Shown piece by piece: positions 1 to 64,000 of a stretch of 64,000 nt of DNA (position 1 is its first letter; each line of letters opens with the position of its first letter). The notes under the pieces are model-generated. The model was not told the origin of the DNA. It worked only from the letters and a program-made list of their open reading frames with translations, and ran no database searches. Source of the DNA: Sacculina carcini (lineage: Eukaryota; Arthropoda; Thecostraca; Sacculinidae); the NCBI GenBank assembly GCA_916048095.2, contig OU696591.1, positions 5,611,499 through 5,675,498 on the forward strand, given 5' to 3'. The position numbers and the translations under genes are program-made.

Positions 1-39
1 CATACACACACATGCAGACACACACACGCATACAAACAC

Positions 40-310
40 ACGAGAGGATTAGAAAAAAGCGGATAGGAAAGGCTGGATTGTTATAAATCAAAGGGATAAA
101 AAGGAGATGCCATGGTATGAAATTGAAATAAAAACAAGATGCCGACAGAAGATCAAATAGTGACATAGAAAAGAGGAACAGTTTAGACAGCGGAATAGTA
201 AAAGCGAGAATAATTCAATCGTTCAAAGAAAACCTGGATAAATAATGATTTGGAGACGGGACAGCTCGAGCACAAGCTCAAATCCCGTAATGCACAAATT
301 GGCAGACACA
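40..310 (+). mobile_element. LINE C-terminal remnant at the left edge
   Basis: GGAGACGGGACAGCTCGAGC near 252 parallels GGAGACAGGACAGCACGAGC near 23650. No coding exon seen in 1-440. Confidence 0.45.
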
Positions 311-443
311 CACACACACACAGAGAAAAGTGAAAAATCTGAAAAAATGCGCTTATAGTTTTTTGGGTCAAAGTACACACAATGTCAACCTAAAACGATG
401 ATGTAGAATTAATGACCTACTTGAAAGCTAAAGGCTGCTCAAG

Positions 444-742
444 TGACAGCTGCTACACGGGAAGAAGTCGAAGCTTATGAACACACACACAGGTGTGTCC
501 CGTGCAGCTCGCTGTCACCGCAGAACCGACCCTCTCCACGCTATGGCGCCACAAGGACGGAAGACGTATTAGAGAGGACCACCTCCCCAGAATACATGAC
601 ACAACACATGACTGATATCTGGTACCATCATTTACTGCTGGGTTGACAGGGGCTGTTGAATTATATAATTGGCTCAACGAAATTCTTCTCCGCCGGGTTT
701 TGAACCACGGACCTGCCGCTTGTGAGGCGGCTGTGCTGTCAT
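444..742 (-). mobile_element. tRNA-derived SINE, copy 1
   Basis: The tRNA-like head (B box GGTTCAAAACC) is at the right end on the minus strand; the body has TGGTACCAGATATCAGTC. Same family as 16186, 32683, 36637, 63401 and 63636. Confidence 0.85.
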
Positions 743-760
743 AATCAATGACCTACTGAC

Positions 761-929
761 CCAGAAATGCCAGGTTGACGGCTGAAGGTCGCCGGGGACA
801 GGTGACAATAACGCGTGTGATCACACCCAATGTGCCCTCGCTTCCTATAAACAAGTGCTTCAGGTCGTAGCCCGTGTTGTCCTTCTTCATCGATGACATC
901 AGGTCAATGACCTCGCCGTCTGGCAACAC
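761..929 (-). CDS. D2HGDH: D2HGDH exon 5 (last one inside the window)
   Basis: Encodes [40 protein letters not shown] and AVNLAFLG. The acceptor is TGGCCAG and the donor GTCAGT, phase 1. A SINE ends about 15 bp beyond the donor. Confidence 0.94.
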
Positions 930-1230
930 CTGGCCAGTACACACACACACACAGACATACACACACACAGACATAGACACATAAGTGTACATAGAGATTA
1001 AACATTACAGACACACACTAACAAACACACACACAAAGGTTTATATACAGATTAAACAATGCAAACATGCTTTACATACACAAACACTAACACTGACACA
1101 AACACACACACACACAAACACACTGATACACACACACACACACACACACACATTGACACACATAAATACAGATACACACACATACACATTGACACATATA
1201 AATACACACACACACACACACACACACACT

Positions 1231-1263
<33 letters not shown>

Positions 1264-2450
1264 ACATACACACACACTGATACACACACACACACATTCA
1301 CACACATAAATACACACACTGACACACACACACTGACACACATAAATACACACACACACACCGGCGTGATGGGAGCATCCCTGGAAGACTTCGCCAAGCT
1401 CCTGGGCGGAAGAATAAGCGAGCGTTCAGTGGAGCCGCGAGAGACAGCGAATAAGCCTGGTCGTCATTCGTGGCAACGCCGCCTCCATTGTTTTATAGTG
1501 TTGTTAATATGTGTACACGTTTGTAAATATATTTGTTTGTCACACAAAAAAAAACAAAGAAAACAAAACAAACACTGACACAAATACACAAACACACTGC
1601 CACACACGTATGGGGTGTATTGTACTCACAGCTTCCAGACCCAGTACATTAGCATGCAGACTGCCGTAGCGAAACAGTCGCAGGCCGCCGGCGTTGGTTG
1701 CCAGATTGCCGCCAATTTGGCAACTTCCCTTGGCGCCCAAATCGATTGGCGCCATGTGGCCGCGCTCGGCCAAGTATTGATCGACAGTCTCCAACACACA
1801 ACCAGCCTGACATTGTAGTGTGCCTGCGAGACGAACACAAACACACACACACATACACACATATACATATATACAGACAATGATGCACACATACAATGAT
1901 ACCTACAGTCATACACGCAAATATACATAGATATACACAAACACACACATACACACACATATACATATATACAGACAATGATGTACACAGACATATATAC
2001 CTACAGTCATACACGCAAATATACATAAATATACACACGCAGATATATGCATACACGTAGATTCTGGCAGATATGCACACATGCATACATAGACACACAC
2101 ACACACACACATAGACAGACAGATATAAAAGGGCACATATATAGACAGATACACATACACACACATTCAACAGATACACATACATACACACACACACACA
2201 TATATAGATAGACACACAAACACACATAGATACAGAGACATACGCACAGACAGACACACATACCTACACATACACGTACACACAGACAGACAGAGAAACA
2301 CACACACACACACACACATAGACAGACATACACACATATAGACATACACACAAACACACAGAGATAGAGAGACATACGCACACACAGACATACATACTTA
2401 CACATACACGTACACACAGACAGACGGAGAAACACACACACACACACACA

Positions 2451-2488
<38 letters not shown>

Positions 2489-4037
2489 GACTGACCGGTG
2501 AGCGGGTCGAAGGAGGTGATCTCGTTCATCAGCTGCGTGGAGAGAATGATCTCGTCGAACACGGGCACACCACTGCCCACCACGGCCGTATTGCCAGCCT
2601 GTGGACACACGGCTAGATGACGCTGGTGACAGTGTCGCATAATGGCCGACACTTCGGCAGTGCTACGAGGACGCAACAACACACGACTCTCTCCTACACA
2701 CACACACATATTACATTACATTACATTACATTAAGACATTTGTATCGCGCTTTTCACCCGAGGGTCTCAAAAGCGCTCACACACACACAAGCACAAGAGT
2801 CATACACATACACAATCACGAACACACACACTCACCTACATACACACACCCATACACACACACACACAAAACAGACAAGTACATATACGCACAAACACAA
2901 ACATACACTCACGTTTACATACTCAAAAACACAAAAATACACACGCACACACACATACATATTGAATAAGATAGCACAGCAGACATACAGCACAGAAGAC
3001 AACACAAAATACAACACATTAAGACAACACAGCAGGCATACAACGACATACACTCAGATTGACAAATCACAACACAATAGACACACAAATACAAACCAGA
3101 AAACACAACATAACAGACACACAAAAACATACACTCAAACAAATAGACAGATAACACAACACAACAGACACACAAACACAGATAACAACACACATACTGT
3201 AAACCTTCAGTTCAGGGGTTCTTGATTGTTGTAGATTATGTCTAATTATGTAACTATGTATTATATTTTTGCTGATAAACGTAGTTTTGCCTGATCGTTT
3301 TTAAATGAGTTGTATGAATGAATATTGAATAAAAAAGTTTTGTTATTACGCCGTTTGTATTTATAAATTTTCACTGCAACACTGACAAAGGCACATTGGC
3401 AGAATAATGGAAAAATAATGCGGCACCATGCGCTTTTGTGTACATGTAAGCGTATTTGTTTGTTTGTGTGTGTGTGTGTGTGTATGTGAGTAAGATTAAT
3501 CAAATTAATAAGACTGAAAATAAATTAAAAGTAATATATTAATCTATTAACAAATACTCAATTATAGCCAAATACAAATTACGGATAGAATGAATTTCGC
3601 TAAATTTGGCAACACCGACTCGCCTCGACAGTAGCGCCACCAGTCGGTGTTGTGAGTTGCCAGTTGGTCGGCGGCCGTAATGACGCGGTTGTCGTCGAGA
3701 ATGGCGCGGAAAGTTGCCAGATCGTCTTCGAGAACTTGTGAAAAATGGCCACGCTGCACCGGGTACTGTAGTCGCGTGAGCTGTACCTGGCAACCCTCAT
3801 TGCTACTGTTGTTGCCAGCTTGGTTCTGTGACACACACATACACATACATACACACACACACATACACACACACACACATACATACACACACACACATTC
3901 ATTTCATTTATTGAACATTATATAATGCGCCTTTACAATAGTTTCACAAATTCTCAAAAGCGCCACACACACACACACACACACACTTATATACCTACAT
4001 GCACACACACACATACAAATGCATGTCCATATGCAAG

Positions 4038-4074
<37 letters not shown>

Positions 4075-5595
4075 ACACACTATATGAAGCTCAATACAGG
4101 AAAACAAGCAAATACACCTCAATAACACTCTGAATGAATGAAACATGCACAATAAAAACAAGTAAATCTAATAACATGAATAATACAATAGCATTAAAAT
4201 AAAACACATCATACAAGCGCATATGGGTGTTCAATGACAAGCAATGACACACACACACACATACATGTAAATGTACATTGTAACTGTTTTGTATTGTAAT
4301 CATATTATGTCGAGTTATTGTTGGATTATATATTCAACACACTCGACCATAAATCAAATATACAATTAGAAATTAAGCCAATACAAATAAGCGATTCTAC
4401 GACACAGATTTATTGGGGAAAATTCAATTGAACAATATTGGTGAAAACAGTGGCGGCGCCAGAATTTTCCGGCGGGGGACTAAAAGAGGCTAAAGAAAAA
4501 CATGAGGAACTACACTCTCATGATTATTACAGGGGGAGAAAAGTCTAGGCTAAATGTGTAAGGATTCAAGAACATTAAAAACGCTAACTTATAATAAAAA
4601 CGCACAAAAACGTTTCAATATTTTTCATAGATTTTAGGTTAGGTTAGGTTTAGCGTTCTAATGTAATGTGCTGCCTTTGCAGGAGGCGAGCGACTGGAAG
4701 AAATTCGTTAAATCAAATTTCCAAAATCTAATGTTCTTGAATCCTTACACATTTAGCGTCAATCGAGAAGAAAGGCTTGACACATATTTGAGGGGGGGGG
4801 ACTTCAACCACTTCAAGCCCCCCCCAATGAGCGGTACCTGGTATTGTAGAATTATGATGTCATGAGTGTATGTGTGTAGATCAGGGGTTCCCAACCTTTT
4901 TTGCTTCGCGACCTCCAGGACAGATCCGGAAGGCTCCATAATCGCCCAGTAAAAATATGAGAAGTTGGAAAAACACCTTTATACTGAATTAATATCACAT
5001 TCAATACTTTAAAGCCATCGCTATTGAATTTATTCGAAAATACAAAGCTAAAAAATCAGATGTTCATAACATGCCATTTTTTGCTAATTTGGACGGATGT
5101 AAATTTTTTTCAGGCGGCTCTCGCGACCCCCTGAGGTTGGGAACCTGTGATGTGGATGTTATGAGGAGTACCGTTATGATGGTTACCACGTGTGTTGTGT
5201 ATTCATGTGTAATATGACTGATCGAGAAGTTTAAAACAGGCGTGTAGAGAGAGATAGGAAGTTAGGGACGTGACGAATTATTGTAGATTCTGTCTGAAAG
5301 CGTTGTTGTTCGTTTCTTCTATACAATAGATTAATTTCTGCTTTTACTGCTGGGAGTTTAACAATACCTGACAAACTGAACCGTAGTGCACATGACGTCC
5401 GTTCAGATGGCGCTCCACCGATGACGTCACAAACAGCTGTCGTGGCCAGCGCGCCACAAGCCGAACTGTCGCCGAAACTGGCAGCATTGGTGATAGAATG
5501 CGACAAAAAACTGGCGACACATTATTTAAGAGAAAAACGGTAAATGCTGGAATTCGTGCACAAAAATTGCGCAATATATCAAGCGATCTAAACAA
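761..5595 (-). CDS. D2HGDH: D2HGDH gene, 5' part (5 coding exons; continues past the left edge)
   Basis: D-2-hydroxyglutarate dehydrogenase oxidises D-2-hydroxyglutarate to 2-oxoglutarate with FAD in the mitochondrion. Joining 5368-5595, 3624-3825, 2496-2693, 1630-1823 and 761-929 gives 330 codons plus one base, with every intron phase consistent. The product starts with an Arg-rich, Ser-rich leader typical of mitochondrial import, then [62 protein letters not shown] and [19 protein letters not shown], which follow the FAD-binding PCMH domain of the family closely. The C-terminal oxidase domain is outside the window. Oddities: the second intron seems to use a GC donor, and the glycine-rich FAD motif reads [15 protein letters not shown] instead of the usual PQGGNTG..GGSVPV. 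It is head-to-head with PAN2. Confidence 0.9.
1000..1360. repeat. CA microsatellite cluster in D2HGDH intron 4
   Basis: Long (CA)n interrupted by TGA and TAAATA words; TG in the sense strand of the gene. Confidence 0.95.
1630..1823 (-). CDS. D2HGDH: D2HGDH exon 4
   Basis: Encodes [40 protein letters not shown] and [14 protein letters not shown], the most conserved part of the FAD domain. The acceptor is TCTCGCAG and the donor GTGAGT, phase 0. Confidence 0.95.
1835..2490. repeat. CA-rich minisatellite in D2HGDH intron 3
   Basis: The whole intron is CA/TA-rich. Blocks repeat at a scale of about 130 bp, for example 2167-2300 and 2320-2430. Confidence 0.93.
2496..2693 (-). CDS. D2HGDH: D2HGDH exon 3 (start of PCMH/FAD domain)
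   Basis: Encodes [20 protein letters not shown], then [20 protein letters not shown]. The second stretch is the FAD pyrophosphate-binding loop, with unusual Gly-to-Ala and GS/SG changes. It ends at DPLTG with a GTCAGT donor, phase 1. Confidence 0.92.
2705..3197 (-). mobile_element. Shorter copy of the same LINE 3' region
   Basis: Matches 9346-9913 almost base for base: the ATTACA tail, CGCGCTTTTCACCCGAGGGT, and the body with CAGCACAGAAGACAACAC. It lies in D2HGDH intron 2. Confidence 0.8.
3624..3825 (-). CDS. D2HGDH: D2HGDH exon 2
   Basis: Acceptor CACAG, then NQAGNNSS and [20 protein letters not shown], matching the 'LTRERYPVRR' region of the family, up to DWWRYCRG. Only a cut before GCGAGT keeps the reading frame into exon 3 (the G plus GA codon), which implies a GC-AG intron. 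Confidence 0.85.
3898..3966 (-). mobile_element. Diverged LINE/SINE 3' terminus
   Basis: TTATATAATGCGCC...TCTCAAAAGCGCC resembles the GCGC-bracketed termini elsewhere in the window (also 23733-23802 and 59318-59360). Confidence 0.4.
4545..4760. mobile_element. MITE with about 30-bp terminal inverted repeats
   Basis: GCTAAATGTGTAAGGATTC and AAGAACATTA at the left end reappear inverted at 4729-4757. The centre contains TTAGG repeats. A second copy is at 59803-60009. Confidence 0.75.
4882..5149. mobile_element. hAT-like MITE
   Basis: Termini CAGGGGTTCCCAACC and GGTTGGGAACCTGTG are typical hAT ends. The flanking 8-mers GTGTAGAT and ATGTGGAT agree at 6 of 8 positions. Confidence 0.7.
5368..5595 (-). 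CDS. D2HGDH: D2HGDH exon 1 (start and mitochondrial leader)
   Basis: Seventy-six codons from an ATG at 5593-5595, beginning [16 protein letters not shown] and ending GSVCQ before a GTATTG donor. The leader is rich in Arg, Ser and Leu with few acidic residues, as in mitochondrial presequences. Phase 0 matches exon 2. This exon is assigned by position, phase and leader character, not by sequence conservation, so it is less certain than the others. Confidence 0.65.
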
Positions 5596-6255
5596 AGCGT
5601 TGCTATTGATATAATTATCGGCGTTTAAGCGAGTATTCTAAATGAAAAAAACACCATGAAAATGCTCACTGCAACAGATTGTTCCCTACTGCATTGCTTA
5701 GCTGATCAAGAAGGCAAGAGACAGGAATTAAGACGACGCAAATCCGACTGATTCTGAAAGCAATACTATGCATGACTACGCCTGCCGCTGAACGCCGAAA
5801 CCAATAATTTTAGTAAGTACACAGGATAATCAGAGCATTGCGCACAAATGCTAGCACTTACCGACCCACGCAGCAGAACAAAACACACGTGACCCCGTGA
5901 CCTTGACTTTGAATTGTGTAAACACCTGACAGGATTTGAACGTTTAATTAGTATTGTTTGTGGCAGAGCTCAATGATTATTATCAGATATACTGGTGAAT
6001 GCCACCACAAAAATGAGAATTTTTTCTTCACAAAAACCCGGGTGAACATTGGTGCGGGGGGTGCATGAAAATCATTTTTCCTCATTATTATTGAACTTTG
6101 TATACAATCCATAAGCATTGAACACATTTATGGCGGATAATTATTTTAGCATGTGAGTTGCGCGCATTTCGGTGTGAAAATATTTCGTTGTGAGTTGATT
6201 TCGCATTAATTTTCAGTGTTCTTTGGTTTTCGACGACATTCGGCCGATTCGCATC
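5596..6255. promoter_or_regulatory. Divergent promoter region between D2HGDH and PAN2
   Basis: The 660 bp between the two opposing start codons hold no gene and far fewer microsatellites than the introns. The head-to-head layout implies a shared or overlapping promoter. No clear TATA box was found. 5' UTRs of both genes must lie here. Confidence 0.6.
5886..5906 (+). promoter_or_regulatory. E-box next to an ERR/FTZ-F1-type half-site
   Basis: CACGTG at 5886-5891 is followed by TGACCTTGA at 5898-5906, the reverse complement of TCAAGGTCA, which is the extended monomer site for ERR and FTZ-F1 type nuclear receptors. ERR commonly controls mitochondrial metabolism genes, which would suit D2HGDH. 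This is a motif match only. Confidence 0.35.
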
Positions 6256-6316
6256 ATGGACTTTTCGACAGGAGTTCCGTACTCCATGGCGTCTGACGTG
6301 CCTGGCAGTATGATGG
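6256..6316 (+). CDS. PAN2: PAN2 exon 1 (start)
   Basis: Begins [20 protein letters not shown] and splits a Glu codon at a GTCAGT donor, phase 1. It is short and weakly conserved. The start was chosen because it is the first ATG that joins exon 2 in frame. Confidence 0.8.
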
Positions 6317-6945
6317 GTCAGTGCTGAATTGCTCCTGAAGTTGTTCATTTAAACTGCCTTCGTGTCTGTCCTCGTATCTGTCTATCTTCCTATCTGTTTT
6401 GTGTACTCCTGTTTGTCTTTACCCTAGTCTATTCCTACCTATCTGATGTTCTTATTGGCGTTTTAAGAGCGCACCAGTCAGTTTAGACTATATGGCGCGC
6501 CCCACTGTGGGCCCATCTACAGTGCTCACTCCCGGTAGACTCAAGCGGAGGTGTTGATGAACAAACCCGGGCCAGGATTCGAACCGCGAACCTCTGACAC
6601 GAGAGTTCAGCGCCTAAGCTACTCGGGAGCTTACTCATCTATCTATCCCATCTCCTGCCTTACTATGTTCGTATCTGTCTCCGTATATTTCGTCGTATGC
6701 ATCTGTATTTGCATCTTATGCACTTGGAAACGTGTGAGTACGTGGGTGTGTGCAGCTGTGTGTGCGAATGCATGCAAGTATGCGTGGGTCCATTCTTGTT
6801 TGAGTCTATATGTTTTTGAAATTAGCTGCTTTTAGCTGTCACCGCTTGCTTATACCGTGTAACTACTGCACGTCTGTGTAGAACAGACACTATAACAAAT
6901 ACACTGATTTGAATTGAATCCTTTTGGAGTTTACACCACATAAAG

Positions 6946-7029
<84 letters not shown>

Positions 7030-8183
7030 TAAGCCACATGCACGTTTGTGTGTGTGTGTGGTGGACAGAGTATGACGGTTCTGCACTGTACTCTCCCTAC
7101 CCGGGTCTGTACCCGGGCCAGACAGATGCCGAATACCAGCAAGTCAACTGTGTTTCGGTCGACGGCGGCAGTCGATACGGCGTTTCTGCAGTGGCGTTCG
7201 ACCCTCGCGAGGAACTGCTGTGGACCGGCAACCAGGGGGTGAGCTTGCCCCTCCCCATTTCTGTTCTTCCCCCTATTTCACGCTACCCTCTCTAAATTTC
7301 AATCGCCCTTGTAGTAAAATATTTATGTCTTTCTATAATATACTTTTGTTTGTTTTTCCATCTGTAATTTTTAAAATGCAACATATTAAGCTGTGTTGTT
7401 CGTTTCTCTACGTGAAATATAATTTAATATAATTTAAGATAATTTAATATCATGTAAGATAATTGAAGGTAATTGAACATAATTTAACATAACTCAAGAT
7501 AATTTAATATAATTTAAGATAATTTAAGATAATTCAAGATAATGTATGGTAATTTAAGATAATTCAAGATAATTTAAGAAAATTTAAGATCATTTAAGAT
7601 AATTTAAGATATCTCTCAAACGGTAATGTCGATTTTTGCTCACGTTATCAGCATAACATGCTCACGCATCTATAAACAGAACATCCTCGTTGACTTTATA
7701 TGCTGAAAAGCGACTTGGAAAATTTTTTCAATTATACTTTTCCAGTGGTTATACTCATTTTCATGTTTATAAAAGCTCATAACAGTAGTTTTAGTTGCTT
7801 ATAATAAATTTAAATAATTAAATAATTAATGTATACTACGTTTATCAAAAGAATAGTTTATCACATTTATTTAAAAGCTCTTGCTGTTTTCTGCTTTCCA
7901 CTTGTATTTTCTGTGTGTGTGTCGTGGTACAGGGCCACGTGACGTCATACTACTCACAGCGACTGCAAAAGTACACGTCATTTGCGGCGCACGCAGTTGG
8001 CAACGAGGCGCGCCATCTTTGTCTACTGGACCAGCTGGTGCTAACTCTGTCTCACAACCAACTGAGAGCGCATATCAGACGTGGACTACCGCGACTCTCC
8101 TACAAGTAGCAAACTCTCTCTCTCCCTCTCCCTTCCTCTCTCGCTCTCTCTCGCTCTCACACACATAGACACACGGACACTCA

Positions 8184-8227
<44 letters not shown>

Positions 8228-11200
8228 AACACACACACATACACACATGGATACTGAAGATCAAACACAGTTTCTGCACACAGTTGAACTGTATAGCCTG
8301 CAGAACTGCAGTAGAACTGTTTATGTGGAGCCTACCCACATAAAGACATCATATTCACAAGACAACAAGCACACAAACCAATACATACAAACAGACAGAC
8401 AGACAACCCAACAGACGTACAAACATATAAAACAGAACTCAATATAACAGACACGCAGATACATACATACAAACATATAACAGCATAACATATAACACCA
8501 AGTAGATAACACACACACACACACACATACTTGATTGCCATTTATAGATGCCTAACAAAAAATAACAGATATAGAAGACAAAAATATTTCGGCAGTCTAA
8601 CAGGTATCATAGTTTCGGTCTGCAAAAAACGCACAATCAATATGGATGTGTGAAAATATGGCTTGTAAAATACGGCGCAATAGATGATGATTGGAACAAA
8701 TTACCAAATACAATTGTCAACCACAGAACACAACTCAGATGTTTAACACAAAAGTATGATTTCTGGAAGGCAGCAGCTACGAGTGTTTGAGACTTCTGTC
8801 TGCCAAAAACAACTCGCTGATAACATATACGCATACACACACGTTGACACATACAGACACACACACCCACATGCACACACTTGCCTGCATATACGCTCAC
8901 ATCATGATTTTGTGTTTGGTATTGTGTCAACTGAAACATTACTGGAAATGTGATTATGTGTGTGTGTATGTATATTTGTATTTTTGGTTGGTATGCGTGT
9001 CTGTGTGTGTGTGTGTGCTTGTATGTTTGTTTGTATTGTATTTTAACCATATATTGCCATAAATATAAATAAACAATTTCAATAGATAACACAGCAGCAA
9101 TTGGCAAAAAACCCATCGACAGCTAATATGCTCATAGACGGACACTTACATTTTACATGTACTGATAGAAATCATATACACATATACGTATATATGCGTG
9201 TTTTTTTCTTCTGTTTTTATTGCGTTTATTGCACTCCTTTTTTCAAACAAAACGGCTTTTCAGTGCAAAATTACTATCTAAAAGATACATATATATGTAT
9301 ATATATAGTCTCACCATCCACACACACACACACAATCACACACACACATTACATTACATTACATTACATTAAGACATTTATATCGCGCTTTTCACCCGAG
9401 GGTCTCAAAAGCGCTCACACACACACTCACACACACACACACACAACACACACACACACACACACACACACAAGCACAAGAGTCATACACATACACAATC
9501 ACGAACACACACACTCACCTACATACACACACCCATACACACACACAAAACAGACATATAACAGACATATAGACAAGTACATATACGCACAATCACGAAC
9601 ATACACTCACGTTTACATACTCAAAAACACAAAAATGCACACGCACACACACATACATATTGAATAAGATAGCAAAGCCGACATACAGCACAGAAGACAA
9701 CACAACATACAACACATTAAGACAACACAACAGGCATACAACGACATACACTCAGATTGACAAATCACAACAAAATAGACACACAAATACAAACCAGAAA
9801 ACACAACATAACAGACACACAAAGACATACACTCAAACAAATAGACAGAGAACACAACACAACAGACACACAAACACAGATAACAGAGCTCATCACAACA
9901 ACACACATACAGCATACAATGGAGAAACATACAGACACAAGAACAGAAAACACACGCATGAGGCACATACACATAGAAGACAGAATTAGGAAACAATCAG
10001 ACCTTATATTCAGTACTAATATATACAATATTATTAAGACAGTAATAAGACTTAGTGAGAAAGAAATTTTTAGTATGTTTTTTGAAAAGAGATAGAGATT
10101 TGATTGAGCGTATTGAGGGAGAAAGCCTATTGTAGATACGAGGTCCTAAGATAGAGAAACAACGATTGTAGTGAGAATGCCTAGAAGGAAAGGAAGGTTC
10201 AACTAGTAGAAAAGGATCGTTAGAAGACCTAAGAGAAAGAGATGAGGTTTTATAAGACAGAAGGTCAAACAGATACGCAGGCTTACGAAGATAAAGAGCT
10301 GAATGAATAATTAAACAAATACGATACTCAACAAGAGCCTTAATGGGAAGTAACCTAAGTTTTTGTAAAGAAGAAAATACATGAGAACCCGAAGGAAGAT
10401 TAAATATCATACGACATGCTTTATTAATAATACATTGAAGTTTCCTAAGCACACACACACACACATAGATATGTTCACTAAGCATTTGAGTTTTACACGA
10501 ATAAACAGATTTCATTGTGTACAGTTTTGTACGCCCACTACCGCATAATTTAGTTTCCTGCGTGCCGCATCAGTGTTCAATAAGGGAATAGTAAATTCGT
10601 TAGTGTGTCTCAATGCCATGGTGTGTGGAGTCTTCCGTTGAAATGTCGTGTGTGTTTGTATGTGTCTGTTCTTGTGTGTGTGTTTGTGTTTATGTGTATG
10701 TATGTGTGTGTGTGTGTATGTGTCAGGTCTCGTCACATGGTTAATATGCAGTGTATGTTAGCATTGAGCGGTGGCTCTAGTGTGTTGTTGGCTGGACACC
10801 AGAACACGATGATCTGCTACGATATGGCACACGGCAAGGAAACGCACGTGGTCAGTCTCCCCCCGCATCCCCATCCCCCTTTATCCCTGCTTCATCCCCC
10901 CTCCCCCAGTTGTAAAAACGAGCGGTATTGATGTGACAGCATGTTTAACCCATTATCTCCCGGTGATTGCATAGGAGATTACTTGAAAATGACTATATTT
11001 TGTAGGTTTTTTTTATTAGCTCTATATCAATACATATTTATTAATTGGGCTATATTTATTGGCAAAATATATCTTGATATCTTTATAAAAAAAATTGATT
11101 TGAATTAATTGATATACCAGCTTGAAAACGTCCATGTTTTTGTGCTCAATATATATAATTATGAGAGGTAATCGTTAATTACGTTATGTAATGTGTGTGT

Positions 11201-13710
11201 GTGTACTCACCTAGTTGGGTTACAGGATATGAGCTATGCTAGGACTGTCCTGTCTTTCTTCCAATATTTGTCTAGTTTTTTCTTTAAACAGCGATAAACT
11301 ATTGACTTCTACAATCGTCTTGTGTAAACTGTTCCATTCATTCACACAGCGGAACGGAAAGCTATATTTCTTTATGTCTTTTCTACATCTCGTTTTTCTT
11401 AATATTCTGTTATGGCCTCGTCCTCGTTGGTTTTGCTGCACTAGTCCAATTTCTTTCGAATCCAGTATTCCTGTCATCAATCTGTAGAAGAATCTGTATG
11501 TGTGTGTGTGTGTATGTTAGTTGGACGTTGGCGAGACTGGGTGTGTGTTGATGCGAGCTCACACGCGGCACATTTGCTGCGGTGACACACGAGGGCGGGT
11601 GACACTGCGCGACCCAACCTCACTGCGAGCCGTTCACTCTCTTGACACACATTCTGCCAGTGTCAATGACCTCGATGTTCACAACAATCTGTTGGTCACC
11701 TGTGGCTTCTCACACAGGTCCTTCACGCTCTATCTCTGCTTCATCGGCGGCGCCAGTCTGTGTCCTTAACCCATCAATATTGACTGACAACTTTACTTGC
11801 CACACACACACAAAATATTGAATTTAGCAAAGAAATAACAATGGAATTGTAATTGAAGGCGTTTTATATTGTTGAAACAAGTATTGAACGCGTACAGAAT
11901 GCGTTCTCGACGCTATGCTGCGTCACATGAATAAATAAGGAAATAAATCGATAAATTATTATAATGTAAATTAGAATTTCATTTGTCATCGAGTAATTAT
12001 TGGAATTAATGGGTTAATCGATCAATTAATCCATATCTATATATATAAAAGAGATCCTCTGTGTGTCTGTGTGTCCCACCCTCCTTGGTCCAGTTTCTAT
12101 CGGCTACTACTCGGTAACCACTTGGTGTACCGGCTAACAATTTATACCATTCCGTTGGAAATGTTCTTGTCTACATGATAGGCTAAATTTAAAATTGTAA
12201 AAATATAACCAAAAAAGTTATAGCGGTGAAAAGACAAAATGAACCCTGAAAAATGCGAAAATTTTGGTCAATATTCTGCCATCGAGTTCTCCTTAACCAG
12301 AAACGGTACAACAATACAGATTATACCACTGTGTAGAGAATGTTCTGTTCTACAAGATAGGCTATAATTCATATCTAAAATTATTTATATGAAAAGCCCG
12401 TAAAAGCACCGGTTTCTCATTCGTGCATTATATTCAATCAAGCATTTCATATACAGCGAATAAAACCCAGTAGAACGTTGTCATTATTGCAAAAACATGA
12501 CAGGCATAACTGGTGGAAAAAACGATCAAGGGATCATTCTTAAGGAATGCGAGGATTTCTGTGAAGAATTGCAAATGTGTTATATTTTTCCCTGAGAAAA
12601 AAAAACAGTCTTTTTTGTCAAACAAACTTCAAGCTGTATGAATTAATATTGAATACAAAAAGTTGTAGTATTAGGCTGTTTGTATTTTTAGCTTTTTTCA
12701 TCATAGCTGTCCAGAATCCAGGGGAGTGTGTGTGTGTGTGTGTGTGTGCGTGTGTGTGTGTGTCTCTGTATCTGTGTCTTTTTCTGTGTGCGTGTGTGTG
12801 TGTTTGTGTGTGTGTGTGGCTGTGTTTGTATCTGTGTCTCTGTGTCTGTGTGTGTGTGTACGTGTACGTATGTATGTGTACGTATGTATGTGTGTTGTTT
12901 GTATCTGTGTCTGTCTGTGTGTGTGTCTGTATCTTTTTCTGTGTGCGTGCGTGTGTTTGTGTGTGTGTGGCTATGTTTGTATCTGTGTCTCTGTCTCTGT
13001 GTGTGTATATATATATCAGAGCTGGCGAGGCTGCGGTAGACCGGCATCTGATGGTGTTTGACTTGCGCGTTCTGCGCGCCATCTCCACGACCGCCGTGCT
13101 AATCGACCCGTTTCTGCTGAAATTCATCCCAGCAATGTCCAGTCGCCTGGCCGTCATCTCGCCGCTCGGGCAACTGCAGATTGTTGAGACAGCTCAGCTC
13201 ATCCAGCCCACGCTGTCTTTATACACGGTATACCTCAGTTATTTCTCGCTTAAATCAACGGTGTAGATTAGTGTGTCGAGGCTCGGGGGGATGACAGCCA
13301 TCATGCATTATTGTGTTCAAAGTTGACTCAGTTTGGGTCAATTGCATGAGATCCTCAACTATTTTATGCCTAGTCAATTACAACACATACATATCTCAAT
13401 GAAAAGTATATTGCATATAATTGCACACACACACACACACTTGTCGTGTATTGTTACTTTTTTGCTACGATGATTTTGATGACCCAATATACCCAAATGA
13501 ACTGAACCCAGCAGAATTATCGGGGGGTATAATTGCTTATTCATACCCCCTAGACAATTTGTTTGGGGGTATGGGGGTATATATACCCCCATACCCCCCA
13601 GGATCTACGTCCATGGCTGAAATCACACTGTTTTTCATGTTTCGTTGCTTCACGTGTGTGTGTTTGTAGGTATGTGTGTGCATATATATGTGTATGTGTG
13701 TGCATGTGTA

Positions 13711-13783
<73 letters not shown>

Positions 13784-16700
13784 ATTGCTCTGTATATATC
13801 AATTAATCTGCGTTTTCCATTGACTATATGTGGGTGGGTGTTTGTTTTGTGTGTGTGTGCTTGTGTGTATATATATGTGTTTGTGTGTGTGTATTTATGT
13901 GTGTATTTGTGTGTTTTTGTGTTTATTGTTCTGTATATATCAATTCATCTGCGTTTTCCATTGACGATATGTGTGTGTGTAAGTAAGTAAGTAAGTAAGT
14001 AAGCTGGCCTTTATTGCGCTCCACAAAGGCTTTTCAGCACAATAAGCTACTCTACAAAAAAAATAATAGATCAATAAAATAAAGTAAATAAAATGGAAAA
14101 AACGGCAGATACGGTGACAGATTCAGGTTAAACATGTAGCCTAGTTATGTGTGAAAAAACATGACAACAATATGTTTGTGTGTTGACGATTGGAAAAAGC
14201 GAGCAGGTGTGTGGAATGTGTGTGTGTGTGTTTGTGTGTCGTTTTGTGGGCAGGTGGAGACGGGCGGAAGTCAGATATCATCGCTCGACATCTCGTCCAA
14301 CTCTCAGGCGATCGCCGTCGGTGATCTATCGGGAGCGCTACATCTGCTCTCACATTCCAACAATCAACAACAACAACAAGGATCCTTTAATAGCTTCTCA
14401 CGAGAAACTGGTGCGTGTGTTTGTGTTTTGTCATGTCTATTCCTGCCTTTCTATCGATATATTATATTGTCATGTATTTGCTCTCCATTGAATTTGTAAA
14501 AGCTTGTATTTAGAACACTAATAAGAGGAGAATGAAATTATACACGCACGTTTCAACACACAATTAATTATCAATCACTGATAACTTCCTATCTCTATCA
14601 TATCTCCAACATAATTCCGTTAAATTCAAATCTCAGCACTAACTTCAAAGCCAACACGAAATATACTAACATTAATTTCACGTGATAAATATTTTCTCGA
14701 TACACCAGACATCAATTTATAATTACAGAATTCCATTCAGTTAAACTTATAGGTGTATGTCTACATACTTGGGTGAATTTTATTAGCCCAAGTAAATTAC
14801 ATCTAATCACAAATATTCCGACAATGGTTGTTCTTTTGTATTAATTGATTCCTTATATCTGGTGAATTAATGGTATGCATGTTGGTTTCGTTGGAAAAAT
14901 GTATCGGTAGATTTTCGCTATATGATATATCCGTACTGCCAAAATTTATCTTTAGATCGAAAATCAAGTATCTATCTATCTACCTATCTGTCTATCTATC
15001 TATCTATCTATCTATAATCTATATAATATAATTCACTTTTTGGCATATATTATTTCAGATGCGTTTTTATATCTGTCTTAGCTTCATACATACTTATTTG
15101 TGTGTCTATATGTGTATGTATGTATGTTTGTGTGTAGAGTTTGCCGACGTGGTAGATCCTGTGCCGTTTATGTCTTATTCCGACGTTCATGCGCCACTGT
15201 CTGCCGTACCTGCGCCAGTTAGCGCTCATACCAGCCGTTTGTCGTGTTGGTGGCGTGGTCTGGATAATGCCGCTTACAGGTGGCTTATCTCCATATATCT
15301 GATATGCGTATTGTAGCTATTTTATTATATCATTTTTGTATCATTTCTTATTAGTTCCTCCTTGTTTTTATTACTAATTCAATAATATTTCACTATATAT
15401 TCTATTTATGTCAACGATTTTTTTCCGCGATATTAATATTTTCAAATATTCTTGATGTAGACGATCGGAGGGTGTTGATGCGAGCATTCTCAGCTCGATG
15501 AAAATGGTTGGCAACATTGGCTACGCCCCACACCCTGGCAACCGGCTGCCAAATCAGGTGAACACACTCGAGGGCAGGGGGGCAAATGGGGGTTTACTGT
15601 GAATTTCCAACATTGTTTTATTTTATAAATAATTTGTGCGTTTGTGTGTCAAATGTATCTATTTATCAATGAATTTAGTATTAAATATTGTATATAATTG
15701 TTTGAAATTTATTTATAATTGTGTTTATTATTTTTATTTATATATATTTGTGTGTGAGTGGCAGATAACATTTACGTGCGCCGGAATGGCCTACACGCCG
15801 GCCAGTGCGCACAAATCGTCGCCGTTGTCTGCTCTGTCTTGTTCATCAACTTCCTCTCTGCCTGCCGGCTCTCTCCTCCCATCCTCTGCCTGCTCTTCAT
15901 CCTCCGGCTCCTCTGCTCTTTCTGGCGGCGGTGGCGGTGGTGTGAGACGAGATGTGCGTGTCAATGGCGACGCAAGTGCGGCAATTGTGGCGCACGTGCC
16001 GCCGCGTTATCGTCGCCACGACAGCGCCGTGTCTGTGTCACTGTACTCGCGCGCAGAGGCGGTGCCAGGCCAGGCTGCAGGGGAGGCACAGTCGAGCAGC
16101 AGAGGCGCCGCAGGACCCTCGGGGCTAGAGAATATCCTGCCGAATTCCTACTGTAATGTAATGCTTCAGGTAAAGTGTTTACGTGTTGGACTGCGTGGTG
16201 CAGTTGTTAGCACACCCGCCTCACAAGCGGGAGATCCGTGGTTCGAAACCCGGCGGAGCAGAATTTCTTTGGGCGAATTCTATAATCCAACAGCCCCTGT
16301 CCACCCAGCAGTAAATGATGGTACCAGATATCAGTCATGTGTTGTGTCATGCATTCTGGGGAGGTGTTCCTCTCTAATACGTCTTACGTCCTTGTGGTGT
16401 CATAGCGTGGAGAAGGTTGGTTCTGTGGTGGTAGCGAGCTGCACGGGGCACACCTGTGTGTGTTCATAAGCTTCGACTTCTTCCCGTGTAGCAGCTGTCA
16501 CTTAGGCATTTAACCTTTAACTTTTAAGAATTTCCCATACCCAATGTTTCTCCGCCGTGTTGTTGCTAATATTTATTTGATTTTAAATAGTCAATTATTA
16601 TTGCAGTGCTTATCACTTTGTGGCGAATTTTCGTGGCTAATATTTCGTTCATCACTGTTTACATGGTATATTTCCCTATGGCATTGCTAGCTATGAAGTG

Positions 16701-17739
16701 ATCTGTTTATTATAAAAAACATGTCATTGCTTCTTACAACTTGTACTCTGCGTTTCTTCTCAGGTTCTGCTGTATTGCAAGCCACTGCGTGACGTATTGA
16801 AGGGTCATCTGTGTGAGAGAGAGTTCTGTTTGGCGTGTGAACTGCGCTTTCTCTTCCATATGATCTCCAGATCGGCCGGCCTTCCGTGTCAGGTTAATTG
16901 GGTTCAGTTAGAAAATGTACAAGCGCTAAAAGGTATAAGGTAGGTTAGAGCTAAGGTTTGAAGTTTGTGTTAAAATTAGAAATTAAGCATTGAATTTGGA
17001 AGATATATTTGCAAGCTTAAGTTATGATATAAATTCATACTTAGAAGAAGAGTTGTAAAGTAGTTAGAAAGTAAATTATTTCAGATTCCTGCTGGTCTGT
17101 GCAAGAACCCATTTCGATAAGTAAGCTACACACATATAATATATTTAACCAGTTTCCCTGATTATAGATGTATATATTACGAATTATAGATTATTTCCAT
17201 GTTTTCATGTACCTTTTTTGGTTAATTTTTCTCCCACATTTCTCATGTTGAATTTGTGGTGTTTTTGAATCTCCTTCATTAACGTTTTTCTCGCAAATAA
17301 TTCGTAACTGGCTTTTATGCGTCACGTTCGCCCATGTTTATCGTTTGTTTAGGCGAGTAATTTTTTGCGAGCTTTTCGCACGATTCCCGAGGCGACCGCT
17401 CTTGGTCTCATTTTGTCCGACACTTCTGTTAGTCGCCACAAAATCGACCTGCCTCGACTCATACAGGTGTGTTTTGTTCTGATTTCGTGACACAGGTGTC
17501 TAAAGTAAAGTAAAGTAAATATATTTGCCACTCATCATAACATATACACAATAAAGAAAGATAAAGCAATATATGTGGCGCATGTCCATTAAGCCGAAGC
17601 TCTTGATGGACATTTAGGATCAATATATAGATACATGAACAATTATACACACACAACACATACACGAACACTTATACACTTATACATACATACATTCATG
17701 TTTGCATACATCAGTGATTCATCTTCATCAATGTGATGG

Positions 17740-17784
<45 letters not shown>

Positions 17785-17785
17785 T

Positions 17786-17819
<34 letters not shown>

Positions 17820-20800
17820 TTGTGTGTGTGTTTTCTGTGTATTTCAATAGGTTGACGTATTTGAAATGCATGCTGAGTTTAAACCATTTATTTTTGTTAT
17901 CATCTTTATTATTATAATAATATTGAATGTGTGGATTAATACATTTGATTGATTGCTTATTGAGTGCAGTTTAAGCTTAGTTCTTTCGCTACCTCCATCA
18001 GACTACAAACCACACGCGAACAAAACTGAAAAAATGTGTTTGACAGAAGGAATAATAAATATTCAATTAATTTTCCATTCAAATTCAACAATTGTTTGAG
18101 TGTGAATTTCTCTGTGTGTGTGTGTTTAATTTTGATATTTATTACCCAGTGTATATGCGTTCATATTTACTTGTGTGTGTTTGTAGTTTAATTCATTCCA
18201 ACATAACAGTTCAATACGGTGTTTAGCTTTTATTTAAATCAACTACTATTTTGCATATATGTGTGTCTGTGTCTGTGTGTGTGTGTGTTTGTTTGGTTAA
18301 CTGCTTTGACATAAAGCGGTTCAAGTTAGCTGTTTTCAATTTATTCTATTTTCAAAATCACTAAATACTATTGAAGTTTCAATTTAGCTTTCAATTCAAT
18401 TCGACTTGGCTTAGCATTCGAGACAACCGTTAGTCTATCTGTGTATGTGTGTGTGTATGTGTGTGTGTTTACGTACACACACGTGCAGAATTGGAACCGC
18501 TTCATTCTGCAGCAGTTGGACACAGAACTGTCTTCGAACTGTGTTCGTACAGTGGCGCCACCTGGCGGCAGCGTTTTGACGTCTGTTGGTGGCAAACAGT
18601 TGTCTGGTTCGGCGACGGGAGATGGTGTTGCGGCCACAACTGTTGACGCAACCGCCGATATGATTTGTGAGAACTCGCTTGTGCATAGCTCTTGTCTATT
18701 GTATGTGTGTATATATCTAATTTTTATTATTTACTTTTGTCTATGCTTAAAAGTGTGTGTGTGTGTGTGTGTATTTTAAGTGTATTTCAAGTTGTATTAA
18801 TTATCCATAACTTATGGATATTTTAGTACATTTTTGAATATGTTTGTATATTTCTTCTATATCTTTATATATATATATATATCAGTATACATATTATATT
18901 TTAGTATACTTTTGTAGATTGTAGTATTTTTATCACGTTTTTTATATTATATTGTAGTATCTTTTTGTATATTTTTGTATATCTTTGTATATTTTTGTAT
19001 ATCTTTGTATATTTTTGTATATTTTTTTCTTGTATATTTTTGTGTTTTTGTATATTTACTGAGACGTTTAATGTATGTTTTGTGTTGACAATTGGCCGGC
19101 ACACAGCTCAGATCTCAATGTGCGGCGACGTCGGGTCATTGACCCCGACAGTCGGGATCAATAACCTCGATAGTGCCGGGCGGGAAAGCAAGGATCCGTT
19201 GTCAGTTAATTTGTCCAGTGAGTCGGCAATTGTGCGTTTATGCGGGGCGCGCGGGTGTCAGAGTACACGCTGTCTCAAATGCGGACACACGGTGGACAAA
19301 CACAGTGCTCCTCTGCTCTGTAATCTCGTGTATCCGCCTCTGACAGCCGCCTCTACCTCCGCCTCTGATACAGGTCGGCATACACACACATACACTCACA
19401 CACACTAACATTCACACACAGACACACTAACACTCACACTAACACTCACACTAACACTCACACTAACATTCACACATACACACACACACACTAACACTCA
19501 CACTAACGCTCACACACACACACATACACACACACACACACACACTAACACAATCTAACACTCACACTCACACACACACACTAACACAGACACACACTAA
19601 CACATACACACACTAACACATACACACACTAACACATACACACACTAACACACACACACACAGACACACACTAACACACACTAACACTCACACTAACGCT
19701 CACTAACACTGACACTAATACTCATACACACACTAACACACACTAACACTCACACACACACACACACCAACACTAACACTAACACACAGACACACTAACA
19801 CTCACACTAACACACACTGTTTAATGCTGTTTGCATACTGGTATGTTTTTTTCTTATTGAAAATTGTCTTCTACTGTGCACTTGTTTGTTGTTATTAAAA
19901 ATATTTAGCATGTATATGTCTGAAAGATGCCTTGAAGGCTTATAAGGTATTGTCAAGAAGTATTAATTGTTACGTGCAAATTTAGAAATTGTTATTGACA
20001 AAAATATACGTCTTACGTCTTACACATCTGTGTGTGTGTGTGTGTGAGTGTGCGCGCGTGTGTGTGTGTGTGTGTTATTTTCCTGCCTTATGCGTTACTC
20101 TCCTCATTATTTGGAACGTAGTATTGATGTTATATTTGTACCCTTTTTATATATATTCCTGTGTGTATTCTTTATATAATTACAATCTCTATACATATCT
20201 GTATTTGTGTCTATTCGTGTGTGTGTGTGTGTATGTGTGTGTGTGTATGTGTGTGTGTGTATGTGTGTGTGTGTGTGTGTCAGGGCGCTTTTGAGACCTT
20301 CGGATGGGAAGCGCGATATAAATGTCGTAATGTAATGTAATGTGTGTGTGTGTAAATGCAATATATATGTATGTAATGTAAATATGCCGAATGTAATGTA
20401 ATGTGTTTGTGTGTGTCAGACGGTGGTGTTTCATGTGAGCAGTCTGTGTCGTCCTGTGTTGCCGTGTCATTCGGCAGTGTGTTGTCGTCCAGTTTATGTC
20501 GGCATCAGTCAGTTCAGGCGTGGTGCGACCCTTGTGCTCGCTATCAGCCCAGTGAACAACGGCGCAGTGTGCTGTCTCTGCCCAGCGTTCTGGCAATCAA
20601 CTGTGGCTGCGACAGTGACAAGGTGAGCCTCCAACTGTATTACCAGGTGCTAAATCACCTATATTACAGGGTTCTAAATCACCTATATTACAATGTGCTA
20701 AATCACCTATATTACAAGGTACTAAATCACCTATATTACAAGGTACTAAATCACCTATGTTACAAGGTGCTAAATCACCTATATTACAATGTACTAAATC

Positions 20801-23698
20801 ACCTATATTACAAGGTGCTAAATCACCTATATTACAAGGTACTAAATCACCTATATTACAAGGTACTAAATCACCTATATTACAAGGTACTAAATAACCT
20901 ATATTACAAGGTACTAAATCACCTATATTACAAGGTACTAAATAACCTATATTACAAGGTGCTAAATCACCTATATTACAAGGTACTAAATTACCTATAT
21001 TACAAGGTACTAAATAACCTATATTACAAGGTACTAAATCACCTATATTACAAGGTACTAAATCACCTATATTACAAGGTACTAAATCACCTATGTTACA
21101 AGGTGCTAAATCGCCTATATTACAAGGTACTAAATCACCTATATTACAAGGTACTAAATCACCTATGTTACAAGGTACTAAATCACCTATATTACAAGGT
21201 ACTAAATCACCTATATTACAAGGTACTAAATCACCTATATTACAAGGTACTGAATCACCTATATTACCAGGTGCTAAATCGCCTATATTACAAGGTACTA
21301 AATCACCTATATTACAAGGTACTAAATCACCTATATTACAAGGTACTAAATCACCTATATTACAAGGTACTAAATCACCTATATTACAAGGTACTAAATC
21401 ACCTATATTACAAGGTACCAAATCACCTATATTACAAGGTACTAAATCACCTATATTACAGGGTGCTAAATCACCTATATTACAACGTACAAAATCACCT
21501 ATATTACAAGGTACTAAATCACCTATATTACAAGGTACTAAATCACCTATATTACAAGGTACTATATCACCTATATTACAAGGTACTAAATCACCTATAT
21601 TACAAGGTACTAAATCACCTATATTACAAGGTACTAAATCACCTATATTACAAGGTACTGAATCACCTATATTACCAGGTGCTAAATCGCCTATATTACA
21701 AGGTACTAAATCACCTATATTACAAGGTACTAAATCACCTATATTACAAGGTAATAAATCACCTATATTACAAGGTAATAAATCACCTATATTACAAGGT
21801 AATAAATCACCTATATTACAAGGTACTAAATCACCTATATTACAAGGTGCTAAATCACCTATGTTACAAGGTGCTAAATCGCCTATATTACAAGGTGCTA
21901 AAACGCCTATATTACAAGGTGCTAAATCGCCTATATTACAAGATACTAAATCACCCATATTACAAGGTGCTAAATCGCCTATATTACAAGGTACTAAATC
22001 ACCTATATTACAAGGTACTAAATCACCTATATTACAAGGTACTAAATCACCTATATTACAAGGTACAAAATCACCTATATTACAAGGTACTAAATCACCT
22101 ATATTACAAGGTACTAAATCACCTATATTACAAGGTACTAAATCACCTATATTACAAGGTACTAAATCACCTATATTACCAGGTGCTAAATCGCCTATAT
22201 TACAAGATACTAAATCACCTATATTACCAGGTGCTAAATCGCCTATATTACAAGATACTAAATCACCCATATTACAAGGTGCTAAATCGCCTATATTACA
22301 AGGTACTAAATCACCTATATTACAAGGTACTAAATCACCTATATTACAAGGTAATAAATCACCTATATTACAAGGTATTAAATCACCTATATTACAAGGT
22401 ACTAAATCACCTATATTACAAGGTACTAAATCACCTATATTACAAGGTACTAAATCACCTATATTACAAGGTACTAAATAACCTATATTACAAGGTGCTA
22501 AATCGCCTATATTACAAGGTGCTAAATCGCCTATATTACAAGATACTAAATCACCCATATTACAAGGTGCTAAATCGCCTATATTACGAGGTACTAAATC
22601 ACCTATATTACAAGGTACTAAATCACCTATATTACAAGGTACCAAATCACCTATATTACAAGGTACTAAATCACCTATATTACAGGGTGCTAAATCACCT
22701 ATATTACAACGTACAAAATCACCTATATTACAAGGTACTAAATCACCTATATTACAAGGTACTAAATCACCTATATTACAAGGTACTAAATCACCTATAT
22801 TACAAGGTACTAAATCACCTATATTACCAGGTGCTAAATCACCTATATTACCAGGTGCTAAAGCACCCATATTACAAGGTGCTAAATCGCCTATATTACA
22901 AGGTACTAAATCACCTATATTACAAGGTACTAAATCACCTATATTACCAGGTACTAAATCACCTATATTACCAGGTGCTAAATCACCTATATTACAAGGT
23001 ACTAAATCACCTATATGTCTATGTGTGTGTGTGTCTGTGTGTGTGTACAGGAGGTGCAGTTTTGGAGTGTACAACAGAGACTTTTATCCCCGAGCAACTC
23101 CTCTGCCATCACAGCTGCCATCATAGACCCCACCATCATATCATCACAAACACGCCTTGTTGGAGGCCAGGCGAGCCGACCTTGTCGCTACGGCGCCACG
23201 TGTGCCCGACCTGACTGTCGCTTCTGGCATGATAACAGTGCCAGGGGCGGTGTCAGTGGTGGAGCTAGCTCTCCCGGCGTCGCGCACAAAACAGGTACGC
23301 TCATGATTTGCGTCATACATACTCACTGACTGCGCTCTCTCAGACACACACACACACACACACGCTGATTAATATGCTTAGGCATAGAATGAGTATGTAA
23401 AAGTTCGATAGAAATAATTGTATAGTTTGGGATAATTCAGGCAAGAGGGGTCATGGAAAAACTGAAAAGAACTAGATGTTTGAGAGATGTTAAGAAGTAT
23501 AGTTTCCCATATACAGGTGTGTTGATGTCTGGAATCAGTTAGAGGAGAATATTCTAGGAGCTAAAAGCGTAGGAGCATTTAAAGAAAGACCGGATATTGT
23601 GAAATACTGGGAATCTCAAGGAAGATAGGTTACTAGAGGGTGGGTTGGAGACAGGACAGCACGAGCATAGCTCATCTCCTGTGCTAAACAAATAACTG

Positions 23699-23733
<35 letters not shown>

Positions 23734-23814
23734 TACATTACATTTACATTATGGAAAAATTTATATAGCGCCCTACACCTAGAAGGTCTCTAAGGCGCTA
23801 CACACACACACACA

Positions 23815-23855
<41 letters not shown>

Positions 23856-24084
23856 ACACACACTGGCACAGCGCGATATACTCTCTCTCTCTCTCCCAAC
23901 TGCCCTTTCGACGACCTTTATATAACATCTGTGTCACGTGACACAATTAGGTCACGTGACTACGCACAAACAGCAAGGCAATACTGCGCATACATAACAC
24001 TTGAACGCACATGTGAGTGTGTGAGATGTCACGTGATACTGGGTCATACTCAAACGATAATATAGGCACAAGTTGAAGTGTACA

Positions 24085-24177
<93 letters not shown>

Positions 24178-26612
24178 GTAAAAATGTGAAGGAAATATAT
24201 CCGTGTTTATGTTAGCTCAAGTACGGACTTAATACTAGAAGAAAATCACACAAATTCATCACACAAAAAGACGGATTTTCATCATTGGCTTAATGAATAC
24301 AAATAAAAAATACAATAAATTATACACGAATATACTCTGTGTGATATCCCAGTGAAAATTCTATTGAATTTTAGCATATATCATATTATGAGTATGTTAA
24401 TATTTTAATATGCTATTTGATGATATTCTAGTGGAATATTTTCCCCTACTCTTGGCTGTTGCTCTTGGCTGACGATTTCAAGAGATTTTAGGCTCGGACT
24501 GTCCAGTCTCGATATCCAAATTTGTCCAGATTTGTCTTGAATGTGCCAATCTTTTCACCATCCACTACTTCTTCCCTTTATTCATTCCATTTGTCCACGC
24601 ATATATATGGGAAACTAAACTGTTTCAAATTACTGCGGCACCTAGCTTTTTTCAGTTTTCTCTTGTGTCCTCTTCTTTGTCCACTGGATTGTGCATAACT
24701 CGATAAAAACTGTTCCGTTTCGTCCATTTGCCGACATCTACTTGAAGACTGCTATCATGTCCCCTCATTCTTGCCTTTTTTCCAATGTAACCAGTGCCAA
24801 TTTCTCCAATCTTTCTCCATATGATAACTGTGTGTGTGTGTGTGTCAGTGGTTGTGGGGGGAGTTAGTTGGTTACCGTCCAGTATAACATGTTGTCGCTA
24901 CGCCGACGGCTCGGTGACGTCCACGCGCTCTGACCTCGCCAGCGAAGCAGCCGATAATATAGATGATGCTGAAAACACCAAGGTATTTACGTTAGAACCG
25001 GGGATGCGTGCTTTGTTCCTAAGGAATGCGGGTATTCCTGTGGTAAATCAAACAACACATATGTTTTAACTGTGCTTCATATTTTTTCCAGGAGATATAC
25101 TCAAGCGAAACTTAAGGGAAGTATGTTGTATTAATGAATATTTAATACTATTTTTTATTACTTCGTTAGTTTTGTCATTTCATTTAGCTGTCAAGAATCC
25201 AGGTTGCTTATTTGGTGCGAACATTGAGAAAGTTTAGTAGCCGCCGCGTTAGAAAAAGATAAATATCATGTAAAATCCCTATTTGAATACAATCTACACG
25301 TCTAATACAATTTCACTTTGGTAAATTATTCTCCTCTTTTGACAATATCTATGACCAACTGATTTTCGTTGGTGAATTTGTGATTAATTAACAATAATCA
25401 CATTATATTTGTGTTTTTATATTCGATTTTGACATCTTTCTCTCATCATACGCTCTCGTTTTCCCTACTAAACTCGTATTTCTAAAATATTTATCCATGC
25501 GTCTTTTAGTTAGCTTCCAGTACACATGGGGGGTCACCGCACAGGGTGGTAATAGTGCACTTGCACTCTTTCCCCATGCTACTGGATTTGTTTGTAATTA
25601 ATAATTAATAATAATAATAAACAAACAGGATATTAACGTATACGTAACGTATTGTTGTTATTATTAATAATAATAATAATTACTTTATATGACAGAATGG
25701 TGACGTACTGGAGCGTCGCGTGTACGATTTGTTCGCCGTCGTGTGTCACATATTCGACGCGCGACACCCAGACAAAAACAACCTCACCGTGGCGATAAAA
25801 TCACCGCTAGGGGGCACCACCAGCAGCGACTCATGGACGCTCTTCAATGACGTCACAGTTGTACCGATCTCGGCCCACGAAGTGCTCAATATGAGTCTTC
25901 ACTGGAAGGTCAGCGAGCGCCAATCGTAGAGCAGTAAATTTAGGAGATATACAAATATAAATAATAATTCATTTGTGTTCTACCAAAGTTTTACGTATGT
26001 GTGTGTGTGTGAAGAAAGAAAGAAAGAAACGTGTATTGGTGCTCAGACTGTTAGTATGGAGCGCTGCTCCAATTCACAACACATAATAAACTATATACAT
26101 CGCAAATATATACACAATATCAATATAAAACAGTATTAGTTTGAAAATTCGTGTGTGTGTGTGTGTGAGAGAGAGAGTGTGTATTTATTATATAAAATAA
26201 TTTATATTAAATATACAAATACTTGCGATTAATAAAAAACAAATACTATTTCATTGACGTGTGTCTGTGTGTGAATGTGTATGTGTGTGTGTGTGTGTGT
26301 ACGTACTTGTATGCGTGTGTGTGTTAATGTGTGTATGTGTGTGTCTGTAGGTGCCAGTCATTCTATACTTTCAGAGTCGTGATGTGTCCAGTGTGTCAAT
26401 GACCCCGCCATCTTGTGACGTCATCGCCGCCGCCGCCGCCGGTGATGACGTCACTCGCACAGACACTGAATATCTGCTCTCATTGCTGACGTCACAGCGC
26501 CCGCCGCTCGATAGTGCTGCAAATAGTGCTGGAAATAGTGCTGGTATTTCAGATACTCGCGCGGTGGTTTTCAAACCTCTATCCACCAGCGAGTTGCCAC
26601 AGAAAGGTGCGC

Positions 26613-26647
<35 letters not shown>

Positions 26648-26772
26648 AGTGTGTGTGTGTGTGTCAGTGTGTGTGTGTGTGTGTGTGTGTCAGTGTGTGT
26701 GCTTGTGTGTGTGTGTGTGTGTGTGTGTTTGCGTGTGTGTGTTTGTGTCAGTGTGTCAGTTTGTGTGTGTAT

Positions 26773-26805
<33 letters not shown>

Positions 26806-29191
26806 AGTGTGTATCAGTGTGTGTCAGTGTGTGTGTGTGTGTCAGTGTGTGCTTGTATGTGTGTCAGTGTGTCTTGAATTTGTTCCACATATTTCAGACT
26901 AAATTTGCTAAAAATATGTTATTATAATTATAATAGATTGAATTGAAATTGGCAGAGAGCGTTGAACGCTTATATATTACATGACTTCAATCTCCATGCA
27001 TCTTGATCATCAACACACACACACACACACACTCACACACACACAGAGAGAACCAATAGCATTAGAAAATCATTACATACAGCCGAAATGAAGTAAGATG
27101 AATGAGCGGAAACAGAACTTCCTCACACAATAATAGCCAATCTACAGCAACGATGATTGAATCAATAATAATAATGTTGCATCTAATGTTGCAATATATA
27201 ATGTTGCAGCCGTTCAGTTGCAGTTACAGTTGTTTTCTTTTGCAGCGACGATCAGACGCCAGATGGGAGAATTCAATTTTAGGATACACAAAGACTGGAG
27301 CATTCAAAATAGGTTTTAGCAAAAAAAACTTTCTTCCAAAAAAGGGTGCCAAGTCTTATTGAGCCCTTACAAAAATCATGAATATGTACATTACGAGTTT
27401 AGTTGCTTATGTTTCGCCAGGCCCCATATTGGAAAACATCCTGATGTCGCCTCTGGTGTGTAATATATGCTGAATATATTTACTGTTATCAACCCCTGAG
27501 TGTGGTGCTTGTGAATCAGGCGAGCTGGTGGCGATGGACGCCGAGTTTGTCACGCTCAATCAAGAGGAAGCCGAGATTCGTAGCGACGGTACCAGATCCA
27601 TGGTGAAACCGTGTCACATGGCTCTGGCGAGAATGTCTTGTGTGCGCGGGTGAGCAAGTTCTAACCCACAAGTGTTACTTATTGCATTTTATCTCCCCGT
27701 ATCTCTTTATGTTTCAGTGGTGTCATTCTGGCTTTTGGTGGTAACTTTTTTTTAAAGTAGTATTATGATTTAGTATGTTATACTCTTATGAAACTAATGC
27801 TACTACATTCATGTTTATATTTATACGTCCAGTTGGAAATAAATACATTTATCTTCACCACCCCTGAATCCCTTTCTCCATCTGTTTCTCTACCATCTTT
27901 CTGTCTGTTCTCTTATTTTTTCTTTTTATTTCTGTGCCTTATTCGGGACACATCTTTGCCCCTCCCTTTGTACATAGAAGATACAGGCATATTTATATAA
28001 ATAATTTAAAAAAGGAGCAATTAATATTGAAAATAATTATAATTGGTATAATAATATGGTCAAATAAATATCATTACTTAGAAATGCATAAGAAAATGGA
28101 AAAAATGTATAAAGTTATAATTAATATACAATATTAAAAGTTTGAGTTGTATTATTTTTGTGGGCATTTATGGACGGGTTGTTTGTGAGTGCAGACAGGG
28201 CGAGTTGGAGGGTGTGGCATTCATCGACGACTACATTTCAACCCAGGAACAAGTGGTCGACTATCTCACTCAGTTTTCCGGCATTAGGCCGGGCGATCTT
28301 GACGCCAGTGTTTCGTCCAAGCGACTCACCACACTCAAGTCCTGCTACCTCAAACTCTACTGTCTGGTCGAGGCCGGCGTCCTCTTTGTCGGACACGGAC
28401 TGAAAAACGACTTTCGGTTACTTACACACATACACACACACTCACTCACAAACATACACACACATATACACGCTCTCACATAAACATACACACTTTCACA
28501 CAAACATATATACACACACACTCTCACACACATACACACACACACTCTCTCACACACACATACACACACGCTCACTCACAAACATACACACACACACACA
28601 CATTATCTCACAAACATACACACTTTCACACAAACATATATACACACACACTCTCATACAAACATACACACACATATACACACTCTCACACAAATATACA
28701 TACACACTCACAAACATACACGCACACTCTCACACAAACATACATACACACTCACAAACATACACACACACACACTCACACTCACAAACATACACACACT
28801 CTCACACAAACATACACACACACTCACACAAACATACACACTTTCACACACTCTCACACAAACATACATATACTCTCACACACACTCACACATATACCCG
28901 TAAAAATTCATCCTTAAAACTGCATATAAAATGAAAAAGCCATATATAAATTTAAAAAAAACATACACAGAGATTTTTATGTTCACAGTCGTACAAACGA
29001 AATGACATACGGACATACATACGCACATGTATATCACTACAAACGTGATTACATACACAAATATACATTCAGCCTATATACTCGTTGGTAAATCAGTTTT
29101 ATTTAGTTTTATTCAGTTGAATATTTTCATAACTGTGTCTAGCAGTTTTTATTTGGATAGTTCTCACAGATTTGCTGGTATTGCATCTGTG

Positions 29192-29267
<76 letters not shown>

Positions 29268-31526
29268 TGTGTGTGTGTGTGTGTGTAGTAGAGTATTGGG
29301 ATATGTTGCAATCTCCCAAATAATGTTGCACTTTTCATTACAAGATGTGTTTGTGTGATAAAAATTGAACGAGATATAGATAAGATATAGATCAGTGGTT
29401 CTTAACCTGTGTGTGGGGAATTCCCCTGTCTGGTGGGAAATGGAAGAGTTGTCAAGTGGGAAGCTAAAGGTCGTACAGAACAGGACAACTATGTGTGTTT
29501 TTATCAATTGAAATTAGTTTAGTTTTGTTTCTATAATGACCTCTAATGACATTGACTTTGATGTAACAACTGAATTTATCAGCGCTGTGTTGTGTGGAAA
29601 ATGAAGAGATGGCTCGTTAAGAAGAAGTGTGCAATAAGTGAGAAAAAAGGTTGAGAACCACTGAAATATGCAAAACACAAAAGGGCAATACAATTGTCAG
29701 TGGCGGATCCAGAGTGAATTTTGGGGGGGGGGGGGCTGGAAATGTTCTCAATGATATTTGCGCACATTTACAAACGCATTATGCGCGAATATGCTCATAT
29801 CAACAAACTCTACAAATATATTATTTTTCTTGACCACTTTTAGTGAATCTGTTAGTTATGAGTAGTTGATGGAAACATTGTTTTTTTGGGGGCGCTTCAT
29901 CCCCCGAGCTTCCCCTCTCTGGGTCCGCCAATGACTCAAGCAAAATCCAAGCGGTGTGTATGTATATGTTTATGTATGTGTGTGTGTGTAGGGTGATTAA
30001 CCTGTATGTACCGTCGGAGCAGGTGATCGACACGGTCACCTTGTTTCAGCTGCCACAACAGAGAATGCTGTCGCTCAGGTTTCTAGCCTGGTATTTTCTC
30101 AGTGAGTGGTGCACACGCCTGTGTCTCTATGTGTTTGTGGGTTTTTATGCGTGTGTGTGTGTGTTTTATGTACGTGTGCTTGTGTGTGTGTACTCACTCA
30201 CTAGTTGTTGTGTACAGGAGATGAGCAAGGCTCAGACTGTGCTGTCTCCAAAAACCCACTATTGTCTAATCTACGCTTAAATTGTCCAATACTACTTGAT
30301 TCCACTACATACTTTTCAAGACTATTCCAAACGTCGATACACCTATTTGGGAAACTATATTTCTTTATATCCCTGTAACTACTCTGGTCTGCCTAAGGCA
30401 TTTATTGTGTCCCCTTCGATCTCTCTCACTCCAAACTGTGTGTGTGTGTGTGTATTTGTGAGTGCGTATGCTTATATAGGTATATACACGTGTATATGTG
30501 TCTATATTTCTGTTTATTTTTATATATATTTATATATACCTGTGTCTCTATGTTTGTGGGTTTGTATGCATGTGTGTGTGTGTGTGTATTTGAATGTATG
30601 TGTGTGTGTCTTTGTGTCTATATTTCTGTATATTTCTCTCGTATATATATATATATATATATATATACTTACCTGTGTATGAATATTTGTGTATATATCT
30701 GTATGTGTGTATGTATATTTGTTTGTATGTGTATATATATTTGTCTGTATGTGTGTGTATATATTTGTCTGTATGTGTGTGTATATATTTGTTTGTTTGT
30801 ATGTATAAATGTGTGTATATATTTGTTTGTATGTGTGTGTATATATTTGTTTGTATGTGTGTATACATTTGTCTGTATGTGTGTGTATATATTTGTCTGT
30901 ATGTGTGTGTATATATTTGTCTGTGTGTGTGTGTATATATATTTGTTTGTATGTGTGTGTGTGTATATATTTGTTTGTATGTGTGTGTATATATTTGTTT
31001 GTATGTATGTGTGTATATATTTGTTTGTATGTGTGTGTATATATTTGTTTGTATGTGTGTGTATACGTTTGTTTGTTTATATGTGTGTGTATATATTTGT
31101 TTGTATGTATGTGTATATGTGTATATATTTGTTTGTATGTGTGTGTGTATATATTTGTTTGTATATATGTGTGTGTATATATTTGTTTGTATGTGTGTGT
31201 ATATATTTGTTTGTATGTATGTATGTGTGTATATATTTGTTTGTATGTATGTATGTGTGTATATATTTGTTTGTTTGTATGTGTGTATATATTTCTTTGT
31301 ATGTGTGTGTGTATATATTTGTTTGTTTGTTTGTTTGTATGTGTGTGTAGAGTTGGACATACAGTCGGAGGCGCATGACTCAATAGAGGACGCGCGCACC
31401 GCTCTCTCACTCTACCGTCACTACGAAACAGTGCGCGCGCAGGGCGACGATGCTCTCACACTCTGTCTGCGCCAGATGTACGAGTGCGCCGCCCGACACG
31501 GTTGGCAACCGCCACCACGTCAATAA
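6256..31526 (+). CDS. PAN2: PAN2 gene, complete (23 coding exons)
   Basis: PAN2 is the catalytic subunit of the PAN2-PAN3 deadenylase that trims mRNA poly(A) tails in the cytoplasm. The exons sum to 4110 bp (1369 codons plus TAA) and all 22 junctions agree in phase. Domain order: N-terminal WD40 propeller (about 25-400), PAN3-binding linker (about 405-560, with a Ser/Gly-rich insertion), ubiquitin-hydrolase-like domain (about 570-1080) and DEDDh exonuclease (about 1158-1330). The catalytic set is intact: D1164 and E1166 in [11 protein letters not shown]1273 in [10 protein letters not shown]1320 and D1325 in [10 protein letters not shown]. Human PAN2 is about 1200 residues; the extra length is mostly low-complexity linker and an inserted CCCH zinc finger near 920-935. 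Coding exons are GC-rich while introns are repeat-rich. Confidence 0.96.
6458..6632 (-). mobile_element. Second type of tRNA-derived SINE
   Basis: On the minus strand: GAGTAGCTTAGGCGCTGAAC and B box GGTTCGAATCC. Its body is unlike the other SINEs. Confidence 0.55.
6947..7027. repeat. (TA)n microsatellite, about 81 bp
   Basis: Perfect TA run 41 bp before the PAN2 exon 2 acceptor. Confidence 0.98.
7069..7238 (+). CDS. PAN2: PAN2 exon 2
   Basis: Encodes [19 protein letters not shown] and [14 protein letters not shown], the start of the WD40 propeller ('FD..EE.LW.G..G'). Acceptor GTGGACAG, donor GTGAGC, phase 0. Confidence 0.93.
7424..7612 (+). repeat. 10-11-bp AATTTAAGAT repeat in PAN2 intron 2
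   Basis: About 18 degenerate copies of ATAATTTAAG. Confidence 0.9.
7933..8105 (+). CDS. PAN2: PAN2 exon 3
   Basis: Encodes [17 protein letters not shown] and on to [10 protein letters not shown]. The donor GTAGCA sits inside the last Lys codon (phase 2) and joins exon 4 exactly. Confidence 0.93.
8158..8250 (+). repeat. (CA)n tract near the PAN2 exon 3 donor
   Basis: CA repeats begin about 50 bp after the donor, following a CT-rich stretch. Confidence 0.95.
9346..10515 (-). mobile_element. Non-LTR retrotransposon, 3' part with RT C-terminal region
   Basis: The minus ORF 9997-10515 contains [56 protein letters not shown] and [17 protein letters not shown], the typical C-terminal region after the reverse transcriptase of CR1/jockey-type LINEs. 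A long TG-rich 3' UTR follows, then GCGCTTTTGAGACC...GCGCGATATAAATGTC and an (ATGTA)n tail at 9346-9366. 5' truncated. Confidence 0.75.
10727..10850 (+). CDS. PAN2: PAN2 exon 4
   Basis: Encodes [20 protein letters not shown], then [11 protein letters not shown], a WD40 blade. The acceptor follows a long TG tract. Donor GTCAGT, phase 0. Confidence 0.93.
11205..11495 (-). mobile_element. LINE C-terminal fragment in PAN2 intron 4
   Basis: Minus ORF 11220-11480 has [20 protein letters not shown] and [20 protein letters not shown], the end of a CR1-like ORF2. It abuts the exon 5 acceptor. Confidence 0.7.
11521..11717 (+). CDS. PAN2: PAN2 exon 5
   Basis: Encodes [17 protein letters not shown] and [18 protein letters not shown], which match the WD40 segment ending 'DFDVHGNLLAACGFSSR' in the family. 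Donor GTCCTT is weak but the phase (2) fits. Confidence 0.94.
12036..12400 (+). mobile_element. Helitron-like 5' fragment in PAN2 intron 5
   Basis: Begins A|TCTATATATATAAAAGAG at 12036 and runs parallel to the start of the element at 52935 (GGTAACCACTTGGTGTACC, GTTATAGCGGTGAAAAGACA). No 3' terminus recognised. Confidence 0.55.
12726..13008 (+). repeat. (TG)n tract before the PAN2 exon 6 acceptor
   Basis: About 280 bp of TG repeat with TATCTG and TACG interruptions, ending about 10 bp before the exon. Confidence 0.95.
13020..13227 (+). CDS. PAN2: PAN2 exon 6
   Basis: Encodes [20 protein letters not shown] and [18 protein letters not shown], a WD40 blade. The acceptor TATCAG follows a TATA run and a 280-bp TG tract. 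Phase 0 end. Confidence 0.95.
13262..13625 (+). repeat. Dispersed repeat with G-rich palindrome, copy 1
   Basis: Starts TAGATTAGTGTGTCGAGGCT, ends AGGATCTACGTCCATG. Contains a perfect 34-bp palindrome of G5/C5 blocks at 13565-13598. Confidence 0.8.
13978..14110 (-). mobile_element. LINE 3' end with (TTAC)n tail
   Basis: (GTAA)6 at 13979-14003 then CTGGCCTTTATTGCGCTCC and AGGCTTTTCAGCACAATAA. A related sequence is at 9219-9280. Confidence 0.5.
14254..14410 (+). CDS. PAN2: PAN2 exon 7
   Basis: Encodes [20 protein letters not shown] and NPYSRET-like SFNSFSRET, with a small NNQQQQQ expansion. Donor GTGCGT, phase 1. Confidence 0.94.
15138..15279 (+). CDS. PAN2: PAN2 exon 8
   Basis: Encodes [17 protein letters not shown] and [13 protein letters not shown], the end of the propeller. 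Acceptor GTGTAG, phase 2 end. Confidence 0.9.
15461..15557 (+). CDS. PAN2: PAN2 exon 9 (linker)
   Basis: Encodes [20 protein letters not shown], then [12 protein letters not shown], the conserved 'VGFIGYAPNP' linker that contacts PAN3. Acceptor GATGTAG, donor GTGAAC, phase 0. Confidence 0.94.
15765..16169 (+). CDS. PAN2: PAN2 exon 10 (low-complexity linker)
   Basis: Encodes [12 protein letters not shown], a Ser/Gly-rich stretch with a six-glycine run, [13 protein letters not shown], and [15 protein letters not shown], where the ubiquitin-hydrolase-like domain begins. At 135 codons it is the largest exon and the most lineage-specific. Donor GTAAAG. Confidence 0.92.
16186..16504 (+). mobile_element. 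tRNA-derived SINE, copy 2 (best-preserved head)
   Basis: The head folds as a tRNA: TGGTGCAGTTGTTAGCAC (A box region), anticodon arm CCCGC-CTCACAA-GCGGG with anticodon CAC (Val), B box GGTTCGAAACC. Body of about 240 bp follows. Located in PAN2 intron 10, 17 bp after the donor. Confidence 0.88.
16764..16892 (+). CDS. PAN2: PAN2 exon 11
   Basis: Encodes [20 protein letters not shown] and [19 protein letters not shown], a highly conserved piece of the pseudo-hydrolase domain. Phase 0 at both ends. Confidence 0.96.
17353..17466 (+). CDS. PAN2: PAN2 exon 12
   Basis: Encodes [20 protein letters not shown] and KIDLPRLIQ, nearly identical to the family. Acceptor GTTTAG, donor GTGTGT, phase 0. Confidence 0.96.
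17495..17660 (-). mobile_element. LINE 3' end with (TAAAG)n tail
   Basis: AAAGTAAAGTAAAGTAAATA then TGGCGCATGTCCATTAAGCC in PAN2 intron 12. Confidence 0.4.
18489..18666 (+). CDS. PAN2: PAN2 exon 13
   Basis: Starts [16 protein letters not shown] (family 'RWNRFILTQL'), then a Gly/Ser/Thr-rich loop. The donor GTGAGA cuts after one base of a Ser codon, phase 1. Confidence 0.93.
18957..19060 (+). repeat. TTTTTGTATATC repeat in PAN2 intron 13
   Basis: About eight 11-12-bp units alternating TTTTTGTATA and TCTTTGTATA. Confidence 0.85.
19107..19373 (+). CDS. PAN2: PAN2 exon 14
   Basis: Carries the Cys-rich zinc-binding knuckle [19 protein letters not shown] and LLCNLVYPP. The insertion before the Cys cluster is lineage-specific. 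Donor GTCGGC is followed directly by about 430 bp of CA-rich repeat. Confidence 0.92.
19376..19815 (+). repeat. CACTAACACTCA-type repeat after the PAN2 exon 14 donor
   Basis: About 430 bp of CA-rich sequence with recurring ACTAACACTCAC words start at the 5' splice site of intron 14. Confidence 0.9.
20281..20345 (+). mobile_element. LINE 3' end, plus orientation
   Basis: GGGCGCTTTTGAGACCTTCG then AAGCGCGATATAAATGTC and an ATGTA tail; only the terminus is present, in PAN2 intron 14. Confidence 0.65.
20420..20622 (+). CDS. PAN2: PAN2 exon 15
   Basis: Encodes [20 protein letters not shown] and [15 protein letters not shown], matching 'QAWCDTCEKYQP' and 'LPDILVINCEVNS'. Donor GTGAGC opens into the 24-bp array. 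Confidence 0.95.
20638..23014 (+). repeat. 24-bp minisatellite array in PAN2 intron 15
   Basis: About 99 copies of a strict 24-bp unit with core ACAAGGTACTAAATCACC. Every unit keeps the 24-bp length, so several frames stay open for hundreds of codons. Variant units (GTGCTAAATCG, GTAATAAAT, CATATTACCAG) recur in blocks, showing segmental duplication within the array. It begins 15 bp after the exon 15 donor. Confidence 0.97.
23051..23294 (+). CDS. PAN2: PAN2 exon 16 (contains a CCCH zinc finger)
   Basis: Starts [14 protein letters not shown] (family 'EADFWRMQ'), then [17 protein letters not shown]. The latter fits C-x5-C-x4-C-x3-H at about residues 920, 926, 931 and 935, a Nab2/ZC3H14-type poly(A)-binding finger spacing. 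Human PAN2 has no such finger here. Phase 1 end. Confidence 0.9.
23385..23695 (+). mobile_element. LINE C-terminal fragment in PAN2 intron 16
   Basis: Decayed reading [20 protein letters not shown], homologous to 11205-11495 and 62430-62805. Confidence 0.6.
23700..24175 (+). repeat. CA microsatellites in PAN2 intron 16
   Basis: Three long (CA)n runs, around 23701-23730, 23802-23870 and 24090-24175. Confidence 0.93.
24465..24830 (-). mobile_element. LINE C-terminal fragment, second copy in intron 16
   Basis: Related to 62430-62805 (GACTGTCCAGTCTC, ATATGGGAAACTAAAC, CATGTCCCCTCATTC). Ends 20 bp before the exon 17 acceptor. Confidence 0.55.
24849..24982 (+). CDS. PAN2: PAN2 exon 17
   Basis: Encodes [20 protein letters not shown], matching the family's 'VWLPFSI', then an acidic stretch [10 protein letters not shown]. 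The acceptor follows a TG tract. Phase 0 end. Confidence 0.9.
25440..25625 (+). mobile_element. Retro-element 3' end with (TAA)n tail, copy 1
   Basis: GGTTAGCTTCCAGTACACAT-type core, GGTGGTAATAGTGCACTT, then (TAA)n. Also at 37030-37250, 38590-38830 and inverted at 53205-53400. Confidence 0.6.
25696..25908 (+). CDS. PAN2: PAN2 exon 18
   Basis: Encodes [34 protein letters not shown] and NMSLHWK, strongly conserved ('YDLMATVVHILD', 'WYLFNDFLIEPI'). Phase 0. Confidence 0.96.
26351..26606 (+). CDS. PAN2: PAN2 exon 19
   Basis: Encodes [11 protein letters not shown] (family 'VPAILYYVKR'), a five-alanine GCC repeat, a low-complexity NSAGNSAG stretch, and [10 protein letters not shown]. Phase 1 end. 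Confidence 0.93.
26610..26873 (+). repeat. TG repeat with CAG interruptions in PAN2 intron 19
   Basis: TGTGTCAGTGTG units start about 8 bp after the 5' splice site. Confidence 0.94.
27520..27649 (+). CDS. PAN2: PAN2 exon 20 (exonuclease motif I)
   Basis: Encodes [20 protein letters not shown] and [20 protein letters not shown]. Asp and Glu of DAEF are the first two DEDD metal ligands. Donor GTGAGC, phase 2. Confidence 0.97.
28195..28416 (+). CDS. PAN2: PAN2 exon 21 (exonuclease motif II)
   Basis: Encodes [40 protein letters not shown] and [12 protein letters not shown]. The Asp of NDF is the third metal ligand. Donor GTTACT runs into a CA-rich array. Confidence 0.97.
28425..28895 (+). repeat. 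CA-rich minisatellite after the PAN2 exon 21 donor
   Basis: Repeats of the type ACACTCTCACACAAACATAC start within 10 bp of the 5' splice site. Confidence 0.9.
29196..29287 (+). repeat. (TG)n microsatellite in PAN2 intron 21
   Basis: About 90 bp of nearly perfect TG. Confidence 0.96.
29393..29663. mobile_element. hAT-like MITE
   Basis: Termini CAGTGGTTCTTAACCT and AGGTTGAGAACCACTG. Confidence 0.7.
29698..29933. mobile_element. hAT-like element, CAGTGGCGGATCC ends
   Basis: CAGTGGCGGATCCAGAG at the left and CTCTGGGTCCGCCAATG at the right; a G13 run inside. Confidence 0.6.
29992..30101 (+). CDS. PAN2: PAN2 exon 22
   Basis: Encodes [20 protein letters not shown] and [12 protein letters not shown], conserved exonuclease core. 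A hAT-like element ends 58 bp upstream of the exon. Phase 1 end at GTGAGT. Confidence 0.96.
30190..30440 (-). mobile_element. LINE terminal fragment in PAN2 intron 22
   Basis: TACTCACTCACTAGTTGTTG then GTACAGGAGATGAGCAAGGC, homologous to 40320-40490. Confidence 0.6.
30690..31345 (+). repeat. PAN2: 24-28-bp TG/TATA minisatellite in PAN2 intron 22
   Basis: Repeats of GTATATATTTGTTTGTATGT fill the intron up to the exon 23 acceptor. Confidence 0.9.
31351..31526 (+). CDS. PAN2: PAN2 exon 23 (exonuclease motif III and stop)
   Basis: Encodes [20 protein letters not shown], with catalytic His and Asp, then a short C-terminal tail ending in PPPRQ and TAA at 31524-31526. Confidence 0.97.
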
Positions 31527-32140
31527 GGCTCACTTCACGTCATTTCACGTCGCCAAACGACAAAGTTTCACGTCACAAGGCAGACAGACGGTATTCTTTC
31601 TCTTAAATAATATGTAAAAAACGTATTATTTACTTAATTTTTCACAATATTTTCTTAAGTAGTATTTTTCAATAAGTAGCTATCATGAAGTATGTTGGTA
31701 TCACGTCATCAAACACTATGCTCTTACGTCATCAGCAACGGTGACGTTTACAGCCATATTACGTCTTCATAACTAAACGTGACATCACGACAATGTGATG
31801 TGACGTGAATTTCACGTGTTGTGTTTTCATAGAGGCGTTTTTTCGTACATTATTTGTGTTTGCTCGGAGGTTATTTTTCGTGAGCGCTTAAGCATTGCTG
31901 TATGTGAAGTGATGCACATCTTGTTTACGTTATTTCACTATTAGTGATGTTACGAGTTTTTTTATATATGTCTCTTCATTTTCTTTGTTACTTGCTTTTT
32001 CTCTGTGTGTGTGTGTGTATTTGTTGATGATCAAGATGCATGGTGATTGCAGTTGCATGCAATTATCAACGTTCAACGCTGTCTTGCCATTGTATTTTGT
32101 CAATATATTTCAATAATAAACGTAATAAATGCGCGTAATC
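31527..32140 (+). other. PAN2: PAN2 3' UTR with poly(A) signals
   Basis: No ORF of note follows the stop. AATAAA occurs at 32115-32120 and again at 32124-32129, giving a 3' UTR of about 0.6 kb. The first 300 bp are unusually rich in ACGTCA/TGACGT words. Confidence 0.6.
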
Positions 32141-32682
32141 GAAGCAGGTTTTTATTTTGAATTCTTGGGGGATAATTGAGTGGACATTTTTTTTTATTCT
32201 TGGTGTGTAGTGGTGATGAGTTGTTTGCGATTCAAGTGTCAATAGTTAACTTTGGCTTTTTCAATCGTTTCATCAAATGGTCGCTTAATTTTATGCTTGA
32301 TATTTGTCATTTTCATCACGGAGTTAAGCAGTTTTGTTGTGTATCGGCTGGTCGGCACACGGGTCGTACTATTTTCTCCGCCGAAATTCTGGTTTTGCTT
32401 ATAGTTATCCTCTGAAAAGTGCTCCATCACACAAAGTAGGCGTTGTAGTTTCTAGGTTAGGAGTCAGCGAACCACACCCCACGCCGACGATAGTTGAATT
32501 TCCTTTATAAAATGTATCGATGTAGTTTCTTATCTAGTTTAAAGTGAGTAAACATGTTAGTTATTTTTGTTTTCATTTATTACACGAATCTCACCCATGA
32601 TAAATATGAAATGACAAGCTCAGTTTTTTATCTTAATTCCTCGGAGCTCTAGTGCTGGTTTGCCAATATTGAAACTAATGAT

Positions 32683-32899
32683 ATGGCGCCACAATGACGG
32701 AAGACGTATTAGAGAGGACCACCTCCCCAGAATGCATGTCACAACACATGACTGATATCTGGTACCATCATTTACTGCTGGGTTGACAGGGGCTGTTGGA
32801 TTATAGAATTCACCTTAAGAACTCTCCTCTGCCGGGATTTGAACCACGGACCTCTCGCTTGTGAGGCGGCTGTGCTACCACTACACCACGCAGTCCAAC
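32683..32899 (-). mobile_element. tRNA-derived SINE, copy 3
   Basis: Same body and head, inverted, 3' of PAN2. Confidence 0.85.
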
Positions 32900-33560
32900 A
32901 AGGGCAGGCTTGTGACGCAAATGTTGAACCAGTGGTTGCTCACGCACAAAGTCACACCTCTCACAGCCGAGGTGTCAGCCATCGCCAGTCAACTTCCATC
33001 GTACAGCTTACTCGCTAAACATCACAGTGATAGTCTTTGTCATGATTGTAGTCATTCTTTTTGTTTTGGTCAACCGAAGTGGTCTGTGGTGTTTGCCGCT
33101 TTGCCGCTTTTTGCTCGCCGAAAGATGACTGTTAACCCAGCAGCGACGATACACCGACGCCCAAGTATCGTCTGGAAGGATTAAACGAAGCGAACACTGT
33201 TTAACTTACACCTGCCACCGTCCACGACAAGCAGACGGCCAAAATCCAACCGCCTCCTACCCACAAGATCGAAGTGACGTCTCGATATCAGTCAAGCTAC
33301 ATCCCGACTTCAGCCTTCCGGCGTTCAACACCAGTCTGTATCATCGACGGGTGAAAGCTCGTGCCATACACTCTCCTTCACCGTGATCTGTTCGTTCTCG
33401 TCCGACACGGCGGTGAGTGCAAGACAGCTCAATTGCAGCTGACGAGGACAAACAGAGCCTCGGTGAAGGAGTGCCACCCGTCTACGATAGTGATAGTAGT
33501 TTTATTTCACGAATTCCGCAAGGCGGGGTTTCATTCATACTGACAATAGATATTCACGAA
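32900..33560 (+). other. GC-richer, coding-like stretch without a recognised gene
   Basis: Balanced base composition unlike the surrounding repeats. The plus frame from about 32905 is open to 33184 (VTQMLNQWLLTHKVTPLTAE...), and other frames are open between 33200 and 33380. No domain recognised; it may be a decayed retro-element or gene fragment. 33561-34180 shows a CA run and nothing else. Confidence 0.3.
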
Positions 33561-34035
33561 TTATGTAAGATATAGCACTAGGAGTGACGTTTCACTGATA
33601 AAAAACAATGCAAGTACATGATCTGAAAAGACATACACAATCGTCTACACATCCGCTCACACACACACACACACACACACACATACAGACTGATAGTGAA
33701 CGGCGAAGTCAAGGCAGCGCCAATTTTCAGAGAAACGATATCGCAAATTTGTGCATGGTTTATGTGGGGTCTCTTTTATTATCCGTCATCGATATATTGG
33801 AAAAAATATTTGAACAGTGAATGATTGAAAGAAATGAATTAGTTTCTCGTGAATTTCTCACTTATGATCTCCCAAATTTGTGTAGAAAATATTCTTGCAT
33901 TTAAAAAATAAAAACCCGCTTTTGAAACACCCAACACTTCAACCGCATCCTCGTTTTTATGATGCAAAATATTTGCCAATAATTAATTAATAATTATTTA
34001 TCAACTAACAACAAACACAATTTTGCCGAATAACG

Positions 34036-34041
34036 TTTATT
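34036..34041 (-). other. Poly(A) signal of the small secreted peptide gene
   Basis: AATAAA on the minus strand about 140 bp after the stop codon. Confidence 0.45.
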
Positions 34042-34180
34042 TCAAGATACTTTAGCAGTAAGCTGGCAACGAAGTTAGATAGGTGTAGGTTGAAAACATG
34101 AGAGGTCCTATTCAGTTCAGTCCGATGTGCAGACAATTTAGACGACAGTGAAGACGTTAAGACATATTGGAACGTCTGGC

Positions 34181-34444
34181 TCAACCCAACGGGGAAATAT
34201 CCACGCATTCACCTGAACTCTGACGTACCTTTCCTTGGGGACAATCTGCTGGATGTGCTATTCCGACATTTCCACCTGCCGGCGTCACTTTGAAGCCCTG
34301 GTTATGTTCTGGAGGCACCACAAGGAATCTTGGTTGCAGCAAGGCAAACGGGGGTGCGCCGAAAGAGTCCGGCATTGGCAGTGAATTGACATAAACGGCA
34401 CCGACTACCAACATGACGAGAAACAGACTCACTGGGCTACTCAT
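34181..34444 (-). CDS. Small secreted peptide, 87 residues
   Basis: An intact ORF starts MSSPVSLFLVMLVVGAVYVN, a clear signal peptide with likely cleavage after VNS. The mature part is Pro-rich (FGAPPFALLQPRFLVVPPEH) and ends in CPQGKVRQSSGECVDI, with just two Cys that could form one disulfide. The 'CP.G..R...G.C' ending resembles secreted arthropod peptides, some of them immune-induced; I cannot name the family. A TATA box lies about 90 bp upstream and AATAAA about 140 bp downstream, so it may be a single-exon gene. It sits between the 3' ends of PAN2 and MOSPD2. Confidence 0.65.
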   Translation of the reverse strand: MSSPVSLFLVMLVVGAVYVNSLPMPDSFGAPPFALLQPRFLVVPPEHNQGFKVTPAGGNVGIAHPADCPQGKVRQSSGECVDISPLG

Positions 34445-34534
34445 TGTGGTTCAGTAAGATCAAGATTCAAGACCAGTTCGTGCAGTGACGATCGAACCAC
34501 TTCATTTTCTGCGATATTCACACTTTTCTCGCGT

Positions 34535-34543
34535 CTTTTTATA
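34535..34543 (-). promoter_or_regulatory. TATA box of the small secreted peptide gene
   Basis: TATAAAAAG on the minus strand, 91 bp upstream of the ATG at 34442-34444, leaving room for a 5' UTR of about 60 nt. A GATA-type word (TGATAAGA) lies further upstream near 34864. Confidence 0.5.
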
Positions 34544-34884
34544 CACCACACTTGACTGTCGTTCGAACGCTGAAAAAAGCGACGGCATGCTTTTGACAGC
34601 TGTCGCCAAAATATGCCAGTTGAACAGACCAAGTAGTCTAGTCGAAACGGTGCAACTTCTAATGTCATAGTTTTTATGATATAATTGTGTCTGTGTGTGT
34701 AACACAGCGACACGTCTTCACATAAATAAATATCTTCCTGAGACAAAAACAATGAATGAACAATGAACAATGTTGTCTTCAAGAAGCCCCATCGCATAAG
34801 ATTAGCACCGTAGTCGAACTTCACGTATATTTTGCTGGAATTGTGTGTGTGTGTGTACGTATGATGATAAGATATATCTCGCAA

Positions 34885-35335
34885 TAAGAACTATGGTTCT
34901 CACAAACACACACACACACACATACACACGCAATGTAAAACATACAACCAGTAATGGAGAGTCGCTGAATTATGAACGCACACAAACACTGAAGTATGAA
35001 ACTCTACTAAAAACACACACAACTAAAATTGCACACGCGATAAAATGAAATTCACAACTCTGCGAAAGCCTGCACAACATTTTTTTTTCTCCTGGAATAA
35101 TATAAAAACGCACGCACGCACAACAAAATAACCGAGAATATTCAACTGTATATATGAAAAATGCACATGCTTTTTTGTGTGTGAAACATATCGTCCCATA
35201 TGTATGTATATATGGTTTTATCACAGAAATATTGTGTTATGTAACCGTGGCGGTCCCATTGTATGAAACATAGCAATCATTTGGCCTCTAGATTGTAGTT
35301 CTAACATAGTTTGCGTAGAGGTATACACTTTTGGT

Positions 35336-35371
<36 letters not shown>

Positions 35372-35666
35372 TCATTTTGGTCTATATAAAAATATACACC
35401 AATGGCGTCACTAGATATGTTTAATTTTGAGCCGATATACTAATAATTACCATCAAATTTGCTTGTGTCTTAACACATCTGCCAAAACCCCCCCTGAAAA
35501 TTACCTGGCGTCGCCTTTGCTACATGAAAAATGTCAGGTTTTCAGGAAGGAAGATGCACACAATATGCATCGCGCGTGTAATTAGCCAGATAGCCACATA
35601 AGGTAAAATATAAACGTTACCCAAAGGCGATCCACGTTATTTCAGCGTGAATTGTTCACATTCTAG
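34885..35666. other. Intergenic stretch with no gene seen
   Basis: Contains a CA run near 34905, a (TA)n run at 35337-35370 and AT-rich sequence only. Confidence 0.5.
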
Positions 35667-35783
35667 TGAATTCGGGTCGATTTAGTTTGGGTTAGGTGAG
35701 GACAGAACCCAAATTTACCATAATTTGTAAATTAAGCTCTAAACTAACCTTTACCCAGCCTAAACTCACCCGAATTCACTGAA
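35667..35783. repeat. Short inverted-repeat element 3' of MOSPD2
   Basis: AGTGAATTCGGGT and ACCCGAATTCACT bracket a further pair (TTTAGTTTGGGT / ACCCAGCCTAAA). Confidence 0.6.
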
Positions 35784-35851
35784 ATTATGAAAACTAAACG
35801 CGTTACTAGCTACTGAATTATGAGTAGCTAGTTATTGCATTACTAGCGTAC

Positions 35852-36112
35852 TCACGACAGCAACATTGCAACACACTGCAACAATACCAACACCACCAAG
35901 GACCACACAATAAACAAGTGCAATCTTTGAATAGCGGCCAATCGACTTGTGACGTCACTCATCTGCCGTGTGACGTCATCCAGTCGCTGTGTGACGTCAC
36001 TCAGCTGGCTGTGCTGATTGGTCGACGGCTGGACCAATGGCGGCTGAGCTGTCGGTGACGTCATGGCCACACACCGAAATCGCATCTCTTCACGACTCGC
36101 TGCGGGAATTTT
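35852..36112 (-). CDS. MOSPD2: MOSPD2 exon 9 (membrane anchor and stop)
   Basis: Starts KIPAASREEMRFRCV, then a Gln/Ser/Thr-rich stretch with repeated SDVT heptads, and ends LFIVWSLVVLVLLQCVAMLL-S-TGA. The repeated GTGACGTCA words here are coding (DVT). Confidence 0.92.
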   Translation of the reverse strand, partial: KIPAASREEMRFRCVAMTSPTAQPPLVQPSTNQHSQLSDVTQRLDDVTRQMSDVTSRLAAIQRLHLFIVWSLVVLVLLQCVAMLLS

Positions 36113-39100
36113 CTACGGAAAATAAATGAATAAATAAAAAAGATAGAAAAAATTTCACCCATAGATTATCTCCCGATTATCTCATATGAAATATTTTAGT
36201 AACGACCATATTTCGTAGTTTTTTGGGCTATATTAACACATCTTCGATCATTAGGATATATTTATTAGGAACATTTGTTTGATATCAACGGAATATTTGA
36301 TAAATTAAATTCATTGATATAAAAGCTTGAAAAATATCACTATAATTATTCTACTCGATATAATTAAAACACTCGACCCCACCTGCCACAGGGCTTCTAG
36401 TTCGCTACTGCTGGTATAGATGGCACCACTGGTGGTGTCAGTGGAGGCAGCCAACAGGAGAAATCTATCAGCTGAGGCGGCCGCCGCTGTCACGCCATCA
36501 CACAGCGCTATATGTACCAGCTGGTGACAGCGAGCCAACACGACACCGCCGCTAGGACGCACGCGGAACTTGTCACGAGAGGTTGTCTTCACCTACATAC
36601 TCACACACACACATACCCGTTTACGTAGATACATTGTTGGACTCCGTGGTGTAGTGGTTAGCGCACCCGCGTCGCAAGCAAAAGGTCCGTGGTTCGAATC
36701 CCGGCCGAGGAGAATTTCAATGGGTGAATTCTATAATCCAACAGTCCCTGTCCACCCAGCAGTAAATGATGATACCAGATATCAGTCATGAGTTGTGTCA
36801 TGCATTCTGGGGAGGTGGCCCTCTCTAATACGTCTTCCGTTCTTGTGACACACACACACACACACTTTCTTGACTGAAGTCCCACAGTATACTACTACAC
36901 ATATGCGACAATATTACACGCAGGAAAACGAAAGCACACTAAGTGCATGTGAAATCGGCTGTATTAGCGCAACAAGAATAACTCACACACACACAATAAT
37001 TTGAGGCCAAAAATTGCTGCTTCCTTTTGATTTGATAATTGTATTTGAGTCATATTTTATTTCCTTTGCTCATTTCTTCATTAGCTTTAATCTTTTTAGC
37101 TAAAACCTTTACTTTTCCAACTCTCTTTCTCTCCATACATCTTTTGGTTAGCTTCCACAGTACACATGGGGGGTCACCGCACAGGGTGGTAATAGTGCAC
37201 TTGCACTCTTCCCTAATGCTACCGGATTTGCGTGTAATTAATAATAATGATGAGGTTGAGCACCTTGAAAGCGATGGGAGATGAGCCGTGATTGGTGAGA
37301 ATCAACGGGCATTTGGCCTCTGACACGCCACTCTGAAACACTATCTCCTCGGCGGGTGACACTTCCAAACTGCCAGCTATCTTATACCAACATACACACA
37401 CACAAACAAACATACATTGGTATATGCACACACAAACACACACACACACATACACTAGAATATTCATGAGTATACACACCCATACACACACAAATGAACA
37501 TACATGATTATACAGACACACAAATGAACATACACATTTGTGTTTATATTATTCACTCAAATACACTTGCACATGATTTTACAAGCACACGCGCACACAC
37601 ACACACACAATAACATACACCCAAGCATACATTTGTAGAACAGGTACACACATGGAACTGATAATGAATAACTCAAATATATCATCAAATTAAATATGTA
37701 GACTCTAAACAAATTTAATTAGATTAAATTAAACAATTAGAGACTTGATTTCAATAAATTAAATACACCGACATCAATTACACAGATACACACACACAAA
37801 TAAATACACATGTGTATGTGTGTATAAATTAAAAGCTTGTATGTCCCGCCTTCCTGAGATCAAATAAGATTATTTGACTCATTGCGTGTTTGTGCCTCGT
37901 AGCCGAGTGGCTAAGACGCACGCTTTGAGCGCAAAAGGTCCAGGGTTCGATTCCCTGGCGAGGTGAAACTCGTTAAGTTCGATATCTTAAAGAGATAGCC
38001 CACTTGCCGCAAGGCGGGTTATATATGCGTGCAGCTGTGTGAGGTTGTGTCTATGTGTTCAAATGCGTAGTTAAAAATGTGTTTGTATGTGTCAATAACG
38101 TACACAGCAGTAGTTTAACGTTGGCTGTATTGCACAGTGAGCGAACTGAGGTCACATCACTTCCTGAACTGCTAGTATCGGCCGAGAATTGAACCTGCGA
38201 CCGCATCAACACAACCCAGCATCAAACCACGAGTGTCTATACATATACCGTAAAATCCCTATTAGAACGGCATCTCAAATAGAACGTCACTTTAATTAAT
38301 TCTTCTATTTTAGCAATATCTATGACTGAATGATATTTATTAGTGAATTTGTGATTAATTATCACTAATCACCATGTATTTGTGTTTTTTGTTAAATTAA
38401 TATGCATACGTTATCTGGTTCCTTTTTATCCATAGAATATAGCGTATCTTCTCAAAATTCTCACCAGCTAGTAGAAAAATAGAGCGGCACCCACTAATTG
38501 AACGGCACTTCGGAAGGAAGGTTTGAAAAATAGAACGGCATGCCGCTCAAATAGAGAATTTACGGCACTATTGTATATATACACTTTTATTTGGCCTTTT
38601 GATTTGATAAATTCATTATATTCATCGTTTATTTATTTTGCCTCTTTCTTCACTAACTTTCATCTTTCTGACTGAAACAACCTTTAATTTTACAACTTTC
38701 TCTATACATCTTTTGGTTAGTTTCCAGTACACCGCCGCACAGGGTGGTAATAGTGCACTTACACTCTTCCCCCATGCTACTGGATTTGCCTGTAATTAAT
38801 AATAAGAGTAATAATAATAAAGTCATCATGACTATTATCTTCAACTTCACACAAAACCCAAGCTCACTCACTTTGACCGCGTGCCGACTAGAAGAATGCC
38901 CGTTAATGCGGGCGTGACCTGACCCCTTGAGGTCATGACCGTTGACCTCCTCGGTGGCCTCGACGGCCGGGTCAACCGGAGTCACGTGATCACCAGTAGC
39001 AGCTGAAGCCAGCGCACCGTTGACCGTGGGCCGGTCGCCGCCATCTGACGGATGCGGCGACCGACGTACGTCACGATGCGGCGGATTGTCGGTAAGGAAC

Positions 39101-42100
39101 GGCGACGGAGGCATGTGCAGATCCTCGACGGCCGGATCGTAGCTCCACGTGTCGCTGCCGCCCCAGCGTGTCAGACAACACCACTCGGGTACCATCTGGC
39201 ACATGTCCTTCTTGCTGACAAACCGGATCAGCTGATGCGACTTGGCAGGCAGCATGTTCTTTACCATACCCCATGTTGCTGCCACACACACACGCGCATA
39301 TGTATGTATGTACGTGTGTGTATTATGTGTATGTATGTATGTATTATGTGTATGTGTGTGTATTATGTGGATGTGTGTGTGTGTGTATTATGTGTATGTG
39401 TGTGTATTATGTGGATGTGTGTGTGTACTCACTAGTTGTACTCACTAGCTGTATTCACTAGTTGCACTCACTAGTTGTATTCACTAGTTGTACTCACTAG
39501 TTGTACTCACTAGTTGTACTCACTAGTTGTACTCACTAGTTGAACTCACTAGTTGTATTCACTAGTTGTACTTACTAGTTGTACTCACTAGTTGTACTCA
39601 CTAGTTGTATTCACTAGTTGTATTCACTAGTTGTACTTACTAGTTGTACTCACTAGTTGTACTCACTAGTTGTACTCACTAGTTGTACTCACTAGTTGTA
39701 TTCACTAGTTGTATTCACTAGTTGTATTCACTAGTTGTATTCACTAGTTGTATTCACTAGTTGTATTCACTAGTTGTACTCACTAGTTGTACTCACTAGT
39801 TGAACTTACTAGTTGTACTCACTAGTTGTACTCACTAGTTGTACTCACTAGTTGTATTCACTAGTTGTACTCACTAGTTGTACTCACTAGTTGTATTCAC
39901 TAGTTGTACTCACTAGTTGTACTCACTAGTTGTACTCACTAGTTGTATTCACTAGTTGAACTCACTAGTTGTACTCACTAGTTGTACTCACTAGTTGTAT
40001 TCACTAGTTGAACTCACTAGTTGTACTCACTAGTTGTATTCACTAGTTGTACTCACTAGTTGTACTCACTAGTTGTATTCACTAGTTGTATTCACTAGTT
40101 GTACTTACTAGTTGTACTTACTAGTTGTACTCACTAGTTGTACTCACTAGTTGTACTCACTAGTTGTACTCACTAGTTGTACTCACTAGTTGTACTCACT
40201 AGTTGTACTCACTAGTTGTATTCACTAGTTGTACTCACTAGTTGTACTCACTAGTTGTATTCACTAGTTGAACTCACTAGTTGTACTCACTAGTTGTACT
40301 CACTAGTTGTATTCACTAGTTGTAGTGTACAGGAGATGAGCAAGACTGTCAGACTGTCCTGTCTCTAAAAACCCTGTCTGTTTTGTCTAATCTACGCTTA
40401 AATTCCTATTTCAAACAACAACGCACTTCTTTGGGAAACTACGCTTTTTATATTGCCAACCATTCTGGTCTGCCTAAGGATTTTAGTCACCGCGCGCGCG
40501 CGTGTGTGTGTGTGTGTGCGTTATTTTTTCTCTCAAAAAATGTACGTTACTTAAGCAATAAAGTCGATTTCGTAGAAGTTATTTGAAATGGACATAAAAA
40601 ACTTGTATTTACTCAAATTATCAGTGAAATATCAAAAACGAACAAATAACAAATATTGATACAGAAATTATAAATTGAAATCGTATTTCTCACCTGTAAA
40701 CAGCATGGGCATCTGAACAACAGAAAAAACGATGAGAATAACACAAACACGCAAGCCCACCGAATGCCATAAGATTACGATTATATTATTTACTAGCATC
40801 AAAACCCGCCCGTTGTGCGGAGGAATTCATAAAATGGAATTAATATTCATAAAAATTCATATTCATAAAAAAATTCCAAATTAAAAAAGAAAATGAAAAC
40901 TCATAAGTGTCTTACTCAATAGAAAAGTCCAAGTGTGAATATTTTTATTTTTATTTTGACATAATACTTTTCCTCAACCCGCCTCATATATAAACCCACC
41001 CATTGTGCGGAATAATTCAGAACACAAACACGTAACAAACAATGAAAATTCTAGCATGTAAACCCGCTCGTCGTGCGAAAGAGTTCATACTATTAAATTT
41101 GTATTCAATTCATAAGAGAAAAGGAATATGAATTAAAAAAGAGTGGAGTAAACCCAAGTCTAAATTTAGTCTAAATTTCATATTTTCATATTTATTTTCA
41201 CAAAATAGTTTGCCTAAACCGCCTCATATTTATACATGCCCGTCGTGCTGAATAATTCAGAACTCAGACACGAAACAATGAAAAATGACTACACTTTTTC
41301 ATCATAATGTTTCCAAAATATATTTATGACTTAACATCACCGTCTAGCATTGAAACCCGCCAGTTGTGCGGAGCAATTCATGAAATGAAATTCATATAAA
41401 ATCCTACTCAATTGAAAAGTCTAAATTTAATTATTTTTATTTTTATTTTGACAACATATTTTCCTTTAACCCGCCTCATATTGAAACCCGCCCGTCGTGC
41501 TCAACAATTCATAAAATAAAATGCATATTCAATCCATAGAATAAACTGTATAAAAAATAAAAAGCAAAAATTTTAACCTGTAAATACGTTCACCAATAAA
41601 AACTCTAAATGTGAATATTTTAATTATAAATTTGACAAAATATTATTCCTTAATCCACCTCATATTTAAACCTACCCGTCGTGCGGAATAATTCAGAACA
41701 CTAATACGTACAAAACAATGAAAATTCTAGCATGTAAACCCGCCCGTCGTGCGAAACAGTTCATACTATTAAATTTGTATTCAATTCATAAGAGAAAATA
41801 AATATGAATTAATAAAGAAAAGAGTAAACCCAAAAAAATCCTATTTAAACCTGCCCGTCGTGCTGAATAATTCAGAGCTCTGACACTAAACAATGAAAAA
41901 TGACTAAATTTTTTATCAAAATGTTTTCAAAATATATTTATAACTCAACATCACCATCTAGCATTAAAACCCGCCCTTTGTGCAGAACAATAAATAAAGT
42001 CAAATGAATATTGAATTGATAAAAAATGATTAGAAATTAAAAAAGAAAAAGTAAACCCATAAAAAGTCTTAACCAATAGAAAAGTCTAAATGTGAATGTT

Positions 42101-45100
42101 TTTATTTTAGATGTGGCAAAATATTTTCCCTCGAACTGCCTCGTATTTAAATCCGCCCGTCGTGCAGAACTATAAATAGAATATAATGAATCAAAAAGCA
42201 AAAAGCTTATCCAATAGAAAAATATAAATTTGTAAATTCTTGTTTTAATTATTGACGATGTTTTTTTCCTCAGCACTGCTCAAGTTCACACCCATACTTC
42301 GTGTGTAGTAATTCAGAAGTGTAACACTATCAAAACAATGAAACTTTCTGTAATATCTATAATTCCATATTAATGCTTCCGCTAAAAGAGCATATGCATA
42401 TAGTTGGCATTGCATGATATTACAACCCATATCCTTATGCAACTAAAGCGTATGCAACTTGAAATTAAACCAATTAAATTACACAATAAAATTCAGTAGT
42501 TTACTTTGTTCCCAGTAGCATTTTACCCGCCCGTCATGCGGAACAATTCATGTGTAAATATTGAGGACAATAAAGCCTTTATATTCAGTATACTGTACGC
42601 AATAAAACCACACCATCCATGCTTGGAGCTAATATGATGCATTATAAATTGTGATTGGACTTCAGTGAAATTAAATCAGTGTATATTCATGTGTAATCGC
42701 AAGTGCGCATAATAGCTGTCAAATTGGCAACATGACATTTTGACTTTACACCGCCGTAATTTCCTTCAGATACACTTTGGAAAATTAAAAATTACACCGT
42801 ATTGTAGAACACAAAATTTCTAGCACGATGTTATATTTTGTTTTAACTTGTGACAAATAGTTACTGAGAAATACGTAAAAAATGAATAAATTTTAGTCGC
42901 CCGGTGTTCAAGTGCAATTTTGGATGTATTTGAGAATTTTGCCAATTTTACACGTTTTTTGTATCATTTGTGGGTATAAATTATAGCTTATCTTGTAGAA
43001 CACAAAATTATCTACACAGTAGTATATTCCTGTGTAATCGCAAGTGCGCATAATAGCTGTCAAATTGGCAATATGTCCTTTTGACTTTACACCGCTGTAA
43101 CTTCCTTCAGATATACTTTGGAAAATTACAGATTATACCGTATTGTAGAAAACAAGATTTCTAGCACGATGGTATAATTTATTTTTATGTGTAACAAATA
43201 GTTACTGAGAAATAGTAGAAGAATGAATTAATTTTTATTCACCCGGTGTTCAAGTGTAATTTTGGATGTATTTGAGAATTTTGCCAATTTTACACGTTTT
43301 TGGGTATAAATTATAACGTTTCCTGTAGAAAAAAAATTTATCTACACAATAGTATAATTTTTATAGCTGTACCATTGCTGGTTTATGAGGAATAAATAGC
43401 GGAATATTGACCAAAATATTCACGTTTTTTTGTGCTAATTTTGCCTTTTTGACTTTGTCATTTACACTTCACACCACCGTAACTTTTTTAATACACTTTT
43501 AAAAACTAAAAATTATACCGTGTTGTAGAAAACAAAATTCCCAGCATGATGGTATTATTTATTTAGATGTGTAATAATTAGTTTTTGAGAAATAGAGAAA
43601 AAAGTATAGAAAATCGGACGCGTGGAGTTTAAATACAATTTAGATTTTTTTTTTCTATTTTACATGTTATATATTCAATTTTTGGGTATAAATTATAATT
43701 TGTTAAGTAGAACAGAAAATTTTCTACACAGTGGTATAATTTTTATAGTTGTACCATTGCTGGTTTAGGAGGGGTAGTCTAAAGTTTTTAGTCTAAATTT
43801 ACCAAAATTTTCGCATTTTTTAGGGTTCATTTTGTCTTTTCACCGCTATAACTTTTTTTGGTTTTATTTTTGAAATTAAAAAATTAGCCTACAGACAGGA
43901 AAATGTCCAACATGATGGTATAAATTTTTAGCGGGTACACCAAGTGGTTACCGAGTAGCAGCTTTATATTTTATTTTATTTTCAGCTTTTTATTTTATTT
44001 TTATTGTGCGTATGTGTGTGTGTGTTGTGTATTTACCGTCTTGTGTGTGTGTGTGTGTGTGTGTGTGTGCAAAAATAGTATTGCCTTCAAGTACACATAT
44101 TGTTGTGATAAATGATAATAATTTTGCAGACACAACAAATAAACTTCAATCACGAATTACTCAAAAAATCACTAACAGTATTTTGCTGAACATTTGTGCC
44201 TGCCTTTCACAGTGATATTGCTCTTATCTCTCTGTGTGTTGATTATCAAACTGCATGGGCATTGCAGGCATGCACTTTGCAGCGTTCGTGTTCGTCCCAT
44301 TTCACTTAATAGTAATACTGATTGTAGCCACTTAGTAGCCACTGATTGGTCACAACATTTGTTACAGCGCAAAATAAAAACATGAGTGCAGAAAGTATTG
44401 TTTATTAATGTTGCAGATGAAATCAACATTTAAACGTCAATACGTTTTCAATACCGTGTTACAATATGCAAAATTCACTCGTTCATTCTCAATTCAGCTG
44501 GTTACGAATCAACGTTTGCTGACTCATAGCGAGTGATGTTGAGGATTTCGGCTGTAACACAAGTAGATGGCAGCTAGTGGTACGTCAGATGTTGCACGTG
44601 ACTGATGTTGTTCACATGTCTGTACCAGAACCTGCCAGATGATAGTCTATGTGGTCTAACTGCTCTAAACTATATCTCTGTGGCGCTTCATTACTGGCCA
44701 TCACTGCTGAAGGATGTTATATTGTTCGTTGACTTGTGGCTGTGTATAACTCTTCACAGGGCGCGCGTAACAGTTGAACTGTTGCTGGCTTATTTCATCA
44801 GTCGGAATATAGTTTCCCTGGGACTGGTCGTAGTGGGAGAATTGCTGCTGGCTGTTTGTGGCATTTGATAACTGCTCACATTTTGCTGCAAACAGTTTGA
44901 CTGTTCTTGATGGTTTGCTTGTGGCGAAACATCACCCGCCGAGAGAATACACGTAGCAGTTGAACTGCTGCTGAAGGCTTGCTGGTGGCAGCGCATTGTA
45001 GGCACCAGCGACTGTAATAACGCCAGAAACTGTGAGTTGTGATAGTTGAGTTGTTGTTCACTTGCATATGACACATCGTAGTTCTCCTGGGTCTGCTCGT

Positions 45101-48100
45101 TATTGGTAAAATGTTGTTGCTCGTTGGATTGTAGCGGTTCATGAGTAGGAATTTTTTGTTGTATGTAATTGATCTGTTCTGTGTAACTTGTTGATGCTGG
45201 CTCAGAACTTGCTACACTCTGCTCCTGGAAGTTGCGGTGCTGTTTGATGTTTGTCTGAGACGGTTGATGAGTTCCCTGTGGTTGATTAATATTGTTGAAC
45301 TCCTGTTGGATGTCGTCTTGAGGCAGTTCATCATGGCATTGATTTGTCTGCACGTGGGAGTATAACTGGTCTTCATTACCATGCTGAAGAACGGTGCTTG
45401 CCAGTTGATGTTCGTAGGAGACTTGGTCATGATCTTGAACTGTCTCTGCAGTTTCCAAACTTGTCATTGGTTGAACAAAGTTCGATAACTTTAATTCACT
45501 TGGTTGTTGCTGAGCATAGCTCGCTTGTGGCTGCTCGAAGTGATTGAACTCCTGTTGGATGTTGTTTTGAGGCAGTTCATTAATCATTAGAGGTTGTGGT
45601 ACGTAGATGGTTTGATCTGTACCATTTGCCTGTGGCGGAGCATATCCCGCCTGAGGCTCCACTTGATAGTTTAGTTGTTGATGTTCACTGGTCTGTGTTG
45701 GAGCGTTGATGTCCAGTGGATATACGTAGCAGCAGAACTGCTGCTCGTAGCAGAACTGTGGCGGGGAATATCCCACCAGAGGCTGCACGTAATAATCTGT
45801 CCGTTGTTGTTGATAGTTTGGTTGTTGTTGTTGATAGTTTGGTTGTTGTTGTTGATAGTATGGTTGTTGTTGTTGATTGTCTGGTTGTTGTTGTTGATAG
45901 TTTGGTTGTTGTTGTTGATGGTTTGGTTGTTGTTGTTGATAGTTTGGTTGTTGTTGTTGATTGTCTGGTTGTTGTTGTTGATAGTTTGGTTGTTGTTGTT
46001 GATGGTTTGGTTGTTGTTGTTGATAGTTTGGTTGTTGTTGTTGATAGTATGGTTGTTGTTGTTGTTGATAGTCTGGTTGTTGTTGTTGATAGTTTGGTTG
46101 TTGTTGTTGATGGTTTGGTTGTTGTTGTTGATAGTTTGGTTGTTGTTGTTGTTGATAGTTTGGTTGTTGTTGTTGTTGATGGTTTGGTTGTTGTTGTTGT
46201 TGATAGTTTGGTTGTTGTTGTTGTTGTTGATAGTTTGGTTGTTGTTGTTGTTGATAGTTTGGTTGTTGTTGTTGTTGTTGTTGATAGTTTGGTTGTTGTT
46301 GTTGTTGATGGTTTGGTTGTTGTTGTTGTTGATAGTTTGGTTGTTGTTGTTGTTGTTGATAGTTTGGTTGTTGTTGTTGTTGATGGTTTGGTTGTTGTTG
46401 TTGTTGATAGTTTGGTTGTCGTTGTTGATAGTTTGGTTGTTGTTGTTGATAGTTTCGTTGTTGATGTTGATAGTTTGGTTGTTGTTGTTGTTGATAGTTT
46501 GGTTGTTGTTGTTGATGGTTTGGTTGTTGTTGTTGTTGATAGTTTGGTTGTTGTTGTTGATAGTTAGGTTGTTGTTGATGGTTTGGTTGTTGTTGTTGAT
46601 AGTGTTGTTGTTGTTGTTGATGGTTTGGTTGATGTTGTTGTTGATAGTCTGGTTGTTGTTGTTGATGGTTTGGTTGTTGTTGTTGATAGTTTGGTTGTCG
46701 TTGTTGATAGTTTGGTTGTTGTTGTTGATAGTTTCGTTGTTGATGTTGATAGTTTGGTTGTTGTTGTTGTTGATAGTTTGGTTGTTGTTGTTGATGGTTT
46801 GGTTGTTGTTGTTGTTGATAGTTTGGTTGTTGTTGTTGATAGTTAGGTTGTTGTTGATGGTTTGGTTGTTGTTGTTAGTTTGGTTGTTGTTGTTGTTGAT
46901 AGTTTGGTTGTTGTTGTTGTTGATAATTTGGTTGTTGTTGTTGATAGTTTGGTTGTTGTTGTTGTAGATAGTTTGGTTGTTGTTGTTGATAGTTTGGTTG
47001 TTGTTGTTGATGGTTTGGTTGTTGTTGTTGTTGATAGTTTGGTTGTTGTTGTTGATGGTTTGGTTGTTGTTGTTGATAGTTTGGTTGTTGTTGTTGATAG
47101 TTTGGTTGTTGTTGTTGTTGATAGTCTGGTTGTTGTTGTTGATAGTTTGGTTGTTTTTGTTGATGGTTTGGTTGTTGTTGTTGATGGTTTGGTTGTTGTT
47201 GTTGATAGTTTGGTTGTTGTTGTTGTTGATAGTTTAGTTGTTGTTGTTGTTGATAGTTTGGTTGTTGTTGTTGATAATTTGGTTGTTGTTGTTGATAGTT
47301 TGGTTGTTGTTGTTGATAGTTTGGTTGTTGTTGTTGTTGATAGTCTGGTTGTTGTTGTTGTTGTTGTTGATAGTTTGGTTGTTGTTGTTGTTGATGGTTT
47401 GGTTGTTGTTGTTGTTGATAGTTTGGTTGTTGTTGTTGTTGTTGATAGTTTGGTTGTTGTTGTTGTTGATGGTTTGGTTGTTGTTGTTGTTGATAGTTTG
47501 GTTGTCGTTGTTGATAGTTTGGTTGTTGTTGTTGATAGTTTCGTTGTTGATGTTGATAGTTTGGTTGTTGTTGTTGTTGATAGTTTGGTTGTTGTTGTTG
47601 ATGGTTTGGTTGTTGTTGTTGTTGATAGTTTGGTTGTTGTTGTTGATAGTTAGGTTGTTGTTGATGGTTTGGTTGTTGTTGTTGATAGTGTTGTTGTTGT
47701 TGTTGATGGTTTGGTTGTTGTTGTTGTTGATAGTTTGGTTGTTGTTGTTGATGGTTTGGTTGTTGTTGATGGTTTGGTTGTTGTTGTTGATAGTTTGGTT
47801 GTTGTTGTTGATAGTTTCGTTGTTGATGTTGATAGTTTGGTTGTTGTTGTTGTTGATAGTTTGGTTGTTGTTGTTGATGGTTTGGTTGTTGTTGTTGTTG
47901 ATAGTTTGGTTGTTGTTGTTGATAGTTAGGTTGTTGTTGATGGTTTGGTTGTTGTTGTTGATAGTTTGGTTGTTGTTGTTGTTGATAGTTTGGTTGTTGT
48001 TGTTGTTGATAATTTGGTTGTTGTTGTTGATAGTTTGGTTGTTGTTGTTGTAGATAGTTTGGTTGTTGTTGTTGATAGTTTGGTTGTTGTTGTTGATGGT

Positions 48101-51100
48101 TTGGTTGTTGTTGTTGTTGATAGTTTGGTTGTTGTTGTTGATGGTTTGGTTGTTGTTGTTGATAGTTTGGTTGTTGTTGTTGATAGTTTGGTTGTTGTTG
48201 TTGTTGATAGTCTGGTTGTTGTTGTTGATAGTTTGGTTGTTTTTGTTGATGGTTTGGTTGTTGTTGTTGATAGTTTGGTTGTTGTTGTTGATAGTATGGT
48301 TGTTGTTGTTGTTGATAGTTTGGTTGTTGTTGTTGATGGTTTGGTTGTTGTTGTTGATGGTTTGGTTGTTTTTGTTGATGGTTTGGTTGTTGTTGTTGAT
48401 GGTTTGGTTGTTGTTGTTGATAGTTTGGTTGTTGTTGTTGATGGTTTGGTTGTTGTTGTTGTTGATAGTTTGGTTGATGTTGTTGTTGATGGTTTGGTTG
48501 TTGTTGTTGTTGATAGTTTGGTTGTTGTTGTTGATAGTTTGGTTGTTGTTGTTGTTGATAATTTTGGTTGTTGTTGTTGATAGTTTGGTTGTTGTTGTTG
48601 ATAGTTTGGTTGTTGTTGTTGTTGATGGTTTGGTTGTTGTTGTTGTTGATAGTTTAGTTGTTGTTGTTGTTGATAGTTTGGTTGTTGTTGTTGATAATTT
48701 GGTTGTTGTTGTTGATAGTTTGGTTGTTGTTGTTGATAGTTTGGTTGTTGTTGTTGTTGATAGTCTGGTTGTTGTTGTTGATAGTTTGGTTGTTTTTGTT
48801 GATGGTTTGGTTGTTGTTGTTGATGGTTTGGTTGTTGTTGTTGATAGTTTGGTTGTTGTTGTTGTTGATAGTTTAGTTGTTGTTGTTGTTGATAGTTTGG
48901 TTGTTGTTGTTGAAAGTTTGGTTGTTGTTGTTGTTGATGGTTTGGTTGTTGTTGTTGATAGTGTTGTTGTTGTTGTTGATAGTTTGGTTGTTGTTGTTGA
49001 TAGTATGGTTGTTGTTGTTGTTGATAGTTTGGTTGTTGTTGTTGATAGTATGGTTGTTGTTGTTGTTGATTGTCTGGTTGTTGTTGTTGATAGTTTGGTT
49101 GTTGTTGTTGATGGTTTGGTTGTTGTTGTTCATAGTTTGGTTGTCGTTGTTGATGGTTTGGTTGTTGTTGTTGATAGTTTGGTTGTTGTTGTTGTAGATA
49201 GTTTGGTTGTTGTTGTTGATGGTTTGGTTGTTGTTGTTGATAGTTTGGTTGTTGTTGTTGTTGATGGTTTGGTTGTTGTTGGTGTTGTTGTTGATAGTTT
49301 GGTTGTTGTTGTTGTTGATAGTTTGGTTGTTGTTGTTGTTGATAGTTTGGTTGTTGTTGATGGTTTGGTTGTTGTTGTTGTTGATAGTTTGGTTGTTGTT
49401 GTTGTTGATAGTTTGGTTGTTGTTGTTGTTGATAGTTTGGTTGTTGTTGTTGTTGATAGATGTACGTATCAGTTGTTGTTGGCGGATGTACGTAGCAGTA
49501 GCACTGCTCGTAACTTGCCTGTGGCGGAGTATATTCCACCAGAGGCTGGACCAAGTATTCATTTACTTGCCAGTGGTTTGCCTCTGGCAATACATAGCTT
49601 TGCAGAGGCTGTACATAATAGTACGATGGTGCTTGGTAGTTTGCCATTGGCAGGTAGCAGTCTACCATTGGCAGCGTGTAGATCGGAGGCGCGTAGAAAT
49701 CCATGGCGATAGTTGGCGTTGAAAGATGCAACAAGACTTGTGATGAAACAACAAAGCTGTCACTTCAGTCAAGTCCACGATACAATTGATTGTACAAAGT
49801 TCATTAACCTAGCGCTCGGATAAAACATACAAATATAACGTGATATCGTTTCTAAAGGTCGCCTAGGAATATAATGATAATTTTTGTTATAAATGGTAAT
49901 TCTCAAGTCAGATGTATTTTACGATGGATGTATGCATGCACTATGCTGTATAGGTATTCCATTTCTGCACATCATAAAAGCGTAGATGCTTATGTGGAAA
50001 TATTCAGCAAGGGCGTAGATTAGAGTTTCGCGGGTGGGATGACAGCCATCATGCAATAGTGTTAAAAGTTGGCTCGATTGGTCAATTATATGGGATCCTC
50101 AGCTATCTTATACGCAGTCAATTACAACACACATCTCAATGAAAAGTATATTGCATATAATTGCACACAAAATTAATAGAACACAAAATTATCTACACAG
50201 TAGTATATTCCTGTGTATATCGCAATCGTAATAGCTGTCAAATTGGCAATATGTCTTTTTGACTTTACACCGCCATAACTTCCTTTAGGTAAAGTTTGGA
50301 AAATTACAAATTATACCGTATTGTAGAAAACAAGATTTCTAGCACGATGGTATAATTTATTTTCATGTGTAACAAATAGTTACTGAGAAATAGTAGAAAA
50401 GTGAATTAATTTTAGTCGCCCGGTGTTCAAGTGTAATTTTGGATATATTTGAGAATTTTGCCAATTTTACACGTTTTTTGTATCATTTGTTGGTATAAAT
50501 TATAGCTTATCTTGTAGAACACAAAATTATCTACACAGTACTATATTCCTGTGTAATCGCAAGTGCGCATAATAGCTGTCAAATTGGCAATATGTCCTTT
50601 TGACTTTACACCGCCGTAACTTCCTTCAGATACACTTTGGAAAATTACAAATTATACCGTATTGTAGAAAACAAGATTTCTAGCACGATGGTATAATTTA
50701 TTTTTATGTATAACAAATAGTCACTGAGAAATAGTAGAAAAAGGAATAAATTTTAGTCGCCCGGTGTTCAAGTGTAATTTTGGATGTAATTGAGAATTTT
50801 GCCAATTTTACACGTTTTTTGTATCATTTGTGGGTATAAATTATAACTTTTCTTGTAGAACAAAAAATTCTCTACACAGTAGTCTATTCTTGTGTAATCG
50901 CAAGTGCGTAAATTGTGATTGGACTTCAGTGAAATTAAATCAGTGTATATTCCTGTGTAATCGCAAGTGCGCATAATAGCTGTCAAATTGGCAACATGAC
51001 AATTTGACTTTACACCGCCGTCACTTCCTTCAGATACACTTTGGAAAATTAAGAATTATACGGTATTGTAGAAAACAAAATTTCTAGCACGATGGTATAA

Positions 51101-54100
51101 TTAATTTTGATGTGTGACAAATATTTCTTGAGAATTAGGTAGCAAAATTAATTAATTTTAGTCACCCGGTGTTCAAGTGTAATTTTGGATGTATTTGAGA
51201 ATTTTGCCAATTTTACACGTTTTTTGTATCACTTGTGGGTATAAATTATAACTTTTCTTGTAGAACACAAAATTATCTACAAAATAGTTAAATTTTTATA
51301 GCTGTACCATTGCTGGTTTATGAGAAATAGATAGCGGAATATTGACCAAAATATTCGCGTTTTTCAGTGCTAATTTTGCATTTTTGACTTTGTCATTTTG
51401 ACTTCACACCGCCGTAAATTTTTTTTAATACACTTTGGAAAATTTAAAATTATACCGTGTTTTAGAAAACAAAATTCCCAGCATGATGGTATTATTTATT
51501 TAGATGTGTGATACTTATTTGTTGAGAAATAGAGAAAAAAGTAAATAAAATTGGTCGCCTTAAGTTCAAATGAAATTATGAATGTAGATTGTAATTTTGT
51601 CATTTTTACATATTTTATATTTAATTTTTGGATATGAATTATAGCCTACCGAGTAGAACAGAATATTTTCTACACAGTGGTATAATCTGTTTGGCTGTAC
51701 CATTTCTGGTTTATGAGGAGTAGATGCAGGAATATTGACCAAAATTTTCGCATTTTTCAGGGTTCATTTTGTCTTTTCACCGCGATAACTTGTTTTAGTT
51801 TTATTTTTAAAATTTAAAATTTATCCTATCGTGTAGACAAGAACATTTCCAACGTAATGGTATAAATTGTTGGCGGGTACACTGAGTGGTTACCGAGTAG
51901 CAGCTTGCTGAAAATGGACCCAGGAGGGTGGGACAGACAAACAAACACACAGACAGACAGAGGATCTCTTTTATATATATAGACTAGCATTAAAACCCGC
52001 CCGTTGTGCGGAACAATTCATGAAATGAAATTCATATTTAATTAGTAAACATATTGCAAATTAAAAAAAAAAATTAGTAAATCCATAGAAATCCTGATCA
52101 ATTGAAAAGTCTAAATTTAATTATTTTAATTTTGACAAAATATTATCCCTCAACCCGCCTCATATTTAAACCCACCCGCCGTACGGAATAATTCAGAACT
52201 CGAACACGATCCGTTCTGGACCTTGAAGCCAAATCCGTTAGTTTTGTATATGAACTCGTTTTACACGGTAAAATTATACGTTCTATTATCTATAGTTGCT
52301 GCCACGGGACATTTATATCTCATAAACATGATCCATCGCTTAGTTTACGTTTGAAGCCCCTGATCTATACCATTGAGCCCGCGCAGTTAGGTCACCTCAT
52401 ATTCAAGCATACACACACGTAAATTGATGATGGTGATAATGATGGTAATATTTATTTAGATGTGTCATAGTTAGTTGCTGAGAAATAGAGAAAAAAGTAC
52501 AGAAAATCGGACGCGTCGAGCTTAAATATATTTTTGAATGTAGACTGAAATTTTGTCATTTTTACATATTTTATATTTAATTTTTGGATATGAATTATAG
52601 CCTACCAAGTAGAACACAATATTCTCTACACAGTGGTATAATCTGTTTGGCTGTACCATTTCTGGTTTATGAGGAGTAGATGCAGGAATATTGACCAAAA
52701 CTTTCGCATTTTCCAGGGTTCATTTTGTCTTTTCACCGCGATAACTTTTTTTGGCTTTATTTTTACAAGTTTAAATTTATCCTATCGTGTAGACATGAAA
52801 ATTTCCAACGTAATGGTATAAATTGTTCGCGGGTACACCGAGTGGTTACCGAGTAGCAGCTTGCTGAAAATGGACCAAGGAGGGTGGGACAGACAAACAG
52901 ACACACAGACAGAGGATCTCTTTTATATATATAGATTAAGAACTTGGTACCAAAGTAATTGTAAGACACACATATACGCACGTGTACGCACCTCAAAGAC
53001 CAGAATACTCTGCAGCATATCTGGATAGTAGAGTTTGAATAGGTTGATCAGATACTGAATGAAGCCGATATCAATGTTGGCGAAGCCAGCCTGAGCCATG
53101 TCAAAAACAATAGTGATTCTACTGCCGCGCTCTTCTCTGTGGAATAAATGAACATAACTCAGCTGTAATACGCCCGCTTGTACTAACTTACTATTAGTAT
53201 TAATTACAGGTAAATACAGTAGCATGGGGGAAGAGTGCAAGTGCACTATTACCACCCTGTGCGGTGGCCCCATGTGTACTGGAAGCTAACCAAAATATGT
53301 AGAGAGAAAGAAAGTTAAAAAAGTAAATGTTTTAGTTAAAAAGATGAAAGCTAATGAATAAAAAATCAAAAGAAATACACGATTAATCAAATAAAAATTA
53401 TCAAATCAAAACCCAACATAAAAGCCTCACTAAAACACGAAAATTGGATATGATAAAGCTGAAATACATCTTCTCGTAAGAGATATATCAAATAAGATAC
53501 CAGATAGCATACATCTACAAGATATAAGAGACAGCATGCATTTCGGAAATGATACATCAATGAAGACATGGACCAAGAACAAAATAAATGAATGATAAAA
53601 TGATAAAAATGAGCATGAAGTGAAAAATGGAAATAAAAACCAGACATTTTTTAATCTCACGCGTGTTTTATTTTTGTTTCTCAAAAACATGTTTTTTTGT
53701 TTGTAATTAAAAACAGCAATATGTGCACTTCCTCAAGTGTACAATTTAGTATACACTTGAGGGAAAAATATAAAAGTTGAATAAACAAAAAATACACAAG
53801 GAAAATATTGTCAAAACTACACTTGTATAATACACTTCACAACAGACTAAACAGAACAGACAGACACACACACAGATAACAGACAGACTGAAACTGGGCC
53901 GCATAGATAGATGGATAGATAGTTAGACTAGTTAAGCCAGTGGCGGAGTCAGGAGTTATCCTCTGAAGGGCTGAAAGACGTTAAGGAATAAGATACCAGG
54001 GTTTGACGAAATATGGCAAACCACATTCGAAATGTTCAGGATTTGTTTGGGTGGGCTCAAGAGAGATATATTTTTGGGGGGATAAACCCTCCCCCTAGCA

Positions 54101-54174
54101 CCGTCATTGAGTTGAATTAAACAGGATGCGACACACAGACTAGATATCAAACGGTCATGGATATTGTCTCAAGT

Positions 54175-54224
<50 letters not shown>

Positions 54225-54561
54225 TACACACTTCAGAATGGCGTTTTTATGACGCCAGTAAAAAATCACGAGAAATTTCACAAGCAAAAAACATATTTTA
54301 AATACACAAATGTATCCTATGGTGTCAACTGAAAAAACTGTTAGTGATATATCTCAAATAGTGCGAGATTATCAATGGATTCATTCAATGGACCAGACAT
54401 AAACAAAAAAGAAACACAAACACACACAGACACACAAACAGAAACTGAAACGCATCCAAAGTACACGAAAACAGACCCAGACATGAACAGTAAATAAACA
54501 AACATACACACACACACACATACACACACATACAGACTCACTGACAAACAGGGCCCAAGTT

Positions 54562-54656
<95 letters not shown>

Positions 54657-55302
54657 ATGTGCGTCAGTGTGAGGAAGAGTTTGGGACTAAAGTGAGACAG
54701 AGAGAGAGATAAGAGAGGATTGTTCCACACAGAAGTTGAAGACACTAGTAAAAAATCACAAATTTTAGCATACACAAACACAGTGAAGTCCCCAGTGCAT
54801 GCGATACAGCCTAAATAATTATTTCAATAATATAATAATAATATTAGTGAGAATATACTTGGAAAACGATCATATCAAAGCGAATAAACAAATCCGAAAT
54901 GTCAATAACAATGGAAAAAATAAAATCTACACAACTAAATATGCTGATATTAACCAAACTAATAATATTCTTAATTATAAATATTATTCCATAAATAACA
55001 ATGTAAACAATAAAATCACAATAAAGGTTTGAGTATAAAAAAATAAACTGGATAATGAAATCATGATAGTATTTTCAATATTTATAAGAATAATACTTAC
55101 CGTTCGATTTTTTCAATCCAATAAGCGAGAAATTGGCGTCCCAATTCGTACATATCGCCCGACTGCTTATAATGTAATCGTGAGTTGAACACAAACAAGC
55201 GACAGCCAACACAGTCGCGTCCATGAGAGTGTACGGCGCCAATATCGAAAAACTCCCGCCGGACGTCGCCGTACGTCAAGTCTGTTGTGTGCGCGCGTAC
55301 AT

Positions 55303-55393
<91 letters not shown>

Positions 55394-58300
55394 AAGTTTT
55401 CGACATATATGAAGAAAGAAAAGAAAACACAAACGACTGCCACTCTTTGTCAAACGTTTCGGTCTTGAGACCTTCGTCAGTGACTATAAACAGATCAGTG
55501 ACGAAGGTCTCAAGACCGAAACGTTTGACAAAGAGTGGCAGTCATTTGTGTTTTCTTTTCTTTCTTCATATATATATATATATATAAAGTAGAGTTTACT
55601 ATTAAAAATCAATAACAACTGTTTAATGCTGCTTGTATACTGGTATTTTTTGTGATTTGAAAATGTATAAAATTATTGTGTATAAGAATTATGTTTGCGT
55701 GTAATTAAATTACACATTTTTACATATTAACCCTCTAGAATCCATGTTACACATAGGTAAAATTTGTTTCATAAGTTGTTTCATAAGAGTATAGCATACT
55801 AAAGAATAATAACACTAAACAAATTCTACCACCAGAACCCAGAGTAACACCAGTGCAACATATAAATCACATCTATTGAGCAAATACGCCACTACCGCTT
55901 GCTGAGGGATGGAGGGAAACAGCTGATGCACAGGATACAGGATATCACCTTGGATTCTAGAGGGTTGAACATATTAAACATATTGAACAAAGATGTCTGA
56001 AAGAAGCCTTTGGCTTGAAATGTAATGAATGAGTTGTGTATGCTAAATGAAAAATTGTTGTTGACAAAAATATACGTCTTACGCACATACAGACAGACAG
56101 ACACACACACAGACACATGTATATATGTAAAAGACGGCGTGCATGTATGAGTGTGTCCGCATATACGCAATGTATTGGTGTGCGTGTCCTTATGAGGAAT
56201 TTCATGAACATACATGCATTGCAGCGAGCGTTTGCAAATGCACAGTGGCGTACAGAGTGCGTAGTAAAATAGAGTGTTTAATTAAGTACATCGTCGTGTA
56301 TGTGCGTGTTCCAGAAGCCTTTTTCGAGCATGTATGTGTAGCTTACCAATATTGTAATTGTAATCAACATTGGTTTTTCTATCAGTGTTTGTTTTTCACA
56401 TTGATTCTATACACTGCGTCATTCAGTTGGGCGATTGCTAGAAATTTCCCTGCGATAATATCATCGCATCATTTCTGCGAACTGTAGTTGCATCATTTTG
56501 CAACAGCTACCACACACACGCAAATACAAACACGTACACATAAACACAACGTGCGCACATAGCGTGTGTGTGTGTCCGTGTGCCAAGATTCCATGAACAT
56601 ACACATCGCACTTACACGCACATTTGTAACATCTTGAACAATTTGTATTAGTGAAGTTATGGGTGATTTACGTTTAAAATATTCATTTAAAGGCAGTGGC
56701 GGCGCTAAGGGGGGCTTGGGGTGGGGCTGGACCCCCCGGAAATCATAATCATGAACAATAAATTTCTTAACACTGTAAATGAAGTCCTGTAATTATGGTT
56801 CAAGTTCGAGGACTGAATCAGTGTGCCCCAGTGCCTTATTATTATATCATGTAGTCAGCGTTCGAGTGTAGCTCTTCATACTTCGCCAAGCCCCCTCAAC
56901 TTTTTCCTCAGCCCCCCATATGAAGAATCCCGGCGCCGCCACTGTATAATTTAATAGTTTGACAACATGTTTTTCATGATGCGTTCCAACTCAAATTGAG
57001 GTGAATATATACTGTTGTAAATTAATATAATTGTCAATTATAATTGTGGGATATCCTAGATTCTAAACAGGCCCGGCCTAGCATTCCAATTCTCGTATAC
57101 AGACAGACACACATATACATACAGACACAAATATACATACAGACGCACATACAGACAGACGCACATACAGACAGACACACATACATACAGAAACAAACTG
57201 GTATCACAAGGCGTATTCCGCCAATGATAAGATCACTATAGGTTGAAAAACAAGTTAAACATACACTAACACACACACATACATACACAAGCATGAATTA
57301 ATCAGCATATGTTCTATAAGCACAGATCTCAATCACTATGTTAGAGAAAAAAATGATCATTTTTCATCGATATTTAGCAAAATAATCGATAAATATACAC
57401 GCAATAGTAGTAATAATTATGATTATAATATAAAGACTTTATTAATTATATGCTTATAAAATATATATATCAATTTTTTATTCAGTGTCACATGTTTATC
57501 TATTTTTGGTTGAGTGAACTTAATTTGTTGTTATTTGATTCTTTTCGGCATTAATTACAAGATACAAGATGAACCCTGACGTTATAATTAGCGGTGATTA
57601 AAACTGCAAAATAGGGATCAGTTAAACATGAAAAGACACGCCGATACGAGGCTGTCTTGAATTGACCCGTGAATCTAGTTAATTTCACTATCAGACCAGT
57701 TAATTATGTCAGGGACCATTTTTACAACAATTACCTTGAACTAGGCACGTACAGATTAACCTACACATACACACAGACAGACAGACACGCATAATGTTGG
57801 CACAGATTGCCCAAAAAAGGCGATTTAAAAACCAGATACGGTCGTCACAATTGAATTAAAAAAATTACAACATATAGCATATACAATAATAAAACACAAT
57901 TAAATATTTGTCCAAGTGACAGGTCAATATGTCAGCGACGAGGTCACAAGAGGTCATTGCACCGGGCGACTGTTTTTTATAAACTTCTTGATGTTTGAAC
58001 AATGACACAGCAGAAACGACCGGCGGGTTTTTCCGCGCGTGCAATGCACAATAACCGGTTCAGCGTTGTAACCAGTTTTTTCTCTTGAGCAGCATAGCCA
58101 TGCATGAGACAACACTGAGACAACGTGTAGATTAGTGTGTCGAGGCTCGGGGGATGACAGCCATCATGCATTAGTGTTCAAAGTTGACTCAGTTCTGGAT
58201 CAATTGCATGAGACCCTCAACCATTTTATGTTTAATCAATGACAACACACACATACCTCAATGAAAAGTATATTGCATATAATTACACACACACACACAC

Positions 58301-60719
58301 ATTTGTTGTGTATTGTTACTTTTTGCTATGCCGATTTTGATCATGATATACCCAATGAACTCTGAACTCAGCAGAATTCTAGGGGAGTATAATTGCATAT
58401 TCATAGTCGCAGTCAATCTGACAGGGGGTAAATATACCCAAATACCCCCCCACAGGATCTACGCTCATGACACACTGAAGAACGCCAACAAAAATTGCAA
58501 GCTAACAAAATTGAATAAGTTCAAAATATTTAGCGTATCAAGCGTTTGACGGCAGCTTCATTGGAGGACCACAACTTGAAACAGCACGTTCTTGCTATAA
58601 CATAATTTCTGAGACACGCTATTAGAGGGATTCAGTGAGTCAGTTTCTCATGTGTTCTGTGGTTTTGTTCACCAACTCGCGTATGATTCATGTGACGTCA
58701 AGCTCTGCTTGGTCATCATTGACTGCAGTTCTAATAACATTGCTTGGTCTTGATATCTGTGCTGCAAGCAACTCGGTAGTCCACTCAGTAGTAGCCTACT
58801 TATGTGACTGTCTTGATCGTAGGTGATTTGTGATTTTTCCCATATAATAATACTTCAAACACGAAGGGTTTGATGAATTCAACGTATGGAGTTCAGTGTG
58901 TTCAATAAAATTGAGAACCACGTGTTTCACCTACCATTGACATTCATGCTGTGCCGGAATTTCACTGATTCAATCATAAAATCCAGTGCCTTGTTCTGGT
59001 CGTGATCGCAATGAGCCAGAAAGCGACGAGACCAGCGTAAATCAACCTTGGCTCGTCTAACATCACACTCGTGCACACACTCTAACATAAACACACACAC
59101 AAACACATATTTATTTCATTTTCATTGATTAAACCATTATCGCCCGTTGATCTCATATGAGATCACTTAAAAGTAAGCATATTTTGTAGTTTTTGTCTAT
59201 ATTTATTAGGAACATTTCCTTTATATTAACGCAATATTTTTCAAAGAATTGATTTAAAATATGTGATAGACAAGCTTGAAAATGTCCCCAATATAATCAT
59301 GAGAGGTAGTGGGTTAAATCATTTATATAGCGCAATGCACACACATTACGTCTCGAATACGCATGACACAAACACACACACGCATACATACATACGTTCA
59401 CATACAGGCGTATTAATTAACACATATAAATATGGGACACACACACACATACAGTAAATAGTGCCTAGTAAGTAGGGGTGAAGATGTGTGTCGAGGCTCG
59501 GGGGGATGACAGTCATCATGCATTAGTGTTCAAAGTTGACTCAGTTTGGGTCAATTACATGTAACCCTCAACTATTTTCAGCCTAGTCAATTACAACACA
59601 AACATACCTCAATGAAAAGTATATTGCGTGATATAATTCTTCACATATTTCTAATTTCATACATTTTTTGTATATTTTCATTCTCCTTCTATGCTGATTT
59701 TGATGATAAAATACCCAATGAGCTGATCTCAGCAGAATTATCGGGGGGTATAATTGCATATTCATATAACCCAGCCAATTTGTCGGGGGTATATATACCC
59801 GGTCTAGGCTAAATGTGTAAGGATTCAAGAACATTAAAAACGCAAATTTATTAAACACGCTTAAAACGCACAAAAACGTTTCTATATGTTTCATAGATTT
59901 TAGGTTAGGTTAGGTTTAGCTGGTTAGGTTAGGTTAGGTTAGGACTGAAAGAAATTCGTTAAATAAAATTTTCTAAATCTAATGTTCTTGATTCCTGACA
60001 CCTTTGGCTTCAAACTATATTCCTTTATTAATACCTATAACCTATATTTAGTTCCTTTGCTTCCTTTTCATCTGCTCTCCACAAACATCTTATCGCTTCT
60101 TCTTCTGCATAAATGCGTTTCATGTACTCTTTGCTGTTTTTTATGTTGTTACCTCTGATTGCTCTTGTTTTTCTCATGTTGTGCACGGTATGTCTTTCCT
60201 TGTGCGTGCTGTTTTACGTTTGTTTTTTCCGCAAGCTTTTATCTTTTATTATGTTTTCCGCGCCTTTGCATTTTATCGTGCGCTTTATCGAATAAACGTT
60301 GTTGTGGTTGTTGTTATATACCCCCAGGATCTACGTCCATGCTAGTGAGATAGGGAGGTGAAAAGGTGACAGACGACTCCGACACTGCCGCCGGCCGAAA
60401 CCGGATAGCGGCTCTCCTTGGACACTCATAAATTATATAATAGAAAATGCCATCTCAAACATAATAAAATCAAAGACAATAAAAAAGTTATGCACACAAG
60501 CTGTGCACAACCATTTCCTGCGTGAAAATAACAAAAAATACTCCACAATGAATAGAAGTTATCTAATGCCAATTTTATTTGTGAATTTTATAAAAATTAC
60601 AATATAAATCACTAACCTCGCATGTCCTCATCTTGAATACGAAGCAGAAACTTGTCGCTGAGAGCACGTGCGTCTTCGTCGCTGATGTCGTCTGCGTGTA
60701 TTAGAGCAGCATCCGGCAT
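35852..60719 (-). CDS. MOSPD2: MOSPD2 gene, complete (9 coding exons)
   Basis: MOSPD2 is an ER-anchored tether: its MSP domain binds FFAT motifs of partners at other organelles, and it carries an N-terminal CRAL-TRIO domain. The exons total 1590 bp (529 codons plus TGA), close to the 518 residues of human MOSPD2, and all phases agree. In order: CRAL-TRIO N region (about 35-85), CRAL-TRIO lipid-binding domain (about 85-240, with TIVFDMAQAGFANIDIGFIQ), an acidic low-complexity linker (about 240-330), MSP domain (about 334-445, with SPAEEI, PLILTNHGS, IAFKVKTTSRDKFRVRP), a heptad-like segment SDVTQRLDDVTRQMSDVTSR, and a final membrane anchor LFIVWSLVVLVLLQCVAMLL. Intron 4 (40713-52991) is 12.3 kb and full of mobile elements. 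It is head-to-head with SNAPC2. Confidence 0.94.
36383..36592 (-). CDS. MOSPD2: MOSPD2 exon 8 (second half of MSP domain)
   Basis: Encodes VKTTSRDKFRVRPSGGVV, the FFAT-binding strand of MSP domains ('FKVKTTAP..Y.VRP'), then DRFLLLAASTD and ALWQ. Phase 0. Confidence 0.94.
36637..36849 (+). mobile_element. tRNA-derived SINE, copy 4
   Basis: Head GTGGTGTAGTGGTTAGCG and B box GGTTCGAATCC; 45 bp upstream of MOSPD2 exon 8 on the opposite strand. Truncated tail. Confidence 0.85.
37030..37250 (+). mobile_element. Same (TAA)n-tailed element, copy 2
   Basis: CACAGGGTGGTAATAGTGCA and the upstream CTTTTGGTTAGCTTCCA. It ends 14 bp past MOSPD2 exon 7 on the opposite strand. Confidence 0.6.
37264..37380 (-). 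CDS. MOSPD2: MOSPD2 exon 7 (first half of MSP domain)
   Basis: Encodes IAGSLEVSPAEEIVFQSG and CPLILTNHGSSPIAFK, the first strands of the MSP (VAP-like) domain. Phase 0 at both ends; the GTGCTC donor is weak. Confidence 0.93.
37899..37972 (+). tRNA. tRNA-like sequence (probable pseudogene or SINE head)
   Basis: GCCTCGT pairs with GCGAGGT as a full acceptor stem (two wobble pairs), the T arm CAGGG-TTCGATT-CCCTG is perfect and a D arm AGCCGAGTGGCT is present. The anticodon stem around CTTTGAG (UUG if read as Gln) pairs poorly. Another B-box-like sequence lies inverted at about 38165-38180, hinting at a composite SINE. Confidence 0.45.
38247..38575. mobile_element. MITE with CCGTAAAATCCCTATT ends
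   Basis: CCGTAAAATCCCTATTAGAA at the left and CAAATAGAGAATTTACGG at the right are inverted. A related left half is at 25268-25400. Confidence 0.55.
38590..38830 (+). mobile_element. Same (TAA)n-tailed element, copy 3
   Basis: CGCACAGGGTGGTAATAGTG; lies next to MOSPD2 exon 6. Confidence 0.6.
38872..39278 (-). CDS. MOSPD2: MOSPD2 exon 6
   Basis: Encodes ATWGMVKNMLPAKSHQLIRF, VPEWCCLTRWGG (end of the CRAL-TRIO domain) and a long low-complexity linker with GHDLKGSGHARINGHSSS. Donor GTGAGT, phase 0. Confidence 0.92.
39425..40325 (+). repeat. 13-bp minisatellite array in a MOSPD2 intron
   Basis: About 69 copies of TACTCACTAGTTG with a few point variants (TATTC, GAACTC, TACTT). It occupies about two thirds of the intron between the microexon and exon 6 and ends exactly where a LINE-end-like fragment (GTACAGGAGATGAGCAAG) begins. 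Confidence 0.96.
40320..40490 (-). mobile_element. LINE terminal fragment beside the 13-bp array
   Basis: GTACAGGAGATGAGCAAGAC through GGTCTGCCTAAGG, homologous to 30205-30400. Confidence 0.6.
40694..40712 (-). CDS. MOSPD2: MOSPD2 exon 5, a 19-bp microexon
   Basis: Encodes MPMLFT plus one base, filling the family's 'MPWLMNA' stretch between the YYP core and the following helix. It has a TTCAG acceptor and GTGAGA donor, and only with it do exons 4 and 6 join in frame. Confidence 0.8.
40793..42540 (-). repeat. Tandem copies of the Helitron-like 3' terminal region
   Basis: The motif AAACCCGCCCGTCGTGCGG recurs about eleven times. Copies preceded by CTAGCAT are at 40793, near 41052, 41345, 41729 and 41956, spaced about 230-380 bp; intermediate copies follow CCTCATATTT instead. 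Confidence 0.8.
42640..43960 (-). repeat. About 340-bp internal repeats, left block
   Basis: GCGCATAATAGCTGTCAAAT recurs at about 42706 and 43046, each followed by a shared module containing ACACCGCCGTAA and AGCACGATG. A third, diverged module follows. Confidence 0.8.
44790..49734 (-). CDS. Gln/Asn-rich tandem-repeat protein, interrupted ORF
   Basis: Minus-strand ORF nested in MOSPD2 intron 4. The N-terminal part (about 95 residues, MDFYAPPIYTLPMVDCYLPM...) is Tyr/Pro-rich; then come hundreds of residues of PNYQQQQ-type repeats; then a unique Q/N-rich C-terminal part of about 335 residues ending FRLMK. The repeat is flanked by matching motifs, VEYTPPQASYEQCYCYVHPP and VGYSPPQFCYEQQFCCYVYP, in the same frame. 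One extra T near 48562 shifts the frame and a unit near 46873 reads TAA, so as assembled the ORF is broken. No signal peptide or membrane segment. The family is not recognised; composition is prion-like. It could be a real single-exon gene with assembly errors in the array, or a decaying one. Confidence 0.5.
45797..49460 (-). repeat. Coding minisatellite, 21/24/27-bp units (PNYQQQQ)
   Basis: About 3.7 kb of near-identical units, core TTGTTGTTGTTGATAGTTTGG on the plus strand. Units differ by whole CAA codons and by Tyr/His exchange (ATA/ATG on plus). Larger blocks are themselves duplicated, for example around 46430-46860, 47500-47660 and 47790-47940. Confidence 0.95.
50025..50172 (+). repeat. 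Dispersed repeat, copy 4, left half only
   Basis: GGGATGACAGCCATCATGCA to ATTGCATATAATTGCACACA; it ends where the Helitron-like repeats begin. Confidence 0.7.
50160..51983 (-). mobile_element. Helitron-like element, 5' end intact
   Basis: The minus strand starts TCTATATATATAAAAGAG at 51983 and continues through the same internal repeats as 42640-43960 (AATAGCTGTCAAATTGGCAA at about 50229, 50572 and 50984). The similarity stops near 50160 without a 3' terminus; the Q/N-rich gene lies beyond. Confidence 0.5.
51984..52935 (-). mobile_element. Helitron-like element, both ends intact
   Basis: On the minus strand it starts A|TCTATATATATAAAAG at 52935 and ends in ACGGGCGGGTTTTAATG-CTAG at 51984. 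About 950 bp, no coding capacity. Its 3' end touches the 5' end of the next element with no spacer. Confidence 0.6.
52992..53136 (-). CDS. MOSPD2: MOSPD2 exon 4
   Basis: Encodes ITIVFDMAQAGFANIDIGFI and KLYYPDMLQSILVFE, the core of the CRAL-TRIO fold ('YYP..L..I.IF'). Acceptor TTCCACAG, donor GTGCGT, phase 0. Confidence 0.95.
53205..53400 (-). mobile_element. Same (TAA)n-tailed element, copy 4
   Basis: Inverted: AAGTGCACTATTACCACCCT; begins about 70 bp upstream of MOSPD2 exon 4. Confidence 0.6.
53938..54109. mobile_element. hAT-like element, diverged
   Basis: CAGTGGCGGAGTCAGGAG with a decayed right end near 54109. Confidence 0.45.
54565..54655 (+). repeat. (TG)n microsatellite, about 90 bp
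   Basis: Nearly perfect TG run in MOSPD2 intron 3. Confidence 0.97.
55101..55281 (-). CDS. MOSPD2: MOSPD2 exon 3
   Basis: Encodes DLTYGDVRREFFDIGAVHSH, CRLFVFNSRLHYKQSGDM and RQFLAYWIEKIER, the first strands of the CRAL-TRIO lipid-binding domain. Donor GTAAGT, phase 2. Confidence 0.92.
55337..55391. repeat. (TA)n microsatellite upstream of MOSPD2 exon 3
   Basis: About 27 TA units next to a CA run and the exon 3 acceptor. Confidence 0.95.
55405..55573. repeat. Inverted repeat with 75-bp arms
   Basis: 55405-55479 is the reverse complement of 55499-55573 with one mismatch; the spacer is 19 bp. The arms contain TTTCGGTCTTGAGACC. Both outer ends run into TA repeats. Confidence 0.93.
56694..56944. 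mobile_element. hAT-like element
   Basis: CAGTGGCGGCGCTAAGG and CCCGGCGCCGCCACTG. Confidence 0.6.
56945..58123. other. MOSPD2 intron 2 sequence with no recognised feature
   Basis: AT-rich; short CA/GACA runs near 57100 and 57770. No ORF with family resemblance. Confidence 0.5.
58124..58475 (+). repeat. Dispersed repeat, copy 2
   Basis: Same start and end words as 13262-13625; the G/C palindrome is degenerate. Confidence 0.8.
58935..59081 (-). CDS. MOSPD2: MOSPD2 exon 2
   Basis: Encodes DLRWSRRFLAHCDHDQNKAL and VKFRHSMNVND, the CRAL-TRIO N-terminal helices ('RFLRAR..D...A..ML'). Acceptor TGTTAG, donor GTAGGT, phase 1. Confidence 0.9.
59484..60345 (+). repeat. Dispersed repeat, copy 3, interrupted
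   Basis: Homologous ends with a 0.5-kb composite insertion at about 59803-60315. Confidence 0.75.
59803..60009. mobile_element. Second MITE copy, inserted in another repeat
   Basis: Same termini and TTAGG-rich centre (nine TTAGG-like units). It interrupts the repeat at 59484-60345. A separate AT-rich insert, perhaps a retro-element end with AATAAA near 60291, fills 60010-60315. Confidence 0.7.
60617..60719 (-). CDS. MOSPD2: MOSPD2 exon 1 (start)
   Basis: Starts MPDAALIHADDISDEDARAL and ends at QDEDMR plus one base before GTTAGT. It is acidic and weakly conserved; phase 1 fits exon 2. Confidence 0.8.
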
Positions 60720-61509
60720 TATAGAAAAACACCCACGAAAGCCGAGCAGAAAACACACACACACACACACACTTGTCCACAGCAACACAACGCTAAATCC
60801 CTGCTGTATCACTCCACGAACTAGAATAACGAACAAGGTTAAGAAGCAGCCGCACCAGACTTGTTCAAACACGCACCAACATATGCACCGCTTGAAACAG
60901 CGCGCAACAACAAACAAACCAACGAGCACAATGCAATGATGCCAGACTGATTCACCGCACTCACTCAAATATCGCCCTTGGCCTTAGTAACACTTTCTTC
61001 CGCTAGATAGCGCTGTGAAATCTCAGGAGCGCTAATTTCGCGCGCATTCAAACGCTTCTGCGAAAATGATCAATGCGATAAACTGTGATTATTCTTGAGA
61101 AGTGCGGTAATAATACAGGATTCCCAATACCATTGGTCATTTGATTTGAGAAAATTTAAAATTAATTTGAAGAAATTTAAAATTGATTTGACAAAAATCA
61201 AATGGGAGTTAAAAAGTGAAAATAGAGTCCAAAAAGCAAAAATGATTTTAGATGAGTGGAAATGGATTCATTATCAAACAGCTCATCAGTTTATAAATAT
61301 ACATTTATAATTTGCAATTAAAGTTTGTGCGTGCAATATGTTGTCTTTTTTCTGCTTGAGCTTTGGCGTTTTTCTATTTAGGTGTCTGGCAGCACTGGTT
61401 TGCGATGAACTTGAATTGCATGCTGAGATCACATGCTTTTAAAATTTGTTTGTTGTCTGGCGGTTTTTGGTTGCTTATTAAATTAGAATATTCAAATATC
61501 TTAGTTGTC
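60720..61509. promoter_or_regulatory. Divergent promoter region between MOSPD2 and SNAPC2
   Basis: About 790 bp separate the opposing start codons. The part near 60960-61060 has CpG-containing sequence (GCGCGC) in an otherwise AT-rich stretch. No microsatellite longer than about 20 bp except near 60750. No TATA box recognised. Confidence 0.5.
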
Positions 61510-61541
61510 ATGCCTGACGAGAGGCGTTTTTCACTTCGATG
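61510..61541 (+). CDS. SNAPC2: SNAPC2-like exon 1 (start)
   Basis: Encodes MPDERRFSLR plus two bases before GTGAGT; phase 2 fits exon 2. It is very short, so the start is provisional. Confidence 0.5.
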
Positions 61542-64000
61542 GTGAGTGTATGTTTTTAGGCGATTCGCATTTCATGTTTATTGTATCGATTAACATTTAT
61601 GCAACCTACAATGTTAGATCAATTCAAAAATATGTTCACTACAATGAAAATCCGGAATGTGTGCCAGTATGTGTTGGGTTAGCGATGTAATCTGATTTGG
61701 TACGTAGCTAAGGTCTTGTATGATATGTCCTGTCCTGTATGATAGTGCATATTTTGGCCATTTTCAATTAAGCAATTATGCATGGGACATTTTTGTATTT
61801 GTTTAATTATGTTGTGCATATTAACGTTTTTGTTCTTTTATTTGTTTGTTTATGTTAATGTGTGTTTGTTTTGTGTATATATCTGGCAATTTGTGTATGT
61901 GTGTGTGTATGTGTGTTGTTGCGGCTCTAGCCTGTTGCGATCCAACAAAAACGACAAGAACAGACGTTGCCCGGACGGCGACTCGCAGACTTCACAGCGA
62001 CAAGAAGAGCAGCAGCAAGCCGGTCGCTCATGGAGTCGTCGCGAGTTGACGGCGCTGCTAACTGCTCTGCATGAGTTGGGTACGACTGATCTGAACCAGG
62101 TGGCTGCGCGGGTTCCAAGACGATCAGCACACCAGGTGCTTGCATTCTCCACGCTCTTACACACACTCTCTCTTGCTCTTCTTCTCTTTCTCTTACTTTT
62201 TTATTCGTCCTATGTTTTTTCTCTGTAATTTTTCTCTTTCTGCTCCAATCTGATTATTTTGCTATTTCACCTTTTGCCTTTCATTCTTTCATGTCCCCAG
62301 TCTATTGAGTTTCATCTATCAATCTATACTCTTCGCCACTATCGCTTCACTACTATTCCAGTCTTTTCTACTATTCCAGTCTTTCAGCCTTATATCAACC
62401 GATTTCAAGCTAAACTGTGTGTGTGTCTGTGTAGTCACCTGTTTGTACTCAGCTATTTGTTTAGCACAGGAGATTTATTACAGGAGAGTATTTCACACTA
62501 CCCGGTCTGTCTTTAAATGTTCCTACGCTATTAGCTCCTACAATATTCTCCCTTAACTGATTCCAGACATCAACACACCTGTATATGGGAAACTATACTT
62601 CTTAACATCTCTCAAACATCTAGTCCTTTTCAGTTTCTTTCCATGACCCCTCTTGCCTGAATTATCCCAAACTACACAATTATTCCTATCTAACTTTTGC
62701 ATAACCATTCTATGTCTAAAACAATAATCAAGTCGCCCCTTAGACTACGTTGTTCTAAAGATGGCAAACCAAGCACTTTTAGTCTTTCCTCATACGACTA
62801 ACTACACATGTGTTTGTGTTTGTGTGTGTGTGTGTGTCAGGTGCGCGAGTACACGCGCTATCTGCGCTGCGCCGCCAATCATATGGACATGGACGAGAAT
62901 GGCGGAGTGGCGGCGCCCGTCGACGATTGGCTGTCTCGCGTCGAGAATGTCGAGCGTCGCATGTCTGCCGGCTGGCAACATATTGCAAATCGTTCCTCCA
63001 CGCTGGCCGTGACGCTGCGAGCGGCCGCGCTGCAGGAACAAGATCGCGTGACCCCCTCCTCCGGCACATCCAACATCCCGAGAACATCAACAACATCCTG
63101 TACATCCGATACCTCAACAACATCCAGTTTATCGACGATCTCCACAACATCCAGCATCTCCGCCGTCACATCTTCAACATCCACCACATCCAACACCTCC
63201 CGAACATCCGCCATGAAACAGGGGCATTGCCGTGTCGCCAGAGGAAACGGCGGTTGCAGGGCTGCCACTCAAGATTTCAGCGGAGTTTATCTCTATCTGG
63301 CAGCATTGGCTGATAATCAGGTGAAATCTCGTGATTTGGTCGCGGCCAACCTTTTAGTGTTCAGTGATTCAATAAAAAGTTCTGCGATTGCAAATGCAAC
63401 GAGTGTCCTTAGGGTAGCACACACCCGCCTCACAAGCGAGAGGTCCGTGGTTCGAATCCCGGTGGATGAGAATTTTATGGGCGGATTCTATAATCCAACA
63501 GCCCCTGTCCACCCAGCAGTAAATGATGGTACCAGATATCAGTCATGTGTTGTGCCATGCATTCTAGTGAGGTGGTCTTCTTTAATACGTCTTCCGTCCT
63601 TGTGGCGCCATAGCGTAAGTGGCAGGCCTCAAGAGACAGCTGCTACACGGGTAGAAGTCGAGGCTTATTAACACACACAGGTGTACCCCGTGCAGCTCGC
63701 TGTCACCGCAGAACCGACCCTTTCCACGCTATGACACCACAAGGACGGAAGACGTATTAGAGAGGGCCACCTCCCCAGAATGCATGACACAACACATGAA
63801 TGATATCTGGTACCATCATTTACTGCTGGGTAGACAGGGGCTGTTGAATTATAGAATTCACCCAATGAAATTCTCCTCGGCCGGGATTTGAACCACGGAT
63901 CTCCCGCTTGTGAGGCGGGTGTGCTAACAACTGCACCACGCAGTCCAACAAGTGTATGTGCTTATTGTATGTGTTTATTGTGTAGGTGCCTCCGTCGCCT
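61510..64000 (+). CDS. SNAPC2: SNAPC2-like gene, 5' part (continues past the right edge)
   Basis: SNAPC2 is a subunit of the snRNA-activating complex that binds the proximal sequence element of snRNA promoters. Exons 61510-61541, 61931-62135, 62841-63320 and 63986-64000 join in phase. The product has a Myb/SANT-like segment SWSRRELTALLTALHELGTT followed by VAARVPRRSAHQVREYTRYL, as in SNAPC2 ('W..R..R.L..LL......L...L.GR...'), then PVDDWLSRVENVERRMSAGW, a Ser/Thr-rich linker, and ATQDFSGVYLYLAALADNQ, which fits the family's 'EDFAVDFEKIYKYLSSV'. The family diverges fast, so the call rests on segment order as well as identity. Confidence 0.7.
61931..62135 (+). CDS. SNAPC2: SNAPC2-like exon 2 (Myb-like segment)
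   Basis: Encodes LLRSNKNDKNRRCPDGDS, a Gln-rich stretch and the SANT-like helix pair ending RRSAHQ. Acceptor CTCTAG, donor GTGCTT, phase 0. Confidence 0.75.
62430..62805 (-). mobile_element. LINE C-terminal fragment in SNAPC2 intron 2
   Basis: AGTCACCTGTTTGTACTCAG, then GAAACTATACTTCTTAACAT and CAAGTCGCCCCTTAG. Abuts the TG tract before exon 3. Confidence 0.6.
62841..63320 (+). CDS. SNAPC2: SNAPC2-like exon 3
   Basis: Encodes VREYTRYLRCAANHMDMDEN, the WLSRVENVERRM helix, a (ACATCC)-type repeat coding a Ser/Thr linker, and DFSGVYLYLAALADNQ before GTGAAA. Phase 0 at both ends. Confidence 0.75.
63401..63625 (+). mobile_element. tRNA-derived SINE, copy 5
   Basis: 5'-truncated head but intact B box GGTTCGAATCC and body, in SNAPC2 intron 3. 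Confidence 0.83.
63636..63950 (-). mobile_element. tRNA-derived SINE, copy 6, inverted next to copy 5
   Basis: Full-length minus copy, tail to tail with copy 5, making a large inverted repeat; ends 35 bp before SNAPC2 exon 4. Confidence 0.87.
63986..64000 (+). CDS. SNAPC2: SNAPC2-like exon 4, first 5 codons
   Basis: Acceptor TTGTGTAG followed by VPPSP in phase 0, cut by the window end. Confidence 0.5.

What the first reader, a model, noticed from the sequence alone, without database searches (positions are those of the whole stretch)
8106..29991. (AC)n after 5' splice sites and (GU)n before 3' splice sites: introns that may be held by AC-GU pairing
Seen directly: most acceptors in all four genes are preceded in the sense strand by TG repeats, not a normal polypyrimidine tract (PAN2 exons 4, 5, 6, 7, 8, 15, 16, 17, 19, 22, 23; D2HGDH exons 2-5; MOSPD2 exons 2, 3, 6; SNAPC2 exon 3). 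Several of the same introns carry AC repeats soon after the donor: PAN2 intron 3 (8158-8250 with 10650-10726), intron 14 (19376-19815 with 20217-20280), intron 16 (23341-23362 with 24829-24848), intron 21 (28425-28895 with 29960-29991), and D2HGDH intron 2. AC and GU repeats in one pre-mRNA can pair and bring the splice sites together. Such (AC)m-(GT)n introns are known from fish as a route around the polypyrimidine-tract/U2AF2 step. Here the pattern is in an apparent invertebrate and spans unrelated genes, so it may be a genome-wide splicing habit.
Basis: partly seen in the sequence, partly recalled or inferred. Interest (0 to 1): 0.85.

Follow-up and report, generated by a model that had tools for sequence, protein, structure and literature searches.

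The report
UG tracts mark arthropod acceptor sites
In this arthropod genome most introns examined end in a UG-rich tract, often a short (UG)n repeat, where animals normally have a pyrimidine-rich tract; matching AC repeats at the other end of the intron are not clearly more common than chance, so the tract is probably read by a protein and not by RNA pairing.

Summary
With a spliced aligner blind to the tract I kept 53 well-supported introns (of 104 modelled) in 12 conserved genes on two contigs. In the last 40 nt a TG run of 8 nt or more occurs in 33 of 53 introns, an AC run in 1 of 53; random windows give 4.4% and 5.8%, decoy AGs inside the same introns 9.1% and 3.1%. A 15-nt window of at least 80% G/T is found in 43 of 53 acceptors (random 21%), a pyrimidine window in 8 of 53 (random 14%).

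The pairing half is not supported. AC runs after donors: 7 of 53, TG runs 10 of 53 (random 9.9%, 7.6%). AC-5' and TG-3' co-occur in 8 introns, 7.3 expected (p=0.73). Own ends pair no better than swapped ends, but that test is weak. A slight AC lean remains near donors of long introns (P=0.035).

Best reading: single-stranded UG tracts read by a U2AF2/PUF60-type factor; each gene has two single-frame matches here. No transcripts were available, and generality beyond two contigs is untested.

The parts
7239..7932 (+). PAN2 intron, well supported; TG run 7912-7922 before the acceptor
8106..10726 (+). PAN2 intron with AC tract 8158-8239 after the donor and TG tract 10648-10717 before the acceptor (flank identity below my cut-off)
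11499..11513 (+). TG tract before the acceptor of PAN2 intron 10851-11520 (flank identity below my cut-off)
11718..13019 (+). PAN2 intron, well supported; TG runs 12958-13006 before the acceptor, AC run 11801-11812
14217..14231 (+). TG tract before the acceptor of PAN2 intron 13228-14253 (flank identity below my cut-off); AC 13424-13440
17467..18488 (+). PAN2 intron, well supported; TG runs 18446-18468 before the acceptor, TG also near the donor
23022..23046 (+). TG tract before the acceptor of PAN2 intron 20623-23050, the intron that also holds a 24-bp satellite (flank identity below my cut-off)
26282..26344 (+). TG tract before the acceptor of PAN2 intron 25909-26350 (right exon too short for my cut-off)
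28417..29991 (+). PAN2 intron, well supported, the clearest AC...TG intron: AC runs from 28432, TG run 29977-29989
30102..31350 (+). PAN2 intron, well supported; TG at both ends (30151-30191 and 31302-31348)
15280..17352 (+). PAN2 stretch holding three well-supported introns without TG runs at the acceptor (15280-15460, 16170-16763, 16893-17352): counter-examples
26607..28194 (+). Two further well-supported PAN2 introns without a TG run at the acceptor (26607-27519, 27650-28194); the first has TG at the donor
2689..3615 (-). D2HGDH intron, well supported; sense TG 2696-2708 at the acceptor, sense AC 3465-3483
1824..2495 (-). D2HGDH intron, well supported; sense TG 1841-1853 at the acceptor and TG near the donor
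930..1629 (-). D2HGDH intron, well supported; sense TG 939-969 at the acceptor
36593..37263 (-). MOSPD2 intron, well supported; sense TG 36602-36613 at the acceptor

Best explanation
In this arthropod the 3' splice site is marked by a UG-rich tract, often a perfect (UG)4 to (UG)10 run ending about 10 nt before the intron end, in place of the usual polypyrimidine tract. Most likely the tract works single-stranded and is bound by an RRM protein of the U2AF2/PUF60 class that recruits U2 snRNP; it is not held by pairing with AC repeats at the donor. Shown: the tract, its position, its strand and the lack of pyrimidine enrichment. Inferred: function, reader protein, genome-wide validity.
For: 33 of 53 acceptors with a TG run of 8 nt or more in the last 40 nt, AC 1 of 53, random 4.4% and 5.8%; 80-nt window TG 35 of 53, P=2.6e-28 against 6.8%. 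TG coverage 0.31-0.33 in the last 40 nt against 0.10-0.15 in -200..-40 (42 introns). Same-intron controls: decoy AGs 9.1% TG (n=1379); 0 of 200 draws of interior windows reach the observed TG count. G/T windows 43 of 50 acceptors against 19.7 expected from interiors, pyrimidine windows 8 against 10.2. Holds outside the finding: 24 of 37 introns of other genes in the 40-nt window, and in a strict set 13 of 24 against AC 0 of 24. Only 6 of 35 tracts reach 24 nt. PUF60: poly(GU) competes better than poly(U), and TGTGT is bound better than T5 (PMC6093180, passages). Two single-frame U2AF2 matches (64% and 60% identity) and two PUF60 matches (51% and 54%) in this genome.
Against: 20 of 53 acceptors have no TG run in the last 40 nt (RAB10 0 of 3, PAN2 5 of 12 in 80 nt), although 9 of the 18 without a run in 80 nt still have a G/T window. 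No transcript, binding or knock-down data. Introns come from conserved genes on two contigs; the aligner allowed AG acceptors only and 51 of 104 models were dropped by quality, length or N filters. Among low-confidence predicted exons the polarity is weaker (TG only 22, AC only 6 of 131; 13 and 5 of 63; 6 and 2 of 33). Genome-wide counts anchored on CAGGTRAGT show only a slight TG lean (45 against control 27; AC 38 against 31), but 0 of 53 donors carry that word. The reader protein is a guess from literature and copy number.
Confidence: 0.6

Rival explanations
1. One reading: AC tracts after the donor pair with GU tracts before the acceptor and bring the splice sites together, as described for fish and lamprey.
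For: Some introns have the right order (within 300 nt of the donor: 8 of 53; e.g. window 8106-10726 and 28417-29991, MFN2 157033-158224), and AC-donor by TG-acceptor duplexes are predicted to be strong (mean -54.7). Slight AC lean near donors of long introns (8 of 26, P=0.035) and in predicted exons (AC only 11, 9, 7 against TG only 8, 5, 2, none significant).
Against: AC at donors 7 of 53 against TG 10 of 53; no association of AC-5' with TG-3' (p=0.73; 44-intron set p=0.72); own ends pair no better than swapped ends (-37.47 against -37.65, sd 1.57, P=0.53, 46 introns; the test is weak, since even full matching of the AC donors would move the mean only to -38.95); genome-wide AC after CAGGTRAGT 22 against control 16, TG 28 against 29.
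Confidence: 0.1
2. No special reader: TG is the commonest U-containing microsatellite here; TG runs that arise at acceptors are kept because half the bases are U and no AG is created, while other sequences are removed. The ordinary U2AF tolerates the tract.
For: TG/AC runs are very common genome-wide while CT runs are rare (0.26% of 40-nt windows); sense-strand TG exceeds AC in intron interiors too (2873 against 1030 nt; 24 introns against 10, P=0.024). U2AF2 tolerates varied tracts (PMC10946897, passages).
Against: 14-fold enrichment over random windows and 6- to 7-fold over decoy AGs in the same introns is more than tolerance; ordinary pyrimidine windows are not enriched at all.
Confidence: 0.2
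3. The tracts are regulatory: bound by TDP-43/CELF-type proteins, or folded into poly(UG) quadruplexes, to control exon inclusion.
For: UG repeats are known targets of such proteins (recalled); human pUGs of 12 or more repeats are enriched near splice sites (PMC12276007, passage).
Against: Tracts are present in most constitutive-looking introns of housekeeping genes; only 6 of 35 reach 24 nt, the length of one pUG fold.
Confidence: 0.07
4. Artefact of intron modelling without transcripts.
For: Boundaries come from human-protein alignment; 51 of 104 models were dropped.
Against: The aligner scores only AG at the acceptor; the strict set keeps the effect (13 of 24 TG, 0 of 24 AC); AC and donor ends act as internal controls.
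Confidence: 0.03

Closest known systems
(AC)m-(GU)n introns of fish and lamprey (Lin et al. [quoted passage not shown] paper not held; known here from a review passage in PMC7404189)
   Same: GU tract before the 3' splice site, in the sense strand
   Different: No clear AC enrichment at donors and no association between the two ends; G/T-rich acceptors are the majority here
Human UG-rich, PUF60-activated 3' splice sites (PMC6093180, passages)
   Same: UG-rich tract upstream of the acceptor; PUF60 prefers UG over U alone
   Different: In human these are special exons with a bipartite UG then UC tract; here the UG tract lies next to the AG and pyrimidine windows are not enriched
Fritillaria borealis introns with duplicated U2AF (PMC13326754, passages)
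   Same: A lineage with altered 3' signals and two U2AF2 copies
   Different: There U2AF1 is duplicated too and the terminal dinucleotides change; here one intron-bearing U2AF1 match set and AG was imposed by the aligner
Human poly(UG) repeats near splice sites (PMC12276007, passage)
   Same: pUG enriched near splice sites
   Different: Long repeats (12 or more) in a minority of human genes; here short tracts in most acceptors examined

Membership tests
(AC)m-(GU)n introns (fish, lamprey) | GU tract just before the 3' splice site | tested here: met
   33 of 53 introns, random 4.4%
(AC)m-(GU)n introns (fish, lamprey) | AC tract after the 5' splice site, more than chance | tested here: inconclusive
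   7 of 53, random 9.9%; same-intron control P=0.105 and P=0.035
(AC)m-(GU)n introns (fish, lamprey) | AC and GU in the same intron beyond independence, ends able to pair with each other | tested here: not met
   8 seen, 7.3 expected, p=0.73; own against swapped ends P=0.53, low power
(AC)m-(GU)n introns (fish, lamprey) | Splicing independent of U2AF2 | not testable with these tools
   needs knock-down; two U2AF2 matches are present
U2-type GT-AG introns with a polypyrimidine tract | Pyrimidine tract upstream of AG | tested here: not met
   pyrimidine window 8 of 53, random 13.7%; 8 of 50 against 10.2 expected from interiors
U2-type GT-AG introns with a polypyrimidine tract | GT and AG termini | not tested
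   the aligner required AG and the filter required GT
PUF60-type UG acceptors | UG tract bound by PUF60 | not testable with these tools
   two PUF60 matches exist; binding needs experiment
poly(UG) quadruplex (pUG fold) | 12 or more UG repeats | tested here: not met
   6 of 35 tracts have a run of 24 nt or more, so not met for most
Fritillaria-like altered U2AF system | U2AF1 and U2AF2 both duplicated | tested here: not met
   U2AF2 twice; U2AF1: one set of exon matches on C21 plus one 34% match on C18, probably the ZRSR2 class by recall

The most novel reading that the evidence does not exclude
This arthropod lineage has swapped the 3' splice signal of most of its introns from a U/C tract to a U/G tract, read by diverged paralogues of U2AF2 and/or PUF60, with the pyrimidine tract found after the 5' splice site instead.
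Probability: 0.35. Interest if true: 0.8.

Novelty: new variant of a known kind. Interest (0 to 1): 0.6.

Why it matters
The polypyrimidine tract and its reader U2AF2 are treated as near-universal in animals. A species in which acceptors carry UG tracts and show no pyrimidine enrichment would be a natural test of how far the 3' splice signal can move, which factor (U2AF2 or PUF60) reads it, and how microsatellites become splice signals. It also warns that gene finders trained on pyrimidine tracts may misplace exons in repeat-rich arthropod genomes.

Tried and rejected
Rejected: AC-GU pairing as the general mechanism. Ab initio gene finding for a larger set: the first version recovered few PAN2 exons; a retrained one recovered 44 of 49 known sites, partly trained on them, and its novel exons gave weaker polarity. 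Genome-wide word counts around CAGGTRAGT: little power, because 0 of 53 donors carry that word; counts of words after runs within 364 kb showed no usable polarity. Branch-point search: CTRAY motifs were few and unclustered. Decoy GTR donors were useless, since they lie inside TG runs. Chaetognath idea for the species: 257 Mb but 9 chromosomes (PMC12460157, passages); the Chitin_bind_4 count then showed an arthropod. Literature: ten paper searches listed no paper that I recognised as reporting UG tracts as the standard acceptor of an animal; passages read in PMC3033335, PMC7878876 and PMC6341167 did not mention it. Most subscription papers are not held.

Not explored: letters of the U2AF2 and PUF60 copies, other contigs, transcripts.

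Full report
What was checked. The window lies in a 264.4-Mb genome held as 43 contigs (G000:C29:5611499-5675498). The animal is an arthropod: 94 Chitin_bind_4 matches; the species is unknown.

Genes and introns. They placed PAN2, D2HGDH, MOSPD2, DYNC1LI1, MFN2, RAB10, PABPN1, AFG3L2, MED10 and ABT1 on C29 and RPL24, TM9SF4 and PRADC1 on C1. A spliced aligner that scores an acceptor by AG alone and a donor by a mild consensus gave 104 introns. I kept 53, in 12 genes, with at least 4 of 12 identical codons on each side, exons of at least 17 aligned codons, length of 120 nt or more, GT donor and no N near the ends. TM9SF4 gave none. The 51 dropped were not tallied as a set; of the 24 dropped in the window 10 have a TG run in the last 80 nt.

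Acceptors. In the last 40 nt a TG run of 8 nt or more occurs in 33 of 53 and an AC run in 1 of 53; random 40-nt windows give 4.4% and 5.8%. In 80 nt it is 35 and 5 of 53, random 6.8% and 8.8%. Coverage by TG runs is 0.31-0.33 in the last 40 nt and 0.10-0.15 further upstream (42 introns). Decoy AGs inside the same introns: TG 9.1%, AC 3.1% (n=1379). The median run ends 10 nt before the intron end and the median longest run is 13 nt (35 introns). Composition of -40..-4 is T 0.444, G 0.309, A 0.147, C 0.100, against interior T 0.363, G 0.194, A 0.277, C 0.166. A 15-nt window of at least 80% G/T occurs in 43 of 53, pyrimidine in 8 of 53; random 21.3% and 13.7%. Against interiors of the same introns: G/T 43 of 50 with 19.7 expected, pyrimidine 8 of 50 with 10.2 expected. 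So the pyrimidine tract is not merely interrupted by G; it is not enriched. Genes outside the window carry the signal more often (26 of 37 in 80 nt) than window genes (9 of 16); the two C1 genes give 4 of 5. Counter-examples: RAB10 0 of 3, PAN2 5 of 12.

Donors. AC runs in +7..+100: 7 of 53; TG runs: 10 of 53; random 9.9% and 7.6%. Against interiors of the same introns AC is 6 of 47 (P=0.105) at 94 nt, 8 of 26 (P=0.035) at 294 nt and 4 of 51 (P=0.24) at 40 nt; TG is not enriched. What is enriched after donors is a pyrimidine window: 17 of 50, 10.2 expected, no draw of 200 reaching it.

Pairing. AC within 300 nt of the donor and TG within 80 nt of the acceptor: 8, 3, 27, 15 (p=0.73). Predicted duplex of own ends -37.47 against swapped ends -37.65 (sd 1.57, P=0.53, 46 introns; an earlier run on 42 introns gave P=0.57 and P=0.68). 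This test is weak: if all ten AC donors faced TG acceptors the mean would be only -38.95. The association test and the donor counts are therefore the stronger evidence.

Wider checks. Low-confidence exons outside the probed genes: acceptors TG only 22, AC only 6 (131; P=0.004), 13 and 5 (63; P=0.10), 6 and 2 (33; P=0.29); donors TG only 8, AC only 11; 5 and 9; 2 and 7, none significant. Genome-wide words: unique sites per strand with TG after CAGGTRAGT 28 (control 29) and AC 22 (16); TG 100-130 nt before it 45 (27), AC 38 (31). That one orientation of these counts is unique per site is my reading of the listings. 0 of 53 donors carry the word, so these say little.

Mechanism. The tract lies where U2AF2 normally binds. 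Shown: sequence, place, strand. Inferred: that it acts single-stranded and that a U2AF2/PUF60-type protein reads it. PUF60 is a candidate because poly(GU) outcompetes poly(U) and it binds TGTGT better than T5 (PMC6093180, passages). U2AF2 has two single-frame matches 2 kb apart on opposite strands (C26, 64% and 60%), PUF60 two (C31 51% over residues 53-559; C16 54% over residues 48-399); U2AF1 has one set of exon matches (75%, 83%, 67%) and a distant relative. In the larvacean Fritillaria duplicated U2AF subunits accompany changed 3' ends (PMC13326754, passages). A Drosophila U2AF2 retrocopy (LS2) with G-rich binding is recalled only (paper not held). I could not read the copies here.

Verdict. 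Observation partly confirmed, pairing not supported, UG acceptors likely a habit of the genome. Closest known: fish and lamprey AC-GT introns (PMC7404189 passage), from which this differs at the 5' end. New variant of a known kind.

Noticed in passing
G000:C26:1032223-1033464 (-) and 1035399-1036658 (+): Two U2AF2 matches in single open frames (424 and 430 aa), 2 kb apart on opposite strands, 60% and 64% identical to human.
   Followed up: partly
G000:C31:185165-186610 and C16:7533173-7534222: Two PUF60 matches in single open frames, 51% and 54% identity.
   Followed up: no
53 introns, +7..+46: Pyrimidine windows are enriched after donors (17 of 50, 10.2 expected), the reverse of the usual arrangement.
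   Followed up: partly
53 introns, donors: Donors are degenerate: 0 of 53 carry CAGGTRAGT and 2 of 53 AGGTRAG.
   Followed up: no
intron interiors: Sense-strand TG exceeds AC (2873 against 1030 nt; 24 introns against 10 of 50, P=0.024).
   Followed up: partly
window 20638-23016: About 99 copies of a 24-bp satellite inside a PAN2 intron.
   Followed up: no
window 45726-49518 (-): Long open frames with high coding score in my model; the two stretches scanned (45800-47125, 47300-48764) had no Pfam match.
   Followed up: partly
window 16189-16260 (+), 32831-32889 (-), 63880-63939 (-): tRNA-like matches; the first lies in a PAN2 intron and looks like part of a dispersed repeat.
   Followed up: no
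G000:C7:1241414-1243426 and L023 near C1:3027300: Single-frame copies of multi-exon type genes: a myosin head and an amino-acid-transporter-like frame (named by eye).
   Followed up: no
G000:C30:335968-429085: Array of 20 nearly equal-scoring Chitin_bind_4 matches.
   Followed up: no
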